Source of the DNA: Marivita lacus
Lineage (GTDB): Bacteria; Pseudomonadota; Alphaproteobacteria; Rhodobacterales; Rhodobacteraceae
Assembly (NCBI RefSeq): GCF_014637725.1
Contig: NZ_BMFC01000007.1
Coordinates: 1 to 64,000 of the forward strand
DNA: 64,000 nucleotides
Direction: 5' to 3'
Position 1 is the first letter of the stretch, and each line of letters starts with the position of its first letter. The position numbers were made by a program, and so were the translations under genes. Positions 1 through 64,000 of this stretch are shown here, in pieces. The notes below the pieces were generated by a model. The model searched no databases. It was given only the letters and a program-made list of their open reading frames with translations, and was not told the DNA's origin.

Positions 1-2
1 CC

Positions 3-101
3 GACATCATCGCCCGCATCTCCGATATGCCGGTCTCGCGCCTGCACGAGTTGCTGCCGTGGGAATGGGACGGGGCCACGCCCCTGGTCAAGGTCGCTTG
101 A
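3..101 (+). CDS. IS66-type transposase, C-terminal end (partial)
   Basis: The window opens inside a reading frame that ends at a TGA at 99-101. Its last 32 residues include the run SRLHELLPWEW, which matches the conserved C-terminal tail of IS66-family transposases (ISxLxELLPWxW). The rest of the gene lies upstream of the window, so completeness cannot be judged. It marks the left edge of the accessory region as IS-rich. Confidence 0.7.
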   Translation, partial: DIIARISDMPVSRLHELLPWEWDGATPLVKVA

Positions 102-638
102 CCGCGGCCTCCAGCGAATGCTTACTCCTCTCTTGATCAAGGCTCGATCGCGCGTGCTCAAGAGCCCTGCTGATTGGGCCAGTCACTGTCGATTTCCGTT
201 GGTCAGGACATAAGCGTCATCCGAAATGCGCACAGGGTCTCAGGTCGACCGATGGCTGGCAGCATCGCGTCAGCATGGGCAGCGCACCCTGCACCACTTC
301 ACTTTGCAAGGTGGCATGGGTCAGCAGAATTCCAATTCAAGGTGCATTGGATTGAGACCGCTCATGTCCAGGACCGAAGCCATCCTAAACTGAAGCAACC
401 GGTAAGGGAAGACGACGGTCAAGGTTGATGATCCAGTCGCTCACAACGCAGGCTTGGGTTCACCATTCAGATCTACAAAACAAGGAGCGACCTCGGAAAG
501 CGCGGCTAAATGCGCATCTGTAGTGTTAGGCATTGCAGGCTGATGCTTCCCATTATCCTCTCTTCGTGATTTGCTCAAATTCTGCAAATCACTTCAAGTA
601 ATTCTTTTCACAAGGTTGGTCTTGCGTGGTGTCACTCT
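102..638. other. Intergenic stretch, no recognisable gene
   Basis: Between the IS66 end and the 3' end of tctA I see no convincing gene. An 84-codon open frame at 174-428 has no recognisable motif and no good ribosome-binding site. The stretch probably holds IS-flanking DNA and the 3' region of the tct operon. I found no clear terminator hairpin. Confidence 0.5.
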
Positions 639-2150
639 TCATGCTGCACCTTTCGACCGCTTTGGGCGCAAAAGCTTAATTGCTGGAAGCAGGATCAAGA
701 TGATAGCAATCACGGTAATCGGACCTGCTATCGGCCTGGTGAAAAAGATCATTGGATCGCCCGATGACAAAAGCAGGGATTGGCGCATTGTAGGTTCGGC
801 AATCGGGCCAAGCACGATTGCAAGTACAGCAGGTGCAAGCGGATAGTCGAACTTGCGCAAGAAGAATGCAGCAAGCCCAAAAATTACGATCAGCCAGAGA
901 TCATGCAGGCTGCGCGATGCGGCAAACCCACCTACGATGGAGAGGACGAAAATCAGGGGTGCAAGGATGGTGAACGGCATCCGAAGCATCCAGACGAAGA
1001 GGGGGATGAAGGCGAGGTTGATGAAAAGCGCCGCAATGTTCGAGATGTAGAACGACCCGATCAAGCCCCACACAAATTCGCTCTCATCAACGAAAAGGCG
1101 GGGGCCAGGTGTCAGACCCCAGATCACCATGCCACCTAGCAAGATCGCCGTTGTTGGAGATCCCGGGATGCCCAATGTGAGCATCGGCAACATGGACCCT
1201 GTAGACGCGGCGTTGTTGGCAGCCTCAGGAGCTGCAACCCCGTCGGGCGACCCTTTGCCATATTCGTCACGGTTTTTTGAGACCATTTTGGCAACACCAT
1301 AGGACATCAGTGACCCCGGCGTGGCACCTGCGGCCGGCAAAACACCGACAAAGAAACCAAGAATCGAACCAATCCAAGTTCCTTTCCAGCCTCTTCGGAC
1401 TGCTTCCTTGGTGTCAGACAGCATGCCTTTTGCTGTCATTTTGGGATTTGTCGTCGTAACCTCCCCACGCGTCTGCTCGATGGTCCAAAGCATTTCCCCG
1501 ATGCCATAGACCCCGATGGCGAGCACGATGAAGCCTATCCCACGCAAAAAGCCCTGGATGTCAAAAAGCACGAGGCGCGGTTCGCCAGAGATGGTGTCAA
1601 ATCCGACGGTCGCCAGCACCAGACCAAGGCAGATCGAGAAGATCGTCTTGGGAATATCATCCCCACCAAGACCCACAAAGGTCGCAAAAGCCAAAAGCAT
1701 CAGTGCAAAGATCTCTGGAGGCCCGAATGAGAGCGCCATATTGGCAAGCAACGGGGCAAAGAGCGTAAACAGAATGTTTGCAACCGTGCCACCCACAAAA
1801 GAAGCCAGTGCCGCAGTCACCAATGCAAGACTGGCTCGCCCTTGGAGCGCCAAAGGTCGTCCGTCAAATGTTGTGGCAACCGCGGTAGATGCGCCGGGTA
1901 TTCCCATGGTTATCGATGAAATCGCACCGCCATACATGGCGCCATAATAGATTGCAGCAAGAAATATGATGGCGGAGCCCGGCGGAACCAGAAACGTGAT
2001 TGGCAAAAGAATTGCTACGCCGTTCACAGACCCCAGACCGGGCATTGCTCCGATGAAAAGACCGACCGTTACGCCAATCAAGATCAAAAGCAGATTGATC
2101 GGTTCAAGTGCAACTAAAATACCGTCGGCCAAAAATGACAGAACTTCCAT
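639..2150 (-). CDS. tctA: TctA-family large permease of a tripartite tricarboxylate transporter
   Basis: This 503-residue, very hydrophobic protein has the length and layout of TctA, the large inner-membrane subunit of the TTT family of binding-protein-dependent secondary transporters. It carries the family's glycine/proline-rich blocks, for example GAMPGLGSVNG near residue 35 and LPAAGATPGS in the middle. It is the last gene of the leftward Usp-TctC-TctB-TctA set, 24 bp after tctB. The complex imports a carboxylate with an ion gradient. The substrate cannot be read from sequence; tricarboxylates, tartrate and aromatic acids are all known for the family. Confidence 0.93.
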   Translation of the reverse strand: MEVLSFLADGILVALEPINLLLILIGVTVGLFIGAMPGLGSVNGVAILLPITFLVPPGSAIIFLAAIYYGAMYGGAISSITMGIPGASTAVATTFDGRPLALQGRASLALVTAALASFVGGTVANILFTLFAPLLANMALSFGPPEIFALMLLAFATFVGLGGDDIPKTIFSICLGLVLATVGFDTISGEPRLVLFDIQGFLRGIGFIVLAIGVYGIGEMLWTIEQTRGEVTTTNPKMTAKGMLSDTKEAVRRGWKGTWIGSILGFFVGVLPAAGATPGSLMSYGVAKMVSKNRDEYGKGSPDGVAAPEAANNAASTGSMLPMLTLGIPGSPTTAILLGGMVIWGLTPGPRLFVDESEFVWGLIGSFYISNIAALFINLAFIPLFVWMLRMPFTILAPLIFVLSIVGGFAASRSLHDLWLIVIFGLAAFFLRKFDYPLAPAVLAIVLGPIAEPTMRQSLLLSSGDPMIFFTRPIAGPITVIAIILILLPAIKLLRPKRSKGAA

Positions 2151-2174
2151 GGTGATCCTCGGTTCGGAGCTGGG

Positions 2175-2678
2175 TCAGTAAATGATGTCGTACATCAGAT
2201 CGAAAAATGGCTGCGTGAAGGGCAGACCTTGTGGCATCGAAATCTGCATCGCGCCCTCAAAAAAGAAGAACAACGCGAAGGGAAGGGTGACTGCCATCGT
2301 AAGCGTCAACATCCAAGAATGCCGACCCAGGAAGCGCAGGTAATAGACCAAGAACAGTCCAACCGCGCCATACATCGACACGATTGCAATCAATGCAACG
2401 AAGCCCACAATACCACCGCCGACAAGGATGACAGAGCGCCATCCAAAATCATCCATCAGTGGTTCATCCGATACCGAAGCAGGACTCTTGCCGCGCCACC
2501 AGTTCCAAGCAATGGCAACACAGCTCAGAAGCATACCGACTGACAACCAGAATGGCCAAAATCCGCCACCAGGGCCTTGGCCACGGATGTAGCCGATGGG
2601 AAGCTCGGTGCTCTTCCACATCAGATACATGGAAAAGAGGGCAAGGAGCCCTGCAAGTGATATTTCACCTTGGCGCAT
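2175..2678 (-). CDS. tctB: TctB-family small permease of a tripartite tricarboxylate transporter
   Basis: A 167-residue protein with about four hydrophobic segments, the expected size for TctB (DUF1468), the small membrane subunit. It starts with LSMYL/LWKSTELPIGYIRG-like sequence typical of the family and lies between tctC (26 bp upstream) and tctA (24 bp downstream). A purine-rich ribosome-binding site (GGAAAGGGGGCAGAG) precedes the ATG. It is predicted to form the membrane complex with TctA. Family assignment rests on size, topology and context. Confidence 0.88.
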   Translation of the reverse strand: MRQGEISLAGLLALFSMYLMWKSTELPIGYIRGQGPGGGFWPFWLSVGMLLSCVAIAWNWWRGKSPASVSDEPLMDDFGWRSVILVGGGIVGFVALIAIVSMYGAVGLFLVYYLRFLGRHSWMLTLTMAVTLPFALFFFFEGAMQISMPQGLPFTQPFFDLMYDIIY

Positions 2679-2704
2679 CTCTGCCCCCTTTCCTTAGGTT
2701 TGGC

Positions 2705-3676
2705 TTAGCCGTCAATTTCGGACAGAAGCTTGCGATGGTTTGCAACTTGGGTTGCCCAATATGCCCGCGTTTGCGCTTCATCCATCGGCAGAGGGGACAG
2801 GCTTTCAGAGGTCAGATAGGATTGCCAATCCTCACTTTCATAGACCTTGCCGAAGACGTCGCGGTAATAAGCTGCGGCTTCGTCAGACATGCCTGGCGCA
2901 CCAACGATGGCACGCTGATTGTAGTATGAAAAGTCATGCCCCTTTTCCTTCATGGTTGGCACGTCGGGGAAGGTTTCCATACGCTCGTCAGAAAAGACCA
3001 GAAGTGGCACAAAGTCGCCCGCCTCGTAAAAACCCTTGGCTTCGGCTGGATTGTTCACAGTTGCCATGATCTGCTGGCCAGCGAGGTCCTTTGCCACCGC
3101 ACCGCCGCCGTCATACGGAATGTACTTGATATCAAGGCCAAAGGCGCCGGACATGTAAGCGATCACAATCGAGTCTTCCTGACCGGTGCCAGTGCCCCCC
3201 ATGACGTACTCACCGTCCATTTCCTTGACCTTCGCGATAAACTCTTCAAAGGTCGTGATGCCAGAGTCCTTGTGGACCCAAAGCACGAAAGGATCGACGC
3301 CCATCATGGTGATCGGTGTAAAGGCTTCAATATCGACGCCCAAACCTTCTTGACGGATCGGCGTTGTGTAAAACGAGTTGAGCGTGACCATCAGAGTATG
3401 GTCCGCGTCGCGGGCATCTTTAAGGTGCAATAGCGACTCCGCGCCCGAGCCGCCACCGCGGTTGGTCGGGACCAGCGGGCGGCTCATCATGTCATTCGCT
3501 TCGACAACGGACTGCACGAAACGCGCGATCTGATCGGCGCCGCCACCGGGGCCTGCCATGATCGTGAAATCAATGGGGCGTTTGGGCTGCCACTCCTGGG
3601 CCAGAGCTGAAATCGGCAGTGTCGCAAGGGCAGTGCCTGCAGCCATTCCCAGGAAAAATCTTTTGGTCAGTTTCAT
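2705..3676 (-). CDS. tctC: TctC-family periplasmic substrate-binding protein
   Basis: A 323-residue protein with an N-terminal signal peptide (MKLTKRFFLGMAAGTALATL, cleavage likely after ALA). The mature part begins QEWQPKRPIDFTIMAGPGGGAD, the Bug/TctC signature in which the glycine-rich loop binds a carboxylate. Further family features are GTGTGQEDS near residue 160 and the C-terminal ESLSPLPM region. A strong ribosome-binding site (GGGAGGAG) precedes the ATG. It delivers an unknown carboxylate to TctAB. The Usp gene lies 116 bp upstream in the same direction. Confidence 0.93.
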   Translation of the reverse strand: MKLTKRFFLGMAAGTALATLPISALAQEWQPKRPIDFTIMAGPGGGADQIARFVQSVVEANDMMSRPLVPTNRGGGSGAESLLHLKDARDADHTLMVTLNSFYTTPIRQEGLGVDIEAFTPITMMGVDPFVLWVHKDSGITTFEEFIAKVKEMDGEYVMGGTGTGQEDSIVIAYMSGAFGLDIKYIPYDGGGAVAKDLAGQQIMATVNNPAEAKGFYEAGDFVPLLVFSDERMETFPDVPTMKEKGHDFSYYNQRAIVGAPGMSDEAAAYYRDVFGKVYESEDWQSYLTSESLSPLPMDEAQTRAYWATQVANHRKLLSEIDG

Positions 3677-3792
3677 AGTGTACTCCTCCCTAAAATGCCC
3701 GGTTTCCCGGACCAGTCGTTTCCGCGTAATGTGCGGGCTTCGGATTTGGGGATTGCCCCCGTCGTCGGCCTTGGTGCGGCCAAAGAGATGAT

Positions 3793-4644
3793 TCAGTGCG
3801 CCATCAAGATGGGCATCTCTGTCTTGTCCACGATGCGCTCGGTGTTGCCCCCGAAGAGCATTTCCGTCTCGTGGCTGTGGCTGTAGGCTCCAATAACGAG
3901 CAGGCTGGCCCCAACACTTTTGCTTGTCTCGAGAAGTTCGGTCGCGGCGTCTTTGCCCTTGAAGCGTACAACCTCAGCAATGATGCCGCGGAGCGCGTAG
4001 TAATCCACGAGCTCTTCTACTGTTGGTCCGTGGGACTGCACCTTTCCACCAGTCAAGATACTGACGCGCTTGGCCGCGTGGACAATATCCAAAGATGATG
4101 CAACGGCGCGGGCAGCAGGCAGTGATCCATTCCAGCCGACCGCCACATGCTGTGCGAAGGTTTCGTCAGGCTGCAACTGTCCCGGACAGATCAGCACAGG
4201 GCGGCCCGCCCCATAAAGCGCGGCCTTCAAAGAGCTTTGACCGAGGTTGCGTTCACGCTGGGGCTTTGGCAGAACGATAAGATCAGACAGCCGACCGGCG
4301 TGCTTGACAACATCGGCCATTCGGCCGTGCACTTCTGCAAAGGTGCACGTCGCCGTGCCATCTACAATGGCGTTTTCCTCCAGCCCGAAATCCTGCGCCA
4401 AACGGTGCAGTATTTTCCGGAGATGGTCTTCCTGACGGTTCGCAAGCTCAACTGCCTGCTCAACCATCACCTTGCGCGCGAAATCGCTCAGGGCAATGCC
4501 CGGCGGGATCAGATCATTGGCTTGTGCACGGCAATGTACGACATTGACCTGTGCTTGGTGTTGCTTTGCGAGTTCTGCCGCATGAGCAAGCACAGTCGCA
4601 ACCATGCCATCACCGCGCACCGGGACCAAAATGGATTTCAACAT
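3793..4644 (-). CDS. Tandem-domain universal stress protein (UspA family)
   Basis: A 283-residue cytoplasmic protein with two UspA-like halves. The second half ends with GAYSHSHETEMLFGG followed by NTERIV, the conserved C-terminal block of Usp proteins near the nucleotide-binding loop. The first half begins MLKSILVPVRGD, as is usual for the family. An AGGAGAG ribosome-binding site lies upstream. It is the first gene of the leftward set with tctCBA, so it is probably co-transcribed, but the 116-bp gap before tctC may hold a second promoter. Its role in relation to transport is inferred from context only. Confidence 0.88.
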   Translation of the reverse strand: MLKSILVPVRGDGMVATVLAHAAELAKQHQAQVNVVHCRAQANDLIPPGIALSDFARKVMVEQAVELANRQEDHLRKILHRLAQDFGLEENAIVDGTATCTFAEVHGRMADVVKHAGRLSDLIVLPKPQRERNLGQSSLKAALYGAGRPVLICPGQLQPDETFAQHVAVGWNGSLPAARAVASSLDIVHAAKRVSILTGGKVQSHGPTVEELVDYYALRGIIAEVVRFKGKDAATELLETSKSVGASLLVIGAYSHSHETEMLFGGNTERIVDKTEMPILMAH

Positions 4645-5050
4645 CGCCCGAGATCTCTCCTGCCTTTTTAAGTCGCTCTAGATCCGCGGTCTCATCTGGC
4701 GAAACATGCCATTTGACTAAAACGCCGTCCCTGTTGTTCACGTCAAACTATGCGCAGGATTGTTTCGTCAAGAAATAAATTATTGAAATTTCCTTGCGCA
4801 CTCATTTTTGCTAAGTTTTTAAGCCTTTGTTAAACGTATATTTTTCTGTATCCAAAGGTATACCACGCTTTTGGGAAGCACAGGGTGCTCGTTCTGAACC
4901 AACAACGAGCAATCCGACACTGTTCAAATTCGAATCGTGCATGCACAGCTGTCGGCCTGATCCTTCTGCGCTCGGCTGACGCCGTCGAGGATGATCGGAT
5001 CAAACCTGGCGAGGGTGGCCGCCTCTGGCGCAAGATCCCGGCGTATTGTT
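4645..5050. other. AT-rich upstream region and unrecognised coding-like fragment
   Basis: The first part (about 4645-4860) is AT-rich and should hold the promoter of the leftward usp-tctCBA operon; a TTGACG-like -35 can be seen at about 4763-4768 on the minus strand, but no convincing -10 was fixed. From about 4925 to 5115 the minus strand has an open frame reading FDPIILDGVSRAQKDQ and SLNTDMAQGF. It looks coding-like, but I do not recognise it. It may be a gene remnant next to the ISL3 remnant. Confidence 0.4.
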
Positions 5051-5704
5051 TCAAACCCCTGCGCCATGTCTGTGTTCAGGGATGAGAAGACGCGCTTGCC
5101 AGCCTCGACGAGAGCATGGCCCTGGTGGCGCTTCCGATTTCAGCCACTTTGCCACGCTACGGCGCTTGAACCCGGTCCGTCGTTCGATCTCGCTGCAAGA
5201 CGGCCGCTCCTCTCGAAGCGCATTTATCGTTGTGGAGATTTCTTTTCGGGACCCGCGATGGGCCAAGCATGACCGCTGCAGGTCAATGTGTGTGCTGATG
5301 TTGCTCGCATCTGGCAGAAGCGCTCGGCAGGCTGCGCGACCATGCAGGTTCATCTGTTCTTCGATGGCCTGTCGCAGATCTTGTACAAGACGGACCCTGT
5401 CAGCGGCTTGCAGAGCCTGAGGGGCGCCTTCGTGAGCGGCCTTTGCATAAAGGCCGCAACGGTCCCTGCTGACCAACTGAAAACGTCCGGTGCGGGCAAG
5501 CGGACACCAACATTGGCGGCGGCAAACCTGGAGTGCCACTGTCACACCGTCTCCATGTGCGGGAAAATCCTGCAGCCGCCGATGCCACCATCGGTGACGG
5601 CTTGGAGAATGCAACCGACAGTCCGGGCCGATGCCCCCTGTGTCAGAGGGCCTGATACAAGCCACCCGCCGGTATCGCTTGCTCAACGCTTTGAGCGGAA
5701 ACAT
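5051..5704 (-). pseudogene. ISL3-family transposase remnant
   Basis: The minus strand encodes a broken relative of ISL3-family (IS204/IS1001/IS1165) transposases. Recognisable blocks are LVSRDRCGLYAKAA and LQAADRVRLVQDL (about 5351-5476), which match the family's RDRxxxYAxA and VADRWHLLxNL region around the second catalytic aspartate. Further on, EIERRTGFKRRSVAKWL matches the later helix-turn-helix segment. The start-side sequence is scrambled by frameshifts and no intact start or full DDE triad remains, so it is presumably inactive. Confidence 0.55.
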
Positions 5705-6167
5705 CGCTCCCGGGCGAGCGGTGCTTCTTCGAATGCACGGCTAGCCCGCCCGAATATTCCAATTTCAGGATAGGTGCGCCCCACAGGTTGAGGCAGAGCT
5801 GATTAAGGGGCAACGCGACAACAAGCAAACTAGCGTCGAAGGCGAAATGCTGTTCATCTTTGGGCTGTTCCAAGTCGCATGAAGCAGCCAGCCGCCTCGA
5901 CACACGAGTGTCCAACGACGACTACCGCAGCAGTCCCGTTTGAACCTGATACGTGACATGACCATGGCGAGGACCCCGAAGCAGTCTCGGTGCCGGTTAA
6001 AGCGGCTATTTTGTTACGAACCGGTTGACCACTCGCCCACGAAAACGCGTCCCAAATGATGCAGATCAGTTTGGTGATTGATGGCGGTCGCTATCGTACA
6101 ACTTTGGCAGATCTGGTTCGAAGCGCGAAACGGTTCAGGGATGGGAGCGGCGAAACTGGAGCAGAAC
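5705..6167. other. Gap between ISL3 remnant and exporter operon
   Basis: No intact gene is seen. The left part may be further ISL3 debris, because cysteine- and arginine-rich frames continue on the minus strand. The right part is the upstream region of the exporter operon and contains a Crp/Fnr-type palindrome at 6055-6070, listed separately. Confidence 0.4.
6055..6070. promoter_or_regulatory. Crp/Fnr-type palindrome upstream of exporter operon
   Basis: AATGAT-GCAG-ATCAGT has a perfect TGAT-N4-ATCA core, the layout of FNR/DNR/FixK-type sites. It lies about 100 bp before the ATG at 6168. It belongs to a set of similar boxes in this window (23065, 24170, 24861, 25807, 27955, 36643, 37299), which makes it more credible than a single match. 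Confidence 0.5.
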
Positions 6168-7331
6168 ATGACGAAGGTTTCTTCGGATCGGGACACCAAG
6201 GCACCGATCCCTTCCGCTCGGCTATCAGACACGTCCGGCCTGCCTGCCCTGCGTCCGGAGGCACCATCCTCTGCCGCGCCGGGCCGGGTGCGGCGGCGCG
6301 TCTGGCCTTGGGGTGTGGCGCTTGGTCTTGCTCTCGCGGGGGCTGCCGCGCTCTATCTGCAACCCTGGTCCAATGCGCCTGTTGCGGTTGTCGTGGAAAC
6401 GGTTGAACTGGCGCCGGTTACGCGGGTTCTTGCCGTCAATGGCCGCATCGCCGCCCTGCATTCGGTTGATATACGCGCGCTGGCGGGCGGCACATTACGC
6501 GATCTGCCCCTGGCCGAGGGCGACAGCGTGAGGCAGGGCGACATCCTGGCCCGCATCGATGCCGCAAACCAGCAAGCGATCCTGCGGCAGGCGGTGGCGG
6601 GGCTGGATGCCGCGCTGGTGTCCGAGGCGCGAGCGCAGGATGCGCTGGACCGGGCCGTGGCGCTGGGGCAGAACATCGCCCGCACCGAACGCGACGCCGC
6701 CGAACGCGCGCTTTTGACTGCCGCGCAAGAAGTGGCGCGCGCCACCGCACAGGTCGATCAGGCGCAAGTGCACCTGGACAACCATACGCTGCACGCGCCG
6801 ATGGCCGGAACGGTGCTGGCGCTGAATGTCGAGCCGGGACAGACCATCGACCCGGCGACCATTTTGATGACCCTTGCTAACCTCGACCAGCTGATCGTCG
6901 AGACCGATGTGGACGAGGCCTATGCGACGCAGATCCGCGCGGGCCAGCCTGCTGTCCTGCAATTGGCGGGCGAGGCTGTGACACGCCCAGGTCGGGTCAG
7001 CTACGTGTCGCGACGCGTCGATGCAGGCACTGGCGGATTGGCGGTGGAGCTGTCCCTTGACGCGGTGGTGCGCGCACCTGTCGGGCTGACCGTGAGCACG
7101 AATATCGTGGTCGATGAAAGGTCCGCCGCGATCACCGCGCCGCGTGCCGCCATCGACGGGGAGGCTGTTTTCGTCGTGACCGATGGGGTCGCCACCCGCC
7201 GCCCCGTGGCCGTGATCGACTGGCCCGCCGCGCGGCTGATCGTGACCGAGGGGCTGGAGCCGGGGGATGCTCTGATCACCGACGCCGCAGGTCTGGCGGA
7301 CGGGCAGGCGGTCCGGGTCACGGTGCCCTGA
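6168..7331 (+). CDS. HlyD/DevB-type periplasmic adaptor (membrane fusion protein)
   Basis: The start at 6168 (MTKVSSDRD) is chosen because GGAG lies 7 bases upstream; longer in-frame starts at 6078 and 6141 lack this. The 387-residue protein has one N-terminal transmembrane helix (WGVALGLALAGAAALYL). A split biotinyl-lipoyl domain follows, with a coiled-coil hairpin between its halves (roughly residues 120-190, ending in HAPMAGTVL), then beta-barrel domains. It should link an inner-membrane ABC transporter to an outer-membrane channel. The operon order adaptor-permease-ATPase matches cyanobacterial devBCA. No outer-membrane partner is seen nearby. Confidence 0.9.
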   Translation: MTKVSSDRDTKAPIPSARLSDTSGLPALRPEAPSSAAPGRVRRRVWPWGVALGLALAGAAALYLQPWSNAPVAVVVETVELAPVTRVLAVNGRIAALHSVDIRALAGGTLRDLPLAEGDSVRQGDILARIDAANQQAILRQAVAGLDAALVSEARAQDALDRAVALGQNIARTERDAAERALLTAAQEVARATAQVDQAQVHLDNHTLHAPMAGTVLALNVEPGQTIDPATILMTLANLDQLIVETDVDEAYATQIRAGQPAVLQLAGEAVTRPGRVSYVSRRVDAGTGGLAVELSLDAVVRAPVGLTVSTNIVVDERSAAITAPRAAIDGEAVFVVTDGVATRRPVAVIDWPAARLIVTEGLEPGDALITDAAGLADGQAVRVTVP

Positions 7332-8536
7332 TGCTGTACGGACTCAAGATCGCGACCCGCTACCTGACAGCCAGCAAGGCGCAGACAGCACTTCTGGTGC
7401 TGGGTGTCGCGGTGGGGGTGTTCATCTTCATCTTCATGTCGGCGCTCATCGGCGGTCTGGCGGAATTCATCCTGTCGCGCACCGTGGGTGACATCAGCCA
7501 TATCACGATCCAAGCCGAAGACCCCGATCCGGCGGTTCTGATCGACGACGATGGTCATGTGCTGGCCGCCATCGAACGCGGCCGCGCACGCACCGCGACC
7601 CTGCCCGATGCCGCCACCTATCTGCCCCTGATCAAGAGCGTGCCAGGTGTCGTCGCCGTGTCGCCCCAGATCGGTGGAGCGGGGTTTCTGGCACGCGGCG
7701 CGCAGGTGGCGCAGGTCAGCGTCACCGGGCTGGAACCGGGGCGCGAATCCGCGATCCTGAACCTGCGCGGCTACATCGTCGAAGGGTCGGAACGGCTGGG
7801 ATCCGGCATCGTCGTTCTGGGCGAGACACTGGCCGACGACCTGTCGCTTCGGTTGGGCCAGACGCTGCGCCTGCAATCCTCGACGGGGGCGTCGGCGGTC
7901 CTGACGGTGGGGGGCATCTATGACACCGGCAACGGCATGATCGACGGCAGCAGCGTCTATGTCAGCCTGCCGACCGCGCGCACGCTCTTCGCGCTTCCGC
8001 AAGGCGTCACGCGGATCGAGATCAAGCTTTCGGACCTCAATGCCGCCGATACCACGGCGCTGCGGATCGCGGCGCTGACGGGGCTTGATGCGGTGCCCTG
8101 GACCGACGGGGCCGAACAGTTGATGGAGGCGCTCGATGCGCAGGCGCAGACAGGCTATTTCCTCAAGACCTTCGCGCTCATCACCATCGTGATCGGTGTT
8201 GCCTCGGCACTCCTTCTGTCCACCTATCGCCGCCGCCCAGAGATCGGGATCATGCGGGCGATGGGGGCGGGGCGGGGCTTTGTGATCTTCGTCTTCGTCA
8301 CCCAAGGCGCATTGGTCGGACTTCTGGGCGGTCTGTCGGGTGCTGCGCTGGGGTACCTGGCGCTCTTGCCTTTCCCGTCGCGCGACGCGTTCGAGGCGGG
8401 AACCCTGCCGATGGACATCACCCAGGGGTCTTACGGGCTGGCCATCACCCTGACGGTGATCGGCGCGATCCTTGCGTCGATCCTGCCCGCACGGTCGGCG
8501 GCACGGGTCGATCCTGTCACGGCGATCGGGCAATGA
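7331..8536 (+). CDS. FtsX/MacB-like ABC permease (DevC-type)
   Basis: A 401-residue protein with one N-terminal helix (ALLVLGVAVGVFIFIFMSAL), a large periplasmic domain of about 220 residues and three C-terminal helices. This is the FtsX/MacB/DevC permease topology. The cytoplasmic loop STYRRRPEIGIMRAMGAG carries the family's coupling motif. Its ATG overlaps the adaptor's TGA by one base, and its own stop overlaps the ATPase start, so the three genes are translationally coupled. The exported substrate is unknown; relatives move glycolipids, lipoproteins, peptides or macrolides. Confidence 0.92.
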   Translation: MLYGLKIATRYLTASKAQTALLVLGVAVGVFIFIFMSALIGGLAEFILSRTVGDISHITIQAEDPDPAVLIDDDGHVLAAIERGRARTATLPDAATYLPLIKSVPGVVAVSPQIGGAGFLARGAQVAQVSVTGLEPGRESAILNLRGYIVEGSERLGSGIVVLGETLADDLSLRLGQTLRLQSSTGASAVLTVGGIYDTGNGMIDGSSVYVSLPTARTLFALPQGVTRIEIKLSDLNAADTTALRIAALTGLDAVPWTDGAEQLMEALDAQAQTGYFLKTFALITIVIGVASALLLSTYRRRPEIGIMRAMGAGRGFVIFVFVTQGALVGLLGGLSGAALGYLALLPFPSRDAFEAGTLPMDITQGSYGLAITLTVIGAILASILPARSAARVDPVTAIGQ

Positions 8537-9210
8537 CCGCGCTGCTCGAGGTTTCGGATCTCTTCAAGACCTTCGGGTCGGGCGAGGCGGAAACCCGCGT
8601 TCTGCGCGGCCTGTCGCTGACCCTTGCGGTGGGAGAGATGGCAGCCCTTCTTGGCCCATCAGGGTCGGGCAAGAGCACGCTTCTGACCATTCTCGGCACG
8701 CTGATGAAACCGACATCGGGCTGCTATACCATGCTGGGACAGGACCTCGTGACAGCCGACGACCGTGCGCTGACCGAATTTCGCAACCGTCATATCGGGT
8801 TCGTCTTCCAGTTCCACAATCTGCTGCCCGATTTCACCGCGCTGGAAAACGTTGTGTTCCCGACCGCCGTCCGCGAGGGGCGCGAGACGGAGCAGGCACG
8901 CGAACGTGGGCGCGAGCTCTTGGTGCGGATGGGCCTTGAAGCGCGCGTCGATTTCCCGTCGGCCAACCTGTCGGGCGGGCAAAAACAGCGCGTCGCCGTG
9001 GCCCGCGCGCTGATGAACCGGCCCGAGCTGGTACTTGCGGATGAGCCCACCGGCAATCTTGACCGCGACTCGGCCATGCAGGTGATGGACCTGATCGCCG
9101 AAATCAACCGCGACGAGGGCACGACATTCCTGATCTCGACCCATGACGAGAAGATCGCAAGCCTCTGCGCCCGGCAGATCGTTGTGGGCGACGGTCTGGT
9201 CACAGGCTGA
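8533..9210 (+). CDS. ABC transporter ATPase (LolD/MacB/DevA family)
   Basis: A 225-residue nucleotide-binding protein. Walker A is GPSGSGKST (about residue 40), the Q-loop lies in FVFQFHNLLPDFTALENV, the ABC signature is LSGGQKQR, Walker B is LVLADEPTGNLD and the switch histidine is in STHDEK. The sequence around the Q-loop is typical of the LolD/MacB group. It overlaps the permease gene by 4 bp (ATGA). It powers the exporter formed with the two preceding gene products. Confidence 0.95.
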   Translation: MTALLEVSDLFKTFGSGEAETRVLRGLSLTLAVGEMAALLGPSGSGKSTLLTILGTLMKPTSGCYTMLGQDLVTADDRALTEFRNRHIGFVFQFHNLLPDFTALENVVFPTAVREGRETEQARERGRELLVRMGLEARVDFPSANLSGGQKQRVAVARALMNRPELVLADEPTGNLDRDSAMQVMDLIAEINRDEGTTFLISTHDEKIASLCARQIVVGDGLVTG

Positions 9211-9228
9211 CCGTTTGTGTCCGGTCTC

Positions 9229-9246
9229 CTGTTTCGTTAGAAACAG
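9229..9246. repeat. Short perfect inverted repeat after the exporter operon
   Basis: CTGTTTC-GTTA-GAAACAG forms a 7-bp stem with a 4-base loop, 19 bases after the ATPase stop. There is no T-run after it, so it is at best a weak terminator. It could instead be an mRNA-end hairpin or an operator for the next gene at 9345. Confidence 0.4.
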
Positions 9247-9344
9247 ATGATCGAGGTTAGCAGATGGGTGGCACGAATGTGGCACTCTGCACTCACAGGT
9301 CGTGGATGACATCTGCGGCGCAACGCATCGAAAGGCGACCGGAC

Positions 9345-9662
9345 ATGCATGTGGAAATCAGCACGGACAACACGATCAACGGAAGCGAAGCCCTGATCGC
9401 GGACCTGACCGCCGCGATCCAGCACGAGCTTGGACATTTCGACGCGCATGTAACGCGCGTGGAGGTCCATCTTCAGGACACGAACGCCGGCAAGTCCGGA
9501 CCTGATGACATAGAATGTACGCTTGAGGTGCGGCTGAAAGGGCAGCAGCCCGTCATCACCAAGGATGCGTCCGATACCTTGGACAAAGCCACCAAGGGTG
9601 CTTCGACCAAGATGAAGGCGTTGCTGACAACAACGCTGGGCAAGCTGTCCGAGCGCCGCTGA
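9345..9662 (+). CDS. HPF/RaiA-like ribosome-associated protein
   Basis: A 105-residue protein beginning MHVEISTDNTING. The core resembles the S30AE/HPF fold: HVTRVEVHLQDTNAGKSG, then DIECTLEVRLKGQQPV, then a long C-terminal helix. Short HPF-type proteins bind and hibernate 70S ribosomes. The chosen ATG has AAAGG 10 bases upstream; an in-frame ATG at 9306 is possible. It lacks the C-terminal dimerisation domain of long HPF. It lies with a SnoaL-like gene, so both may be stress genes; this is inferred. Confidence 0.7.
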   Translation: MHVEISTDNTINGSEALIADLTAAIQHELGHFDAHVTRVEVHLQDTNAGKSGPDDIECTLEVRLKGQQPVITKDASDTLDKATKGASTKMKALLTTTLGKLSERR

Positions 9663-9728
9663 CCCTGTCCTTGCGGGCATGGGCCGAGACCGGCGCAACG
9701 TAGCGTATGAGACGAAAGGCAGTGTATC

Positions 9729-10091
9729 ATGGCAACCGAAGACACGCTTTGGGCGATGGAAGAACGGTTCTGGATGCAAGGCGCGGACAGCGCGCGGACG
9801 ATGACGGCCAAGGGCGCGGTTTTCGTCTTCCCATACCCTGTGGGCATTTTGCAGGGCGACCAGATCTGGCGCGAAAATCTGGTGGCTCAGCGGTGGCGGT
9901 CGGTCGAATTTTCCGAACGGTGCTTCAACCGGGAACAGGGTGTCGGCATCCTGGCGTATCGTGTCTCGGCCGAGCGTGAGGGTGATCCGATCTACGAGGC
10001 TTTTTGCACCTCGTCCTACTTGAACGATAACGGCACGTGGTTGCGGGTTTCGCACCAGCAAACACCGGTACAAACGGCACAACCATCCTGA
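9729..10091 (+). CDS. SnoaL/NTF2-like small protein (paralogue of the gene at 26963)
   Basis: A 120-residue protein beginning MATEDTLWAMEERFWMQGAD, with NTF2/DUF4440-type features: an N-terminal helix, then GILQGDQIW and ILAYRVSAER strands. It shares many identical blocks with the protein at 26963-27376 (MEE-FW--GAD-AR--TA, FPYP-GILQGD-IW, YRVSAE, LSHQQTPV against VSHQQTPV). The function is unknown; the fold is used by small enzymes and binding proteins. It follows the HPF-like gene by 66 bp and may be co-transcribed. Confidence 0.7.
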   Translation: MATEDTLWAMEERFWMQGADSARTMTAKGAVFVFPYPVGILQGDQIWRENLVAQRWRSVEFSERCFNREQGVGILAYRVSAEREGDPIYEAFCTSSYLNDNGTWLRVSHQQTPVQTAQPS

Positions 10092-10180
10092 GGTGATCTT
10101 GGGCCTGTCGTTTTTGGGTCAGGATGCATTGATTTCGGTCGCAATGCCTGAGTCACGGCTCCGAAAAATGGAGCTGTGAC

Positions 10181-10530
10181 ATGAGTGACTTTTTTTGGCT
10201 TCGCGACGCGCAAATGGCACGTCTCCAACCTTTCTTTCCGAAGTCGCGCGGAATGCCGCGGGGCGATGACAAGCGCGTTCTGAGCAGGATAATCTTCAAC
10301 AACCGCAATGGGTTAAGGGGCGCGATCCCCTGCAGCCTATGGCCCGCACACGACGCTTTACAGACGCTGGAAGTGTTGGAGCGAGAAGGGCATCTTCGCT
10401 CTGATGATGGTCGGGCCGGTTGCGGAACATGGTGAGACGAAGACTGTGATGATCGCTGCAACATACCTCAAGGCACACCGAACTGCGACCAGCATGGTTG
10501 CCAAAAAAGGGGGGCGTCGCCGCCCGACCT
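10181..10530 (+). pseudogene. IS5-family transposase remnant (IS427-like)
   Basis: The first frame, MSDFFWLRDAQMARLQPFFP, is the start of IS5-family orfA proteins. After about 60 residues the frame is lost, and the second-half signature MIAATYLKAHRTATSM appears in another frame at about 10448. The catalytic remainder cannot be followed. A short inverted repeat (CACGGCTCC / GGAGCTGTG) lies just upstream at 10154-10178 and may be near the element's end. It is presumably inactive. Confidence 0.75.
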
Positions 10531-11133
10531 GAATATGCTCGTAGACACAACAAGTTGGCAGACATGGGTCCGCTTTGGACCGGTCCCTAAAGGGTGCGTA
10601 TCGCCGCACATGCGAACTCGATCTGGATCGCATTGGTCAGTATCGGCTCGGGCAGCAACCGATTTTCGACTTGGGTGACCGCAAACTGAATTTCAGCGCA
10701 GCTCCGCTTGGCCGCTGCCAGCCCAAGGCGGACCCGATCAGTCGCTCTTTTTTTCTTGCGCAGCGCCCGCAGGTCGGCGGAAAGCGGGTTTTCGCCGCAG
10801 GTGTGCGCCAGTCTGCTCAAGTCGAAATAAGCGGACTTTCAGAATTCCCCAGATATCAGTTCTTCAACGCAACGCAGCAAGCTGGCTCCGAACACAGACG
10901 TGCCGGTCGCCTTTTTTCAGAGATTGCATGCGCGATTGGCTGGTGCCAGTTCATGTACCGTCGTTTGACTGGGTTGGCCTCCAATCTTTTTCAACGGCCA
11001 CAAAGGGGGCTTCGCAAAGAGTCGTGCCAATGGATGAACGGTCCGACACGCCGCTGAAAACGATAGGCCATGTCTCATTTCATCAAATCACGGAATGCTG
11101 CACCGTATCCGATTGCGGGTATGGGCTCAGGTA
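10531..11133. other. Degenerate stretch without a recognisable gene
   Basis: About 600 bases downstream of the IS5 remnant have open frames on both strands but no motif I can name. The longest, plus-strand 10575-11057 and minus-strand 10587-10840, look like decayed coding DNA. I give no function. Confidence 0.4.
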
Positions 11134-11417
11134 TCAAGCCGTCCCCATCAATGCGGATGCCCCGATGGCAAAGGAGAGATAGCGGCCAGACGCTAACACG
11201 ATGAGCATCATGATGAGCGTGCTCATCAACATGGCAGAGGCAGTTGCCTGTGCGCCTGGCTCGGGCCGTTTGGCAAGCCCGGACAGGTAGAACAGGGCCG
11301 GCGGCAACCGGACCGGGAGCATCATCGCCAGGATCATGCCGAGCCAAGGAGGAAAAGCCCGACCAGCAGTGCGTGTGTGCCCCACCTGCGCCGCGCGGCG
11401 ACGCGGCGTGAGGCCAT
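11134..11417 (-). pseudogene. Small membrane protein, apparently frameshifted
   Basis: An ATG at 11417 opens a frame that reads MASRRVAARRRWG followed by a hydrophobic LLVGLFLLGSA segment and then stops. In the next frame the sequence continues with two more hydrophobic segments (LGMILAMMLPVRLPP, LMSTLIMMLIVLASG) to a stop at 11134. Joined, the two would give a protein of about 94 residues with two to three helices, lying just downstream of the ferredoxin gene. I do not recognise the family. The frameshift is near 11340; a sequencing error cannot be excluded. Confidence 0.4.
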
Positions 11418-11421
11418 GACG

Positions 11422-11775
11422 TCATTTTTCACGCGCCCGCGCCAATTGGGCGGCGGCCGTGGCGCTGGCAAACGGGTTCACGTACAGCTTGTCGTGGCTT
11501 TCGACGCCCACGTCGACAACGCAGTCCTCTTTCGGGCGCGCCACGCAAAGCAAGACGTAGCCTTCTTCGGACTGACGTTTGTTCAATGCCGTACCATTTG
11601 GTTGCCTGACCGAACCCGAGATCATCCGGGCGGCACAGGTGATGCAGCCGCCGTACCGGCAGGCGATCGGCAGAACATGGCCCGCCGCTTCGACGACGTC
11701 GATGATCGGTTCATCTTCGCCGATCATGAAAGATAAACCGCCGCGATTTCGGAGCGTTACTTTGTGTTTGCGCAT
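11422..11775 (-). CDS. [2Fe-2S] plant-type ferredoxin
   Basis: A 117-residue protein. The start at 11775 is chosen for its GGAGGA ribosome-binding site. The iron-sulfur motif ACRYGGCITC (CX4CX2C) is followed by a fourth cysteine in GYVLLCVARP, the usual pattern of plant-type ferredoxins, with the surrounding LPIACRYG typical of the fold. It lies 58 bp after mtoX in the same direction, so it is likely in the IclR-mtoX-ferredoxin operon and may carry electrons for the oxidase or its maturation; that link is inferred. Confidence 0.9.
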   Translation of the reverse strand: MRKHKVTLRNRGGLSFMIGEDEPIIDVVEAAGHVLPIACRYGGCITCAARMISGSVRQPNGTALNKRQSEEGYVLLCVARPKEDCVVDVGVESHDKLYVNPFASATAAAQLARAREK

Positions 11776-11833
11776 GTCTCCTCCGAGTAGATGGCCCCCG
11801 GCCCCGAAGGTCCGGGAAGAACGGGGAGGCTGG

Positions 11834-13198
11834 TCAGACCCAGATATCGGAGGAGCAATCGCCGCCCGGATAACGCGTTTCATGCGCCCGCGCGGGCCCG
11901 TGCGGTTCGTCGTTGAAATCGACGAGAAAGTTGTCGCGGATCGTCATGCCGCCATTTTCATTGTCGCAATCCACGATCAGCATGATGCCGCCCTTGTCCT
12001 TCATCGACGGGTAGAACTGGTTGTCCCAAGTCGAGAAGAGCGACGTCGTGACATAGAGTCGCTTGCCATCAAGCGACAGCTGGATCATCTGCGGCGCACC
12101 ATCAACGGTGCGGCCGTTTACCTCGTGCGCCTTGCCCAGAAGCCCGCCGATCCAGACTTGGCCGGTCAACTGAGGATTGGCTGGGTCGGAGATGTCATAC
12201 TGCCTCAGATCCCCGTGCAGCCAGTTCGAGAAGTAAAGATACTTGTCGTCCATCGACACCAGAATATCGGTGATCAGGCTCGGCATCGGAACGGGGAAGC
12301 CTTCGACATCCACGGGCGGCACGTCGATGATCTTGTTAATTTCAATTTTGCCGTTGTCCTTGTGGTAATGAAAGATGTTCGATGCCAGGGCGGCCCCGAC
12401 AAAACCATGGGTGCTTTCGGGATTATGGTGGAAACGGGCCTCCAGCGGGATCATCCCTTCCTCGCCCAAGTCGATGGATTGTTCCACCTTGCGGTTCTTG
12501 AAGTCCCAGAAATGGATGTGCTGGCCGTATTTTCCCCGCGCCACGTCTTCGAGGTCAAAGCCCGGCATGAAGGTGTTGGGCGAGGCCCATTCGGTGGAGA
12601 TCATCATGTTGTGGCGCGGCTGATACCAGAAGTCGTAGTTGTACTTCATGTCGCCGAGGTCGTTTTCCCAGCGCCCGATGATGTTGAAATCCTTGTCCAG
12701 ATGCAGGAACCCGCCGGGCCCATTGCCGTCGGCATCGCCCAGCATCGACACGATGATGTCGGCACCGAGACAATGCACGGTGTGCGGGGCGGACAGGTTG
12801 GTCTTGGCCTTGATGTCCTCCCCGTCGATGGTCTTGAAGAGTGTTGGCCTGCGTGGATCGGTGGCAGTATCAACAATGTAGAAATTGGTGGTGCGCACGC
12901 CCGGGATGATCAGGTACTTGCGCTCCATGCTGCCGTCGGTGTTGCACGAGGAACAGGCGTTCCAGCCCATGTGGTGCAACTCGTCTCCGACGACTGGCAT
13001 TTCGGTCCGATGGATCACCTCGCCGTAGGTCGGACTCTCCTCGTCAACGTCGATGGTGGCCAGGTAGTCGGGTTTCTCGATCCCGGTCCCGGTATAGATG
13101 CAGATTGTGTAGACAACTTTCTCGCGCGGTGCCTTGATCGCTTCTTGCGGCGAGGCATAGCCAGGCCCTGCGCAGCAGCTCCCATTGTCTTCTGTCAT
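11834..13198 (-). CDS. mtoX: Methanethiol oxidase / selenium-binding protein SBP56 family
   Basis: A 454-residue protein of the SBP56 family. It shows the family's conserved blocks: GDELHHMGWNACSSC near residue 75, SAPHTVHCLG, RHNMMISTEWASP, STHGFVGAAL, SNWLHGDLRQYDISDP, and the C-terminal HETRYPGGDCSSDIWV. MtoX members are periplasmic copper enzymes oxidising methanethiol to formaldehyde, H2S and H2O2. No clear signal peptide is seen here. A strong GAGGAGGA ribosome-binding site precedes the ATG. It lies 12 bp after an IclR regulator and before a ferredoxin, unlike the mtoX-SCO1-mauG order described elsewhere. Confidence 0.88.
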   Translation of the reverse strand: MTEDNGSCCAGPGYASPQEAIKAPREKVVYTICIYTGTGIEKPDYLATIDVDEESPTYGEVIHRTEMPVVGDELHHMGWNACSSCNTDGSMERKYLIIPGVRTTNFYIVDTATDPRRPTLFKTIDGEDIKAKTNLSAPHTVHCLGADIIVSMLGDADGNGPGGFLHLDKDFNIIGRWENDLGDMKYNYDFWYQPRHNMMISTEWASPNTFMPGFDLEDVARGKYGQHIHFWDFKNRKVEQSIDLGEEGMIPLEARFHHNPESTHGFVGAALASNIFHYHKDNGKIEINKIIDVPPVDVEGFPVPMPSLITDILVSMDDKYLYFSNWLHGDLRQYDISDPANPQLTGQVWIGGLLGKAHEVNGRTVDGAPQMIQLSLDGKRLYVTTSLFSTWDNQFYPSMKDKGGIMLIVDCDNENGGMTIRDNFLVDFNDEPHGPARAHETRYPGGDCSSDIWV

Positions 13199-13210
13199 GT
13201 CATTCCTCCT

Positions 13211-13939
13211 CTAATGTTGACGTCGTGATTGGCCTTCTTGTTGTCGCACTGGCTTGAGCAGCGGGATGTCGGCTTCTTCAATCTGCGCCACATTGAACAA
13301 CTGGATCGCGGCGCTTCTCCTCTCAGCGATTTGTATCAGTTCTTCGCCCAGATCATTGCGATAGGCCGCCTCGAAGCGGCGGACGGGGCCGACCACGCCA
13401 ACACTGAACGATGCGCCGATATGGCCGATGAGCACCGGTTCTGCGACGCTGGAGACACCGATATCAATTTCTTGATGGCATTCGGCATGGCCTTGTTTCG
13501 CTATCTGTTCGAATTCAGCCTCACGGCACGCTTTCGTGGATTTGGTATATTTCGTGCAGGCGCCGAGCGCGCCGGACGGGTCGTCCGGCGTTTCGACGTG
13601 GATGATTTCGACCTGACGGCTGCGAAAACGGGCGAGGAACACGATGTCTTCGAACTTGGCTGCTGCCACCTTGAGCGCTGGCGCACAGGCACGGTGCACG
13701 TCAATGTCGGATTTTCCCAGCAGAGCGATCCGGATCAGGCGCTCTCCGACGATACAATGCGAGCTGCCGCCCAGGTCGTCGATCAGCCGATGTTTCGCCC
13801 GGGTTTGCAGCAGACGGTAGCAGGTGGGCCGCGGCAGTCCTGTTGCCTTCTGGACTTCCGCCGCGGTCAGCCCGCGGCCGGCAATGGCAACTACTTCAAG
13901 AATTGCGATGAGGCGATCCAAATGCATATAGACTCTCAT
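13211..13939 (-). CDS. IclR-family transcriptional regulator, probably with an internal deletion
   Basis: The N-terminal winged helix reads LDRLIAILEVVAIAGRGLT-AAEVQKATGLPRPTCYRLL, typical of IclR. The effector domain follows, with IIHVETPDD and later GHAECHQEIDIGVSSVAEPV. Between these, the usual segment around the histidine/cysteine-rich HACSxxKAIxAF block is shortened, so about 20-25 residues seem missing. Starts at 13939 and 13927 are both possible; a longer frame reaches 14044. It is first in the operon with mtoX and probably controls it. Whether it still binds an effector is doubtful. Confidence 0.75.
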   Translation of the reverse strand: MRVYMHLDRLIAILEVVAIAGRGLTAAEVQKATGLPRPTCYRLLQTRAKHRLIDDLGGSSHCIVGERLIRIALLGKSDIDVHRACAPALKVAAAKFEDIVFLARFRSRQVEIIHVETPDDPSGALGACTKYTKSTKACREAEFEQIAKQGHAECHQEIDIGVSSVAEPVLIGHIGASFSVGVVGPVRRFEAAYRNDLGEELIQIAERRSAAIQLFNVAQIEEADIPLLKPVRQQEGQSRRQH

Positions 13940-14263
13940 GTATCGAGTCACTGTCCCAAATGATGGCCCCTGCATAGCGCTGACGCAAGGAAAGTCTGGA
14001 GCCGAGCCCGGTTTCCGCCGGATCTGCCCGCCGCTCAAGAACACGATCGCCCTTGCCGCGATTGAGATCGCAAGCCTTCAAGAAGCGTACTGGCATGGAT
14101 CACGAGGGCGCCATTTCGCCGACAGGTCCATCCGCCGACTACCCGAAGGCTGCGGTGCAAAGACTGCGGCAGAGTTCAGTACTATTGTGGCGCAAGGCGG
14201 ATCTTTCCGAATGTCCTGGCACAACGTCTGGCCAAAAAAGATGCCGCCTGGCCCTTGAGGGCG
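13940..14263. other. Upstream region of the iclR-mtoX operon
   Basis: About 320 bases. The right part, before the IS256 remnant, contains degenerate coding-like sequence that may be the 5' end of the same transposase. The left part should hold the promoter of the leftward iclR-mtoX-ferredoxin operon, but I found no clear consensus. Confidence 0.4.
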
Positions 14264-14622
14264 CCTGATCCGCTGCCCGAGGTGATCCAGGCCGGAGCCA
14301 AGGAACTGCTGCGCACAGCGGTTCAAGTCGAAGTATCGGCGTTCATTGCCGATCATGCCCACTTGCTGGACGAAGAAGGCTGCCAGCGTCTTGTCCGCCA
14401 CGGTTTTTGCCCGCGCGCGAGGTGATGACTGGGATCGGGACGGTGCCTGTTCAAGTTGCGCGCGTCCGTGATCGTGGCTCCAATGAGTATGGCACCAAGA
14501 TCAAGTTCCGCTCTTCACTGGTCCCGGCGTATCTACGCAAGGCCAATTCGGTCGAGGAATTGCTGCCGTGGCTGTACCTGAAGGGTATTTCGACGGGCGA
14601 CTTCAGTGAGGCGCTGGCTGCG
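14264..14622 (+). pseudogene. IS256-family (Mutator-type) transposase remnant
   Basis: One frame encodes PDPLPEVIQAGAKELL and later LVRHGFCPRAR, matching the early region of IS256 transposases. After a frameshift near 14415 the next frame continues VMTGIGTVPVQVARVRDRG, then SVEELLPWLYLKGISTGDF and EALAA, the well-known IS256 block. It is cut abruptly at about 14615-14622, where IS110-type sequence begins. The catalytic domain is missing, so it is inactive. Confidence 0.8.
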
Positions 14623-14700
14623 TCAAACCTTACGTGAAGCGCGGGAAGAACGACGCGGTTGATGCTGAGGCAATCTGTGAAGCGGTTTGGCGCCCAGCCG
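14619..14700 (+). pseudogene. IS110-family transposase fragment
   Basis: In the frame opened at 14619 the sequence reads CVKPYVKRGKNDAVDAEAIC then EAVWRPA. This is the conserved N-terminal block of IS110-type transposases, which contains an early catalytic acidic residue. Only about 27 residues remain. It is fused directly to the IS256 remnant, and the channel gene begins just downstream. Confidence 0.8.
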
Positions 14701-14769
14701 GGCTTGTCCGCGGGCACACAATGGTTTCGGCAGATGGTCCCCACCGAAAACTTGTGGCACGTTGCGCAA

Positions 14770-15549
14770 ATGGAAGAACTGCACCGAACGGTCAGGTTGC
14801 TCTACACCGGTCAAAGCCAGCGCGCCCGGCGGTTTCGCTATGGGCTGATCGTTTTCGATGCTGTGACCATCGCATATTTCATCGCAACCGCGGCGCTGCC
14901 TGCCACACCGGCAATGACAGCGCTGAACATTGGGCTTGGCCTGCTCATACTTCTGGACGTCGCGGCCCGTTTATGGATCTCCGATAACCTGCGCCGGGAA
15001 CTGACGCGCATCTACACTCTTACTGATCTGGTCGTCGTGCTCTCCCTGCTCCTGGCACCGTTTATTACCGAGAGCTTCGCATTCCTTCGCGTGCTGCGGG
15101 CCCTGCGGCTGATCCACGCCTACCACCTGCTGCGTGATCTGCGGCGTGAAAGCCTGTTCTTCCGCCTCCACGAAGACGCGATCCTCGCTGCGGTCAATCT
15201 GTTTGTCTTTATCTTCATGACTACGTCACTTGTTTTTGTGCTCACTTTCGATGAATCCGCTGGCATCACGGGGTATGTCGACGCGCTCTATTTCACAGTG
15301 GCTACGCTCACGACGACGGGCTTTGGCGACATCACCATGACGACAACCGGCGGAAAGTTGTTGGCGGTTTTCATCATGGTCGTGGGCGTCGCACTTTTTG
15401 TGCAGTTGGCCCGCGCCATCTTCCAGCCCTCCAAGATCAAGCATAAATGCCCAGAATGCGGATTGAACCGCCACGAAACGGATGCGATTCACTGCAAGCA
15501 TTGTGGTGAACCGTTGAAAATCGAAACGGAGGGCGACACTGGAACATAA
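14770..15549 (+). CDS. Voltage-gated potassium channel subunit with C-terminal zinc ribbon
   Basis: About 259 residues from the ATG at 14770 (MEELHRTVRLL); in-frame ATGs at 14734 and 14659 exist, but the latter lies inside IS110 debris. Six-helix Kv layout: S1-S3 hydrophobic segments, an arginine-rich S4 (FLRVLRALRLIHAYHLLRDL), S5, pore helix, selectivity filter TTTGFGD and S6. The GFGD variant of GYGD still fits K+ channels. The C-terminal tail has CPEC and CKHC pairs about 13 residues apart, a likely zinc ribbon that could tetramerise or sense metal or redox state. Confidence 0.88.
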   Translation: MEELHRTVRLLYTGQSQRARRFRYGLIVFDAVTIAYFIATAALPATPAMTALNIGLGLLILLDVAARLWISDNLRRELTRIYTLTDLVVVLSLLLAPFITESFAFLRVLRALRLIHAYHLLRDLRRESLFFRLHEDAILAAVNLFVFIFMTTSLVFVLTFDESAGITGYVDALYFTVATLTTTGFGDITMTTTGGKLLAVFIMVVGVALFVQLARAIFQPSKIKHKCPECGLNRHETDAIHCKHCGEPLKIETEGDTGT

Positions 15550-15878
15550 ACGCGCCAGCGTTTTTCAATCATCGTGTTAGCCGAGCGGAAACAAAAAGCG
15601 GTTGGAAAATTTTATAACCTGGACCAGCAATACTCCACGGAATGGCCGCCGCCCCCAACATAATTCCTGCTCCGGCCCCCAAGCCAACATCCAGCAGCCA
15701 GCAGCCAGCAGCCAACTCAGGTGCTGCGGCTGCGGCTCGCTTTCCAGCCATTCGCTGCCTGTGCGAAACTTTGGGTTAGCTGAACTCACAGTCTGCGGAC
15801 CTTGACACCATTCGATGGGGTGGCTCGGTCACCGCTGCGCCTTGGATGAAGTTGACGTGGAAAAACGCCTGCATCAAC
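15550..15878. other. Intergenic region with a short GCC-rich direct repeat
   Basis: No supported gene. A short direct repeat, three to four copies of about seven bases (CAGCAGC/CAGCCAG type), lies near 15690-15715. Both strands have open frames rich in Ala, Gln and Trp caused by this repeat. A TTGACA hexamer sits at about 15804-15809 and may be part of the promoter of the next small gene. Confidence 0.4.
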
Positions 15879-16139
15879 ATGTACGACAATCAAACGGGCA
15901 GAGACCCAGTCGACCGGGGCGGCGGCTCCATGATCTGGTTTTTCGTCGGCGGCTTGGTGGTTGCCGTGGTCGTGGTCGGCTATTTCGTCATAGATGATGG
16001 TATCATTGCGAAGCCGTCCGCACCGTCAGGCGGCAATGTCTCGATAGATTTCGAAACCGCCCTTGGGCCGGCAGCAGACGCGGCTCCGGTGGCTGCGCCC
16101 ACGGACGGGGCACCAGAGCCTGCGGCTCCGGTTGACTGA
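15879..16139 (+). CDS. Small single-pass membrane protein of unknown function
   Basis: An 86-residue protein with a short polar N-terminus (MYDNQTGRDPVDRGGGS), one transmembrane helix (MIWFFVGGLVVAVVVVGYFV) and an Ala/Pro-rich tail. A longer start at 15846 is possible. It resembles small roseobacterial membrane proteins of unknown function. It stands alone before the cyanophycin genes; no link is evident. Confidence 0.55.
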   Translation: MYDNQTGRDPVDRGGGSMIWFFVGGLVVAVVVVGYFVIDDGIIAKPSAPSGGNVSIDFETALGPAADAAPVAAPTDGAPEPAAPVD

Positions 16140-16423
16140 ACGATCTGACGGGTCGTGCAAACTGAAGCTCTGGCCTGACGACGCGCGAAATTGCTTTTGG
16201 GTTTCAGCGACAACAGGTTAGAGAGGCCGCGTCTGTTTTTCGACTTTTTTGCTCTACCAGGTTCCATCGCCGCCACGCGCGTGGTAGCCTGTATTGAGCC
16301 GCAATCAAACGGGTCGCAAAAATACTCGACCGTGCGGAAGATCCCGATTGTGGAATGCGAGTGTTGATCTATTGGTGTCATCTCGCTTTTGCATGGCATC
16401 TCCAACGCTTTTAACGTCATAAG

Positions 16424-17353
16424 ATGACATTGCTGGCATCAAGGCCTGTTGCGCAGCCCAGAGGACATCAGACCAACATGTGCCCAGCACCAGTGGCGGA
16501 CGGTGCCAGCCGCGGGTTTATCATCCCGATCGGCGGCGGCGAAGACCGCATCAAGGAAATGCAGATCCATCGCCGGTTCGTGGAACTTTCGGGTGGGTCG
16601 AACGCGTCGATCGTGGTCATCCCGACAGCATCCTTGCTGCACGAGACCGGTCAGAACTACCGTCGCATCTTCAGCAGGCTTGGTGCGGGAAATGTTAATT
16701 TCCTGCAAATCACCCGTCGGGCCGATTGCAACAATCCCGAATTCTCGGAAATGTTGGACAATGCGACTGGCATATTCATGACTGGCGGCAACCAGTTGCG
16801 GCTGTCCGCCATCCTCGGGGGCACTCTTGTCGCGCAAAAGATCAGGCGCCGGAACGCCGAAGGCATTCCAGTCGCGGGAACCTCTGCGGGTGCGTCGATC
16901 ATGTCAGAGCATATGGTGGCCGGGGGCGCGGGCAATGAGCCGCCCGCTGAGGGCAAGGTCTCCTTGGCTCCTGGCATCGGCCTTACCAACAGTGTCATCA
17001 TTGACCAACATTTCACCCAAAGAAATCGTTTGGGACGTCTTTTGACGGCGTCGTCCTACAATCCCTTCTTGATCGGATTGGGGATAGATGAAGACACCGC
17101 CGCGTTCATCGGGGCCGACAACGTTCTGGAAGTCGTCGGCAGCGGCACGGTCACCGTTGTGGACGCCAGCCAGATGACCCATTCGTCCATCTGGGATGCC
17201 AAGCCCGGCCAGGCGCTGAGTTTGTTGGGCCTGCGGCTCGACGTGTTGGGCGAAGGGTGCCGTTACGATCTCAAAGCCCGTATCGGATATCCGCCCAAAG
17301 ATCATACGGTGATCGGCGCCTTGCCCACCGCCAACGACAAGAATTCCGAATAA
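16424..17353 (+). CDS. cphB: Cyanophycinase (S51-family serine exopeptidase)
   Basis: A 309-residue protein whose core is a cyanophycinase: GFIIPIGGGEDR, VVIPTAS, GIFMTGGNQLRL, then the nucleophile elbow GTSAGAS (Ser154 counted from this start) and SVIIDQHFTQRNRLGRLL. CphB hydrolyses cyanophycin (multi-L-arginyl-poly-L-aspartate) to beta-Asp-Arg dipeptides in the cytoplasm. The start is uncertain; an ATG at 16478 (MCPAPVADG) fits the usual length better. Cyanophycin synthetase begins 32 bp after its stop, so this gene and the next two form a polymer turnover operon. Confidence 0.92.
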   Translation: MTLLASRPVAQPRGHQTNMCPAPVADGASRGFIIPIGGGEDRIKEMQIHRRFVELSGGSNASIVVIPTASLLHETGQNYRRIFSRLGAGNVNFLQITRRADCNNPEFSEMLDNATGIFMTGGNQLRLSAILGGTLVAQKIRRRNAEGIPVAGTSAGASIMSEHMVAGGAGNEPPAEGKVSLAPGIGLTNSVIIDQHFTQRNRLGRLLTASSYNPFLIGLGIDEDTAAFIGADNVLEVVGSGTVTVVDASQMTHSSIWDAKPGQALSLLGLRLDVLGEGCRYDLKARIGYPPKDHTVIGALPTANDKNSE

Positions 17354-17385
17354 CGCGGAGCTTCGTCAAACAGATAGGAAAATAT

Positions 17386-20187
17386 GTGAAGATAGTCTCC
17401 ACCAATGTGTTTGTCGGCCCGAACGTCTGGGCGGTGTTTCCGGTCATACGGCACGTCGTAGATCTGGGGATATTGGAAGACTGGCCTTCTGCAAAAATCG
17501 GATCGGAGTTTGTCGAGGGACTGGTCGAGGCCCTGCCCGGACTTTCCGATCATGGCTGTTCCTACAGCACAACAGGCGGATTTCTGCGCCGTCTGCGCGA
17601 AGACGAAGGCACATGGATGGGTCATATCCTGGAGCATTGTGCCATCGAAGTGCAGAATGTCGCTGGAACCGATGTCACCTTCGGGCGGACGCGGGGAACA
17701 GGCGTAACGGGCCAGTACAACATGGTCTATGCCTACCGCCAGCGCGACGTGGGATTGGCAGCGGGAGCACTGGCACTCAAGCTGCTGATGCATCTCTTGC
17801 CGCAGTCGTTGCGCGAGCGTATCGATTTTCCCTTCGATCCCGCCTTTGACTGGCAGGAGGAATTGCGCAGCTTCGTGCTGCATGCCCAACGCAAGGAGTT
17901 CGGGCCGTCGACCGGTGCGCTGGTTCGGGCAGCGCAAGATCGTGACATCCCGTGGCTTCGACTGAACGAAGGGTCTTTGGTCCAATTCGGGCACGGCAAA
18001 TATCAGCAGCGCATTCAGGCCACTATCACCTCCGAGACACGCCACATCGCCGTGGAAATTTCCTGCGACAAGGAGGACACTCACAATCTCCTGAGCGATC
18101 TGGGGCTGCCCGTACCATTGCAACGTATCGTGTACAGCGCCGCAGAAGCCGTTCAGGCTGCCCATAAAATCGGGTGGCCGGTCGTGGTCAAACCGCTTGA
18201 TGCCAACCACGGGCGGGGTGTGTCCATCAATTTGACGAAAGAAGATGAGGTCGTCGCAGGATTTACCGAAGCGGAGCTGCATTCGAAAAGTGCGGCCATT
18301 CTGGTCGAGAGCTTTGTGACTGGCTTCGATCATCGGATGCTGGTTGTGAACAACAAACTGGTTGCCGTGGCCAAACGTGTGCCCGGCCATGTGGTCGGCG
18401 ACGGCAATCACACGATTGGCGACCTTGTGACGGCGGTCAATCAGGACCCGCGCCGAGGTATCGGGCACCAGAAGGTGCTCACAATGCTCGAGATCGACAA
18501 TCAGGCGAAGCGACTGATAGCCGATGCCGGACATACCATTGATACGGTGCTGCCCGCCGGGGAAGTGTTCTATTTGAGATCCACCGCGAACCTGTCCACC
18601 GGAGGTACGGCAATTGATCTGACCGATGTCGTCCACCCTGACAACCGCGACATGGCAGAGCGCGCGATCATGGCAGTTGGTCTGGATGTCGGCGGCGTCG
18701 ACTTCCTGATCGAGGACATCACCCGGTCCTACAAGGAGATCGGGGGCGCGATCGTCGAAGTCAACGCGGCCCCCGGATTCCGCATGCATGTCGCACCATC
18801 CGAAGGGCAGCCGCGGGATGTCGCAGGCTCGGTCATCGATATGCTGTTTCCGCTCGGGCAGGAAAGCCGCATCCCGATCGCGGCGATCACCGGAACGAAC
18901 GGGAAAACGACAACCTCGCGCATGTTGGGTCATATCCTGAAGGCCAGCGGCAAGATTGTCGGCATGACGTCGACCGACGGGGTCTATGTGGACGGCAAAC
19001 TCAGCGTCAAGGGTGACATGACAGGCCCTAAATCTGCCCAGATGGTTTTGCGCGATCCCACCGTCGATTTCGCAGTGATGGAAACGGCCCGCGGCGGCCT
19101 TGTCCGGAGTGGCCTCGGCTTCAGGCATTCCGACGTTGCGGCCTGTTTGAACGTGACGGGCGATCACCTTGGTCTGGGCGGCATCGACACCGTCGAACAG
19201 CTGGCCGTGGTAAAGCGTATCGTCATCGAAAGTGCCACAAAAACGGCAGTGCTGAACGCCGATGACATAAACTGCCTGAAGATGGCGGACTATGCAGATG
19301 TCAGTTCAATCTTCTACGTCACCGTCAACCCCAACCACACCTTGGTCAAGGAACACATCAAGGCCGGCGGACAGGCAATCGTTCTTGAACAGGGCATGAG
19401 TGGTGACATGCTCACAATCTATGACAACGGTTTGCACATGCCCGTTCTATGGTCACATGTGATCCCTGCCACTCTTGAAGGCAAGGCGGTGCACAACGTT
19501 CAGAATGCCATGTTTGCAGCTGCGATGGCGTATAGTTTCGGTGTTGATCTGGATAACATCCGCCACGGCCTTCGGACCTTCGATACCACTTATTTTCAGG
19601 CGCCGGGGCGAATGAACGTTTTCGACGAACACCCGTTCAAGGTGATCCTCGACTATGGCCATAACCCCGCCGCATTGGGGGCGATGGCGGGTCTGGCCGA
19701 GCGGCTCGAGGTCAAGGGTCAGCGTATTGTCGTCCTGTCCGTTCCCGGCGACCGTCGCGATCAGGATGTGGCCGAGGCCGCGAAGATCCTGTCCGGAAAA
19801 TTCGACCATTACATCTGCAAGGCCGACGACGATCGTCGCAAACGTGGCCACGACGAAATCCCTCAAATGTTCAAGGCAGAGTTTCTCCGGAACGGCATAT
19901 CCGAAGATCAAATCTCGGTTGTCCCGAACGAGGAAGACGCGGTTGCCACCAGCCTCAAGATGGCTCGGGCAGGCGATCTGGTGGTCATCTTCGGTGACAA
20001 CAGTCCACGATGCTGGAAACAGATCATCTACTTCAATGCAGGTGAAAAAAAGGAAGGCGGTGCTTCAAAACCCGTAACGGCGACCAGCAGTGTCGCCTTC
20101 GAAGACATGATAGACAATGACCTGACCATCATACGCGATGGCCGTGGTGTCAGATTGGCCAGAGATCGCGTTGAAGATGGGGATTGA
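17386..20187 (+). CDS. cphA: Cyanophycin synthetase
   Basis: A 933-residue protein starting at GTG 17386, preceded by AGGAA, where the family's N-terminal VGPNVWAVFPV begins. Three parts: an N-terminal domain with GHILEHCAIEVQNVAG; an ATP-grasp domain (about residues 225-470; VVVKPLDANHGRG, IVEVNAAPGFRMH) that adds Asp; and a Mur-ligase domain with P-loop GTNGKTTT at residues 503-510 and DYGHNPAA, which adds Arg. The product, cyanophycin, is a nitrogen reserve. The length is slightly above the usual 870-900 residues. It overlaps the next gene by 11 bp. Confidence 0.95.
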   Translation: MKIVSTNVFVGPNVWAVFPVIRHVVDLGILEDWPSAKIGSEFVEGLVEALPGLSDHGCSYSTTGGFLRRLREDEGTWMGHILEHCAIEVQNVAGTDVTFGRTRGTGVTGQYNMVYAYRQRDVGLAAGALALKLLMHLLPQSLRERIDFPFDPAFDWQEELRSFVLHAQRKEFGPSTGALVRAAQDRDIPWLRLNEGSLVQFGHGKYQQRIQATITSETRHIAVEISCDKEDTHNLLSDLGLPVPLQRIVYSAAEAVQAAHKIGWPVVVKPLDANHGRGVSINLTKEDEVVAGFTEAELHSKSAAILVESFVTGFDHRMLVVNNKLVAVAKRVPGHVVGDGNHTIGDLVTAVNQDPRRGIGHQKVLTMLEIDNQAKRLIADAGHTIDTVLPAGEVFYLRSTANLSTGGTAIDLTDVVHPDNRDMAERAIMAVGLDVGGVDFLIEDITRSYKEIGGAIVEVNAAPGFRMHVAPSEGQPRDVAGSVIDMLFPLGQESRIPIAAITGTNGKTTTSRMLGHILKASGKIVGMTSTDGVYVDGKLSVKGDMTGPKSAQMVLRDPTVDFAVMETARGGLVRSGLGFRHSDVAACLNVTGDHLGLGGIDTVEQLAVVKRIVIESATKTAVLNADDINCLKMADYADVSSIFYVTVNPNHTLVKEHIKAGGQAIVLEQGMSGDMLTIYDNGLHMPVLWSHVIPATLEGKAVHNVQNAMFAAAMAYSFGVDLDNIRHGLRTFDTTYFQAPGRMNVFDEHPFKVILDYGHNPAALGAMAGLAERLEVKGQRIVVLSVPGDRRDQDVAEAAKILSGKFDHYICKADDDRRKRGHDEIPQMFKAEFLRNGISEDQISVVPNEEDAVATSLKMARAGDLVVIFGDNSPRCWKQIIYFNAGEKKEGGASKPVTATSSVAFEDMIDNDLTIIRDGRGVRLARDRVEDGD

Positions 20188-21946
20188 ACCGGGCACCCAT
20201 ATCGACCGGATCGCAAGGCTCGAGGCCGCCCTTGATATCCGGTGGGCCGAAATCGACCGTGTTCATGTCGATCACCCCCGACGTCTGACCGGTCCGGGTC
20301 ATTTGTGGATTCATCCCGGCGCTGTGACTGATGTCTTCTTCGATGATCTCGATCCTGACGTTCTCATCGCGTTGTGGAACAAACACGCGCGAAAGGTGCT
20401 GGATGCAGTCGGTTGGCATGACCAGGGCCTGATCCATCGCGTTTTTCAGGGCGGGGTCAGCCTTGCGATTTCCGCGCCAATGGATCAGCTCTATTCGGCG
20501 ACTTTCGTCGTCAAGACGGCATGGCATTATTGCGCGGCCGCGCTTTCCGATACCGCAAGCCTGCCATTTGAGGACATGATCCATGATCTGAAACGCGTCA
20601 TGGCCCAAGAGGCAAATCCGGCACTGATCGCGCTGATCGAGGCAGCGTCCATACATGGCGTCGATATCCTGTGCGATGATGAGAACGTGTCGCTGGGGCA
20701 TGGAATTGGATCGCGGACGTGGCCCGCCGATGACTTGCCAACCCCGGCACAGGTCGGCTGGTCAGACATCAATGACGTGCCTGTGGCCTTGGTGACAGGG
20801 ACAAACGGCAAGACCACCACCACCCGTTTGTGCGCGGCGATTGCCACCGCTGCCGAAAAGATCGCGGGCCTCACATCCACCGACGTGGTGCAGGTTGGCG
20901 GCGATATCCTTGATCGCGGAGATTATTCCGGTCCGGGGGGCGGACGGATGATGCTGCGCGATACACGTGTCGAACTGGGGTGTCTGGAAGTCGCGCGCGG
21001 CGGCATCCTGCGGCGAGGTTTGCCGACACGTCGCGCCCGTGTGGCTGTGGTGACAAACATCGCCGCGGATCACTTGGACGAATATGGCATCACGACGCTG
21101 GCAGAACTGGCCGAGGTCAAATTCGCCGTCGCGCGGGCGTTGGTGAGTGACGGCGTTCTGGTCTTGAATGCCAACGATCCAATTGCTGTGGAGGAAGCCG
21201 CAAAGATCGCGACTCCGGTTTGGTGGTTCTCGCATGATCCGGCAGCACCTCTGATCAGGCAGGCACAAGGCCGCGGTACCCCCTGTTCCTATATCAAGAA
21301 CGGTGTTTTGACTTTTCATGACGGCGTTGCAGAAACGTTCACAATCGCTGTCGCGGACGTGCCTGTCACCCTTCAAGGCGCCGCGAGGCACAACGTGCAG
21401 AACGTATTGGCGGCCATCTGCGTCTGCACCGCACTTGGCATATCAGACCATGCGATCCGGGCAGGGCTTTCGGGCTTCGTGTCCGATCACAAGGACAACC
21501 CCGGCCGCTTCAATGAATTCCAGTACAAAGGTGCACGGGTATTCGTTGATTTTGCACACAATACCCATTCGATCGCAGCGATTTCCGACGCCCTTTCATC
21601 CATTCCCTCGAACCGCCGGTTCATCATGCTCAGTCAGCCCGGGGACCACAGCGATCAGGATATCGCGGATGTGACGCATGCCGCCCTTCAATTTCGGCCC
21701 GATATCATCGTCGCCGCCGAGATCGAAGATTATCTGCGTGGTCGCGATTTGGGCGAAACGACCAGCCTGATCAAGGCCTCTGCCATTGCGGGCAACACTG
21801 ACCCCGAATCCATCCTGAGCGCCGACTCTGCGGCCAGCGGTGCCAAGATGATTCTCGACTTGCTGCAACCGGGTGATCTGGCTTTGCTTTTGGTGTTGTC
21901 GGATCGTCAGGCAGTGTTCGATTTGTTGATGGAACACCTACGGTGA
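20177..21946 (+). CDS. Mur-ligase-type cyanophycin synthetase paralogue lacking ATP-grasp
   Basis: About 589 residues from ATG 20177 (MGIEPGTHIDRIARLEA); an ATG at 20138 is possible. The C-terminal two thirds are a complete Mur-ligase module close to that of CphA: P-loop GTNGKTTTT at residues 208-216, LEVARGGILRRG, NIAADHLDEYGI, HNVQNVLAA, VFVDFAHNTHS. The first about 200 residues are not ATP-grasp and I do not recognise them. The 11-bp overlap with cphA implies coupled expression. Candidate roles are polymer extension from dipeptides (CphA2-like), repair, or an assembly partner; all inferred. Confidence 0.85.
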   Translation: MGIEPGTHIDRIARLEAALDIRWAEIDRVHVDHPRRLTGPGHLWIHPGAVTDVFFDDLDPDVLIALWNKHARKVLDAVGWHDQGLIHRVFQGGVSLAISAPMDQLYSATFVVKTAWHYCAAALSDTASLPFEDMIHDLKRVMAQEANPALIALIEAASIHGVDILCDDENVSLGHGIGSRTWPADDLPTPAQVGWSDINDVPVALVTGTNGKTTTTRLCAAIATAAEKIAGLTSTDVVQVGGDILDRGDYSGPGGGRMMLRDTRVELGCLEVARGGILRRGLPTRRARVAVVTNIAADHLDEYGITTLAELAEVKFAVARALVSDGVLVLNANDPIAVEEAAKIATPVWWFSHDPAAPLIRQAQGRGTPCSYIKNGVLTFHDGVAETFTIAVADVPVTLQGAARHNVQNVLAAICVCTALGISDHAIRAGLSGFVSDHKDNPGRFNEFQYKGARVFVDFAHNTHSIAAISDALSSIPSNRRFIMLSQPGDHSDQDIADVTHAALQFRPDIIVAAEIEDYLRGRDLGETTSLIKASAIAGNTDPESILSADSAASGAKMILDLLQPGDLALLLVLSDRQAVFDLLMEHLR

Positions 21947-22528
21947 GAGTGACGCAGAAAAACGATATCGGCGGCAATCATCCAATCCCGCGCTGTCCGG
22001 CAAAATTCTTCACTTCGTCATCGGTAGTCCATCGGAGGATGGATGACATCGCTACGGCGACTTCGGACCTCTCTACGACAGACGGCTTTTTCTTGCCTTG
22101 CCGCAATATGTTCAATCGAGACCCGGGGTCACTTCTGCTCAGTTCAACATCATAGAGCACTACATACTGATATTTCCAGAATTGCAGGTCATTTTCAAAA
22201 CAGACACGACACAATATTTGAACGTCGGTTCCTTTCCGAGGGCGCAGACAAAACCTTATGTTGCCGGAGACGGGGCAATGATCGTATTCAACTTGAGAGC
22301 GTGCCGATCGCCGCATGTCGGTCCGAGCATCAGTTACGGGTGCTGCGTTTGGAAAGCACGGTAATCCGCACATTCCGCCAACGCTACCAAGAGGCTTCGC
22401 GGCTGCAACGAGAACCGATCACATGCGGTGAACGGCAGGAAGCTCACGCTTCCTGCCAATTGGACCTTTATCCGAGCAACCCGGTTGAACCAGAAGCATA
22501 TCGGGAATCTCATGTCTGGCGTGGAATA
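21947..22528. other. Intergenic stretch after the cyanophycin operon
   Basis: About 580 bases with no recognisable gene. Open frames at 21978-22373 (minus) and 22098-22364 (plus) have no motif, no good ribosome-binding site and mixed codon use. The stretch has lower GC in its middle. It separates the cyanophycin genes from the stress region and may be remnant DNA. Confidence 0.4.
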
Positions 22529-22948
22529 CTACTCTCCCGAACCCGCTTCGCCGGTGAAGAAAAGCCGAACCAAAAAGAACAAGAACACAATGATTGCAAG
22601 AACGGTGCCCCAAGACACAGAAGGTCGATTTTGGGTGATTTGAATGGACTCGCCCTGAGAAAGGCGGCGGTTCGGCAACAAGGATGCGAGCTTTTTCGCA
22701 ATCGCGTGGTGGTCTTGGCGAAGCGATGGGATATCGATGCATCGTGCCAGCAGCTGACTGAGCCTCTGAACGGCGGCGTCACGGCTAAGTGCCCCAAGGC
22801 TTGCGGCTTCGTCCCAGGGATCAAGTTTCAGCCGCGCCAGAACCGACAACACGCTGACGCTACGGCCCCCGTGATCATCGCCTACAGTTGCATAAAGAAA
22901 TTTTTCGAAATCTGGGTCATGCGGGTTGAGGATCGTGGATGCGGACAT
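22529..22948 (-). CDS. Tail-anchored small protein, family A (paralogue of the gene at 27373)
   Basis: A 139-residue protein. The start at 22948 (MSASTILNPHDPDFEKFLYA) is chosen for its GGAGG site. A soluble N-terminal domain contains LSVLARLKLDPWDEAASL and SLRQDHHAIAKKLASLLP; one C-terminal transmembrane helix (SWGTVLAIIVFLFFLVRLFF) follows. The paralogue at 27373-27804 shares TILNP-PEFE-FL-A-VG-D, LDPW-E-A, and D--SL--DH. The function is unknown. A Crp/Fnr-type box lies about 120 bp upstream (23065). Confidence 0.7.
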   Translation of the reverse strand: MSASTILNPHDPDFEKFLYATVGDDHGGRSVSVLSVLARLKLDPWDEAASLGALSRDAAVQRLSQLLARCIDIPSLRQDHHAIAKKLASLLPNRRLSQGESIQITQNRPSVSWGTVLAIIVFLFFLVRLFFTGEAGSGE

Positions 22949-23378
22949 CGTGGCCTCCATTGCCTTGGGGAGGATCGCACTGTGCAGCCGATCCAGTGTC
23001 CGACCGGACATCGCGTCCGCATTCGGTTGGTTCAAGGACTCTATACCTCGCGAGGCTTAAACAGGCTGACGCAGATCAGTCAGACGCTTCAATGACGCGC
23101 TACCGCGCGTCGATTGACACTGCTGCACTCAGGACAATCCAGAGAATGTTGCGGTCCAGCGGCTGCCGATACTGATGCAACTGACTACAAAAGTCTTTTG
23201 AGCTTACAAGCGGCAGGGGGGCAGGGGGGGGCGACATCGGCTAGAAAAGTGATGTCTCGCTGAACATTTGGCGGGGTATTTTTCCGAGTACCAAGAAGTG
23301 TGCGGGCGTGTTGATCCTCAAAGCTTCGGCATTTCGGCGCGCTTCTCAGTCTCGGAACGTCCATGAAAGGACACTCTT
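22949..23378. other. Regulatory gap with Fnr-like box and G-tract
   Basis: This holds the promoter of the leftward family A gene, with a box at 23065-23080, and the upstream region of the small protein at 23412. A G6-CA-G8 tract occupies 23216-23231. From about 23232 to 23412 the sequence is similar to 36660-36850, upstream of the paralogous small protein. The stretch after the box is gene-free. Confidence 0.5.
23065..23080. promoter_or_regulatory. Crp/Fnr-type palindrome upstream of family A gene
   Basis: GCTGAC-GCAG-ATCAGT is nearly symmetrical: CTGAC against a perfect ATCAG half-site, with N4 spacing. It sits 117 bp before the start at 22948. It matches 14 of 16 positions of the perfect site at 24170. 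Confidence 0.5.
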
Positions 23379-23411
23379 ACGTCAACCGAACAAACAAAAA
23401 CTGCCGACAAG

Positions 23412-23567
23412 ATGAAATCCGTCAAGGCAGCCTGGGACAAGGCGCCTTTCGACCCGAAGAAAGATTCGGCGCTGAAGCATTACCAGGCGGCCAAAAAGGC
23501 GAATACGGCAAGAAACGAGGAAGACACGAACAAGGAACTCGACGCGGCGACCCACGGTCTCGCGTGA
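23412..23567 (+). CDS. Small Lys/Ala-rich stress-type protein, degraded copy with lost start
   Basis: From the ATG at 23412 the frame gives 51 residues (MKSVKAAWDKAP, DSALKHYQAAKKAN, KELDAATHGLA). The paralogue at 36819-37007 has 62 residues and begins 11 codons earlier; the aligned start codon here, at 23379, is ACG instead of ATG. The internal ATG has no good ribosome-binding site. It could be a pseudogene, use ACG, or start internally. The function is unknown; composition suggests a small helical cytoplasmic protein. Confidence 0.55.
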   Translation: MKSVKAAWDKAPFDPKKDSALKHYQAAKKANTARNEEDTNKELDAATHGLA

Positions 23568-23623
23568 CGCCCGTTGCCTGACCGAACACCGGGCCCGCTC
23601 CCCAGTAATGGCGGGCGGCCCTG

Positions 23624-23746
23624 TCGTTTCAGAACCGACCCGAGCTCATCCAGTACATGCTGAATCAATTTCGCAAGGTCCAACAGAAGGCCATGGTCGT
23701 GGACTACATTCTGGCACCCCAAAATATTGCCCTCCCGCACTCTCAA
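23624..23746 (-). pseudogene. Remnant of the C-terminal tail of a Crp/Fnr regulator
   Basis: The minus strand reads LRVREGNILGCQNVVHDHG then LLLDLAKLIQHVLDELGSVL-KR. This aligns with the end of the intact regulator at 24947-25675 (LREDGLVTFQ, VVFHDFEGLKALSG, YLDQDGPLLR). Only about 41 residues remain and no start is visible. It is convergent with the small protein at 23412, the same arrangement as the mini-Crp beside the paralogue at 36819. Confidence 0.5.
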
Positions 23747-23863
23747 GCCCCTACTCCGATTTATTCGCGATATCGCCATTTGCCTGGAGGACGGTCGCAC
23801 CCGCGCGCGATTTGCTCTGTCGCGATTTTCGGCACATGTCGCGCATGAAGGATACCATTCAAG

Positions 23864-24145
23864 ATGGAACTTGAGAGCTTACCGGTTATTGTTCTGGTCG
23901 GCGGGATCACGGGCTTGCTTGCAGGCTTGATCGTCAAAGGTTAGGGCTACGGCCTTCCCGGCAATATCGTCGTGGGGATCATCTGGTCGTTTGTCGCCAG
24001 CCTGATCTTGTCGGAAATCGGACGGAACATTGAGACAGGTATCGCTGGTTCAATTGTCCATGCCACTTTCGGTGCGGTGATCCTTCTGGTGTTGTTGCGG
24101 GTGATCAAAAGAACTTGCCTCTTTTGCGTCAGGTTCCGCCTTTGA
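23864..24145 (+). pseudogene. GlsB/YeaQ/YmgE-family membrane protein with in-frame stop
   Basis: The frame from ATG 23864 reads MELESLPVIVLVGGITGLLA and reaches a TAG at 23942-23944, after GLIVKG. The same frame continues GYGLPGNIVVGIIWSFVASL, then GIAGSIVHATFGAVILLVLL to a TGA at 24143-24145. Joined, this is a typical three-helix transglycosylase-associated stress protein. The TAG lies at the conserved glycine-rich turn. It is a pseudogene unless the stop is suppressed. Confidence 0.8.
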
Positions 24146-24169
24146 TCTGCACAATAATCCCAAGATTGT

Positions 24170-24185
24170 ACTGATCCAGATCAGT
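24170..24185. promoter_or_regulatory. Perfect Crp/Fnr-type palindrome upstream of csbD-like gene
   Basis: ACTGAT-CCAG-ATCAGT is a perfect 6-bp inverted repeat with a 4-base spacer, 84 bp before the CsbD-like start. It is the clearest member of the box family in this window. A second partial half-site (TTTGAT-CTGC) lies 30 bases upstream. Confidence 0.6.
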
Positions 24186-24253
24186 GTCGAAAGGCTCCAA
24201 AATGCAAAAACTGGTTTCATTGCGATACCCAGGCGCGGGAGTTCCCGCGCAAG

Positions 24254-24436
24254 GTGTTCGAGGAGAGTTGCGAACTGGACAAGGACGTCATCAAGGGAAC
24301 ACTCAAGCAGGTCAGGGAATGCATCGGCAAAGTTGCGAGCGATGCATCGCTTGAAGCTGAAGGCAAGATCGATCATGCCGAGGGCGCGCTTCGGAAGGCA
24401 TTCGGCGAAACGAAGGATGTCCTGAACAAGGATTGA
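24254..24436 (+). CDS. CsbD-family stress protein
   Basis: A 60-residue protein starting at GTG 24254. It shows the CsbD pattern DKDVIKGTLKQVRECIGKVA, then EAEGKIDHAEGALRKAFGE, with regularly spaced glycine-lysine pairs. CsbD proteins are small, abundant general-stress proteins of unknown mechanism. It lies behind the perfect box at 24170. Its 3' end is overlapped by the opposite-strand frame of the degraded gene at 24373-24771. Confidence 0.72.
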   Translation: MFEESCELDKDVIKGTLKQVRECIGKVASDASLEAEGKIDHAEGALRKAFGETKDVLNKD

Positions 24437-24771
24437 TCACGCCGCCGTTGGCCCCGTCGCCATTTACCTCGTGCGGCGGGGCTGCTATTTTGGTGATGAA
24501 AACCTTGGTTGATGCAGGTGAGCGCGCGTTCCGAAGGTTGGCGGGCAGGTCGCGCCGCGACGCTTGATAGCATCGCGTTTATCAGTGCGACGACAGTGAT
24601 GTGGCAATCATCCGGATCGCTGCCCGGAGCATTTAGAAAGACTCCTGCCGCGTCCCGCAACACGCCAACAATCTCGTGTTCGGGCAGCACGCCGCGGTCG
24701 ATCATGGCGAAGAGCAGGGATTGGCAAATCGTCAGCGCTGCGGCTCAGGCGGCGTCTTTTGGTTCGCTCAT
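24373..24771 (-). pseudogene. Decayed paralogue of the small protein at 37400
   Basis: From ATG 24771 the frame reads MSEPKDAA and then a TGA at 24745-24747. After the stop it continues AAALTICQSLL, DRGVLPEHEIVGVLRDAA, VALINAML, which matches AALSICEALL, DRGLLPEHETMGVLRNAA and ASLINAIF of the gene at 37400-37636. Translation might restart at ATG 24705, giving 110 residues with an unrelated tail that runs into csbD antisense. It is probably a pseudogene. Confidence 0.55.
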
Positions 24772-24860
24772 GGTCGACGTCACTGTCGGATAAGGGTTAC
24801 ACAGGACCATTCCAAGTCCAAGGCTACAAAACGACAACCTAAACCAAGTCGGCTTTTTCG

Positions 24861-24876
24861 AACTGATCCACAGCAG
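24861..24876. promoter_or_regulatory. Degenerate Crp/Fnr-type box between divergent genes
   Basis: ACTGAT-CCAC-AGCAGC has one perfect half and one damaged half. It lies between the decayed leftward gene (24771) and the rightward Crp gene (24947). The equivalent position between the paralogous genes at 37253 and 37400 holds the box at 37299. Confidence 0.35.
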
Positions 24877-24946
24877 CTTGGTCACACTTTCTCGGCCTCG
24901 TGTCATCGACAGCGAAACACGGCCTCACTATCTCGGAGTTCACGCC

Positions 24947-25675
24947 GTGCCACACCAGAGCGCACTGACACGAAAACTGCTGACCTTCGTCGCCCTGTCC
25001 GATCTGGACATCGAGACGCTGGCGCGTTTCTTCCAGCGCCGCAGAAGCTTTCTTGCCGGTCACGAAATGATCTATCAAGGTGAGAAGGATGCCTCGGCCT
25101 TTATCTTGGCCTCAGGCTGGGCCTATTCCTACAAGTTGCTCGCCAGCGGAGAACGACAGATCGTCGATTTCCAGGTTCCCGGCGATTTCCTTGGCTTGCG
25201 CAGCATTCTCTTTCGGACATCCGACCACAACATCGAGGCGATCACCCGCATCGAAGCTTCTGAAGTGCTGGCGTCCGATATTCTTGATGCTTTTTCGCAT
25301 GCGCCGCGGCTGGCAACGGCCATTCTCTGGGCTGCATCACGCGACGAGGCTATGGTCGTGGAACACCTTGTCAATCTTGGTCGGCGCTCGGCGGAAGAAC
25401 GCGTGGCACATCTCTTTCTGGAGCTGGGGACACGGTTGAAACTGGTTGGACTTGATGACGAAAATGGGTTCGATTGCCCGCTTACCCAATATCACCTTGC
25501 TGACGCACTGGGTCTCAGTGCTGTCCATGTCAATCGTGTGCTGCGTAATCTGCGTGAAGATGGCCTTGTAACCTTTCAGAAGGCGCGTGTGGTCTTCCAC
25601 GATTTTGAAGGACTCAAGGCGCTGTCGGGCTTCGATACGGGCTATCTTGACCAGGACGGTCCTCTGCTGCGTTGA
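24947..25675 (+). CDS. Crp/Fnr-family transcriptional regulator
   Basis: A 242-residue protein from GTG 24947 (CGGAG upstream); a TTG at 24878 would add 23 residues. Residues about 20-130 form the cyclic-nucleotide-binding-like barrel (GERQIVDFQVPGDFLGLRS). The C-terminal helix-turn-helix contains YHLADALGLSAVHVNRVLRNL. No N-terminal cysteine cluster is present, so it is not a classical Fe-S FNR; it belongs to the alphaproteobacterial VHVNRxLR group whose signals are mostly unknown. It is a natural candidate to bind the boxes scattered in this window. Confidence 0.92.
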   Translation: MPHQSALTRKLLTFVALSDLDIETLARFFQRRRSFLAGHEMIYQGEKDASAFILASGWAYSYKLLASGERQIVDFQVPGDFLGLRSILFRTSDHNIEAITRIEASEVLASDILDAFSHAPRLATAILWAASRDEAMVVEHLVNLGRRSAEERVAHLFLELGTRLKLVGLDDENGFDCPLTQYHLADALGLSAVHVNRVLRNLREDGLVTFQKARVVFHDFEGLKALSGFDTGYLDQDGPLLR

Positions 25676-25806
25676 TGTCCGGGTCAGCAGGCGTGTTGAT
25701 GCCTGGCTTGAAACGCGCGAAAACCGGTTCATGTGAGGAGCGGGTAGTGTTCTTGCCGCCAATTTCCAATCGAGAAAAACAACGCTTTCGGAATTCGTCA
25801 AAGGTT

Positions 25807-25822
25807 GCTGATCTACATCAGC
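25807..25822. promoter_or_regulatory. Perfect Crp/Fnr-type palindrome upstream of SH3-domain gene
   Basis: GCTGAT-CTAC-ATCAGC is a perfect 6-bp inverted repeat with N4 spacing, 159 bp before the start at 25981. It is in the 305-bp gap after the Crp gene. Confidence 0.55.
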
Positions 25823-25857
25823 CTGATCACCTCAAGATTGTATTAGTGTCTGTTATC

Positions 25858-25877
25858 GCGATCGAATATCCGATCGC
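25858..25877. repeat. Perfect 7-bp inverted repeat
   Basis: GCGATCG-AATATC-CGATCGC lies 103 bp before the SH3-domain gene and 35 bases after the Crp/Fnr-type box. The arms differ from the Crp/Fnr box, so this could be a second operator. The 25676-25980 gap holds no gene. Confidence 0.4.
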
Positions 25878-25980
25878 AATGCTGGCCAAATTCCGGAAAC
25901 GAGAGACTTGAGGACGGACAAACCAAGTTTGTCCGAACCCCTTTTCCTGCAGTTCCGGACCCGGCCGAAAGGAATATCCA

Positions 25981-26622
25981 ATGATTACGAAGAAGACACT
26001 TGGGGCTACAATTGCGACTCTGGTTCTGGCAACATCGGTGTCCGCGCAAACCAATGCGACCGCGTGGACCGATCTGAATTTGCGCGCCGGTCCGGGACCA
26101 ACGTATGACATCCTGCATGTGATCCCTGCGGCGCAGGTGGTCGATGTTGATGGCTGTCTTGATGCCTCGAATTGGTGCAGCGTTACCCATGGCGAGTTCA
26201 AGGGCTGGGCGTCCGGCGAATACCTGACGGCGATGGTCGAGGCACCGATCTATTCGAACCGCGAACAATTGGCGGTTGGCACCGTGACCTATGAACGTGC
26301 TCCCGACGCTACCGTCGGTGGAGGTGCGGCCGGTGCTGTTGCTGGTGCATTGATTGCTGGCCCGATCGGTGCGGTGGTCGGGTTGGGTGTCGGGATGGGA
26401 CTCGGCGCGGCAGCCACCCCCGAGGAGCGCGTGACGACCTATGTCCGGACGAACCCGGTCGACCAGATCTATCTCGATGGCGAAGTCGTGGTGGGTGCGG
26501 GCATCCCCGAGACAGTGCAGCTTTCGGAAGTTCCTGAAAGCGAATATTATTACGCATATGTCAACGGATTGCCTGTTCTGGTCGAGAAGGAACAACGACG
26601 CGTCGTATATATCGTGCGGTGA
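25981..26622 (+). CDS. Secreted SH3-domain protein with glycine-zipper and DUF1236-like tail
   Basis: A 213-residue protein with a signal peptide (MITKKTLGATIATLVLATSV, cleavage after SAQ). Residues 30-85 are a bacterial SH3 domain (DLNLRAGPGPTYDILHVIPA, WCSVTHGEFKGWASGEYL). A glycine-zipper hydrophobic stretch follows (GAVAGALIAGPIGAVVGLGV), then a DUF1236-like C-terminus (VGAGIPETVQLSEVP, YVNGLPVLVEKEQRRVVYIV). It is probably an envelope-associated protein. Ribosome-binding sequence GAAAGGAA precedes the ATG. Two palindromes lie upstream. Confidence 0.85.
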   Translation: MITKKTLGATIATLVLATSVSAQTNATAWTDLNLRAGPGPTYDILHVIPAAQVVDVDGCLDASNWCSVTHGEFKGWASGEYLTAMVEAPIYSNREQLAVGTVTYERAPDATVGGGAAGAVAGALIAGPIGAVVGLGVGMGLGAAATPEERVTTYVRTNPVDQIYLDGEVVVGAGIPETVQLSEVPESEYYYAYVNGLPVLVEKEQRRVVYIVR

Positions 26623-26659
26623 CGTTCCATAGCCCTTCTGCAAGGCAATGTGAAAATGG

Positions 26660-26681
26660 AGGCCCGGTATACGCCGGGCCT
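26660..26681 (+). terminator. Hairpin after the SH3-domain gene
   Basis: AGGCCCGG-TATACG-CCGGGCCT forms an 8-bp stem, 38 bases after the stop, followed by TCGTTG. It is a strong stem with a poor T-run, so a likely but not ideal intrinsic terminator. Confidence 0.6.
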
Positions 26682-26846
26682 TCGTTGAAGGTGTCACATT
26701 CGCCAATGGTGTCACTGCCACCGACTTTGAAAAACCGCGCCGCTTATCGCGTGATCAGGACGCGTCATCCAAAATCAGGCAAATCCCCACGATTCAGTGG
26801 AGGATCAGAATTTGTGTTGGATGTCAGTGCGCCTCTTGAATGTTCG

Positions 26847-26876
26847 AAAAAAGCCCCACTGAACATTCAGTAGGGC
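26847..26876 (-). terminator. Intrinsic terminator of the leftward 27804-26963 operon
   Basis: On the minus strand GCCCTACTGA-ATGT-TCAGTGGGGC forms a 10-bp stem with one mismatch, followed by TTTTTT. It is about 90 bases past the stop of the SnoaL-like gene. This is a textbook Rho-independent terminator. No gene is seen between it and the SH3-gene terminator. Confidence 0.8.
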
Positions 26877-26962
26877 ATTTCGTTCATAAGCGTTGTCATG
26901 GTTCTCTTGCACTGGCGCAGGTTGGTTCGAATACTTGCTGCGAGTCGCTTTGTTCCCATGCC

Positions 26963-27376
26963 TTATGTAACGGGCGTCTGCTGGTGTGAAAGCCGCTGCC
27001 ATCTGTCGTCATCAAGCAAATAGGTTGAGGCACAAAGTGCTTTGGAGATCGGCACGTCAGGTTTTTCTGCCGAAACGCGGTATGTGAGAATGGCGATGGT
27101 ACCACGAAACGTCAGACGCCGTTCGCTGATGGAGACAGACCGCCATCCGGTCCGATCTCGTAAGTGGTTCCAGATCAGATCGCCTTGGAGGATACCCGGT
27201 GGATACGGGAAGATCATGACGGCGTTGGTGGCTGTCGTCGCACGGGCATTGTCTGCTCCACTGGTCCAGAACTGTTCCTCCATGTCCCACAGGATCTGTT
27301 GTTCGTTTGGCGGCAGTGTACCGGATTTATGTGCAGCATGAACGGGCGTCTTCACTGAAGGGTTGGACAGGTTCAT
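26963..27376 (-). CDS. SnoaL/NTF2-like small protein (paralogue of the gene at 9729)
   Basis: A 137-residue protein starting at 27376, where its ATG overlaps the TGA of the upstream gene (ATGA). It carries the blocks shared with the gene at 9729: ILWDMEEQFWTSGADNAR, FPYPPGILQGDLIW, ILTYRVSAE and LSHQQTPVT. It is translated together with the tail-anchored family A protein, which suggests that the two products work together. The reaction or ligand is unknown. Confidence 0.72.
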   Translation of the reverse strand: MNLSNPSVKTPVHAAHKSGTLPPNEQQILWDMEEQFWTSGADNARATTATNAVMIFPYPPGILQGDLIWNHLRDRTGWRSVSISERRLTFRGTIAILTYRVSAEKPDVPISKALCASTYLLDDDRWQRLSHQQTPVT

Positions 27377-27804
27377 TTGGCCACCCCCGATCCGACCAAC
27401 ATCCAAAGTTGAAACAGCACGAAAACGAACGTGAGGATCGTCCAGAGCGCGCGGCCCGGGCCGCGGCGACCGACCAGAGCCAGAGAGGCTGACCCATTAA
27501 AACTACGTATCGCCGCTTGTTCCGGAAGCAGCAGACTAAGTTCCTTGGCCATTTTTCCGTGATCATTCCCGAGCGAGGGGACGTCTTTGAATTTGGCAAG
27601 CAATTCCCCCAGCCTTTTGTGTGCGGCCTCGTCGCCCAGGATGGCAAGGTCGGCGCTCTCGCTCCAGGGATCAAGCTCGAGCCGTGCCAGCGCAGAGAGA
27701 ACTGTCACCGCTGACCCGTTCCGGTCCTCGCCGACAGACGCAAAAAGAAATCGTTCGAACTCGGGTGGGTTAGGGTTGAGAATAGTGGTTCCGCGCATCG
27801 TCAT
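27373..27804 (-). CDS. Tail-anchored small protein, family A (paralogue of the gene at 22529)
   Basis: A 143-residue protein starting at ATG 27804 (MTMRGTTILNPNPPEFERFL), or at ATG 27798. The soluble domain has LSALARLELDPWSESADLAI and VPSLGNDHGKMAKELSLLLP, close to the gene at 22529. A C-terminal helix (LWTILTFVFVLFQLWMLV) anchors it. It is coupled to the SnoaL-like gene downstream and ends at the terminator at 26847. A Crp/Fnr-type box lies about 150 bp upstream. Confidence 0.7.
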   Translation of the reverse strand: MTMRGTTILNPNPPEFERFLFASVGEDRNGSAVTVLSALARLELDPWSESADLAILGDEAAHKRLGELLAKFKDVPSLGNDHGKMAKELSLLLPEQAAIRSFNGSASLALVGRRGPGRALWTILTFVFVLFQLWMLVGSGVAK

Positions 27805-27954
27805 TCCAGTTCTGGCTTGGGGATCACAGGGGGTCTCAATCGCGCAAGCGTACGCGGTCGCCGATCCGTCTGCCCTTACACAGGTCAGTATGCGGAGCCG
27901 TCTGAGCGATTTCACGCCGAACGAATGGCCAAAGTCTGCCGCCAAGTGCTCGGG

Positions 27955-27970
27955 ACTAACCTGCATCAGT
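27955..27970. promoter_or_regulatory. Crp/Fnr-type box upstream of family A gene
   Basis: ACTAAC-CTGC-ATCAGT has one perfect ATCAGT half and a weaker ACTAAC half. Fourteen of its 16 bases plus flanks (GGACTAACCTGC-TCAGT) recur at 36643. It is 151 bp upstream of the start at 27804. Confidence 0.45.
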
Positions 27971-28091
27971 ACTGGATTGCCGAATCTGAGGTATAAGCCG
28001 AAAGTTGTTCACTTTTGCTCATGCTCGATTGAGATATCTGCAAACGTGACCTGCGGCGCACCTGCACATCATACCTGAATCGGAGACCGAC

Positions 28092-28358
28092 ATGCGCGCG
28101 AGCCATCTCACTGTCATTTACCCACATCCCTTCAGCCTGTCGGGATATCCGCACGAATTGCCGGCCGGACAATACGAGGTTCTTGTCGAAGAAGAGACCG
28201 TCACGGTGCGCGGCGTGCCCGTCTTTCGGTGGACGGCGGCATATCTGACCCTGCCCCGCACGAAAGGTGAGGCAGGTCGTAGAAAACGCCGCCCGCTCAA
28301 CGGGGCAGACCTTGTCACAGCGATGCAAAACCGACTTCCCCCCAGTCAGTACCAATAG
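28092..28358 (+). CDS. Small LPAGxY-motif protein
   Basis: An 88-residue protein with IYPHPFSLSGYPHELPAGQY, followed by EVLVEEETVTVRG. The same N-terminal pattern (PF-x-x-G-x-x-LPAG-Y) occurs in the longer protein at 35546-36079, so both belong to one small family. It ends in a basic tail (GRRKRRPLNGADLVTAM). There is no signal peptide or membrane helix. The function is unknown. Confidence 0.6.
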   Translation: MRASHLTVIYPHPFSLSGYPHELPAGQYEVLVEEETVTVRGVPVFRWTAAYLTLPRTKGEAGRRKRRPLNGADLVTAMQNRLPPSQYQ

Positions 28359-28497
28359 CACGGCAAGTCTTTCTCCGCAGGAGTATTTGAGGTAAGCATT
28401 CCCGAATGATTCAAGCTTGGCATCTATGGCGCAGCGATTGGTGTTGAGCGATGTTCGTTAGTGTTTTCTTACGCTGTGCCCAATCAAAATCCACATG

Positions 28498-28514
28498 ATC
28501 CGGACTATCCGGAT
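28498..28514. repeat. Inverted repeat ATCCGG-N5-CCGGAT
   Basis: A 6-bp perfect inverted repeat with spacer ACTAT in the gene-free stretch before the kinase 3' end. It has operator-like spacing; no known factor is assigned. Confidence 0.35.
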
Positions 28515-28538
28515 TTGCAATTTCTGCGTTTGAGGCTT

Positions 28539-28556
28539 GGAAAACCGCGGTTTTCC
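28539..28556. repeat. 18-bp perfect palindrome
   Basis: GGAAAACCGCGGTTTTCC is self-complementary over all 18 bases. It could be a protein-binding site or a small hairpin. There is no T-run after it. Confidence 0.4.
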
Positions 28557-28691
28557 GGGGTGCCAAAATGGGGGAAAAAGTGAGCCGGTCTAAGGTTCAG
28601 GTCTAATCGTGAAATTTCACTTAAGCATATGATTTGTAGAAGGTAATTTTTGATCTGCAACTCGCTTGTGCGGGGTGTCTGCATGGAGTCT

Positions 28692-28715
28692 CATATGCAC
28701 AAAAAAGTGCATATG
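28692..28715. repeat. 9-bp inverted repeat around an A6 tract
   Basis: CATATGCAC, then AAAAAA, then GTGCATATG. It lies in AT-rich DNA about 60 bases beyond the 3' end of the kinase gene. As RNA it would form a 9-bp stem with a 6-base loop, but no T-run follows on either strand. Confidence 0.45.
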
Positions 28716-28775
28716 TATTATAGGATATTATATACCTGATTTCACTTTTAATTCAAAATTATGCTGTGTGCATTC

Positions 28776-31613
28776 TCACTGAAGATCGAGCAACAAACGC
28801 ACCTTCTCGGCAAGTTGTTTGCGGCGGTAGGGTTTGCTCAGCAATTGCACACCCGGGTCGAGTCGACCTTGATGCATGATGGCTTGTTCCGTGTAGCCCG
28901 AAGTGAAGAGCACCTTTATTTCTGGACGCATCTTGAGGGCAATGTCGGCGAGCTCGCGACCGTTCATTCCATCTGGCATCACGATATCGGTGAACAGCAG
29001 GTCGAAAGACTGCGTCTGCGTCAGGGTTTCAATCGCTTCGGGTCCGGATCCCACGCCAACGACCTTGTATCCGAGCCCCAGCAACTGGGAGATCAGGTGC
29101 TCGCGCACCAACATGTCGTCCTCGACCACGAGGATACTCTCCGATCCACCGACGAGATGTTTTCCCGTGTCTGAAATTTGGTCAAGAGTGGCCTCTCCAG
29201 TCGCGCGCGGGAAATACAGCTTGATCGACGTGCCTTCGCCAGGCTCGGAATAGACGTTGATGTAACCACCCGATTGCTTGACGAAGCCGTAGACCATGCT
29301 CAGTCCCAGTCCGGAGCCCTTGCCGACCTCCTTGGTCGTGAAAAACGGCTCGAAGATGTGCGACAGGACATCCGTCGGAATGCCCTCTCCTGTGTCGGTG
29401 ATGGTAATCATCACATACTGGCCGGGAATGACGTTGTACCCACGGGCACTATAATCCTGGTCAAGCGCGGCATTGGCGGTCTCGATTGTAAGGCGACCAC
29501 CTTCCGGCATCGCGTCGCGGGCATTCAGTGACAGGTTCAATATTGCAGCATCGAGTTGTGACGGGTCAATTTCTGTCCGCCAAAGACCATCAGGACAATT
29601 CAGCCGGATATCGATATTTTCCGACAGCGTGCGACCCAACAGCCCCTCGGATCCGCGGATCAAGTCATTCACATCCATCAATTGCGGCTTCAGAGGCTGC
29701 TTGCGCGAAAAGGCAAGAAGCCGGTTGGTCAGATCGGCGCCGCGCTCCGCAGCGGTGATGATCATCTCTGCAAGCGTCCGCTGCGGCTCGCCGAGTTCAT
29801 CGCCGAGAATCTCGGCATTGCCCAATATTATCGTCAGCAGATTGTTGAAGTCATGCGCCACGCCGCCGGTCAACTGCCCTACAGCCTCCAGCTTCTGGGA
29901 CTGGCGCAACCGGTTCTCGGTGTCTCGCTTGGCGGTGACATCGGACATGCTCCCCGTCAGGCGAACTGCCTTGCCTTCGGCATCGCGGATGATGAAGGCG
30001 CGATCGACAACGATCAGCGGGAGTCCGTTTGCGTGCATGAAGCGGTATTCCTCGGTCCAGCTGTTGGCTGAGCCAGCGATCACAGCGTGAACACTTTCCA
30101 GAACCCGCGTCTTGTCCTCGGGATGTATCCGGTTGACCCAGGAGTCCGAACCGGGCTCCACCTGCGCCGGATCGTAACCGAAAGTCGATTGCAGGCTTTC
30201 GTTCCACCATTGCGTGTCGGCGATCATGTCCCAGTCCCGGATCGTCTCGTTCGTGGCCTTTGTCACAAGGGAAAAGCGCTCTTGGCTGACACGGAGCTCA
30301 GCCTCGGCGCGGCTCCGCGCGACGGCCTCCCACAACCGCTCCGCGACTGCTTCCGTCAGCGTGACGTCGCTGGACTTCCATGGGTGCGGGCTGGAGAAGT
30401 AGACCCCCAAGATTGCCCGAAGACGACCCTCCTTCAGCAGCGGAACCTTCAACAGGCTGCCGATGCCAAGATCTTCGAAAGCGGCAGGCGGGTCATTGCC
30501 TGCGATACGCTCATCCTCGAGAACGTTCTCGATGACGAGTGTCCGGCCCTCTTCGAGATGGTCCAGAACCCGGTGCCCAAAATCCTCGACGCGGTAGCCT
30601 CCAACCTGCACCGTCACCTGTTCATTGCTCCAGACACGTGGCAAGATCCGGTGTTCGTCGCTGTCATCGATGTCGGCGTAAAGCACCCAGGCGGCATTCA
30701 ATTGCTTGCCAAGCGCCTCGCAGGTCATGTCGATCAGGCTTTCCGGGCTTGCCTCTCCACGCTGCCGATCGAGGAGGTCGAGGATGAAGCCGCGACGGAC
30801 TTCCCGTGCATTCTCCTGTCGCTCGGTTGCCCGCTCCTCTGTCAGGTCGTCGATGGCCAGAAGGATGAGCTGATGGGTATTGATGCGGCGCGCGTTCAGC
30901 ATCATGACACGATGCCCGATATCATCGAAGTCGTGTTCGACCTCGAACCCGTTGAAGGTGTCGTTGTCGGGCAGAACGTCCTCGAGCAGTTCACGCAGCT
31001 TGGGGATGTCCCACTGACCGTTGCCGAGCTCATACACAAGCCGGCCCTCCGTCTCCTCGCGGTCGACCGCGAATGCGTCGAAGAACGTTTCGTTTGCCCT
31101 GAGCACCTTCAGATCCTGGTCGAGGACCAGGAAGGATACCGGCGCGGCGTCGATGATGATCTCGGCCAGGTGCTTCTGCCGTTCGGTCTCGTGGCGGTGA
31201 TCCTCCTGCGCGGTGATGTCGTCGATCGACATCAGTATCAGCGCGGGACTGAGTTCCGGGATCTGGCGCGCGTTTATCATCATGATCCGCCGACCTATGG
31301 TCTCGAAGCGATGATCCACCATGAAATCCTCGACGACCTCACTGTTCGGAAGGATGTCCTCGAGTAGCGTGCGCAACCTTGGAATGTCCCACTGTTGGTT
31401 CCCAAGATCATAGATAATGCATCCCTCTGTATCGACGGCTTTGACGTCGAATGTGTTGTAGAACCTCTTGTTGGCACCCCTGACCACGAGTTCGCTATCC
31501 AGGACGAGGAAGGGCTGCCGCATCGTGTTGAGAATGGACTGCGCGTCGAGGTTGCTCATGGAAAAGTCGCGATCTTTTGCGCTCTTTGCGGTACCATCGT
31601 CGGGGTGCTTCAT
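28776..31613 (-). CDS. Hybrid sensor histidine kinase (PAS-PAS-GAF-PAS-HisKA-HATPase-REC)
   Basis: A 945-residue soluble protein, start 31613 with AGGAAG upstream. Two related PAS domains (about residues 20-140 and 150-270; both contain LVLD and YDLGNQQWDIP/YELGNGQWDIP), a GAF domain (about 285-430), a third PAS (about 445-575), HisKA with GGVAHDFNNLLT (phospho-His587), a HATPase with NLSLNARDAMPEGG and GKGSGLGLSMVYG, and a C-terminal receiver with phospho-acceptor Asp876 in LLFTDIVMPD. With no membrane segment it should sense a cytoplasmic signal. No separate response regulator lies beside it. Confidence 0.95.
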   Translation of the reverse strand: MKHPDDGTAKSAKDRDFSMSNLDAQSILNTMRQPFLVLDSELVVRGANKRFYNTFDVKAVDTEGCIIYDLGNQQWDIPRLRTLLEDILPNSEVVEDFMVDHRFETIGRRIMMINARQIPELSPALILMSIDDITAQEDHRHETERQKHLAEIIIDAAPVSFLVLDQDLKVLRANETFFDAFAVDREETEGRLVYELGNGQWDIPKLRELLEDVLPDNDTFNGFEVEHDFDDIGHRVMMLNARRINTHQLILLAIDDLTEERATERQENAREVRRGFILDLLDRQRGEASPESLIDMTCEALGKQLNAAWVLYADIDDSDEHRILPRVWSNEQVTVQVGGYRVEDFGHRVLDHLEEGRTLVIENVLEDERIAGNDPPAAFEDLGIGSLLKVPLLKEGRLRAILGVYFSSPHPWKSSDVTLTEAVAERLWEAVARSRAEAELRVSQERFSLVTKATNETIRDWDMIADTQWWNESLQSTFGYDPAQVEPGSDSWVNRIHPEDKTRVLESVHAVIAGSANSWTEEYRFMHANGLPLIVVDRAFIIRDAEGKAVRLTGSMSDVTAKRDTENRLRQSQKLEAVGQLTGGVAHDFNNLLTIILGNAEILGDELGEPQRTLAEMIITAAERGADLTNRLLAFSRKQPLKPQLMDVNDLIRGSEGLLGRTLSENIDIRLNCPDGLWRTEIDPSQLDAAILNLSLNARDAMPEGGRLTIETANAALDQDYSARGYNVIPGQYVMITITDTGEGIPTDVLSHIFEPFFTTKEVGKGSGLGLSMVYGFVKQSGGYINVYSEPGEGTSIKLYFPRATGEATLDQISDTGKHLVGGSESILVVEDDMLVREHLISQLLGLGYKVVGVGSGPEAIETLTQTQSFDLLFTDIVMPDGMNGRELADIALKMRPEIKVLFTSGYTEQAIMHQGRLDPGVQLLSKPYRRKQLAEKVRLLLDLQ

Positions 31614-31793
31614 CTATTTCTTCCTGATGTGTGGGAAGTGGGCTCTGGTCTTGACTCCCTCGCGTAATATTAGCGTCCATGCGATGGTAGCGTCCTTAAT
31701 CTGGGTTAGTGGCCATTGATTATGGTCGCCAGCGTGAGCCAAAAGCAGATACGTGCGGTGAAGTTTCGTGCAAGGAGGCGTTGGTTTGGTGCG

Positions 31794-32144
31794 CTACTGC
31801 TGAATAGTCAGTGATCCAACCGTGAGTGGCCACCAAACGGCATAGGCCGAGAACCGAAATCTGCGATCCGGGTCAAAGCGGTCAGTGGCTTTGATCAGCC
31901 CAATCTGCGCCTGTTGCACCAAATCCGGGTCAGCCTCCCCGGTCCCTCGTTTGAGGCGCTTTGCGATCGAAGCCGCCAATGGAGCGAATGCGCGGATCAG
32001 ATGATCACGAGCGCGTCGGTCGCCATGCGACTGCCATGCGCAAATCAATGACCGCTCCTCGTCAGCAGATAGCATCCCCGAAGATCGGACGTGCCGGGTC
32101 CCGTGGATGAGAGTCCTGACAGGTTTGTTCATGGCCAAGCTCAT
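31794..32144 (-). pseudogene. Truncated RpoH-like sigma factor
   Basis: A 116-residue frame (ATG 32144, or ATG 32132) with sigma-32-like sequence: LSADEERSLICAWQSHGDRR, then DLVQQAQIGLIKATDRFDP and RFRFSAYAVWW. These are the N-terminal and 2.1-2.4 regions. The reading frame then ends after WPLTVGSLTIQQ, so regions 3 and 4, which contact the -35 element, are missing. It is either a pseudogene or a short region-2 protein. It sits divergent to the MarR gene and next to the kinase. Confidence 0.7.
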
Positions 32145-32216
32145 TTAATTTTGAAGCGATACTGAATCCTGGATCTTGAGATTGTCAAAATGATTTCGTT
32201 TCGCTATTAGTTTGTC

Positions 32217-32816
32217 ATGATCGATGAACCACAAACGCCAGACCGGATCGCAGAATTACTTGTTCATGTCGGGCGCGCGGCGCGGAGCGAAGATACAGAC
32301 TCCGGCCTGACGGCCGCCCAGTGGACCTGCCTGCGCTTTTTCGCTCGTGCCAACGGCAGCACACGTACTCCTTCGGGGTTCGCCAGCTTCCAGGCAACGA
32401 CCCGTGGCACGGCATCGCAGATCATCAAGTCGCTGGAGCGCAAGGGGCTGGTGACGGCGACTCGCTCGGACCGAGACCGTCGCAGCGTGTTTTTTGACCT
32501 GACAGGTCGCGGGCAGGCAATGCTTGCCAATGATCCGCTGCGACACCTGATTGACGTGATCGACGGGCTTGCCGCCATCGAGCGCGACAGCTTCCTGACA
32601 ACATTGTCCCGTTTGGCCGCAACATTGGCTATTCATCGGGACGCTCCTGCGTTTGGGACGTGCCAGGATTGCAGCCATTTCGCGTCATCCGGCGATACGG
32701 CCTATTGCGCCTGCATGGCCGAAGAACTGGCGGCCGTAGACATCCCGAAGCTCTGCGCAAGCTACAGGCCGACCCGCGCAGTACAGAGTCAAGGAGACCA
32801 AAATGGCGCAGACTGA
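32217..32816 (+). CDS. MarR-family regulator with cysteine-rich C-terminal extension
   Basis: A 199-residue protein with a winged helix (LTAAQWTCLRFFARANGST, SQIIKSLERKGLVTATRSDR-DRRS). Unlike standard MarR proteins of about 150 residues, it has a tail with GTCQDCSHF, YCACM and KLCASYRP. These cysteines (CX2C, CXC and a last Cys) could bind an Fe-S cluster or zinc. Its stop overlaps the next gene's start by 14 bp. Because the operon encodes Fe-S biogenesis proteins, it may sense Fe-S or iron status; that is inferred. Confidence 0.82.
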   Translation: MIDEPQTPDRIAELLVHVGRAARSEDTDSGLTAAQWTCLRFFARANGSTRTPSGFASFQATTRGTASQIIKSLERKGLVTATRSDRDRRSVFFDLTGRGQAMLANDPLRHLIDVIDGLAAIERDSFLTTLSRLAATLAIHRDAPAFGTCQDCSHFASSGDTAYCACMAEELAAVDIPKLCASYRPTRAVQSQGDQNGAD

Positions 32817-33969
32817 ACTGCCCGCTGAGCCCCGCATGATCGCCATCAGCAGTGGCAAGGGTGGAGTGGGAAAATCCACAGTCACAGCAAATATCGCTGT
32901 TGCCATGGCCGAGGCGGGCTTGCGCGTCGGAGTGGTGGATGCGGACATCTACGGGCCATCCATCCCGCGCATGCTGGGGATTCCTGCAGGCAAGCCAGCG
33001 ATGTCGCCCGCACAGAAGGTGATCCCGGCCGAGGCGCATGGGGTGAAGGTCATGTCTATGGCCATGTTATCGGACGATGACTCCCCGGCGATCCTGCGTG
33101 GGCCCATGGTGACGAAATACCTGCAGATGTTTATCCGTCAGGTGGAATGGGGCGCGCTGGACGTCCTGTTGCTTGACCTGCCGCCGGGCACGGGCGACAT
33201 CCAGCTGACCTTGGCGCAGGCCTTTCCTCTGACGGGCGCCGTGGTCGTCAGTACTCCACAGGATGTCAGCCTCAAGATTGCGCGGCGAGGCCTGCGCATG
33301 ATGGAACAGGTCAAGGTACCGATCCTTGGCGTGATCGAGAACATGAGCGGCTTTACCTGCCCGGAGTGCGGGACGGTGACGCATATTTTCCACGAGGGTG
33401 GCGGCGAAGCCATTGCGCGAGAGCTTGGCGTGGAATTCCTCGGCAAGGTACCTCTTGACCCGACAGTGGTCGATTGTGGCGACGACGGACGGCCGTTGGT
33501 TCTCGCCGCACCGGAGAGTTCTGCAGCCGCCGCGTACCGGAGCATCGCCACCAGGTTGGCCGGAAGCGCCTGCGACATCGTAGGGATCGCGACGCCCTTT
33601 GCGTGGACACTTACCGACGACACCGGAAAACCGGCGCCTGTACAGGCCCTGGTAAGTGGTCCAGCCGACCGCCTCGCGGCTCTGGATCATGCCGACGGCG
33701 CGCTCCTTTTGCGATGGGCCGACGGTGCAGATCAACGGCTGACAGACCGCGATCTGCGGCTGGTCTGCCAATGCGCACAATGCCGCGACGAAATGAGCGG
33801 CAAGCGGATTCTGAATCCTGAAAACGTGTCGCTGAATATCAACCTGACCCGAGTCTGGAGCGTCGGCAACTACGCGCTCGGCATGGCCTTCAGCGACGGC
33901 CACGATACCGGCATATACACCTTTCAGGCATTACAGACGATGGCGGGGACGGAACTGGAGGATGTCTGA
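32803..33969 (+). CDS. mrp: Mrp/NBP35-type Fe-S carrier ATPase fused to a DUF971 domain
   Basis: A 388-residue protein starting at ATG 32803 (AAGGAGACC upstream). Residues 10-260 are the Mrp/ApbC P-loop ATPase: GKGGVGKST, VVDADIYGPSIPRM, LLLDLPPGTGDIQL, and CPECG (a CxxC used to bind the cluster). The C-terminal about 90 residues are a DUF971/GBBH-like domain: LRLVCQCAQCRDEMSGKRIL, VGNYALGMAFSDGHDTGIYT. The fusion, with extra cysteines, suggests Fe-S or redox chemistry. It overlaps MarR upstream and the Nfu-like gene downstream. Confidence 0.93.
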   Translation: MAQTELPAEPRMIAISSGKGGVGKSTVTANIAVAMAEAGLRVGVVDADIYGPSIPRMLGIPAGKPAMSPAQKVIPAEAHGVKVMSMAMLSDDDSPAILRGPMVTKYLQMFIRQVEWGALDVLLLDLPPGTGDIQLTLAQAFPLTGAVVVSTPQDVSLKIARRGLRMMEQVKVPILGVIENMSGFTCPECGTVTHIFHEGGGEAIARELGVEFLGKVPLDPTVVDCGDDGRPLVLAAPESSAAAAYRSIATRLAGSACDIVGIATPFAWTLTDDTGKPAPVQALVSGPADRLAALDHADGALLLRWADGADQRLTDRDLRLVCQCAQCRDEMSGKRILNPENVSLNINLTRVWSVGNYALGMAFSDGHDTGIYTFQALQTMAGTELEDV

Positions 33970-35236
33970 CACCGCCATCCGCCGCCGCATCCGGGCCCAG
34001 TCATCGGAAAACGATCCTGATGTCATGGGCTTTGTCTTGGACATCCCGATCCAGGAGGGTGCGTTGGTCTGGTTCGAAGCCTCAGACGATGCCCCGCTGG
34101 CACAGGCACTTTTTGCGTTGGACGGGGTCGTCCGCGTCGAAGTGAGCGACACCACAATCTGGGTAAAGAAACGCCCTGACGCTGACTGGACACACCTCAA
34201 GCCCCGCATTGCCGAAGGGATCCGACGCGTGCTCGACGAAACAGACATGCCACTTGGCGGGGAAAGCGTGGTCGCGGCAAGCCCGGACGAAGGCCTGCGA
34301 AAGGCCGTCGAGGATTTGCTGGACCGGCAGGTCAATCCGGCGGTCGCCGCCCATAGCGGCCATATCTCGGTAGACAAGGTCGAAGGGTTGACCGTGCACC
34401 TGCGCATGTCCGGCGGCTGTCAAGGCTGTGCTGCATCGGCAGTCACGCTCCGAGAAGGGGTGGAACGCATGCTGCGCGCCGCCTTGCCGCAGATCGACCG
34501 GATCATCGACGTCACGGACCACGCGTCAGGGGACAACCCGTTCTATGCCCGTGACGATGGACCCTCGCCGTTCCTGAACAGACCCGTCCCCGAAGGCGTC
34601 ATCAGATGGGAGGATGGGCAAATAACAGTGGACCCCAACTATCTGGCGCCAAAGCTCGGCATCACCGCCGAAACTCTTCGCGCCGGATTGCGTCGCGGGG
34701 AGGTCGTTGGCGTGACCGAAACCGGCGAAGGCACGGACAATGGCAAGACCCGGATCATCCTTCGCACCTCGACCCGCGCCTGGGCAGCAGAAATCGACTC
34801 CACCGGCGCTGCCCGCGAGATCCCGCCCCCGCGCGTGATCAAGACGGCAGCAAGCAACGAGGTCGATTTGACAAACCGCGTGCGCGCACATCTGGAAGGT
34901 CTCAACGAGAACTCCGCTCCAATCACATACGGTGCATTGGCGCGTGCGCTCGGTTTGTGGGCGCCAGGCTCCGTCGGCAGGGTCACTCGGGCCCTGGAAA
35001 CGACGATGCGGCAAGACGCGGCTGCCGATCACCCTTTCATCGCCGCCCGCGCGGTCAGCCGCGGACACAACAATCTGCCCGGCAAAGGCTATTTCGATCT
35101 CGCCCGCGCTCTCTCGCGCGGACCGCTGGAAGGTGAAAGCGAGGCAGAGTTTCACACCAGAGAACTCCGCCGCCTGAACGAGATCAGGACCAATCAAACA
35201 CCTTCCGGCGCTGTCACCGTGAACACACACATCTAA
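33962..35236 (+). CDS. Nfu/NifU-type fusion protein with DUF6522-like and C-terminal winged-helix-like parts
   Basis: A 424-residue protein. Residues about 20-80 resemble the Nfu N-terminal domain (ALFALDGVVRVEVSDTTIWV). Residues about 110-175 are the NifU C-terminal domain, with its CxxC motif in SGGCQGCAASAVTLREGVE. Residues about 200-285 resemble DUF6522 (VDPNYLAPKLGITAETLRAG). The last about 110 residues contain ITYGALARALGLWAPGSVGR, a domain seen in various proteins and probably helical. It overlaps mrp by 8 bp. It may be a dedicated scaffold or carrier delivering clusters with the Mrp fusion protein. Confidence 0.8.
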   Translation: MSDTAIRRRIRAQSSENDPDVMGFVLDIPIQEGALVWFEASDDAPLAQALFALDGVVRVEVSDTTIWVKKRPDADWTHLKPRIAEGIRRVLDETDMPLGGESVVAASPDEGLRKAVEDLLDRQVNPAVAAHSGHISVDKVEGLTVHLRMSGGCQGCAASAVTLREGVERMLRAALPQIDRIIDVTDHASGDNPFYARDDGPSPFLNRPVPEGVIRWEDGQITVDPNYLAPKLGITAETLRAGLRRGEVVGVTETGEGTDNGKTRIILRTSTRAWAAEIDSTGAAREIPPPRVIKTAASNEVDLTNRVRAHLEGLNENSAPITYGALARALGLWAPGSVGRVTRALETTMRQDAAADHPFIAARAVSRGHNNLPGKGYFDLARALSRGPLEGESEAEFHTRELRRLNEIRTNQTPSGAVTVNTHI

Positions 35237-35336
35237 CCACAGCACATGTTTCTGATCATATCCGCCGATGTGAAGGATTTTCGATGCCGGCCGCAGTGCA
35301 CGGTTCCAGGAGGATGGCGTGCGCCCCCGATGGCGG

Positions 35337-35549
35337 TCAGCGACGGCGTGATGTGCCCGGGCTGACGGGCAACGCGTTTCGCCAAGCATTCAAGCTCTTG
35401 CAGCGCCGACAGATCCGTTCGCCAAAGCCTTCACTCCAGAAAACACTATCGCATCTCAGGCAAGGACGTTCTCGAGGTATGTCGCCCAAGGCCTTTTCTG
35501 GCGCGTTGCACGGCGCTGCCGCTTCAGCCATAGCCCTGTTCGCCGTCAT
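35337..35549 (-). CDS. Small zinc-ribbon protein
   Basis: A 70-residue protein translated from ATG 35549, whose ATGA overlaps the stop of the upstream gene. It has a paired CxxC motif, CLRCDSVFWSEGFGERIC then RRC, and a short conserved-looking end (LNAWRNALPVS). It is likely a zinc ribbon of the type seen in small Rhodobacteraceae proteins. The function is unknown. A gene-free stretch of about 100 bases separates it from the Nfu gene on the other strand. Confidence 0.65.
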   Translation of the reverse strand: MTANRAMAEAAAPCNAPEKALGDIPRERPCLRCDSVFWSEGFGERICRRCKSLNAWRNALPVSPGTSRRR

Positions 35550-36079
35550 ATCTGTTCTGCTGCGAGGCACATCCGCAAGGGCTGCGACGTTTCCGGTCGC
35601 GAGGGCATGCCTTCGTTTTCGGCAACCTGGATTGACGCATTTTCGCGTGCTCGTTGGTAGGCCAGCTTGGGGTCCAGCACATCCAGGTCGGACTGTGGCG
35701 TCCGGAGCCCAGAATAGAGATGTCGCAGATGCGCCACGGAGACGCCGTCAGCCTCCATCACGAGACGCACTATCGGATCTGCCAGCATTTCTTCGAGCAA
35801 GAAGTCGGATAACGCCTTGCCCGTCAGCTTGTCCTTGGCACGTATGTGGTCCAGGTCCGCAAGCGAAACGGTCAGGGTCCTGGTCAGTCCAGGATGTGAT
35901 ACCCGAGGATGTAGATTGACCAGAACAGAGGCCTTCCAGGCTTCGGGATCCTCTTGATCTGGGGGTGAAACGAGCTCGGTTTCGATGTCGTATTCCCCCG
36001 CTGGCAGTGTCTCGCCAAATCCTGGGACGGTGAACGGTCGGGCGAAAACCGCAACGGTCTTGCTCGTCTGATCTTCCAT
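35546..36079 (-). CDS. LPAGxY-motif protein
   Basis: A 177-residue protein. The start at 36079 (MEDQTSKTVAVFARPFTVPG) is chosen for its GGAGG site and for the family-like N-terminus. LPAGEYDIETELVSPP repeats the motif of the 28092 protein, followed by LTRTLTVSLADLDHIRAKDK. It is co-translated with the zinc-ribbon protein. The function is unknown; the repeated occurrence in the stress region hints at a stress role. Confidence 0.65.
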   Translation of the reverse strand: MEDQTSKTVAVFARPFTVPGFGETLPAGEYDIETELVSPPDQEDPEAWKASVLVNLHPRVSHPGLTRTLTVSLADLDHIRAKDKLTGKALSDFLLEEMLADPIVRLVMEADGVSVAHLRHLYSGLRTPQSDLDVLDPKLAYQRARENASIQVAENEGMPSRPETSQPLRMCLAAEQI

Positions 36080-36156
36080 CGACGTGATCCTCCATGTTGT
36101 TGCTGCGGGTGGTTCGCACCCCCTTTTGAGAATGGGGCGCGTGGCTTGTATACGTC

Positions 36157-36294
36157 TCAAGATGTCTTGGACGTCGCAGGCGCTTCCTTGCCGACGGCAT
36201 TGGACTCGTTCTGCTTGGCAGGGGTCTTTGCTGCTTCGGCAGGCCTCAGCTTCATTGCCGCCGAAGCCCGTGCTGTCAGGTCCTTGAGGGACAT
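36157..36294 (-). CDS. Small Ala/Lys-rich protein (about 45 aa)
   Basis: ATG 36294 (MSLKDLTARASAAMK, with AAAGGG 8 bases upstream) starts a 45-residue protein rich in Ala, Lys, Thr and Pro, ending KEAPATSKTS. An ATG at 36336 would add 14 residues. The MSLKDLTA-xAxAA-K start is shared by small proteins of Rhodobacterales as I recall them. There is no other evidence for function. Confidence 0.5.
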   Translation of the reverse strand: MSLKDLTARASAAMKLRPAEAAKTPAKQNESNAVGKEAPATSKTS

Positions 36295-36429
36295 GTCATC
36301 GACCCTTTGATTGGCCGACGTCAACTCCTCGTCCATGGTGGACCGGGAGGCTCGACAAAAGTACTACTATCTATATGGGGACTGGCCCCCCAATTTACGA
36401 CGGCGCAGGTCGAAGAAAACCAAAGTCGA

Positions 36430-36630
36430 TTAGGCCAATTCATCGGTCCAGACCTTGAATTCCGTCAAAATGTTGTGCCCGAATGTCTGGGTCAAAGGCA
36501 CATCGGCGGTATCGCGGTAACGCGCGATCAGAATTCTCGCAAACCTCGGTTTGTTGTTGCGCGGGTCGAACATGTGCCATTCACCAGTAAACCATGTTGG
36601 CCTGAGTGCTGCGGCGTCATTCGATCTGCC
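36430..36630 (-). pseudogene. C-terminal remnant of a transglutaminase-like protein
   Basis: The minus strand reads PTWFTGEWHMFDPRNNKPR, then GHNILTEFKVWTDELA and a stop. This matches the C-terminal part of bacterial transglutaminase-like (Transglut_core) proteins: the WYTFDPRNNxPR block carries the catalytic aspartate. The catalytic cysteine and N-terminal part are missing, cut near the regulatory box at 36643. An internal ATG at 36573 would give only 47 residues. Confidence 0.6.
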
Positions 36631-36642
36631 TCACGCGCCCGG

Positions 36643-36658
36643 ACTAACCTGCGTCAGT
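36643..36658. promoter_or_regulatory. Crp/Fnr-type box upstream of small protein gene
   Basis: ACTAAC-CTGC-GTCAGT lies 161 bp upstream of the start at 36819. Together with its flanks it repeats the box at 27955 (15 of 16 bases). The right half is one base from ATCAGT. Confidence 0.4.
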
Positions 36659-36818
36659 GCGCCGGGGCGTTGATATCGGCTAGGTGAAATGTGCCCGCCG
36701 AATATCTGGTGGGGCAATTTTCCGAGTACCCGCGAAGCATGCGGGCGTATCAAACCCCAAAAGGTCAGGATGTAAGCGTGCTTCTTATTGCTCGGAACGT
36801 CCAGAAAGGACATTCCAA

Positions 36819-37007
36819 ATGACACCCCAACAGACCAAGACAGCCGACAAGATGACGTCAGTGAAAGCCGCCTGGGACAAGGCACCCTCAGGCCCGAAGA
36901 AGGACTCGGCGCTGAAGCATTACCAGGCAGCTGAGAAGGCAAACACGGCGAAGAACGACACCGAGACCAACAAGGAACTCGATGCGGCGACCCACGCCCT
37001 CGCGTGA
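36819..37007 (+). CDS. Small Lys/Ala-rich stress-type protein (intact copy)
   Basis: A 62-residue protein starting at ATG 36819, with AGAAAGGA upstream (MTPQQTKTADKMTSVKAAWD, KKDSALKHYQAAEKA, NKELDAATHALA). Its degraded copy is at 23412, and the two regions also share about 150 bases upstream of the gene. It is soluble, basic and helical. The function is unknown; position near CIRCE-groESL and Crp/Fnr-type boxes suggests a stress role. Confidence 0.72.
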   Translation: MTPQQTKTADKMTSVKAAWDKAPSGPKKDSALKHYQAAEKANTAKNDTETNKELDAATHALA

Positions 37008-37064
37008 CCTTCTGCGTCTGACGTGATCACTGGGGCCGTCTGCCGAAAAGGGAGGGCGGCCCTC

Positions 37065-37253
37065 TCATCTAAGACGTGGTTCAATCTGATCCAGATATGC
37101 CGGATCGAACTCGCCTTGATGCACCATATCGCATCCCGCGACGAAGGATCGACGACGCTGGTGCAGTTGTTCAAGGACGGCCAGCTCGACCTCCGACAGG
37201 GTGACGAAGGCAGAGAGCTTGCGCGTCAGAGGGCTGTGTTCAGCTGATGCCAT
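37065..37253 (-). CDS. Miniature Crp/Fnr protein: N-terminus joined to C-terminal tail
   Basis: From ATG 37253 (GGGAGG upstream) the frame reads MASAEHSPLTRKLSAFVTLS, HQRRRSFVAGCDMVHQGE and then directly FDPAYLDQIEPRLR and a stop, 62 residues. The start matches the intact Crp (SALTRKLLTFVALS, QRRRSFLAGHEMIYQGE) and the end matches its last residues (FDTGYLDQDGPLLR). About 165 residues, including the barrel and helix-turn-helix, are missing in frame. It could be a deletion relic or a small protein that interferes with a Crp dimer. Confidence 0.7.
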   Translation of the reverse strand: MASAEHSPLTRKLSAFVTLSEVELAVLEQLHQRRRSFVAGCDMVHQGEFDPAYLDQIEPRLR

Positions 37254-37298
37254 GGGGCCTCCCGGCGCGTCGTGACCCAAGAGCGGAAATGGGCCCAC

Positions 37299-37314
37299 AC
37301 TGCTCTGGATCAGT
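37299..37314. promoter_or_regulatory. Crp/Fnr-type box between mini-Crp and small gene
   Basis: ACTGCT-CTGG-ATCAGT has one perfect half-site and one mismatch in the other. It lies between the divergent mini-Crp (37253) and the gene at 37400, 46 and 86 bases from their starts. Confidence 0.5.
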
Positions 37315-37399
37315 TCAACATAGAAAACTTCCTGAAAGTGTACGGATGCATGTGAACCTGACCTTTCCCCGGTTCACGATGCCAGGGAAGGAACCTCCG

Positions 37400-37636
37400 A
37401 TGTCCACGGCGAACGAACATGCAGGCCAAGCCGCCCTATCCATCTGCGAGGCGCTCCTGCTTGCCTTGAACGATCGCGGGTTGCTGCCGGAGCACGAGAC
37501 CATGGGGGTTCTTCGCAACGCCGCAGCAACGCGAGAGAACGCCATCGGCACCGAACTCGAAACGGAAAGGCACCGTGCCGTCGCGAGCTTGATCAACGCG
37601 ATCTTCGTTGGCGGTGACTGGGTACGACGCTCGTGA
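37400..37636 (+). CDS. Small protein of unknown function (intact copy)
   Basis: A 78-residue protein from ATG 37400 (GGGAAGGAA upstream). It contains AALSICEALLLALNDRGLLP, EHETMGVLRNAA and RAVASLINAIF. Its decayed paralogue at 24771 has a premature TGA. It is predicted helical and soluble. It lies just before CIRCE-groESL and behind the Crp/Fnr-type box at 37299. The function is unknown. Confidence 0.65.
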   Translation: MSTANEHAGQAALSICEALLLALNDRGLLPEHETMGVLRNAAATRENAIGTELETERHRAVASLINAIFVGGDWVRRS

Positions 37637-37750
37637 AGTCCACCTTCGACGAACTGCAGGAGCAGTTATGGGCGTCACATGATTGAAAGCCAAAAGATAT
37701 TCTTTGAGACGCTATTGTAGAACCGCTCTCGAGCCATCATTTCGATAACA

Positions 37751-37777
37751 TTGGCACTCCGGTATGGCGAGTGCCAA
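37751..37777. promoter_or_regulatory. CIRCE element (HrcA operator)
   Basis: TTGGCACTC-N9-GAGTGCCAA is a perfect 9-bp inverted repeat with a 9-base spacer. It matches the CIRCE consensus TTAGCACTC-N9-GAGTGCTAA with a symmetric A-to-G change. It lies 55 bp upstream of groES and is the expected HrcA repressor site. HrcA itself is not in this window. Confidence 0.9.
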
Positions 37778-37831
37778 AGCACATCCGAACATCGCCATGC
37801 TCCCTAGGACATCCGAAGAAGGAGCACTAAA

Positions 37832-38119
37832 ATGTCGTTCACTCCACTCCACGACCGGGTTCTCGTCCGCCGCATTGAAGGCGACGCGAAAACCTCAGGC
37901 GGGCTCATCATCCCCGACACCGCAAAAGAGAAACCGCAGGAGGGTGAGATCGTCGCAGTCGGCGCTGGTGCCAAGGACGAGGATGGCGAGCGCATCGCCA
38001 TGGACGTCAAGGCCGGCGACCGGATCCTGTTCGGAAAATGGTCAGGAACCGAAATCAAACTGGATGGCGAAGACCTCATGATCATGAAGGAGAGCGACAT
38101 TCTCGGCGTCATGACCTGA
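37832..38119 (+). CDS. groS: Co-chaperonin GroES
   Basis: A 95-residue protein with typical GroES sequence: [40 protein letters not shown], the mobile-loop region, and SDILGVM at the end. A good AAGGAG ribosome-binding site precedes the ATG. It caps the GroEL ring. It is controlled by the CIRCE upstream and followed by groL after 44 bases. With adjacent accessory genes, this may be an additional groESL copy rather than the only one. Confidence 0.97.
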
Positions 38120-38163
38120 CCCCGACAGCGACGCCGAAATTTCATTCTCAGGAGCACCCTACC

Positions 38164-39801
38164 ATGTCCGCCAAAGACGTCCGATTCAGTACCGATGCCC
38201 GCGACCGCATGCTCAAAGGCATCAACACGCTGGCCAATGCCGTGAAGATCACCCTCGGCCCCAAGGGCCGGAACGTTATCATTGACAAATCCTGGGGTGC
38301 GCCGCGCATCACAAAGGACGGCGTGTCCGTCGCCAAGGAAATCGAGCTGTCGGATCCTTTCGAGAACATGGGCGCGCAAATGGTCAAGGAGGTCGCGCAG
38401 CGCACCAATGACGAGGCTGGCGACGGAACCACGACCGCAACCGTACTCGCCCACGCGATTGTCCAGGAGGGCATGAAATCGGTCGCCGCAGGCATGAACC
38501 CAATGGATCTCAAGCGTGGGATCGACAAGGCCGTTGCTGCGGTAGTGGCCGAGATCAAGACCATGTCCCGACCGGTCGGCGACAGCGACGAGATTGCCAA
38601 GGTCGGCGCCATTTCGGCGAATGGAGAGGTCGCAATCGGTCGTCAGATCGCAGATGCGATGGCCAAGGTCGGCAATGAAGGCGTGATCACCGTCGAGGAA
38701 AACAAGGGACTGGAGACCGAAACCGAAGTGGTCGAGGGCATGCAGTTCGACCGTGGCTATCTGAGCCCCTATTTCATCACGAATGCTCAGAAGATGCTCG
38801 TAGAGCTGCAGGACTGTGTCATCCTGCTTCACGAAAAGAAGCTGACCTCTCTCGCATCCATGGTGCCGCTGCTGGAGGCTGTGATTCAGGCCGACAAGCA
38901 ACTGCTGATCGTGGCCGAGGACATAGAGGGCGAGGCGCTTGCCACGCTGGTCGTCAACAAGCTCCGCGGCGGGCTGAAGGTCGCAGCCGTCAAGGCGCCC
39001 GGCTTCGGAGATCGCCGCAAGGCGATGATGGAAGACCTTGCCGTCCTTACGGGCGGCCAAGTGATTTCCGTAGAGATGGGCATCAAGCTTGAGAATGTCA
39101 CAATGGACATGCTCGGCACGGCGAAGAAGGTCGCGATCACCAAGGATGACACAACGATCATCGACGGTGCCGGCGACAAGGACGCGATCGCGGCACGCGT
39201 CACACAGATCCGGGCGCAGATCGAGGAAACCACTTCGGACTACGACAAGGAGAAGCTTCAGGAACGCCTGGCCAAGCTTGCCGGCGGCATTGCGGTGATC
39301 CGGGTCGGAGGGGCAACCGAGAGCGAAGTGAAGGAGCGCAAGGACCGCGTGGACGATGCGCTGAATGCCACCCGCGCTGCGGTTCAGGAAGGTGTCGTAC
39401 CCGGTGGCGGGGTGGCCCTCATTCATGCCGGTAAGGTGCTGGCGACGCTGAAGGGTGAGAACAATGATCAGGATGCCGGCATCAAGATCATCCGCCGCGC
39501 GATCCAGGAACCGCTGCGCCAGATTGCTGGAAATGCCGGCGTCGACGGATCGGTCGTCGTTGGTAAGGTTATCGAGAACGACAGTCCTACCTTCGGTTTT
39601 GACGCGCAAGCCGAGGTTTACGTGGACATGCTGAAGGCCGGTGTGATCGATCCGACGAAAGTCGTCCGGATCGCACTCGAAAACGCCGCGTCCATTGCCG
39701 GGCTATTGATCACGACCGAAGCGATGGTCGCGCAAAAGCCCGAGAGGTCCGGTGCCGGAAGCGAAATGTCCGGCATGGGCGGCATGGGCGGAATGATGTG
39801 A
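38164..39801 (+). CDS. groL: Chaperonin GroEL
   Basis: A 545-residue protein starting at ATG 38164 ([20 protein letters not shown]) after AGGAG. It has all family blocks: [30 protein letters not shown] (ATP-binding), and the GGM-rich tail (GMGGMGGMM). Its sequence has several substitutions relative to the common alphaproteobacterial GroEL, such as KSWG and a shorter C-terminal region, which would fit a second, accessory copy; that remains inferred. It forms the double-ring folding machine with GroES. Confidence 0.97.
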
Positions 39802-39806
39802 ACGGC

Positions 39807-39837
39807 GGCGTCCCATGGTCAGGAGCCCTGGGACGCC
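39807..39837 (+). terminator. Hairpin after groEL
   Basis: GGCGTCCCA-N13-TGGGACGCC is a perfect 9-bp stem 5 bases after the groEL stop. There is no T-run, so termination may be partial, allowing read-through into the small gene at 39910. Confidence 0.55.
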
Positions 39838-39909
39838 ACTCCACTGTGCTGATGCACATAAATACCAATCACTGCGTCAGCAAAAAACTTAGGACCAGGA
39901 GGAATCAAA

Positions 39910-40044
39910 ATGTCTAAGGGTGACAAGCAACGTGGCAATCGAGAAGTGAAAAAGCCGAAGAAGGTGAAGGAAAAGGTCATTGCGACAGCTGACTTTACGA
40001 AGGGCAAACTCGTGACCAATCTTGGTGAGCACAAAAAGAAATAG
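39910..40044 (+). CDS. Small basic protein (44 aa)
   Basis: ATG 39910 follows a strong AGGAGGA site and opens a 44-residue, lysine-rich frame (MSKGDKQRGNREVKKPKKVK, then ATADFTKGKL and GEHKKK). This is a recognisable type of small alphaproteobacterial protein of unknown function, possibly nucleic-acid-binding from its charge. It is too short for most gene finders but has good start signals. It lies behind groEL. Confidence 0.65.
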   Translation: MSKGDKQRGNREVKKPKKVKEKVIATADFTKGKLVTNLGEHKKK

Positions 40045-40133
40045 AGTGTCGTCGACAACGAGATTTACGACGCTTCCATACACGCCGCGCCTGACAGGCT
40101 ACGGGTTCCCTTGAGAAATCGTTGCATAGGCCC

Positions 40134-40588
40134 GTCTGGGTCTATCATCGCTTCGCGCTCAGCACGGCGCCTGTCGAGGGCGTTCTCGCTGAGCGGGGTG
40201 GATGGTCAGACGGGAACCAATCCGGAAATGGGTGAACGGTTTTGGCCGCCATTTTTCCGATTGTATCAGGTGCGACAGACCGGCCGCGGTCGACAAATGG
40301 CATCTGGATGAGGTCGTCATCCCGATCAACGGCAGAAAACACTGGCTCTGGCGGGCGGTAGACGCGAACGGTGACGTGCTTGATGGTCTCGTTCAGCCAC
40401 AACGCAACGCCAAAGCTGCGACACGTTTCCTCGCAAGGCTGACCAACCGGTCTGGTGAACCCCGTGTCGTGATCACGGACAAGTTGCGGAGCTATTTCAA
40501 ACTGATCCGGGATCTCGCACCGTCCCCGGATCATTGCGCGCACAAGGGCTTTAACACCCGGACCTGCCATTGCCTAGGAGCCACCTAG
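40134..40588 (+). pseudogene. IS6-family transposase remnant
   Basis: A first frame (VWVYHRFALSTAPVEGVLAE) shifts near 40200 into a second reading IRKWVNGFGRHFSDCIRCDR, VDKWHLDEVVIPINGRKHWL and PRVVITDKLRSYFK. These match the DDE core of IS6-family transposases (first Asp in WHLDE, second in ITDKLRSY). The C-terminal part beyond HKGFN is replaced by unrelated sequence, so the third catalytic residue is lost. It marks the right edge of the stress region. Confidence 0.85.
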
Positions 40589-41787
40589 CGAATGACCACC
40601 GCACCAGATCGCTCCATTTCGTCGATGCGATCCTCCGAAAACCCGTATTCAGACAGGATTTCTCGTCCATGCTGGCCGAGCGTCGGAGCGGGGCGGGTGA
40701 CGCCTCCGGGTGTTCTACTGAATTTCAACGGTAACCCGATGGCCTTGACCGGACCAGCGATGGGATGGTCGGTCTCAACGATCATTTCCCTTGCCAGCGC
40801 CTGTTTGTCACGGTGCATCTCGCATACGTCCATCACGGGCCCGGCTGGCAGACCTGCCTCATCCATCAGGCGCAGCCAGTCCTGCGTGTCGCGCTTTTGC
40901 AGGTGTTCCTCGAGGATCGGCACCAGTTCGGCAAGATTCACAATCCGGTCTGCATTGCTGCCGAAACGTGGATCGTCCTGAAGCTCAATGGCCCCGATGA
41001 CCTCCAGCAGGCGCATCCAGTTCCGTTGATTGGCTGCGCCGATATTGATCCAGCCGTCGCGCGCGCGGAAGGTTTGATACGGTGCGTTCAGTGGATGTGC
41101 TGAGCCGAGCGCGCCGGGTGCTTTGCCGGTTGCGAAGGCGATGGCTGATTGCCAATATGTCAGGGAAATGCCCGCCTCGAAAAGCGAGGTATCGACCATC
41201 TGGCCCTCGCCCGTGGCCTGCGCGTTGGAATAGGCTGCCACGCAGCCCAGGGCCGCCAAAAACCCTGCGGTGATATCGGCGATCGGCGCGCCGGGTTTGA
41301 CCGGAGGACGACCAGGCCCTTCGCCTGTGATCGACATGAGACCCGACATGCCCTGCGCAATCAGATCGAACCCGCCACGTTCGGCATAGGGTCCGGTGCG
41401 GCCAAAGCCGCTGATTGCGCAATAGACCAGCTTTGGATTGCTCTTGCGCAGCGTCTCGTATCCAAGACCAAGCCGGTCCATCGTGTCGTGGCGGTAATTT
41501 TCGACCACGACATCGGCGCTGTCCAATAGAGTTCGCAGTATCTCGACGGCGTCTGGATCCTTGAGGTTCAGAGCAATGCCGCGCTTGTTGCGATTCATCA
41601 TCATGAAGGCAGCGCTTTCGCCCTCGATGTCGGGAGGCAGAAAGCGGCGGCTGTCGTCGCCATCGGGTTTCTCGACCTTGATGACATCAGCGCCCATATC
41701 CGCCAGCATCATTCCGCAGGCAGGACCGGCCATGATATGAGCCAGTTCGATGACTTTCATTCCGGTCAGGGGGCCACCGTTGCTCAT
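40585..41787 (-). CDS. Family III CoA-transferase (CaiB/BaiF type)
   Basis: A 400-residue protein from ATG 41787 (MSNGGPLTGMKVIELAH), which overlaps the upstream stop as ATGA. It shows the family's N-terminal GMMLADMGADVIKVEKPDGD, NRNKRGIALNLKDP, and DVVVENYRHDTMDRLGLGYE with the catalytic aspartate nearby. It moves CoA between a donor and a carboxylic acid. The partner acid is unknown. It is co-transcribed with an enoyl-CoA hydratase, so it probably activates the substrate of a small acyl-CoA pathway. Confidence 0.94.
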   Translation of the reverse strand: MSNGGPLTGMKVIELAHIMAGPACGMMLADMGADVIKVEKPDGDDSRRFLPPDIEGESAAFMMMNRNKRGIALNLKDPDAVEILRTLLDSADVVVENYRHDTMDRLGLGYETLRKSNPKLVYCAISGFGRTGPYAERGGFDLIAQGMSGLMSITGEGPGRPPVKPGAPIADITAGFLAALGCVAAYSNAQATGEGQMVDTSLFEAGISLTYWQSAIAFATGKAPGALGSAHPLNAPYQTFRARDGWINIGAANQRNWMRLLEVIGAIELQDDPRFGSNADRIVNLAELVPILEEHLQKRDTQDWLRLMDEAGLPAGPVMDVCEMHRDKQALAREMIVETDHPIAGPVKAIGLPLKFSRTPGGVTRPAPTLGQHGREILSEYGFSEDRIDEMERSGAVVIR

Positions 41788-42560
41788 GTTCCGCTCCACT
41801 CGGGCTTGGTCTTGTTGAGGAAGGATTCGAGCCCGTGTTTGAAATCACGGCTCATGTAGCACATCGCGATCAGATCGCTGTCTTCGACGGCCAGCATCGC
41901 ACGGTTGCGGCGCATGGCTTCCTTGGTCGCGCGTAACGTGAGCGGTGCCATGCCCGCAAGTTGATCGGCCAGTTCCCCGGCGCGCGCCATCAGCGCATCC
42001 TCGTCCGGCAGGATCTCTGATATCAGACCTGCTGCCTTGGCCTCATCGGCACCCATCAATCGCGCCGTGAAGATCATTTCACGTACGCGTCCTGCGCCCA
42101 TCAATTCGCTGAGCCGCGCCAGATTGCGGGCGTTCAGGCAATTTCCGAGCGTGCGGGCAATCGGAAAACCGAATTTCAACGCGTCGCTTGCGATGCGGAT
42201 ATCGCAGGCCGCCGCGATAGATGCGCCGCCGCCGGTGCAGGCGCCGTTGATCGCGGCCACTGTCGGGACAGGGCAGCGGTCGACGGCGGTCAGCACGCGG
42301 TCAATCTCGGCTTCGTAATCCAGAGCGTCCTGCGCGGTCTCGAAGGCGCGGAATTGCGTCATGTCGGTGCCCGCCGCAAACGCCTTGCCGCCGGCACCGG
42401 AAACGACCATCGCGCGGATCGAGCCGTCGGTGGGCATCTCGTCGCAAAGCCGGGCCAGTTCGGTGTACATGGCAAAGGTCATGGCGTTGCGCGCTTCTGG
42501 GCGGTTGAACGTCACCCATAGGGTCGTGCCCCGCCGCTCCGACGAGATGTCGCTGGTCAT
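41784..42560 (-). CDS. Enoyl-CoA hydratase/isomerase family protein
   Basis: A 258-residue crotonase-fold protein: RRGTTLWVTFNRPEARNAMT, then KAFAAGTDMTQF (oxyanion loop), PTVAAINGACTGGGASIAAA, and the C-terminal helix ending in LNKTKPEW. One expected catalytic Glu is in the GGG-ASIA region or is replaced; hydratase, isomerase or other crotonase chemistry cannot be told apart. It is upstream of and coupled to the CoA-transferase. Confidence 0.93.
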   Translation of the reverse strand: MTSDISSERRGTTLWVTFNRPEARNAMTFAMYTELARLCDEMPTDGSIRAMVVSGAGGKAFAAGTDMTQFRAFETAQDALDYEAEIDRVLTAVDRCPVPTVAAINGACTGGGASIAAACDIRIASDALKFGFPIARTLGNCLNARNLARLSELMGAGRVREMIFTARLMGADEAKAAGLISEILPDEDALMARAGELADQLAGMAPLTLRATKEAMRRNRAMLAVEDSDLIAMCYMSRDFKHGLESFLNKTKPEWSGT

Positions 42561-42624
42561 ATCCCGATATTCCTCCCGAATGCTGGATAATGTGACTGTC
42601 GCGGACGCGGTGCCGCGCTGGCGC

Positions 42625-43308
42625 TCAATCCTCGGCCGCGTCCTCCGAAACCACGTTGAGCGCCCTGATATGGGCCGCGTATTTGTTCATCATGTGTATC
42701 TTCATCAATTTGCCCAGACCCTCGGAATCGCGGACGCGCAGCTTTTCCATCATCTGCTCGTGTTCCCGGATGGCCTGTGCCCAGCGGTCATCCGACAGGT
42801 TGGCCATAAAGCGCGCCCGACGTACGCGGGACGCAAGAAGGCGATGATGCGTTTCAAGGATGTCGTTGCGTGCGCCTTCGATCAGAGCATTGTGGATGTC
42901 CTGATTTGCCTGAAAATAGGCTTTGCGATCCTTGACCCGATAGGCCTTGATCATGGTTGCATGGCGCTTCTCAATCTTTTCGATCTCTGCATCGGACAGG
43001 TTCTTACAGGCCAGTTCGCCAGCCAGTTCTTCCAGCACAGCGATGATCGGGAAGGTTTTTTCCAGTTCCTCGCGCGTCACTGTCGCGACGCGCGCGCCGC
43101 GATTTGCCTGCAACACGACCAGCCCTTCGGAGGCCAGCACCTTGAGCGCCTCGCGGAGCGGCGTTCGGGACACGCCGAAGGCTTCGCACAGGTATTTCTC
43201 GGGCACTTTCTCGCCGGGCTTCAGCGCGTCCTCGATAACAAGGTTGCGCAGTCGCTCTACGAGTTCTTCGTGCAGGGTAGGGCGGTGAATGGTCTCGGTC
43301 AGAGGCAT
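42625..43308 (-). CDS. GntR-family regulator with FCD domain
   Basis: A 227-residue protein with a winged helix (ELVERLRNLVIEDALKPGEK, FGVSRTPLREALKVLASEG) and a C-terminal FCD ligand-binding domain with its metal-binding His/Asp residues (NQDIHNALI, IREHEQMMEKL, KIHMMNKY). It lies between the enoyl-CoA hydratase and the oxidase, 9 bp after the latter's stop. It likely controls the cluster in response to a carboxylate. A palindrome at 46252-46262 is a candidate operator. Confidence 0.93.
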   Translation of the reverse strand: MPLTETIHRPTLHEELVERLRNLVIEDALKPGEKVPEKYLCEAFGVSRTPLREALKVLASEGLVVLQANRGARVATVTREELEKTFPIIAVLEELAGELACKNLSDAEIEKIEKRHATMIKAYRVKDRKAYFQANQDIHNALIEGARNDILETHHRLLASRVRRARFMANLSDDRWAQAIREHEQMMEKLRVRDSEGLGKLMKIHMMNKYAAHIRALNVVSEDAAED

Positions 43309-43317
43309 AGTGTCCTC

Positions 43318-46191
43318 CTACTCGGAAAGGGCCATGTCGAGCAAGCGCGCGACATGGATCGCGCGCCGCGGCGTGCCATCGGCGATCTGGTGGCGGCAGG
43401 AGGTGCCATCGGCGACGATGATGGCACCCGTGGGGGCCGCCTCAAGCGCTGGGAAAAGGTCAAGATTGGCCATCTTGAGTGACACGTCTATGGTCTCGGG
43501 CGCATAGCCGAAAGCCCCCGCCATGCCGCAGCAGGAGCTTTCGATCAAGGTGACATCCGCCCCCGGAATGCGCTTTAACAGATCGAGCATCGGCGTCACC
43601 GCATCCTGCGCCTTCTGGTGGCAATGACCATGCACATAGATCAGCTGGTCGAGGGATTTCATCGGCAGATCGGCGCGTTTTGCGAGGAACTCCTCAAAAG
43701 TGTGGGTCGCTGCTGCCAGCGCGTCGGCCTCTGGTCCCGGGCATAGTGCGAGGAATTCGTCACGGAAGGTCAGGATCGATGAGGGCTCCAGACCCACGAC
43801 CGGAATGCCGCGCGCGACCGCGTCCCGTGTTGCGCCGATCACGCGACGCGCCTCTGCCCGCGCCTCGTCGACGCAGCCGACGGCGAGCAGTGTGCGCCCA
43901 CAATCAAGCGCCCGGCCGCTGTTATCCTTCGCCACTGCGACGCGCAGCCCGGCTGCGCGCAGCACGCGGAGTGCGGCGCGCAGGTTCTCAGGCTCGAAAT
44001 ACCGGTTGAAGACATCGGCGAAAAGCAGCACCTGCGCGTCGGCATCCTGTGCTTCGTCGTCACGGAACGGGGTCGAGGACCACACGGGCACGTCGCGACG
44101 ATGCGAGATGCCGGTGATGCTTTCGGTCAGCTTGCGCACCGGCCCGATGCGGTTGCGCAGATTCATCAGCCTCGCGACCCTCGCGGCGTACGGCGCATAG
44201 CGCGGCAGATAGCCGACCAGCTTGTCGGCCAGTGTCAGGCCGTTTTCCCTCCGCCGCGCCGCCAACACTTCGATCTTCATGCGGGCCATGTCGACGCCGG
44301 TGGGGCATTCGCGGCGACACCCCTTGCACGACACGCAGTATTTCATTGTGTCGGCCATCGCGTCCGAGGTCAGGCCGCCGGGCATCTGGCCGCTGATGGC
44401 GAAACGCAGCGTGTTGGCTCGTCCGCGCGTCGCGTCGCGTTCGTTGCGCGTGGCGCGGAAGGAGGGGCACATGACGCCCCCCTTGAGTTTGCGGCAGGCG
44501 CCGTTGTTGTTGCACATCTCGACCGCGCCCTGAAAACCACCCGCAGCGCCAGGCCATGCGGACCAATCCAGGGCGGTCTCGAATTCCGGCACCTCGTAAT
44601 TGGGGCCATAGCGGAACACCCGACGGTCATCCATCGCGGGGGCATGCACGATCTTGCCAGGGTTCATCACGCCATGTGGATCGAAGCGTGCCTTGACCTC
44701 CTCGAAGGCCGAAACGATGCGCTTGCCGAACATCTTTTCGTGAAACTCGGAGCGGACAATCCCGTCGCCATGTTCGCCGGAATGCGAGCCTTTGTAGTGC
44801 TTGACCAGGTCGAACGCCTCTTCTGCGATCGCGCGCATGGTTTGGACGTCCTTGTCCTGCCGCATGTTCAGCACTGGGCGCACATGCAGGCACCCGACCG
44901 AGGCATGGGCATACCATGTGCCCTTGGTGCCGTGGCGGGCAAAGATATCTGTCAGCCCTTGGGTATACTCTGCCAGATCCGGCAGCGCGACGGCGCAATC
45001 CTCGACAAAGGAAATGGGCTTGCCCGCCTCCTTCATCGACATCATCACATTGAGTCCTGACTTGCGGTATTCGGCGATCGCACCCTGCAGGGCATTGTCG
45101 ATGACGTTCACAACGCCGCCCCAGGCTTGTCCGGTACCTGTAAAGGTGAAACCCAGATCCCCCATCAACTGCGACAGCTCGATCAGCTTGGCCGCGTTGC
45201 CGTCCGCGCTGCCTTCGGCGAACTCCACCAGCAGGAGCGCCGCCGGATCACCCTCGACAAAGGCCTCGATGGTCTTGCGAAACAGGGGAATGTCGCGGCC
45301 CAGCCCGATCATCGTGTCGTCGATCAACTCGACCCCTTGCGGGTTCAGTTTGACGAGATGCTGGGCCGCATCCATCGCGGCGTAGAAGGTCGGAAAATGG
45401 CACACGCCCGTGACCTTCTCGCCCGGCAGATGGGCAAGGCTCAGCTCGATCTCGGTGAAATAGGCCAGCGTGCCTTCGGAGCCGACCAGCAGATGGGCCA
45501 TATTGACATCGTTGCCCACCAGCGCGTCGATATTGTAGCCCCCCACGCGGCGCTGCACCTTGGGAAAGCGCGCGTCGATCTCGTCGGCCTCGCGGTGCCC
45601 CAACGCGCGCATGTCTGCAACCAGATCGGCATAAGCCCCCGGTTCGGGTGCGGCGCCGTTGAACCGCGCCCTGGTACCGTCCGGCAGGATCGCCGAGATC
45701 GCGCGGACATTGTCACGCATGATGCCGAAGCGCAGGGATTTCCCACCGGAGGAATTGTTTGCAGCCATCCCTCCCAGTGTGCAGCGCGATGCGGTTGAGG
45801 GATCGACCGGGAACCAGAGACCATGCGGTTTGAGTGCGCGATTGAGCTCGTCCAGCACGAGACCGGGTTGCACCCTGGCGGTCAGGTTTTCGGTGTCGAT
45901 GTCGAGAATGCTGTTCAGGTGCCGCGTGTTGTCGAGCACCACAGCCCGGTTCACCGTCTGGCCGCATTGCGACGTGCCACCACCTCGCGGCAGGATCGGC
46001 ACTTCTTCTTCGCGGGCGACCTGCATTGCGGCCAGCACGTCTTCTTCGCTGCGCGGGATGACAACGACTTCGGGGATCATCTGGTAGATCGAGGCATCGG
46101 TTGCATAACGGCCGCGCGTGGCGGCATCACCCATCACCTCGCCCGAGACAGCGGCGCGTAAACGGCTGCCAAGACGTGTATTCTCACGCAT
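43318..46191 (-). CDS. FAD-linked oxidase / Fe-S fusion (GlcD-GlcF-like hydroxyacid dehydrogenase)
   Basis: About 957 residues from ATG 46191 (MRENTRLGSRLRAAV), with GGAGGAGG upstream; an ATG at 46263 would sit beside the operator. A vanillyl-alcohol-oxidase-type FAD domain (PILPRGGGTSQCGQTVN, NNSSGGKSLRFG) is followed by the FAD-linked oxidase C-terminal domain, two 4Fe-4S motifs (CVSCKGCRRECPTGVDM) and two cysteine-rich CCG-type domains (HGHCHQKA, ESSCCGMAGAFGY). Relatives oxidise D-lactate, glycolate or D-2-hydroxyglutarate. The substrate is unknown; electrons likely pass to quinone. Confidence 0.93.
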   Translation of the reverse strand: MRENTRLGSRLRAAVSGEVMGDAATRGRYATDASIYQMIPEVVVIPRSEEDVLAAMQVAREEEVPILPRGGGTSQCGQTVNRAVVLDNTRHLNSILDIDTENLTARVQPGLVLDELNRALKPHGLWFPVDPSTASRCTLGGMAANNSSGGKSLRFGIMRDNVRAISAILPDGTRARFNGAAPEPGAYADLVADMRALGHREADEIDARFPKVQRRVGGYNIDALVGNDVNMAHLLVGSEGTLAYFTEIELSLAHLPGEKVTGVCHFPTFYAAMDAAQHLVKLNPQGVELIDDTMIGLGRDIPLFRKTIEAFVEGDPAALLLVEFAEGSADGNAAKLIELSQLMGDLGFTFTGTGQAWGGVVNVIDNALQGAIAEYRKSGLNVMMSMKEAGKPISFVEDCAVALPDLAEYTQGLTDIFARHGTKGTWYAHASVGCLHVRPVLNMRQDKDVQTMRAIAEEAFDLVKHYKGSHSGEHGDGIVRSEFHEKMFGKRIVSAFEEVKARFDPHGVMNPGKIVHAPAMDDRRVFRYGPNYEVPEFETALDWSAWPGAAGGFQGAVEMCNNNGACRKLKGGVMCPSFRATRNERDATRGRANTLRFAISGQMPGGLTSDAMADTMKYCVSCKGCRRECPTGVDMARMKIEVLAARRRENGLTLADKLVGYLPRYAPYAARVARLMNLRNRIGPVRKLTESITGISHRRDVPVWSSTPFRDDEAQDADAQVLLFADVFNRYFEPENLRAALRVLRAAGLRVAVAKDNSGRALDCGRTLLAVGCVDEARAEARRVIGATRDAVARGIPVVGLEPSSILTFRDEFLALCPGPEADALAAATHTFEEFLAKRADLPMKSLDQLIYVHGHCHQKAQDAVTPMLDLLKRIPGADVTLIESSCCGMAGAFGYAPETIDVSLKMANLDLFPALEAAPTGAIIVADGTSCRHQIADGTPRRAIHVARLLDMALSE

Positions 46192-46251
46192 CAGTTGAAA
46201 GACCTCCTCGCGGACCGGACCGCACGGTGCGGCCCCAAGTTTTTTATTGAC

Positions 46252-46262
46252 TGCATTATGCA
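46252..46262. promoter_or_regulatory. Candidate GntR operator in the divergent promoter
   Basis: TGCAT-T-ATGCA is a perfect 11-bp palindrome between the divergent oxidase (46191) and aminotransferase (46331) genes. FCD-type GntR regulators usually bind short palindromes of this form. A TTGACT hexamer at 46247-46252 overlaps it. Confidence 0.45.
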
Positions 46263-46330
46263 TTCATAATTACCGTTTTGACAACAAACAAATGCGCCGA
46301 CCCACGGTGCCCAAGGGAGGAACCGATTCG

Positions 46331-47518
46331 ATGCGCCAAGCTGGCAGACACTTCTTGCAAATCCCCGGCCCGAGCGCGGTGCCGGACCGTATTCTCAAGG
46401 CCATCGGTCAGCAGACCATCGACCATCGCGGCCCTGATTTTGCCCAAGTGGGGCTGAAGGCGCTCGAAGGGATGAAGACGATCTTCAAGACAGAGCAGCA
46501 TGTCTTTATCTTCCCGTCGTCGGGCACTGGCGCTTGGGAGGCCGCGCTGGTCAACAGTTGTTCGCCCGGCGACAAGCTGCTGATGTTCGAGACCGGCCAT
46601 TTCGCATCTCTGTGGAACAAGATGGCGCGCAGGATCGGATTGGAGCCAGAATTCCTCGAAGGCGACTGGCGGGGTGGTGCCGAACCCGACAGGATCGAGG
46701 CGCGGCTGCGCGAAGACAAGGCTCACGAGATCAAGGCAGTCTGCGTGGTGCATAACGAAACCTCAACCGGATCGGTGTCGCCCATTGCCGAAGTGAGAAA
46801 GGCCATCGACGCGGCGGGTCACCCTGCATTGTTGATGGTTGATTCGATCTCGGGTCTCGCCTCCATCGATTTTCGCTTTGACGAATGGGGTGTGGATGTC
46901 TGTGTCTCGGGCTCGCAGAAGGGCCTGATGCTGCCGCCGGGGCTGAGTTTCAACGCGGTGAGCGCGCGTGCGCTGGAGCATTCGAAATCGGTCACCATGC
47001 CGCGCAGCTACTGGGACTGGCAGGACATGGTCGTCCCAAACCAGACAGGCTATTTCCCCTACACCCCCGGCACCAACCTGCTTTACGGCCTGAACGAGGC
47101 CATAGACATGCTGCACGAGGAAGGGCTGGACAACGTGTTTGCCCGCCATGCCCGTCATGGCGCAGCGACCCGAGCGGCGGTGCGCGCCTGGGGGCTCGAA
47201 ACGCTCTGCATGCGTCAAGGACAGGAGTCCGGTGTACTCACTGCAGTCTTGATGCCGTACGGCCATTCCGCCGACGCGTTCCGCGCAACCACGCTCAAGC
47301 ATTACGACATTTCGCTTGGCAATGGCCTGTCCAAGGTGGCTGACAAGGTGTTCCGCATCGGGCACCTGGGCGATTTCAACGATCTGATGCTGATGGCCAC
47401 GCTGTCCGGTGTCGAAATGGGTCTGGCGCAAGCCGGTGTCCCGTATCACTCCGGCGGCGCTCAGGCCGCGATGGAGCATCTCAAGGAGACGACCGAAGAG
47501 CGGCTCGCCGCTGAATGA
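46331..47518 (+). CDS. Class V aminotransferase (serine/alanine-glyoxylate type)
   Basis: A 395-residue PLP enzyme from ATG 46331 (MRQAGRHFLQIPGPSAVPDR), with GGGAGG upstream. Landmarks are FPSSGTGAWEAAL (PLP-phosphate contacts), VVHNETSTGS, DSISGLASIDFRFDEWGVDV, and the PLP lysine in VSGSQKGLMLPPG. Relatives move amino groups between serine or alanine and glyoxylate. It is divergent from the FAD/Fe-S oxidase and upstream of the TRAP genes, so it may deaminate an imported compound, or supply glyoxylate or pyruvate. Confidence 0.93.
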   Translation: MRQAGRHFLQIPGPSAVPDRILKAIGQQTIDHRGPDFAQVGLKALEGMKTIFKTEQHVFIFPSSGTGAWEAALVNSCSPGDKLLMFETGHFASLWNKMARRIGLEPEFLEGDWRGGAEPDRIEARLREDKAHEIKAVCVVHNETSTGSVSPIAEVRKAIDAAGHPALLMVDSISGLASIDFRFDEWGVDVCVSGSQKGLMLPPGLSFNAVSARALEHSKSVTMPRSYWDWQDMVVPNQTGYFPYTPGTNLLYGLNEAIDMLHEEGLDNVFARHARHGAATRAAVRAWGLETLCMRQGQESGVLTAVLMPYGHSADAFRATTLKHYDISLGNGLSKVADKVFRIGHLGDFNDLMLMATLSGVEMGLAQAGVPYHSGGAQAAMEHLKETTEERLAAE

Positions 47519-47558
47519 ACAATGCCTCGGGAGGGGGGCATAAAGGGAGGAGAAACCT

Positions 47559-48539
47559 ATGAAGATCAAAGCTGTAATCCTGGCCAGCGTGGCCAGCATC
47601 GTGATGCCGTTGGCCGCCAGTGCCGCGGACCTGACACTGCGCTTCGGCCATGTCGGCAATCCTGGATCGCTGTTCGAGGCTTCCGCCAACGCCTTTGCCG
47701 AATGCGCCAATGGCAAGCTGGGTGACCGGGCCGAGGTACAGACCTTTGGCTCGAGTCAGCTGGGCAATGACCGCGAACTCCTGCAGAAGCTCAAGCTCGG
47801 GCAGGTCGATTTCTCGTTGCCGTCCTCGGTGATGTCTTCGGTTGCGCCTGAATTCGGCGTGTTCGAAATGCCCTATATCGTTCAGGATCGGGACCACATG
47901 CGCCGCATCCAGGCCGAAGTCGGTGACACGTTCCAGGAGGCTGCACTTGCTGAAGGCTACCGGATCATCGGCTATTTCGAGAACGGCTTCCGCCACATCA
48001 CCAACAACGTCCGTCCGATCAATGTGCCCGAAGACCTAAAGGGCATCAAGCTGCGCACACCGAACGGTGAATGGCGGGTCAAGATGTTCCAGCTCTACGG
48101 CGCCAACCCAAGCCCCATGGCCTTTTCCGAGGTCTTCACCGCTCTTCAAACGAATGTGATCGACGGGCAGGAAAACCCCTACGCTCAGATCGCCTCGGCC
48201 AAGTTCCAGGAAGTGCAGGAATATCTCTCGATTACCAACCATGTTTATACCCCAGGCTATGTTCTGGTGTCCGAAAACCGTTGGCAGGCGCTTCCCGAAG
48301 ATGTGCGTGCCGATCTCGAGGCTTGCGGATCCGAGACCCAGGATTTCGTGTACGACCTTGCCGCAAAGCTTGATGAAGACCTCTTGCAGGTGATCCGCGA
48401 TGCCGGGGTTGCGGTGAACGAGGCTGACCAAGCGGCCTTCGTTGCGGCTTCTGTACCCATCTACGAGGAATTCGCAAATACCATCGACGGCGGTGCGGAG
48501 CTGATTGAGCGTATCCGGAAGCTCGCATCGGGTTCCTGA
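47559..48539 (+). CDS. dctP: TRAP transporter substrate-binding protein (DctP family)
   Basis: A 326-residue protein with a signal peptide (MKIKAVILASVASIVMPLAA, cleavage after ASA). The mature part has LRFGHVGNPGSLFEASANAF, then GVFEMPYIVQDRDHMRRIQA, the carboxylate-binding arginine region ENGFRHITNN and KLRTPNGEWRVKMFQLYGAN, and DGQENPYAQIASAKF, all typical of DctP/TeaA proteins. It binds the substrate in the periplasm for DctQM. A 12-bp hairpin lies after the stop. The substrate is probably an organic acid. Confidence 0.95.
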   Translation: MKIKAVILASVASIVMPLAASAADLTLRFGHVGNPGSLFEASANAFAECANGKLGDRAEVQTFGSSQLGNDRELLQKLKLGQVDFSLPSSVMSSVAPEFGVFEMPYIVQDRDHMRRIQAEVGDTFQEAALAEGYRIIGYFENGFRHITNNVRPINVPEDLKGIKLRTPNGEWRVKMFQLYGANPSPMAFSEVFTALQTNVIDGQENPYAQIASAKFQEVQEYLSITNHVYTPGYVLVSENRWQALPEDVRADLEACGSETQDFVYDLAAKLDEDLLQVIRDAGVAVNEADQAAFVAASVPIYEEFANTIDGGAELIERIRKLASGS

Positions 48540-48545
48540 GCAAAA

Positions 48546-48575
48546 GTGCAGGGGGTCAATCAAGACCCCCTGCAC
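48546..48575 (+). terminator. Strong hairpin between dctP and dctQ
   Basis: GTGCAGGGGGTC-AATCAA-GACCCCCTGCAC is a perfect 12-bp stem 6 bases after the dctP stop, followed by CATTTTC. This is a partial terminator or mRNA 3'-end stabiliser, which would raise the binding protein above the membrane subunits. Confidence 0.7.
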
Positions 48576-48642
48576 CATTTTCGACCACCAGACCAACAGC
48601 GTCATCAGACATCTCCGGGATACTGCCCGGCGGGGAACCCTC

Positions 48643-49185
48643 ATGCTCACTTCACTGCGCAACTTCTTCGAATTCGTCCTCGAATATTTCGTTATTTTCC
48701 TGATGCTCATTCTGACCACCGTCGTCGTGGTGGCGGTGATATATCGCCTGATGGGTGCGAGCCTGGCCTGGTATGACGAAGTCGCGGCGATCCTGCTGGC
48801 CTGGATCACCTATTACGGCTCCGCGCTGGCAGCGCTGCGCCGTCGCCATATCGGGTTTGACAGCGTGCTCCTGTCGATCCCGATGCCCGCCCGCATGTGG
48901 GCGGTCGGGCTGGCCGAGGCGATCACCGCGGGCTTCTTCATCCTGCTGGCCTGGGCCGGCTTCGTCGTCATGTCGATCCTGGGCGGCATGTCGCTGACAT
49001 CACTCACATGGGTGCCGATCAGCTTTACCCAGTCCGTCATTCCTCTTGGCGCGATCCTGTTCCTGATCTGCCAAGCGCTCAGCCTGCCGGATTACTGGCG
49101 CAAGACGGCCAATGGCGTGTCGCTTGAACATGCCGAAATCGAGGAAGAGGTCGAAACCGAAATGAAAAAGGCAGGACACATCTGA
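48643..49185 (+). CDS. dctQ: TRAP transporter small permease (DctQ family)
   Basis: A 180-residue protein from ATG 48643 (MLTSLRNFFEFVLEYFVIFL), with GGGGAA upstream. It has four hydrophobic segments and the family's ASLAWYDEVAAILLAWITYY, GSALAALRRRHIGFDSV. It is the small membrane subunit that binds DctM. Its stop overlaps the dctM start by one base. Confidence 0.93.
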   Translation: MLTSLRNFFEFVLEYFVIFLMLILTTVVVVAVIYRLMGASLAWYDEVAAILLAWITYYGSALAALRRRHIGFDSVLLSIPMPARMWAVGLAEAITAGFFILLAWAGFVVMSILGGMSLTSLTWVPISFTQSVIPLGAILFLICQALSLPDYWRKTANGVSLEHAEIEEEVETEMKKAGHI

Positions 49186-50465
49186 TGCTGATGCTGGGTA
49201 TCTTCGTCGCCATGGTCGCGATGATCTGTCTGAATGTTCCGATCGGTGTCGCGCTGGCGGTATCGGCGGTGTTGGGCCTGCTGGTGCTCGAGGGGGCGAA
49301 CTCGCTCGTGAACGTCGCGCTCGACATGTATGGCGGCTCGACCAAATTCTCGCTCATCGCAATCCCGATGTTCGTGCTGGCAGGCGCTATCATGAATGCG
49401 GGTGGTATCACCGACCGTCTCATCAATTTTGTCGCCGCCCTCATCGGTTTCGTCCGGGGTGGCCTTGCGCATGTCAATATCGGTGTGTCGTTGTTCTTCG
49501 CGGAAATCTCGGGCTCCGCCGTTGCAGACGTGGCAGCGATGGGGTCTGTATTGATCCCGCAGATGAAGAAGCGCGGCTATTCTGCACCCTTTGCAGCGGC
49601 GGTCACGTCCTCCTCGGCTTCGCTCGCCATCATCATTCCCCCATCGATCCCGATGATCCTTTACGCCACATCTGCTAACGTGTCGGTGGAACAGCTCTTC
49701 GTCGCGGGCATTATCCCGGGGCTTATGGGCGCGGCGGGCCTGATGGGCGTGGCCTATTTCTTTGCCGTCAAATACGATCTTCCCCGCGAAGAGGCGTTCT
49801 CGGGCCGGGTGCTTTGGACCGCGTTCGTCGAGGCGCTGCCCACCTTCGCGCTGCCGATCATCATCCTGGGTGGCATCTTCGGCGGCTATGTCACTGCGAC
49901 AGAGGCGGCGGGTCTTGCCGTGCTCGCGGCCATCGTGATCAGCCTGTGGTATCGGCAGGTCGATCTCAAACATCTCCAGCGCTCCATGCTGGATGGCGGG
50001 ATGCAGACGGCCGTGGTGATGATCCTCGTCGCGGCATCGGTGGTCATGGGCGGCTTCCTGACCCGGGCACAATATCCGCAGGAATTGGCGCAGGCGATCC
50101 TGAGCATCACGGACAACAAGTGGTTGGTCCTTCTGATCCTCAACTTCTTCTTTCTCGTGATCGGGTTCTTCCTGCACTCGGCCGCCGCGATCATCCTCGT
50201 GGTTCCGATCGTGATCCCTCTGATCGACGCGGTGGGGATCAACCCGATTCATTTCGGGCTGGTGGTGACACTGAATCTTGCCATTGGGCAGCAGACGCCG
50301 CCCGTGGCCAGCGTTCTGATCACTGCCTGCGCAGTGGCGCGGGCCAATATCTGGGACGTGACAAAGGTCAACATCTACTTCATCGCAGTTCTTTTGACGG
50401 TGCTGCTGATGTGCACGTACATTCCGGCGATCCCACTCTTCCTCGTGGATTACTTCTACGGTTGA
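49185..50465 (+). CDS. dctM: TRAP transporter large permease (DctM family)
   Basis: A 426-residue protein with about twelve hydrophobic segments. Family blocks are KFSLIAIPMFVLAGAIMNAG, SGSAVADVAAMGSVLIPQMK, SSASLAIIIPPSIPMILYAT and FHSAAAI/PLIDAVGINPIHF-like regions. It catalyses ion-coupled uptake of the DctP-bound substrate. It is the last gene of the transporter; a GC-rich hairpin follows. Confidence 0.95.
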   Translation: MLMLGIFVAMVAMICLNVPIGVALAVSAVLGLLVLEGANSLVNVALDMYGGSTKFSLIAIPMFVLAGAIMNAGGITDRLINFVAALIGFVRGGLAHVNIGVSLFFAEISGSAVADVAAMGSVLIPQMKKRGYSAPFAAAVTSSSASLAIIIPPSIPMILYATSANVSVEQLFVAGIIPGLMGAAGLMGVAYFFAVKYDLPREEAFSGRVLWTAFVEALPTFALPIIILGGIFGGYVTATEAAGLAVLAAIVISLWYRQVDLKHLQRSMLDGGMQTAVVMILVAASVVMGGFLTRAQYPQELAQAILSITDNKWLVLLILNFFFLVIGFFLHSAAAIILVVPIVIPLIDAVGINPIHFGLVVTLNLAIGQQTPPVASVLITACAVARANIWDVTKVNIYFIAVLLTVLLMCTYIPAIPLFLVDYFYG

Positions 50466-50472
50466 GACAAAG

Positions 50473-50500
50473 CGGCCCCGTCGCAGTGCTGACGGGGCCG
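50473..50500 (+). terminator. GC-rich hairpin after dctM
   Basis: CGGCCCCGTC-N8-GACGGGGCCG is a perfect 10-bp stem just after the dctM stop, extended outward by GAGAC/GTCTC. The run that follows is A rather than T, so termination is uncertain. The next gene starts 24 bases later. Confidence 0.6.
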
Positions 50501-50523
50501 TCTCAAAAAACGAAAGACACCGC

Positions 50524-50943
50524 ATGAACCTCAACCTTGCCAATGACCTGATCGCGACCGCGCTCGATTATCGCCGTGCTCATGGTCTCAAGCCGCTGAC
50601 AATCGCGGTAATTGATGCCGGCGGGCACCTCGTCGCGCTGCAACGCGAAGATGGCACAAGCAACCTGCGCGCCGCGATTGCGCAGGGCAAGGCAAAGGGC
50701 GCTGTTGCCATGGGACTGGGGTCGCGGGCATTGTTCATCCGTGCGCAAGAGCAGCCTTATTTCATCGACGCGATGAACGCGCTTAACTGTGGCGCACTCG
50801 TGCCAGTACCCGGCGGTGTGTTGATCAAGCGGGACGGAGCCCTGATCGGTGCGATCGGCATTACCGGGGACAGTTCGGACAACGACGAAACCTGCGCCGT
50901 CGCGGCCATAGAGGCGCAGGGCCTGACGGCGGAAACCGGGTGA
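50524..50943 (+). CDS. HbpS/GlcG-family protein (DUF336)
   Basis: A 139-residue protein with the HbpS/GlcG fold sequence: ALDYRRAHGLKPLTIAVIDA, GGHLVALQREDGTSNLRAAI, VPVPGGVLIKRDGALIGAIG, and the C-terminal SSDNDETCAVAAIEA. Members bind haem or small molecules and often sit beside glycolate or hydroxyacid operons. Its place behind the TRAP genes and near a GlcD/GlcF-like oxidase fits that trend. The ligand is unknown. Confidence 0.93.
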   Translation: MNLNLANDLIATALDYRRAHGLKPLTIAVIDAGGHLVALQREDGTSNLRAAIAQGKAKGAVAMGLGSRALFIRAQEQPYFIDAMNALNCGALVPVPGGVLIKRDGALIGAIGITGDSSDNDETCAVAAIEAQGLTAETG

Positions 50944-51011
50944 TGCACCACCTGCGCCAGCCTCCTATCACCACTTGAATTGACGTTTCGCTGCCTCGGA
51001 TTCCAACTTCA

Positions 51012-52529
51012 ATGACGAACCCGCTTTATGACGCCCTGTTCGCGCCGCATGAAGGTACAACGACCCCGTTCCTGTATCTTGCGGACGGCCGGAGGTTGTC
51101 TCACGACGACTTTCAGCAGCAGGCCGGCAGGATGGCAAATGCGCTGTCCTCGTTGGGCATCGGACCGGGGGATCGCGTAGCGGTCCATGTGCAGAAGTCA
51201 CCGGAGGCGCTTGTTCTGTATGCCGCCTGCGTCATGGCAGGCGCTGTCTTTTTGCCGCTCAATACGGCCTATACGTCGCGTGAGCTGGACTATTTCGTCA
51301 CCGACAGCGGTGCAGCGCTCTTTGTCTGCGATCCGTCTGAGGAAGGGGCGCTGAGCGACATCGCTGACGGGGCAGGGGCCATTCAAAAGACGCTTGGGCT
51401 GGGCGGGGAGGGGTCCCTGACCGATCTTGCAAATGCTCAGAGCGCCACATTTGCCGCGGTGCCGCGTTCGGAAGACGATCTGGCGGCGCTGCTCTACACG
51501 TCGGGAACCACCGGGCGCTCCAAAGGTGCGATGCTCACGCATAAAAATCTGCTGTCGAACGCCGAGGCGCTGGTCAACGCCTGGCAATTCACGGAAAGGG
51601 ACGTGCTGCTTCACGCGTTGCCGATCTTTCACAGCCACGGGCTCTTCGTGGCGACGAACGTGATGCTGCTTTGTGGCGGGGCAATGATTTTCCTGCCAAA
51701 ATTCGATCTGGAAACCGTGCTGAACCGCTTGCCGCAGGCGACGACCATGATGGGCGTTCCGACCTTCTATACCCGGCTTTTGGACGATCAGCGCTTCAAT
51801 CGCGATCTTGCCGCGCATATGCGGCTTTTCATCTCCGGTTCCGCCCCGCTTCTTGCCGAAACGCATCGGCAGTTCGAGGCGCGTACCGGGCACCGCATCC
51901 TCGAACGTTACGGCATGACCGAAACCTCGATGAACACGTCGAACCCGTTTGACGGCGAGCGGCGCGCCGGAACGGTAGGCTTTCCGCTGCCAGGAGTAGA
52001 AGTGAAGGTTTGCGATCCCGAGACCGGCGCCGAACTTCCGCGCGCAGAGATCGGGGTGCTCTGGGTACGCGGGCCCAACGTCTTCAGGGGATACTGGAAC
52101 ATGCCCGAAAAGACCCGTGAGGAGCTGCGCGAGGACGGGTTCTTTATCACCGGGGATCTCTCGCTGATCGATGATGACGGATATGTGCATATCGTTGGGC
52201 GGGGCAAGGATCTCATTATCTCGGGCGGGTTCAACATTTATCCCAAGGAAATCGAGCTTTTCCTCGATGCACTGCCAGGCGTGAAAGAAAGCGCAGTGAT
52301 CGGCGCGCCACACCCGGATTTAGGCGAGAGCGTCATCGCTGTCCTCGTTCCCGAAACAGGCGCAACGCTCGACCTTGCAGACGTGGATGCGGTGGCAAAG
52401 CGCGATCTGGCGGGCTTCAAGCGTCCTCGACACATTGAAGTGGTAGAAGCCTTGCCGCGCAATACGATGGGAAAGGTCCAGAAAAACGAGCTTCGCGACA
52501 GGTTCGCGGCCACGTTTCAGACGGAATGA
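51012..52529 (+). CDS. matB: Malonyl-CoA synthetase (acyl-CoA synthetase family)
   Basis: A 505-residue AMP-binding enzyme close to MatB: FLPLNTAYTSRELDYFVTDS, core motif YTSGTTGRSKGAMLTHKNLL, HALPIFHSHGLFVATNVMLL, RLFISGSAPLLAETHRQFEA, YGMTETSMNTSNPFDGERRA, and catalytic lysine in RNTMGKVQKNELRDRF. MatB joins malonate or methylmalonate to CoA. With a TRAP transporter, a GntR regulator and CoA enzymes nearby it may serve malonate-type catabolism, but no malonyl-CoA decarboxylase is seen, so the substrate stays inferred. Confidence 0.9.
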   Translation: MTNPLYDALFAPHEGTTTPFLYLADGRRLSHDDFQQQAGRMANALSSLGIGPGDRVAVHVQKSPEALVLYAACVMAGAVFLPLNTAYTSRELDYFVTDSGAALFVCDPSEEGALSDIADGAGAIQKTLGLGGEGSLTDLANAQSATFAAVPRSEDDLAALLYTSGTTGRSKGAMLTHKNLLSNAEALVNAWQFTERDVLLHALPIFHSHGLFVATNVMLLCGGAMIFLPKFDLETVLNRLPQATTMMGVPTFYTRLLDDQRFNRDLAAHMRLFISGSAPLLAETHRQFEARTGHRILERYGMTETSMNTSNPFDGERRAGTVGFPLPGVEVKVCDPETGAELPRAEIGVLWVRGPNVFRGYWNMPEKTREELREDGFFITGDLSLIDDDGYVHIVGRGKDLIISGGFNIYPKEIELFLDALPGVKESAVIGAPHPDLGESVIAVLVPETGATLDLADVDAVAKRDLAGFKRPRHIEVVEALPRNTMGKVQKNELRDRFAATFQTE

Positions 52530-52622
52530 TCTCAAGGCAGTGCCGAAAGAGTTGGACTGTCACCGTTCTGCGTTGGATGCCCTTCCGTAGTGAAGGGGTC
52601 ATCTCCAACATGAGAGGAGCGC

Positions 52623-54122
52623 TCACACGTCTCCATCCCTTGCACGTGTCCAGCGATAAAGCCAAACTGGGCTCGCCGCTGCTCCGCTGTTGTCCCGTAG
52701 AACAAGACGCAAGTCGACGGTGTCGATGTCACCGGGCGCGAGAAGGAATGTCATCCGTGTCCCGCGACCATCCGGCAAAAGATACAGGCTTTTCCCGGAA
52801 ATTTCGCCCGTCGTCGCCGAGAGATCCGGCGAAAGCCCTGTTGCGGCGCCCGCGAAATCCACGACGAAGCGCCGTGTGCCCGGGCGGTCATGTTCGCGGC
52901 CACTTCTGCTTTGACGGATTGGCAACGGTGAGAGGATTGGCGGTGCCGCCCGTGTCCAGCTCAGTCGGTATGCGAACCTGTGTTCGCTTCCTGCGGCCAA
53001 TGGATCCAAAGGTCGCCAGAAGGCGACGATGTTGTCCATGAATTCATCCCCGGTGGGGATCTCGACCAACATGACGGCACCGGACCCCCAGTCGTCCAGA
53101 GGTTCGACCAAGGCGGAAGGGCGATCATGATACCGCGCCTCGCTGTCCTGGAAATCCTCGAAGGTGCGCGCGGTTTGCCAAAGCCCGAAAGCCTCTGGTC
53201 CGTTGTCAAGGAACGCCGAGGTTTCAACTCGTGCCGGATTGGCGATCGGTCTCCAGACCTCCTCGCCGCCACCTGTCTTGATCACAAGAACATCACTGTC
53301 ATGCACGCGTGGGCGGAAATCGTCCGAAACGGCAGAGCGCATCGGACCCTTGAGATACATCGAGGTCAGCGGGGCAACACCGATATCGGCAATCTCGCGG
53401 CGCGGCATAAGCGTGACCGCAATGTCCATCACCGTGTCCGTGCCGGGACGCAGCGTCATGTCCAGATGCCCTGCGAGAGACGGGCTGTCGATCACCGCCT
53501 CCATTCGAACGGCGCCGTCTTGTTCGCCGTGCAAGCGTAACCGGGTGAAGCGGGGAAATTCCTCGGGCACCGGACCACCTGTGCCTAAGGCCACGGCGCG
53601 TGCCGACAGGCCGTAGGCCATGGCTTGTCCGATGGCGCGGAAATAGCTGGCGCCCTGTACGACAAGCACTTCGTCCAGCGTGTCTGCCCTGTTCAGGGGG
53701 TAGCGCAGTCGGAGTCCGGAAAAACCTGCTCCTGGCGATGTCTCGGGAATGGAGTCGAAATAGCGTGGCTCGAATGTGAAAAGGTCTGGAGACACTGGCA
53801 GCCTCGCGAAACCGGTTTCAGTCGGCAACTCGATTTCTACCGGGTGCTGGAAATATAGTCCCGGTGGAAGCAAATCGACGGCGTAGTCCGGGCCAAGGGG
53901 CAACATCGCAGCCTTCCCAAGCACCGGACGTATTCCCCTGTAGGCATCATAGCTCAACCCATCGAAAGGCGGTGGTAGCTCGCTTGCAGGCGGCACATAG
54001 ACGGATGTGGCAAGGGCGCGGGCTTCCGCGAGAAGGGTTTGAGGTGTCGTTTGCGCCGAAACCCGCGCCGACCCCAAGGCCAAAGCGGCGACTGAGGATG
54101 CCAGAAAACTCCGCCGTTTCAT
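52623..54122 (-). CDS. opgG: Periplasmic glucan biosynthesis protein OpgG/OpgD family
   Basis: A 499-residue protein with an N-terminal twin-arginine-type signal (MKRRSFLASSVAALALGSAR). It has the OpgG/MdoG blocks FDGLSYDAYRGIRPV, LPPGLYFQHPVEIELP, FSGLRLRYPLN, LVVQGASYFRAIGQAMAYGL, then a beta-rich C-terminal domain with ALVEPLDDWGSGAVMLVEIP. It shapes the glucose backbone made by OpgH into the periplasm. Its ATG overlaps the opgH stop (ATGA). Confidence 0.93.
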   Translation of the reverse strand: MKRRSFLASSVAALALGSARVSAQTTPQTLLAEARALATSVYVPPASELPPPFDGLSYDAYRGIRPVLGKAAMLPLGPDYAVDLLPPGLYFQHPVEIELPTETGFARLPVSPDLFTFEPRYFDSIPETSPGAGFSGLRLRYPLNRADTLDEVLVVQGASYFRAIGQAMAYGLSARAVALGTGGPVPEEFPRFTRLRLHGEQDGAVRMEAVIDSPSLAGHLDMTLRPGTDTVMDIAVTLMPRREIADIGVAPLTSMYLKGPMRSAVSDDFRPRVHDSDVLVIKTGGGEEVWRPIANPARVETSAFLDNGPEAFGLWQTARTFEDFQDSEARYHDRPSALVEPLDDWGSGAVMLVEIPTGDEFMDNIVAFWRPLDPLAAGSEHRFAYRLSWTRAAPPILSPLPIRQSRSGREHDRPGTRRFVVDFAGAATGLSPDLSATTGEISGKSLYLLPDGRGTRMTFLLAPGDIDTVDLRLVLRDNSGAAASPVWLYRWTRARDGDV

Positions 54123-55708
54123 GGTTTTGCGCCCCGATCAAGCCAGCCAAGCAATATCGGTGCGTTCAACATGGGCAGAGCGACAGGCAAAAGCCAGAGG
54201 GCCGATGATGCCGGCTCGGTCAGGAATGCCACTCCCAACAATGCAGCCCCGAAGGCAACCTCGGGTACCCCGCGCCACATTCGCAGGCGTGAGAAGCTTG
54301 GCGACTTCCAGCCGCAATCCCGACCAGCGAGGACGGACAGGACCGAACCGCTTTGCCGCAGCATCATCAAGGGCGCGATCAACGTGGAGAGGACCAGTTC
54401 CAAAATACTCGCACGAAGAAAAAGCCTGCGCCGCGAAAAGGTCCGTGCGCGTGCGAACCAATAGCCAAGCGCGCAGAGCTTCGGCAGCAGGATGATTGCG
54501 GTGACCATGAGATAGGGCAGGGCACCTTCGACCCGCACTGCACCTGTGGCAACCAGTAGCACCAGTGCAAGCCAGACCGGCGCAGCAAGATAGCTTGCGA
54601 TGCCAGAAGCCAGATGAAGTCTGCTGACAACGTCTAGGCCTGGCTCGGCAATCAGACGAATATGCTGCAGGTTGCCTTGGCACCAGCGACGGTCACGTTT
54701 GTGAAATTCTGCCAAGGTCTGCGGGCCGTCTTCTGCGCTGCCCCAGGTCTCTGGATCAAGCTCGATCGCCCATCCTGCGCGCCGCATCCAAGCCGCCTCA
54801 ATGAAGTCATGGCTTAGCGGTGGCCCTCCAAAGGGCGCGCGTCCTGACAGGACTGGAAGTTGCGCTGCGCTGCGAAAAGCGGCAATCCGCATGATCGCAT
54901 TGTGGCCCCAGTAATTTCCGGCTTCTCCTGACCAGGCGGCCAGACCGCGCCCGAAATTCTGTGACAAGAGACGCGATGCCGCCCTCTGGTGTCGGCCGAA
55001 ATGGCTGCGCCCCGGCAGGAGTGTCATGCCTGCCTGCAAGAGACCCAGACGCGGCTTGCTTTCCAGCCGGTAGATCAAGCTCATAATCCGTGCTTCAGAC
55101 ATCCGACTGTCAGCATCCAGAACGAGCATGTAGGCATACCCGCCTGAGTGTGACGCGAGCCAGTCCGCGATGTTGCCGGGCTTGCGACCAATGTTTTGCG
55201 CGCGCCGCCGGTATGTGACCGTGCCGTCTTCGATAAGTTGGCTCAGCGCTGTTTCCTCTGCCGCTATTTGGTCAGGGTCGCTTGTGTCGGACAGCACGAA
55301 GATTTCAGCAGCCTGCCCGAAACCCTGATCGTTCAAGCCACGACGCAATCCCGAAAGATACTTTGCCAAAGGGTGCGCATTCTCTCCGCACAGCAGGACA
55401 AGAACAGCCGTCTTTTCCACAGGTCGCCAATCGCTTGGTGGCGAAATGGGTGCCGTCCGCTGTTGCATCAAACCCAAGACAGAGGTGGCCGCTCCGCCGG
55501 AAATCCATATCCCACCGAGGCCGATCAACACCAAAGCGATCAGGGACGCGCCCGTCCATTCCACAAGGCTCCATGCGAAGATCGTGGAAATGCAGGCCGC
55601 ACCAAGCACCGTCAGGACCAACTGGGCCAAAAGCCATCCAACTCCGGGGCGTTCGAGCTTGTCGGAGTGGGTCAGGTTGGTGCGCACATTGATCTCTGCC
55701 ACGGACAT
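54119..55708 (-). CDS. opgH: Membrane glucosyltransferase OpgH
   Basis: A 529-residue GT2-family membrane protein. It has two N-terminal helices, a glycosyltransferase core (LVLDADSRMSEARIMSLIYR for the D-x-D region, and KRDRRWCQGNLQH for the R/QxxRW acceptor motif) and about four C-terminal helices. It makes the linear beta-1,2-glucan of osmoregulated periplasmic glucans. It is much shorter than E. coli OpgH (about 850 residues), lacking terminal extensions. It is expressed first, opgG second. Confidence 0.92.
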   Translation of the reverse strand: MSVAEINVRTNLTHSDKLERPGVGWLLAQLVLTVLGAACISTIFAWSLVEWTGASLIALVLIGLGGIWISGGAATSVLGLMQQRTAPISPPSDWRPVEKTAVLVLLCGENAHPLAKYLSGLRRGLNDQGFGQAAEIFVLSDTSDPDQIAAEETALSQLIEDGTVTYRRRAQNIGRKPGNIADWLASHSGGYAYMLVLDADSRMSEARIMSLIYRLESKPRLGLLQAGMTLLPGRSHFGRHQRAASRLLSQNFGRGLAAWSGEAGNYWGHNAIMRIAAFRSAAQLPVLSGRAPFGGPPLSHDFIEAAWMRRAGWAIELDPETWGSAEDGPQTLAEFHKRDRRWCQGNLQHIRLIAEPGLDVVSRLHLASGIASYLAAPVWLALVLLVATGAVRVEGALPYLMVTAIILLPKLCALGYWFARARTFSRRRLFLRASILELVLSTLIAPLMMLRQSGSVLSVLAGRDCGWKSPSFSRLRMWRGVPEVAFGAALLGVAFLTEPASSALWLLPVALPMLNAPILLGWLDRGAKP

Positions 55709-55811
55709 TTTTAGGTCAGGTTCCTTTGTTGGGGTGAAAAGCTTGTGATTGGAGATGTGGAAGACAGGGTTGCGTCTTGCCGCAGCAGACCAGGTCTAGC
55801 TGTGGCACCAA

Positions 55812-56363
55812 TTAGCGAGTGCCACCGCCAACCGGTGGCCACATGCGAGAAAAAACGCCATCCTGCTTTACCATAGTATGAAACAAGGCCGCGCCGATGT
55901 GCATTGCTATCAAAGCCATCAACAAGAGCCCGAATCCGTAATGCACCGTTTTTGCAACCTCCGCCAGTGCTTCCGATCGCGGCACTAGCGACGGAATGTT
56001 CAGGGCATCAAGGCTCTCGATCGGAAAGCCACCGGCTTTGACACGCACATAGCCAGCGATTGGAACAACGAATAGCAAGGCGTACATAGCCTTGTGCGTA
56101 AGCTCCGCGATACGTACCTGAATTGCTGTGAGGCTTGAGGGCTTGGGCGGCGGCGGATTTCTAAGACGCCAAAGCAGCCGCACAACGATGAGAAGGAGCA
56201 ACAGAACGCCAACATTCTTGTGGTAGATGAACAGCCAATTCTGAAAGCTGCGATCAAGGCCGGGCTGCACCATGATCAACCCAGCCGGGATGGTGAGAAG
56301 GATCAGCACAGCCATCAGCCAATGCAATCCACGCGCCGGTCCCGTATATCTTGACTGCGTCAT
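55812..56363 (-). CDS. Cytochrome b561 family protein
   Basis: A 183-residue protein from ATG 56363 (MTQSRYTGPARGLHWLMAVL); a longer frame reaches 56429. Four helices carry the haem-ligand histidines, in GLHWLMAV, IYHKNVGVL, THKAMYAL and VHYGFGLL/AMHIGAALFH. This gives a dihaem b-type electron carrier of the bacterial b561/YodB type, typically working with quinone or as a superoxide oxidase. It stands alone between the opg genes and the divergent phospholipid-type genes. Confidence 0.92.
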   Translation of the reverse strand: MTQSRYTGPARGLHWLMAVLILLTIPAGLIMVQPGLDRSFQNWLFIYHKNVGVLLLLLIVVRLLWRLRNPPPPKPSSLTAIQVRIAELTHKAMYALLFVVPIAGYVRVKAGGFPIESLDALNIPSLVPRSEALAEVAKTVHYGFGLLLMALIAMHIGAALFHTMVKQDGVFSRMWPPVGGGTR

Positions 56364-56467
56364 CCCATCCGCCTTTGCTTCCTTAAAGCGAACTAGGTCC
56401 AGACCTTTGCACTTCAAGAAGGTCCTCAATGGCTTGACTGGCGCTATTGCACGCTACAATCATCCGA

Positions 56468-57208
56468 ATGCGCAAGATGCAGCCCAGCAGTTTCACTTCA
56501 GATCACGCCCCGCTCATGTCGTGGACACGAGGGGCCGTTGGTCAATTCGTGCTTGCTGCGGTGTGTTTGGGTCTTCTGACAGGCGCGCTGACAGGGGCAT
56601 TGTTCGGCCCGGTATATGCCGCGATCGCTCTGGCTGCGATGAGCGTGGGCGGTGCACTGGCCACCGCACTCATGCGACGCGGCTATCCGCATTATGATCT
56701 CGGTCCCTGCAATCTCGTTACGCTTATCAGATTGGCCCTTACATCCACTCTTGTGGCAGCGCTCGTCGTGCCGATTTCCGGATGGATTGTGCTTGGCATA
56801 GCGCTGTGTGCCTTGGCTCTGGATGGAATAGACGGATGGTTGGCACGTCTTGGCGGCCATGTTTCGGATTTTGGCGCACGCTTCGACATGGAAGTCGATG
56901 CAGCGCTGGGATTGGTCCTCGCACTGCTGGCATGGGCGTCTGAAGCTGTGGGTGCGGTTGTGCTGCTGCTCGGTCTGCCTCGGTATGTCTTCGTGGCTGC
57001 CTCTGCAATCTGGCCATGGCTTGCAAATCCACTGCCCGAAAGGTTGGGACGCAAGATTGTGTGCGTGATCCAGATCATGGCCTTGGTGATCCTGCAGGCC
57101 CCGGTTGTCGATGGTCCGTTGGCATCCGCGATCCTCATGACCGCGTCGGTCGCGCTTGTCTGGTCGTTTGGGCGGGATGTACGCTGGCTGTGGCGGGCGC
57201 GTCCATGA
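56468..57208 (+). CDS. CDP-alcohol phosphatidyltransferase
   Basis: About 246 residues from ATG 56468 (an ATG at 56447 is also possible; neither has a strong site). The CDP-alcohol transferase motif D-G-x2-A-R-x8-G-x3-D-x3-D is present as DGIDGWLARLGGHVSDFGAR followed by FDMEVDAALG. Several membrane helices surround it. It makes a phosphodiester lipid or headgroup from a CDP-activated alcohol. Its stop overlaps the next gene by ATGA. Confidence 0.92.
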   Translation: MRKMQPSSFTSDHAPLMSWTRGAVGQFVLAAVCLGLLTGALTGALFGPVYAAIALAAMSVGGALATALMRRGYPHYDLGPCNLVTLIRLALTSTLVAALVVPISGWIVLGIALCALALDGIDGWLARLGGHVSDFGARFDMEVDAALGLVLALLAWASEAVGAVVLLLGLPRYVFVAASAIWPWLANPLPERLGRKIVCVIQIMALVILQAPVVDGPLASAILMTASVALVWSFGRDVRWLWRARP

Positions 57209-58836
57209 CCGGCCTGATCTGGCGGCCCCTCGTTGCGGCCGCAATCCTTTATCTTGTGTTGATCCAGCCAAATCACCCAGACGCGATGACCTGGGGCGCC
57301 TTGCTTGCCTTCCCTTTGGAGTGGCCTGCAATTCTACTGGGTCTGATGGCATTCGGAGCAAGCCGCGCGGGGCAAGTGGTGCGCGGTGTACTGGTTACGG
57401 TCTTGGTTCTGATCGCTGTGCTCAAGGCTGCCGATTTCGCGATGTTCTCGGCCTTGTCCCGGGGATTCAACCCGGTGTCAGACCTCGCGCTGGTTGAGGC
57501 CGGTGCACGGCTGTTGACGGGTACGGTCGGACCGGTCCTCGCTGTTGTTGCACTGGTTGCTGCGGTGGTGGTGATCTGCGCTGTCTCTGCATTGCTTTGG
57601 TGGTCAACGGGTGTTTGGGCCGCCATGGGATCAAGAAAACTGCTCTTCAAAGGCCTGACCGGTAGTGCTGCGCTGCTGTCAGCTGGCGTTGCGGCCGCTG
57701 AAATTGGAGACACGCTCGGACGGTGGAGCCTGCCTGCCGATATTCCCGGCTCTGCGTTTTCCGCGCGGGTCGGCATCGAACGCATTGAGATGGTACGCTC
57801 GACGCTGATCGACCTGAGGGAATTTTCAAAGGCCGCTGCAAATGATCCGTTTGTCGGGATCGATGGCATGCTGAATGCAATTGACCGGGACGTCATCGTC
57901 GTTTTCGTCGAGAGCTATGGCCGCACAAGTCTCGACACGCCTCTCTTTTCAGACCTTCATCGCGAAACGCTCGAACGTGGCCAGGAGGATCTTGCTTCGC
58001 GTGGGCTTTCCATGGCGTCGGGGTTTCTGGCCTCGCCAACCAGAGGCGGGCAAAGCTGGCTGGCACATGCGACCCTTGCCAACGGCCTCTGGGTCAACGA
58101 CCAGTCCCGCTATGGCGCAGTGCTGGCGTCAAACCGCAAGACGCTGTTCCACTTTGCGGCGGACGCGGGCTTTCACACGGCTGCGGTGATGCCTCAAATC
58201 ACGCTCGATTGGCCCGAGAGCGTGGTCATGGGCTTTAAGACCATTCTTGCAGCTTCGGACCTCGGATATGGAGGGCTGAGTTTCAATTGGGTGACAATGC
58301 CCGACCAGTTCACGTTTGCCGCCATGGATCGCCTTTTGCGCACCGAACGTGTTGATGACAGGCCGTTCTTCATACAGGTGGCCACCGGATCGTCGCATGC
58401 CCCTTGGGTGCCCGTGCCGGACCTTGTTGCGTGGGACGACATTGGCGAAGGCAGTATTTTTGATCCAATGGCATTGGCGGGAGAGCCGCCGGACGTCGTG
58501 TGGCGTGATCGGGACCGGGTGCGGGCGCAGTACCGCCTGGCCATCGACTATGCCTTGCGCGTCGTTCTGTCCTACGCTGCGCTCCATGCTGAAAATCCTC
58601 CCTTGCTGATCGTGATGGGTGATCATCAGGCCGCCGGGTTTGTTGCCCTCGACGAACGGTCGGATGTGCCGATCCATGTCATCGGCCCCGACGATCTGGT
58701 CAACCGAGCAGCCAAGGATTGGGGGCTGACCAAAGGTCTTATTCCGTCAACCAATGCACCTGTGGTTCCCATGAACCAGATGCGGGATCGTATTCTGCAG
58801 AGTTTCACCGATCCTGCGCAGGACGGGAGAGGCTAG
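57205..58836 (+). CDS. Membrane-anchored sulfatase/alkaline phosphatase-fold protein (OpgB/LtaS-like)
   Basis: A 543-residue protein from ATG 57205. About four N-terminal helices (to about residue 160) precede a periplasmic sulfatase-like domain: metal-site start VIVVFVESYGRTSLDTP, candidate nucleophile Thr/Ser in ASPTRGGQSW, then SSHAPWVPVP and LLIVMGDHQAAG, which complete the metal site. This architecture is that of phosphoglycerol or phosphoethanolamine transferases. Beside opgGH and a CDP-alcohol transferase it may decorate a periplasmic glucan or glycolipid; that is inferred. Confidence 0.85.
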   Translation: MTGLIWRPLVAAAILYLVLIQPNHPDAMTWGALLAFPLEWPAILLGLMAFGASRAGQVVRGVLVTVLVLIAVLKAADFAMFSALSRGFNPVSDLALVEAGARLLTGTVGPVLAVVALVAAVVVICAVSALLWWSTGVWAAMGSRKLLFKGLTGSAALLSAGVAAAEIGDTLGRWSLPADIPGSAFSARVGIERIEMVRSTLIDLREFSKAAANDPFVGIDGMLNAIDRDVIVVFVESYGRTSLDTPLFSDLHRETLERGQEDLASRGLSMASGFLASPTRGGQSWLAHATLANGLWVNDQSRYGAVLASNRKTLFHFAADAGFHTAAVMPQITLDWPESVVMGFKTILAASDLGYGGLSFNWVTMPDQFTFAAMDRLLRTERVDDRPFFIQVATGSSHAPWVPVPDLVAWDDIGEGSIFDPMALAGEPPDVVWRDRDRVRAQYRLAIDYALRVVLSYAALHAENPPLLIVMGDHQAAGFVALDERSDVPIHVIGPDDLVNRAAKDWGLTKGLIPSTNAPVVPMNQMRDRILQSFTDPAQDGRG

Positions 58837-58839
58837 CGC

Positions 58840-59772
58840 ATGGTACGGGTCCTGAGAGTTGGCCTTCAGTTCGCTGTCGCCATTGGGCTGCTGGTCCTGC
58901 TTTGGCGTGTGGCGGATGGACAAAGCGCGGTTGACCATCTTGTCACTGCAGAGCTCGCTTGGCTTTTGGCGGCTTTGGTTGCGTTGACTGGACAGCTCGT
59001 GCTGTCCGCGCTTCGCTGGCAATTGACCGCAGCGCAACTGGGCCTCGTTCTGACCAGACAGCAGGCTGTCCGGGAATATTATCTCTCTCAGGTCGTGAAC
59101 CAGCTTCTCCCCGGAGGTGTGCTCGGCGATGTTGGCAGGGCAGTTCGCGCACGCGCGCAGGCGGGATTGGTCATTTCCGGCCAAGCCGTGCTTTTCGAGC
59201 GACTGGTCGGGCAGGTTGCACTTGTCCTGCTCTTTGGTGCCGCGGTTCTTGGCACATGGGCCGTTCCTGGGGGATTCGACTTGCCAGCTTCGATCCAATT
59301 TCCGGTTTTTGTGACTCTGGCGGCGGCGATCCTGACCGGAATTGGCGCAGCAACCGCGAGTCCAAGCCTGCCAACGAAGACAAGCACAGCGCTTGCAGCA
59401 TTCATGGCGAACTTCCGGCGGGCAGTGTGGGCCCGTGAAGTCCGGCACCGACAGGTCTTGCTCAGCATTGGCACCGTGGTTCTCAACATCGCGGCTTTTG
59501 CCTGTTGTGCGGCAGCCGTCGGCGTGATGCTCGCGCCGGCCACGGCCATGGTTTTGGTTCCGCTGATCCTGTTTACGATGCTGATCCCGATCACGGTCAG
59601 TGGCTGGGGCCTGCGTGAAGGCGCGACAGCAGTCCTTCTGCCACTTGCAGGTGCCACGGCGGCCGAGGGTTTCGCGGCAAGCGTTGCGTTTGGCCTTGTC
59701 GTTCTCTTGTCGGCGCTTCCGGGTGTTGTTGTTGCCGGTCTTGCGACCGTCGCCAAACCAGTGAGCCCTTAG
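58840..59772 (+). CDS. Lysylphosphatidylglycerol synthase TM-region family (flippase-like)
   Basis: A 310-residue integral membrane protein with about eight helices and the UPF0104/AglD-like sequence: SALRWQLTAAQLGLVLTRQQ, YLSQVVNQLLPGGVLGDVGR, RLVGQVALVLLFG, and SGWGLREGATAVLLPLAG. Members are flippase-like or MprF-type translocator domains without the synthase part. It begins 3 bp after the sulfatase gene and may move the lipid product across the membrane. Confidence 0.9.
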   Translation: MVRVLRVGLQFAVAIGLLVLLWRVADGQSAVDHLVTAELAWLLAALVALTGQLVLSALRWQLTAAQLGLVLTRQQAVREYYLSQVVNQLLPGGVLGDVGRAVRARAQAGLVISGQAVLFERLVGQVALVLLFGAAVLGTWAVPGGFDLPASIQFPVFVTLAAAILTGIGAATASPSLPTKTSTALAAFMANFRRAVWAREVRHRQVLLSIGTVVLNIAAFACCAAAVGVMLAPATAMVLVPLILFTMLIPITVSGWGLREGATAVLLPLAGATAAEGFAASVAFGLVVLLSALPGVVVAGLATVAKPVSP

Positions 59773-59863
59773 CGTCAAGCGCCCTTGCTGCTGGACGCGG
59801 TGTAAACACAGCCCATATCCTTGATCGACGTAGATTTTTTCCAGACCATGGAGCACGAAGACC

Positions 59864-60931
59864 ATGCCCCTCCGAACTGCCGCATTTGCTGTTCCAGGTG
59901 ACCTGCAGACTTTGACAGGGGGATATATCTACGATTTGCGCTTGCTGACTGGGCTTCGCGGTCTTGGGTGGGACATCACACATATTCCGCTGGGCGCAAG
60001 CTTTCCCGACCCATCGAAGAAAGACATGCACCACGCAGCTCAACAGCTTGCCATGGTTCCGTCGACAGCACCGGTCATCATCGACGGGCTGGCCATGGGG
60101 GCGATGGACCATGACGTGTTGACTGGCATGACCGCGCCCATAATTGCCCTTGTCCATCATCCGCTGGCGCATGAAAGTGGTCTGCCTCGGGACAAGCGTG
60201 ACAAACTGTTCCGAACAGAGCGCGACAATCTCGCACTTGCCTCTCATGTTCTGGTTCCAAGCCCGCACACGGCGGCTTTGCTTGGCTCGGATTACGATGT
60301 TCCCTCCGATCGTATCACGGTTGCACGTCCCGGCACGGATCGCCCGATTGGTCGCCTTGCCAAGACCCAACCACCGCTGATCTTGTCGGTGGGGATTCAA
60401 GTCCCGCGCAAGGGCCATGACGTGCTCTTGCGCGCATTGGCTCAAGTGGTCGACAGGCCGTGGCAGGCAGTGATTGCAGGATCTGCTCTGGATGCCGATC
60501 ACGCGTCGCTTCTCGCGCGTCTGGTGGACGAGCTGGGCTTGTCGAACAGGGTCCGTCTTGCGGGCCGTGTTTCGGGCGAGGAATTGGCGCGACTCTATGG
60601 GCAGGCCAGCGTATTTGCCCTTGCCACGCGCTACGAAGGCTATGGCATCGTTTTCGATGAGGCGATGGCCTACGGCCTGCCCATCATCACCTGCGCAACA
60701 GGTGCTGTGCCAGAGACTGTCGCACAGGGAGCAGGTCTCCTGGTGCCGCCAGACGATCACGACGCCTTTGCCGATGCGCTGGCACAGGTGCTTGACGAGA
60801 CCGAAATACGAGACCGGATGGTGGCCGCATCGCAAACTGCCGGTGTCGCGCTGCAAAATTGGGATGGCACTTCGCGCTTGGTGGCTGACGTGCTCGACCG
60901 CATTGCAAAGAATGCCCAAGATGACCGCTGA
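59864..60931 (+). CDS. GT4-family glycosyltransferase
   Basis: A 355-residue GT-B enzyme: SYVLVPSPHTAALLG-like linker (VLVPSPHTAALL), ILSVGIQVPRKGHDVLLRAL, VIAGSALDADHASLLA, and the nucleotide-sugar site ALATRYEGYGIVFDEAMAYG. The E-x7-E motif of GT4 retaining enzymes lies in EGYGIVFDEAMA. It is cytoplasmic and should glycosylate a lipid or small molecule. It overlaps the phosphatase gene by 11 bp. Confidence 0.93.
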   Translation: MPLRTAAFAVPGDLQTLTGGYIYDLRLLTGLRGLGWDITHIPLGASFPDPSKKDMHHAAQQLAMVPSTAPVIIDGLAMGAMDHDVLTGMTAPIIALVHHPLAHESGLPRDKRDKLFRTERDNLALASHVLVPSPHTAALLGSDYDVPSDRITVARPGTDRPIGRLAKTQPPLILSVGIQVPRKGHDVLLRALAQVVDRPWQAVIAGSALDADHASLLARLVDELGLSNRVRLAGRVSGEELARLYGQASVFALATRYEGYGIVFDEAMAYGLPIITCATGAVPETVAQGAGLLVPPDDHDAFADALAQVLDETEIRDRMVAASQTAGVALQNWDGTSRLVADVLDRIAKNAQDDR

Positions 60932-61700
60932 GGACGACATGGCGCTTGCCACAAGGCTTGCGCAGGAGGCTGGTGACATCCTGTTGGGATACTGGTCCGC
61001 CCGTGAAGCGCTGACCATCGCGACCAAACGCGCCGGCGATTTCGTGTCTGAAGCAGATCGTTCAGCCGAGCAGCATCTGCGGGATGGTTTTGCAAGCGCG
61101 CGCCCCGGTGACGGCTGGTTGGGAGAGGAAACCGGAGCCGCGCCGGGCTCTGGGCGCCGGTGGATCGTGGACCCGCTTGACGGGACAACGAACTTCCTGC
61201 GGGGGATCGGGCATTGGGCCGTGTCCGTTGCGCTGGAGGTGGATGGAGACCTGGTTCTGGGCGTTGTGCATGATCCGGTCAAAGGTGAGACATTCGCGGC
61301 GAGCAAAGGCACTGGAACCAAACTGAACGGACAGCCTGTCGTAGTGGCCCAAACAGCGGACCTGTCCGCAGCGCTGTTCGGCACAGGCATCCCGTTCGGC
61401 ACCATGGCGTATATTGGCGACCATGCTGGCGATATCAGCAGATTGATGCCGAAATGCGCCGGTGTGCGCCGCATGGGCGCGGCAGCGCTCGATCTTGCCT
61501 ATGTCGCCTCTGGCCGTCTGGATGGGTTTTGGGAACGACGGTTGCAGCTTTGGGATATTGCAGCTGGTCTGGTGCTCTTGCGCGAAGCAGGCGCGGTCGT
61601 GGAAGGTTGGGATGCCGAGGAACGCCCGGAGGACACAGGTACCGTTGTCACCGCCACGAGAGCTTTGTTCCCGCAGTTTGCCAGTACACTGCGCGGTTAG
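60921..61700 (+). CDS. Inositol monophosphatase-family protein
   Basis: About 259 residues from ATG 60921; alternatives are ATG 60912 and 60939. It carries the family's metal-site motifs: DFVSEADRSAEQ, WLGEETG, DPLDGTTNFLRGIGHWAVSV, and WDIAAGLVLLREAGAVV. Members hydrolyse inositol-, sugar- or nucleotide-phosphates. Following a glycosyltransferase, it may release phosphate from the sugar-linked intermediate. Its stop touches the convergent FkbM gene. Confidence 0.93.
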   Translation: MTAEDDMALATRLAQEAGDILLGYWSAREALTIATKRAGDFVSEADRSAEQHLRDGFASARPGDGWLGEETGAAPGSGRRWIVDPLDGTTNFLRGIGHWAVSVALEVDGDLVLGVVHDPVKGETFAASKGTGTKLNGQPVVVAQTADLSAALFGTGIPFGTMAYIGDHAGDISRLMPKCAGVRRMGAAALDLAYVASGRLDGFWERRLQLWDIAAGLVLLREAGAVVEGWDAEERPEDTGTVVTATRALFPQFASTLRG

Positions 61701-62470
61701 GGCAGGCGGGCGAAAAGATCGCCTGATGGCGCGTCAGCCGGAAGGGAGGCCAGCCAGTTGCGCAATCCATCCCCGTCGCGCCAATCGGACCAGAGGAAGC
61801 CAGAACGCTCACCGATCACGGGATTGAACTGGTAAGGACCGAGCTCTTCGATGCGGGTGATCACGGCCTCCGTGAGATGCACGAACTCGGGAAGATATTC
61901 GACCGAGAGCATCGGTACAGCTTGTGACAGACCAGAAAGCACGTCGAGTTCAAAGCCTTCGACATCTATTTTGACATAAGTGGGCAGGCCGTGCGTCGCG
62001 ATGAGGCTGTCAAGCGTGAGCATCTTCACCGTTTCCGTCTTGTCCCAGCGCACATGAGCAAAACCAGGCGCAGCATGGGCATCCGCGACAAAGGTCGATT
62101 GCAGCGACGACACGGTTGGGTGGCGCGAGGAAACCGCCATCTCTGCCATTGTCTCGGCCCCACCTGCGGCCGCCTCTATCAAAATCACGTCTTTGGGCAA
62201 CGTCAGTCGCAGATACCGCGCAAAGAGCGGCTGCGGCTCGAGCGCGATCACCCGTGCTCCGACGCGCCGCATCGCCCGCGTTCGAGAACCAACATGAGCA
62301 CCCACGTCGAACACCAAGTCTCCGGGTTGCAGGATTTGCGCGTAAAAGCGCCGCCACGCCCCGATTGTCAAAGGGTTGTGATAAATCAACAGAGATCTCG
62401 CGAGGCCGAGCCAGCGCTGCATACCTTCAGCCTTTCCGAAATGTCCCGCACAAAGGTAGCGCGCCCACAC
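61697..62470 (-). CDS. FkbM-family methyltransferase
   Basis: A 257-residue SAM-dependent methyltransferase. The SAM-binding motif I is VFDVGAHVGSRTRAMRRVGA, motif III region is VIALEPQPLFARYL, and VKIDVEGFELDVLSGL is the FkbM hallmark. It acts on an O-linked sugar or polyketide-type hydroxyl in known relatives. The start at 62470 or at the in-frame ATG 16 codons later is open. It is oriented against its neighbours but within the same glycan-type region. Confidence 0.9.
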   Translation of the reverse strand: MWARYLCAGHFGKAEGMQRWLGLARSLLIYHNPLTIGAWRRFYAQILQPGDLVFDVGAHVGSRTRAMRRVGARVIALEPQPLFARYLRLTLPKDVILIEAAAGGAETMAEMAVSSRHPTVSSLQSTFVADAHAAPGFAHVRWDKTETVKMLTLDSLIATHGLPTYVKIDVEGFELDVLSGLSQAVPMLSVEYLPEFVHLTEAVITRIEELGPYQFNPVIGERSGFLWSDWRDGDGLRNWLASLPADAPSGDLFARLP

Positions 62471-62519
62471 GTTCGTCCAGTCACAGGCCTTGCCTGTGCC
62501 GTAACAGCCCTAAGTTAAG

Positions 62520-63713
62520 ATGCCTGAACGAAATTACAGGTCACAAATGCCGTCAAGCCCGCTTGTCTCATCCGGGGCCGCCATCAGGCGGTCTGACCCA
62601 CCCAAACAAAACACGTTACGCCTTCCGCTCGAACCGCGCGGGATCGAAATCCTGCTGCGCATGCAAGGTGACCTTCGATTGGGACTTCCAGTCATCCTCG
62701 AAGACGGCGAGAGCCATCTATTGGTCGCTCTTGTCGAAAGCCTGACCGACGAGCGTTACATTGCGATGACACAAATCGGTCATCCCGAGTTGGTTTTGAC
62801 CCGGCGTCGCGCCAATGCTTTGGGCATCCAACAGCCAAATCAGGGCGATACGTTGCGTTTTCGGGTTCCGTCAGACCGAGATCTGAACTGGATTGCAATG
62901 GTCGCTGGTCAGTCCGGGCTGGATGATGCGAACCAGTGCAGCGGGCTGCCCATCCCGACTGTCGGCAAACCGATACATCAAATCGCGATTTGGCTTGCCA
63001 AGACCGTTCAAGCCATACCAGCGATCGTGTGCGTGCCATTGAACGACCACGACATGAGCGACATCTCGGCTCTTGGCCTGACCACGATGCCTTTGGATCT
63101 GGCCACTATAGCTCTGCAAGAGGCAGGTACGCAGTCCCAAGTGAGTTCGGCGCACTTGCCCTTGGACGCTGCATTGGCTGGACACGTGCATGTCTTTCGG
63201 CCCGACAATGGAGGTCCTGAACATTATGCGATCGTGATCGGACAACCCGACATGTCTTGTCCTGTCACCGTCAGGCTGCATTCCGCCTGTTTTACCGGTG
63301 ATGTGCTGGGCAGCCTCAAATGCGACTGCGGCCCGCAACTGCGCGCGGCGATGGCGACCATGGCGTCTGGTGGTGGCGGAGTTCTGGTCTACCTCAATCA
63401 GGAAGGGCGCGGGATCGGCCTTGCCAACAAGATGCGCGCCTATGCGCTTCAGGATGCCGGTCTCGATACGGTCGAAGCGAACCACTGGCTGGGCTTCGAA
63501 GACGATCAAAGGGATTTTCGGATCGGCGGACAAATTCTTCAAAATATGGGGATCTCCCGCGTTCGGCTGATCACCAACAATCCGGCCAAATTGGCAAGTC
63601 TCGCTGCGCACGGAATTGACGTGACAGAGCGCGTTCCGCTGAAAGTCGGTCAGACCGCACAGAATGCTCATTACCTGTCGACCAAGGTCCTGAAGTCAGG
63701 GCATCTGCTGTGA
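62520..63713 (+). CDS. ribA: GTP cyclohydrolase II with extended N-terminal domain
   Basis: A 397-residue protein. The C-terminal about 180 residues are a complete GTP cyclohydrolase II: zinc ligands in RLHSACFTGDVLGSLKCDCG, YLNQEGRGIGLANKMRAYAL, EANHWLGFEDDQRDFRIGGQ and the end AQNAHYLSTKVLKSGHLL. The N-terminal about 200 residues are a degenerate domain without clear RibB active-site residues. It opens GTP to the pyrimidine precursor of riboflavin. Its context, next to glycosyltransferase and dehydrogenase genes rather than rib genes, suggests a specialised role. Confidence 0.9.
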   Translation: MPERNYRSQMPSSPLVSSGAAIRRSDPPKQNTLRLPLEPRGIEILLRMQGDLRLGLPVILEDGESHLLVALVESLTDERYIAMTQIGHPELVLTRRRANALGIQQPNQGDTLRFRVPSDRDLNWIAMVAGQSGLDDANQCSGLPIPTVGKPIHQIAIWLAKTVQAIPAIVCVPLNDHDMSDISALGLTTMPLDLATIALQEAGTQSQVSSAHLPLDAALAGHVHVFRPDNGGPEHYAIVIGQPDMSCPVTVRLHSACFTGDVLGSLKCDCGPQLRAAMATMASGGGGVLVYLNQEGRGIGLANKMRAYALQDAGLDTVEANHWLGFEDDQRDFRIGGQILQNMGISRVRLITNNPAKLASLAAHGIDVTERVPLKVGQTAQNAHYLSTKVLKSGHLL

Positions 63714-64000
63714 AAAGCGCTCTGGCACTCTGGAGTGTGGACGTCGGCACTGTCGAGATACGTCCCGGCAGTCTGGGCGACGGCCTGCTGGTCGAGACAC
63801 TGTTTTCCGGCATCAGCCGGGGCACCGAGCGTCTGGTGTTCGAGGGGCGTGTCCCCGCCTCCGAGTATGAACGCATGCGCGGACCGGCCATGGAGGGGGC
63901 TTTCCCCTTTCCGGTGAAATATGGCTACAATGTCGTCGGACGTATCGCCGAGGGTCCGAAGACGGGACATCTGGTCTTTGCGCTGCATCCCCACCAGACG
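63710..64000 (+). CDS. Zinc-type alcohol dehydrogenase family protein, N-terminal part
   Basis: Translation from GTG 63710, overlapping the ribA stop by 3 bases, gives at least 97 residues running off the window. It contains GLLVETLFSGISRGTERLVF and KYGYNVVGRIAEGPKTGHLV, typical of the GroES-like domain of medium-chain dehydrogenases of the kind that lack the standard catalytic-zinc cysteine (SGISRGTE in place of GICGTD). Coupling to ribA suggests one pathway. The rest lies outside the window. Confidence 0.85.
   Translation, partial: MKSALALWSVDVGTVEIRPGSLGDGLLVETLFSGISRGTERLVFEGRVPASEYERMRGPAMEGAFPFPVKYGYNVVGRIAEGPKTGHLVFALHPHQT

Follow-up and report, generated by a model that had tools for sequence, protein, structure and literature searches.

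FixK2 from Bradyrhizobium is a Crp/Fnr protein that lacks an Fe-S cluster and recognizes sites of the type TTGA-N6-TCAA, and a glutamate in the recognition helix of FixK contacts the site; in the same superfamily, E. coli CRP displays class II geometry. FixK2 (PDB 4i2o) is, by sequence, the best solved relative (E 3.9e-16) of the regulator encoded in the window, a 64,000-nucleotide stretch of Marivita lacus DNA analyzed as a whole. The helix reads LGLTLETVSRAL in FixK2 and LGLSAVHVNRVL in the regulator, with the Glu and Ser of FixK2 replaced by Val and Asn. Among the Rhodobacteraceae, FnrL and DnrD-F, as presented in the available part of PMC5398030, share with the regulator the superfamily and a palindrome with an N4 spacer, but their site is TTGAT-N4-ATCAA, with an outer T:A pair where the regulator motif has C:G, and their targets belong to respiration and denitrification. 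The accessible text on CrpK of Rhodobacter sphaeroides (RSP_2572; PMC4263372, PMC4344238) describes a protein similar in family, in the lack of N-terminal Fe-S cysteines and in a TGA-N6-TCA core; however, it has photosynthesis and iron targets in common with FnrL. D. shibae DnrB and DnrC (Dshi_2521 and Dshi_2528), which an excerpt places in Crp/Fnr subgroup B, among hypothetical genes and with unknown function (PMC5398030), could be relatives. In CRP, according to the part available of PMC11253593, Arg180 reads G2, and Arg185 and Glu181 read G4:C4; the regulator, aligned through FixK2, has Ala and Val at the first two contact places, and its motif has C at position 2 and G or A at position 4.

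From sequence comparisons, the regulator is very probably a dedicated class II Crp/Fnr activator of a stress-gene cassette, acting through the motif RCTRAY-N4-RTYAGY. Its Pfam domains are those of the superfamily, a cNMP-binding-type domain (cNMP_binding, 45 bits) and a Crp-type helix-turn-helix (HTH_Crp_2, 60.9 bits), both over the cut-off, and it scored 69.7 bits against the NCBIfam FnrL model (cut-off 300) and 27.2 bits against the CRP model (cut-off 266). We kept 80 relatives with 67 to 80% identity, the basis of an 80-locus set; the four cluster cysteines of FNR/FnrL were absent from these orthologues, as 79 had one to three cysteines and one had none. The H, N and R of the recognition helix were invariant in the 79 readable orthologues, and at the position of the FixK Glu, 76 of them had Val and the other 3 had Ile. 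The clade is present in 60 of the 295 sampled genomes of the family. A second intact copy with the same helix exists in the own genome (C8:8830), where no site with up to two mismatches was found in the surrounding 20 kb.

The original prediction had grouped eight 16-bp near-palindromes of the window under ACTGAT-N4-ATCAGT. All eight are present, one of them starting at 24862 instead of 24861; of the two called perfect, that at 24170 is so, while that at 25807 is a perfect palindrome of GCTGAT-N4-ATCAGC. The proposed consensus fits less uniformly, with three mismatches at 36643 and a right half of exactly ATCAGT in five of the eight. With up to three mismatches, the window contains 26 matches versus 17.1 expected, and 2 of 100 shuffles reach 26, which is only mildly above chance. 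The signal is strong after a better definition of the motif: RCTRAY-N4-RTYAGY occurs exactly 13 times in the 4.77-Mb genome, with five occurrences (23065, 24170, 25807, 27955 and 36643) inside a 13.6-kb part of the window, where 0.02 are expected at the rate of the other eight (P about 5e-11), and the exact asymmetric form ACTGATNNANAGCAGY is found genome-wide only at 24862 and 37299, both refined forms having been written after the relatives' sites were seen.

Predicted sites and accompanying genes in the window, with evidence or remarks
Feature	Coordinates	Strand	Evidence or remarks
Site AATGAT-N4-ATCAGT	6055..6070	+	TATCGT 21 bp downstream
Exporter genes: HlyD-type adaptor, MacB-type permease, ABC ATPase	6081..9210	+	Pfam
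Predicted target A, copy 2	22553..22951	-	
Site upstream of A copy 2	23065..23080	-	TAGAGT 21 bp off on minus side
Copy of 62-aa protein (G), usual ATG missing	23388..23564	+	tblastn; sequences compared by eye
glsB-like gene (Transgly_assoc), interrupted by in-frame TAG at 23942	23864..24145	+	
Perfect ACTGAT-N4-ATCAGT palindrome upstream of csbD	24170..24185	.	TAnnnT absent at 20-21 bp on both sides
CsbD-like ORF without ATG start	24254..24436	+	Pfam CsbD 37.4 bits, under the 40-bit cut-off
Z relic: small gene usually divergent from regulator; in-frame TGA near start	24562..24771	-	tblastn, reading frames
Site between regulator (+) and Z relic (-)	24862..24877	-	TAGGTT 20 bp away on minus side
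Crp/Fnr-family regulator, 242 aa, recognition helix LGLSAVHVNRVLR	24947..25675	+	Pfam
Perfect GCTGAT-N4-ATCAGC palindrome	25807..25822	+	TAGTGT 21 bp downstream
Predicted target D: SH3 + DUF1236 protein, 213 aa	25981..26622	+	Pfam; family D downstream of sites in 9 fetched loci
Predicted target A, copy 1: unnamed 140-aa family	27373..27804	-	Family in 48/295 genomes
Site between A (-) and 88-aa gene (+)	27955..27970	+	TATAAG 21 bp downstream on +
Y: 88-aa gene, conserved neighbour of A	28092..28358	+	
Site upstream of intact 62-aa gene	36643..36658	+	Identical 16-mer beside regulators of genomes G044 and G165
Predicted target G, intact 62-aa protein	36819..37007	+	No Pfam match
Relic of second regulator	37068..37238	-	About 43 N-terminal residues joined to C-terminal end; middle gone
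Site with reverse complement ACTGATCCAGAGCAGT	37299..37314	+	Among relatives' regulator promoters, ACTGATCCAGAGCAGT is the most frequent site (20/63)
Z: small conserved protein, intact copy	37400..37636	+	
groES (37832-38119) and groEL (38164-39801), downstream of Z	37832..39801	+	Pfam Cpn10, Cpn60

The tie between motif and regulator that had been proposed is reinforced by the relatives' loci. A site with up to two mismatches to ACTGAT-N4-ATCAGT lies 20 to 150 bp upstream of the regulator in 62 of the 80 loci, and in the same test none of 179 permuted palindromes did better than 11, although these counts are not independent because the loci were fetched by the regulator alone and are related to each other. 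Of the 18 loci without such a site, 16 fit the asymmetric form, found later. That a different DNA-binding protein, co-inherited with the cassette, occupies the sites is very unlikely; the evidence consists of sequence association, in a genome where the helix recurs in a second copy of the regulator, but most fetched relatives have the site in the promoter of the regulator itself, and the dyad symmetry, N4 spacing and TGA core suit a Crp/Fnr dimer. The half-sites are indeed built around TGA, as in palindromes of the superfamily, with position 4 relaxed to G or A.

Away from the regulator promoter in these loci, matches with at most one mismatch were 25 intergenic and 1 coding (permuted means, 0.5 and 0.8), and those with exactly two were 45 and 22 (permuted means, 5.9 and 12.3). 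The refined motif RCTRAY-N4-RTYAGY occurred 128 times in intergenic and 7 times in coding DNA, with the highest density between -6 and +3 kb relative to the regulator; 20 of the 80 loci, some of them short contigs, had no intergenic refined site other than that of the regulator promoter. Among 60 degenerate permuted patterns sampled, RYTRACNNNNGTYARY gave 47 intergenic hits and shares sequences like ACTAAC-N4-GTTAGT with the real motif. Across 75 loci, the information content was 1.59 bits per position in the site, a value inflated because the sites were selected by pattern, and 0.54 and 0.35 bits in the flanks. Chance palindromes or a dispersed repeat without a regulatory role are scarcely credible as an explanation: the mild window excess would allow it, as would the permuted GATCAT, which had 165 hits versus 156 for ACTGAT at up to two mismatches over all DNA, mostly coding, but the intergenic placement, the conservation in the regulator promoter, the fixed -10 spacing and the far less conserved flanks speak against it.

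It is also distinctly improbable that these are ordinary FnrL, Dnr or CrpK sites answering oxygen or nitric oxide, with the adjacent regulator being incidental. In the portions available, one source gives an FnrL/CrpK consensus that has its TGA-N6-TCA core in common with these sites (PMC4263372) and another reports certain R. capsulatus FnrL sites with one CTGA half (PMC4634722). However, no exact TTGAT-N4-ATCAA was found in the 80 loci versus 30 of CTGAT-N4-ATCAG, and position 2 was C in 256 of 269 half-sites and T in 9, in agreement with the outer C/G and the distinct specificity originally proposed. Moreover, family A tracks the regulator, which is carried by 46 of the 48 genomes with this family. 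The DUF3185 protein was found in six genomes, all with the regulator. No earlier description of this motif tied to this regulator was found in the literature searched, in line with the claim of novelty.

The distance to the -10 element bears on the direction of control. Of 256 directions, 45 have TAnnnT at a distance of 21 bp, versus a mean of 0.64 per other offset, and on the Z side of the regulator-Z promoter it was located 20 bp from the site in 41 of 74. A peak at 20 or 21 bp puts the site over the -35, about 21 bp upstream of the -10 hexamer, which is the spacing predicted for a class II activator; a class I placement was rejected, as no further TAnnnT peak appeared at offsets 0 to 53. 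We regard as unlikely that the regulator binds but represses, or that its effect varies by gene and the -10 spacing is incidental. Strict TAnnnT at 20 or 21 bp is missing on both sides in 82 of the 128 sites, and the regulator-promoter site sits between divergent genes, both of which would suit this alternative, but at 21 bp the count is about 70-fold higher than the average over the other offsets, as class II activation predicts. In the window, the sites without strict TAnnnT at 20 to 21 bp are 24170, 27955 (TATAAG there), 36643 and 37299; in the fetched loci, no strict -10 was seen in 11 D, 8 DUF883 and 5 CsbD directions.

Under the preferred reading of class II activation, a regulator dimer would bind RCTRAY-N4-RTYAGY over the -35 region, about 41.5 bp upstream of the transcription start, and would recruit RNA polymerase. 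Its putative targets are small genes of envelope and stress type, comprising SH3/DUF1236, DUF883, DUF3185, Thivi_2564, OmpA-type, three unnamed families (A, G and Z) and the group Z-groES-groEL. The single asymmetric site in the divergent regulator-Z promoter would drive Z, and expression of the regulator itself is probably coupled through this site as well. The activating signal is perhaps redox, through the cysteine preceding the recognition helix, although this is a guess. Neither the longer family A ORF in the window nor a homologue matched Pfam, and none of the five proteins tested matched defence-system models. One predicted switch joins a GroES/GroEL copy to several families of unknown function (A, G, Z, DUF3185 and DUF1236), and an uncharacterised Crp/Fnr clade gains predictions of its binding motif, promoter geometry and targets that can be tested directly.

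The core of the original prediction holds in a narrower form and its interpretation is partly supported. At up to one mismatch, the mean whole-genome count was 3.97 with the regulator and 4.00 without it, and a general genome-wide regulon was rejected on this basis. The refined motif showed a modest excess, 3.58 per Mb in regulator-bearing versus 2.57 in other genomes (P 9e-5; reversed control, 1.05 and 1.41), in 40 of the 60 regulator-bearing and 40 of the 235 other genomes, hand-picked in handle order, with incomplete ones skipped and not every complete one taken. Upstream of family D, regulator-bearing genomes had the refined motif in 3 of their 12 copies versus 0 of 24 elsewhere (P 0.03), or 2 of 12 versus 0 of 24 with the stricter measure of up to two mismatches to ACTGAT-N4-ATCAGT; this test used 36 of 38 places, excluding the discovery copy (G000) and a fragment (G037:C130) and retaining G091 despite its partial match and extrapolated start. 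In G154, a D gene near the regulator has no site, and in regulator-bearing genomes the same holds for eight of the nine D copies that are remote from the regulator. The predicted regulon is cassette-local. Of the proposed targets, csbD has a refined site upstream in 5 of the 80 loci, but site 24170 has no -10 at the expected distance; the glsB gene is broken, and the usp gene (3793-4644, minus strand) has no site at up to three mismatches in the 1.4 kb upstream. The site at 23065 does precede a small gene, but one on the minus strand.

A VHVNR helix is by itself no predictor of the motif. No site of either form was found in about 12.7 kb around two distant VHVNR relatives, from Methylobacterium (40% identity) and Loktanella (42%); the comparison rests on L141 and L142, the helix of L143 being unreadable in the frame used. 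One motif for every VHVNR protein was therefore rejected, and the motif seems clade-bound. The cassette as a PhyR-NepR-EcfG replacement was also rejected as a rule, because NepR (PF18557) occurs in the own genome and in 39 of the 60 regulator genomes; at E 0.001 it was detected in 139 of 295 genomes, 137 of them over the cut-off.

The window holds two partly decayed copies of the cassette, one with a regulator relic. Stress-type small genes seem to travel with their own Crp/Fnr-family switch and a matching upstream site unlike that of its well-known relatives. An evenly balanced possibility is that this stress cassette is self-contained, moves horizontally and brings along both a class II activator and a DNA code of its own, in which the helix change from Glu to Val (and Ser to Asn) shifted TTGA to CTRA, hence G or A at position 4 and C at position 2. 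Such a code would insulate the cassette from whatever FNR-type regulators a new host contains, and an activator that survives could serve a second copy that lost its own. The clade offers a natural test case for recognition-helix changes versus DNA specificity. Among 72,556 plasmid records, 31 match the regulator with E no higher than 1e-40, including 18 with 60 to 80% identity, and on the Phaeobacter plasmid pP97_c, groEL, groES and a Z homologue (80% identical) adjoin the regulator.

The palindrome ACTGAT-N4-ATCAGT, a predicted binding site, recurs in front of the Crp/Fnr-family regulator with the VHVNR helix in most of its closer relatives. All eight palindromes that the original prediction had listed are present on re-reading the window sequence, with one position off by a single base (24862). 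The window as a whole is mildly enriched, with 26 palindromes against 17.1 expected (up to three mismatches), and therefore could not by itself decide the motif's reality. Loci were retrieved through the regulator protein alone, and the window-derived motif was scanned without alteration in the best 80 of 467 relatives (67-80% identity), mostly from Rhodobacteraceae-type organisms. A site with at most two mismatches lay 20-150 bp before the regulator in 62 of the 80 loci; among 179 other half-site permutations, the best reached 11 of the same loci and the median was 0. The most frequent 16-mer before the regulator was ACTGATCCAGAGCAGT (20/63), and 14 regulator-promoter sites start at exactly -78. 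An asymmetric form, ACTGATNNANAGCAGT (at most two mismatches), fits 16 of the 18 loci without a starting-motif site, a descriptive count since the form was spotted post hoc; L068 is one of the 16, with its match farther upstream, and L053 and L063 have neither a starting-motif site before the regulator nor this form.

Outside the regulator promoter, sites with at most one mismatch were intergenic in 25 cases and inside a predicted gene in one, although bases outside predicted genes make up 26% of the 80 loci; permuted palindromes averaged 0.5 intergenic and 0.8 coding. At exactly two mismatches, the counts were 45 and 22, with permuted means of 5.9 and 12.3, so these weaker sites are partly background. 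Genes were predicted with a simple custom caller that misses some small genes. The refined motif RCTRAY-N4-RTYAGY, written from the base counts of sites in the 80 loci, matches there at 128 intergenic positions, at 7 within genes and at 3 in regulator promoters; 60 of the 360 permuted degenerate patterns gave on average 1.5 intergenic and 2.2 coding matches. Because the refined form derives from the same loci, the 25 versus 1 obtained with the starting motif is the cleaner test. Refined sites are most concentrated in the stretch from 6 kb before the regulator to 3 kb after it, and at least one is present in 60 of the 80 loci.

Base preferences were counted in intergenic sites with one half-site position free and the rest fixed, the counts being non-independent because the loci are related. 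Position 2 was C in 256 half-sites (T 9, A 4, G 0), position 4 was G in 162 and A in 94 (T 21, C 0), and position 5 was A in 256 of 264. The 80 loci contain 30 copies of CTGAT-N4-ATCAG and none of the FNR site TTGAT-N4-ATCAA. In CRP, G2 is read by Arg180 and the G4:C4 pair by Arg185 together with Glu181 (PMC11253593). When the helix of FixK2 (LGLTLETVSRAL), the best solved relative, is aligned to that of the regulator (LGLSAVHVNRVL), Glu is replaced by Val and Ser by Asn. All 79 orthologues with a readable helix keep its His, Asn and Arg, and three of them have Ile in place of the Val. The loss of Glu would be consistent with A being tolerated at position 4, and the changes at the specificity places of the helix with C at position 2. 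At the corresponding pair, A:T is accepted by CRP variants in which residue 181 is Val.

To assess promoter geometry, the -10-like hexamer TAnnnT was counted on either side of each of the 128 refined sites, up to 53 bp from the site end (offsets 0-53). The hexamer stood at offset 21 in 45 of 256 directions, every other offset having 0-4 (mean 0.64), and 46 of the 128 sites had it 20 or 21 bp away on one or both sides. Provided that the hexamer represents -12 to -7, a 16-bp site with this offset would be centred at -41.5. At the regulator promoter, the peak lies at offset 20 (41/74) towards Z, the small divergent gene, and is absent towards the regulator. In the window, TAnnnT occurs at 20 or 21 for sites 6055 (+), 23065 (-), 24862 (-) and 25807 (+) and is absent there for 24170, 36643 and 37299; site 27955 (+) has TATAAG at offset 21. 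The arrangement varies among the predicted target families.

Predicted target families behind sites in the 80 loci and the window (ORFs chosen automatically), and directions from the 128 refined sites with TAnnnT at offset 20 or 21
Family	Sites	Directions with TAnnnT
A (unnamed, 140 aa)	17	7/47
Thivi_2564 membrane protein	12	11/20
DUF3185	12	4/9
D (SH3/DUF1236)	12	0/11
OmpA-type	12	7/10
DUF883-type	10	0/8
G (62 aa)	7	3/24
CsbD	5 loci of 80 (refined sites)	0/5
88-aa gene		1/23
No recognised family		15/97

Of 295 genomes from the family, the regulator is encoded in 60 (E up to 1e-50) and A in 48 (E up to 1e-6), 46 of the latter being among the 60 (Fisher P ~1e-38, uncorrected for relatedness or linkage). 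The two A genomes without the regulator are G125 (stops in the match) and G283 (contig end), and A is absent from 14 regulator-bearing genomes. DUF3185 proteins occur in six genomes, all with the regulator (P 6e-5, likewise uncorrected for relatedness or linkage). D is found in 36 genomes, 12 of them with the regulator, and an exact refined site lies upstream of 3/12 copies in regulator-bearing genomes versus 0/24 in the others (P 0.03). These three copies are in G282, G202 and G284, the regulator of G284 being on a different contig; G154 is a counterexample, with D near the regulator and the upstream site absent.

A large regulon in M. lacus is unsupported by the genome-wide counts: the refined motif has 13 matches in 4.77 Mb, five of them in the window. 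Regulator relatives are found on plasmids (31 records, E up to 1e-40) and beyond Rhodobacteraceae, in Oceanibaculum, Aquibium and Hoeflea; together with the patchy presence, this suggests that the cassette of small stress-type genes moves between species. Sites are still present around a relative with 55% identity on plasmid pRA02 of Roseicitreum and are absent around VHVNR relatives of 40-42% identity. The Methylobacterium plasmid locus L141 has two neighbouring Crp/Fnr genes near response-regulator and HWE-kinase genes, with no motif site.

The window contains two cassette copies. Z, groES and groEL come after site 37299 in copy 2. The regulator on plasmid pP97_c of Phaeobacter porticola adjoins groEL and groES together with a homologue of Z that shares 80% identity with the window's protein. 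One copy 2 site, ACTAACCTGCGTCAGT, is identical to the site beside the regulators of G044 and G165, and the second is the 16-mer most frequent beside regulators elsewhere. Another contig, C8, encodes a second intact regulator, with zero sites (at most two mismatches) in the surrounding 20 kb.

Coordinates of features (window positions unless another contig or locus is named)
Feature	Position	Strand	Description
Regulator	24947-25675	+	Crp/Fnr family
Cassette copy 1	~22.5-28.4 kb		Intact regulator, A twice, D, 88-aa gene, Z relic (in-frame TGA), G (ATG missing), glsB (broken by TAG), CsbD ORF (ATG missing)
Cassette copy 2	~36.6-39.8 kb		G, Z, groES, groEL; a relic in the regulator's place
Regulator relic	37068-37238	-	~43 N-terminal residues, then directly the C-terminal end (internal deletion)
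Second intact regulator	C8:8830-9546		74% identical, same helix
Cyanophycin-synthetase-like genes	17386-21946		Two side by side, Mur-ligase domains; first with Cyanophycin_syn N-terminal domain
Hybrid histidine kinase	28776-31613	-	Large; PAS, GAF, HATPase, receiver domains
Short ORF	31794-32144	-	Sole Pfam match sigma-70 region 2
ATPase and NifU-type genes	32803-35236		Mrp/NUBPL-type ATPase with GBBH-like N-terminal domain fused at its C-terminus, then NifU-type protein with DUF6522 region
Crp/Fnr pair	L141:5995-8078		Methylobacterium plasmid pNMS14P1
ETTDLERRVLAHERIL protein	L094:12996-13457		Zero Pfam matches
ETTDLERRVLAHERIL protein	L034, near 1924		

FixK2 is redox-controlled by a cysteine near its recognition helix. 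In 71 of the 80 orthologues a Cys immediately precedes PLTQ, shortly before the regulator's own recognition helix, and our guess, with low confidence, is that the activating signal is redox. Searches of an open-access library, with subscription papers mostly outside its scope, returned no relevant earlier paper on the motif, the HVNR helix or the target families with Crp Fnr. Conserved proteins with ETTDLERRVLAHERIL occur near the regulator in several loci. In the window, the short ORF is perhaps a truncated sigma factor, and the hybrid histidine kinase, which directly adjoins the cassette, is a candidate source of signal input.
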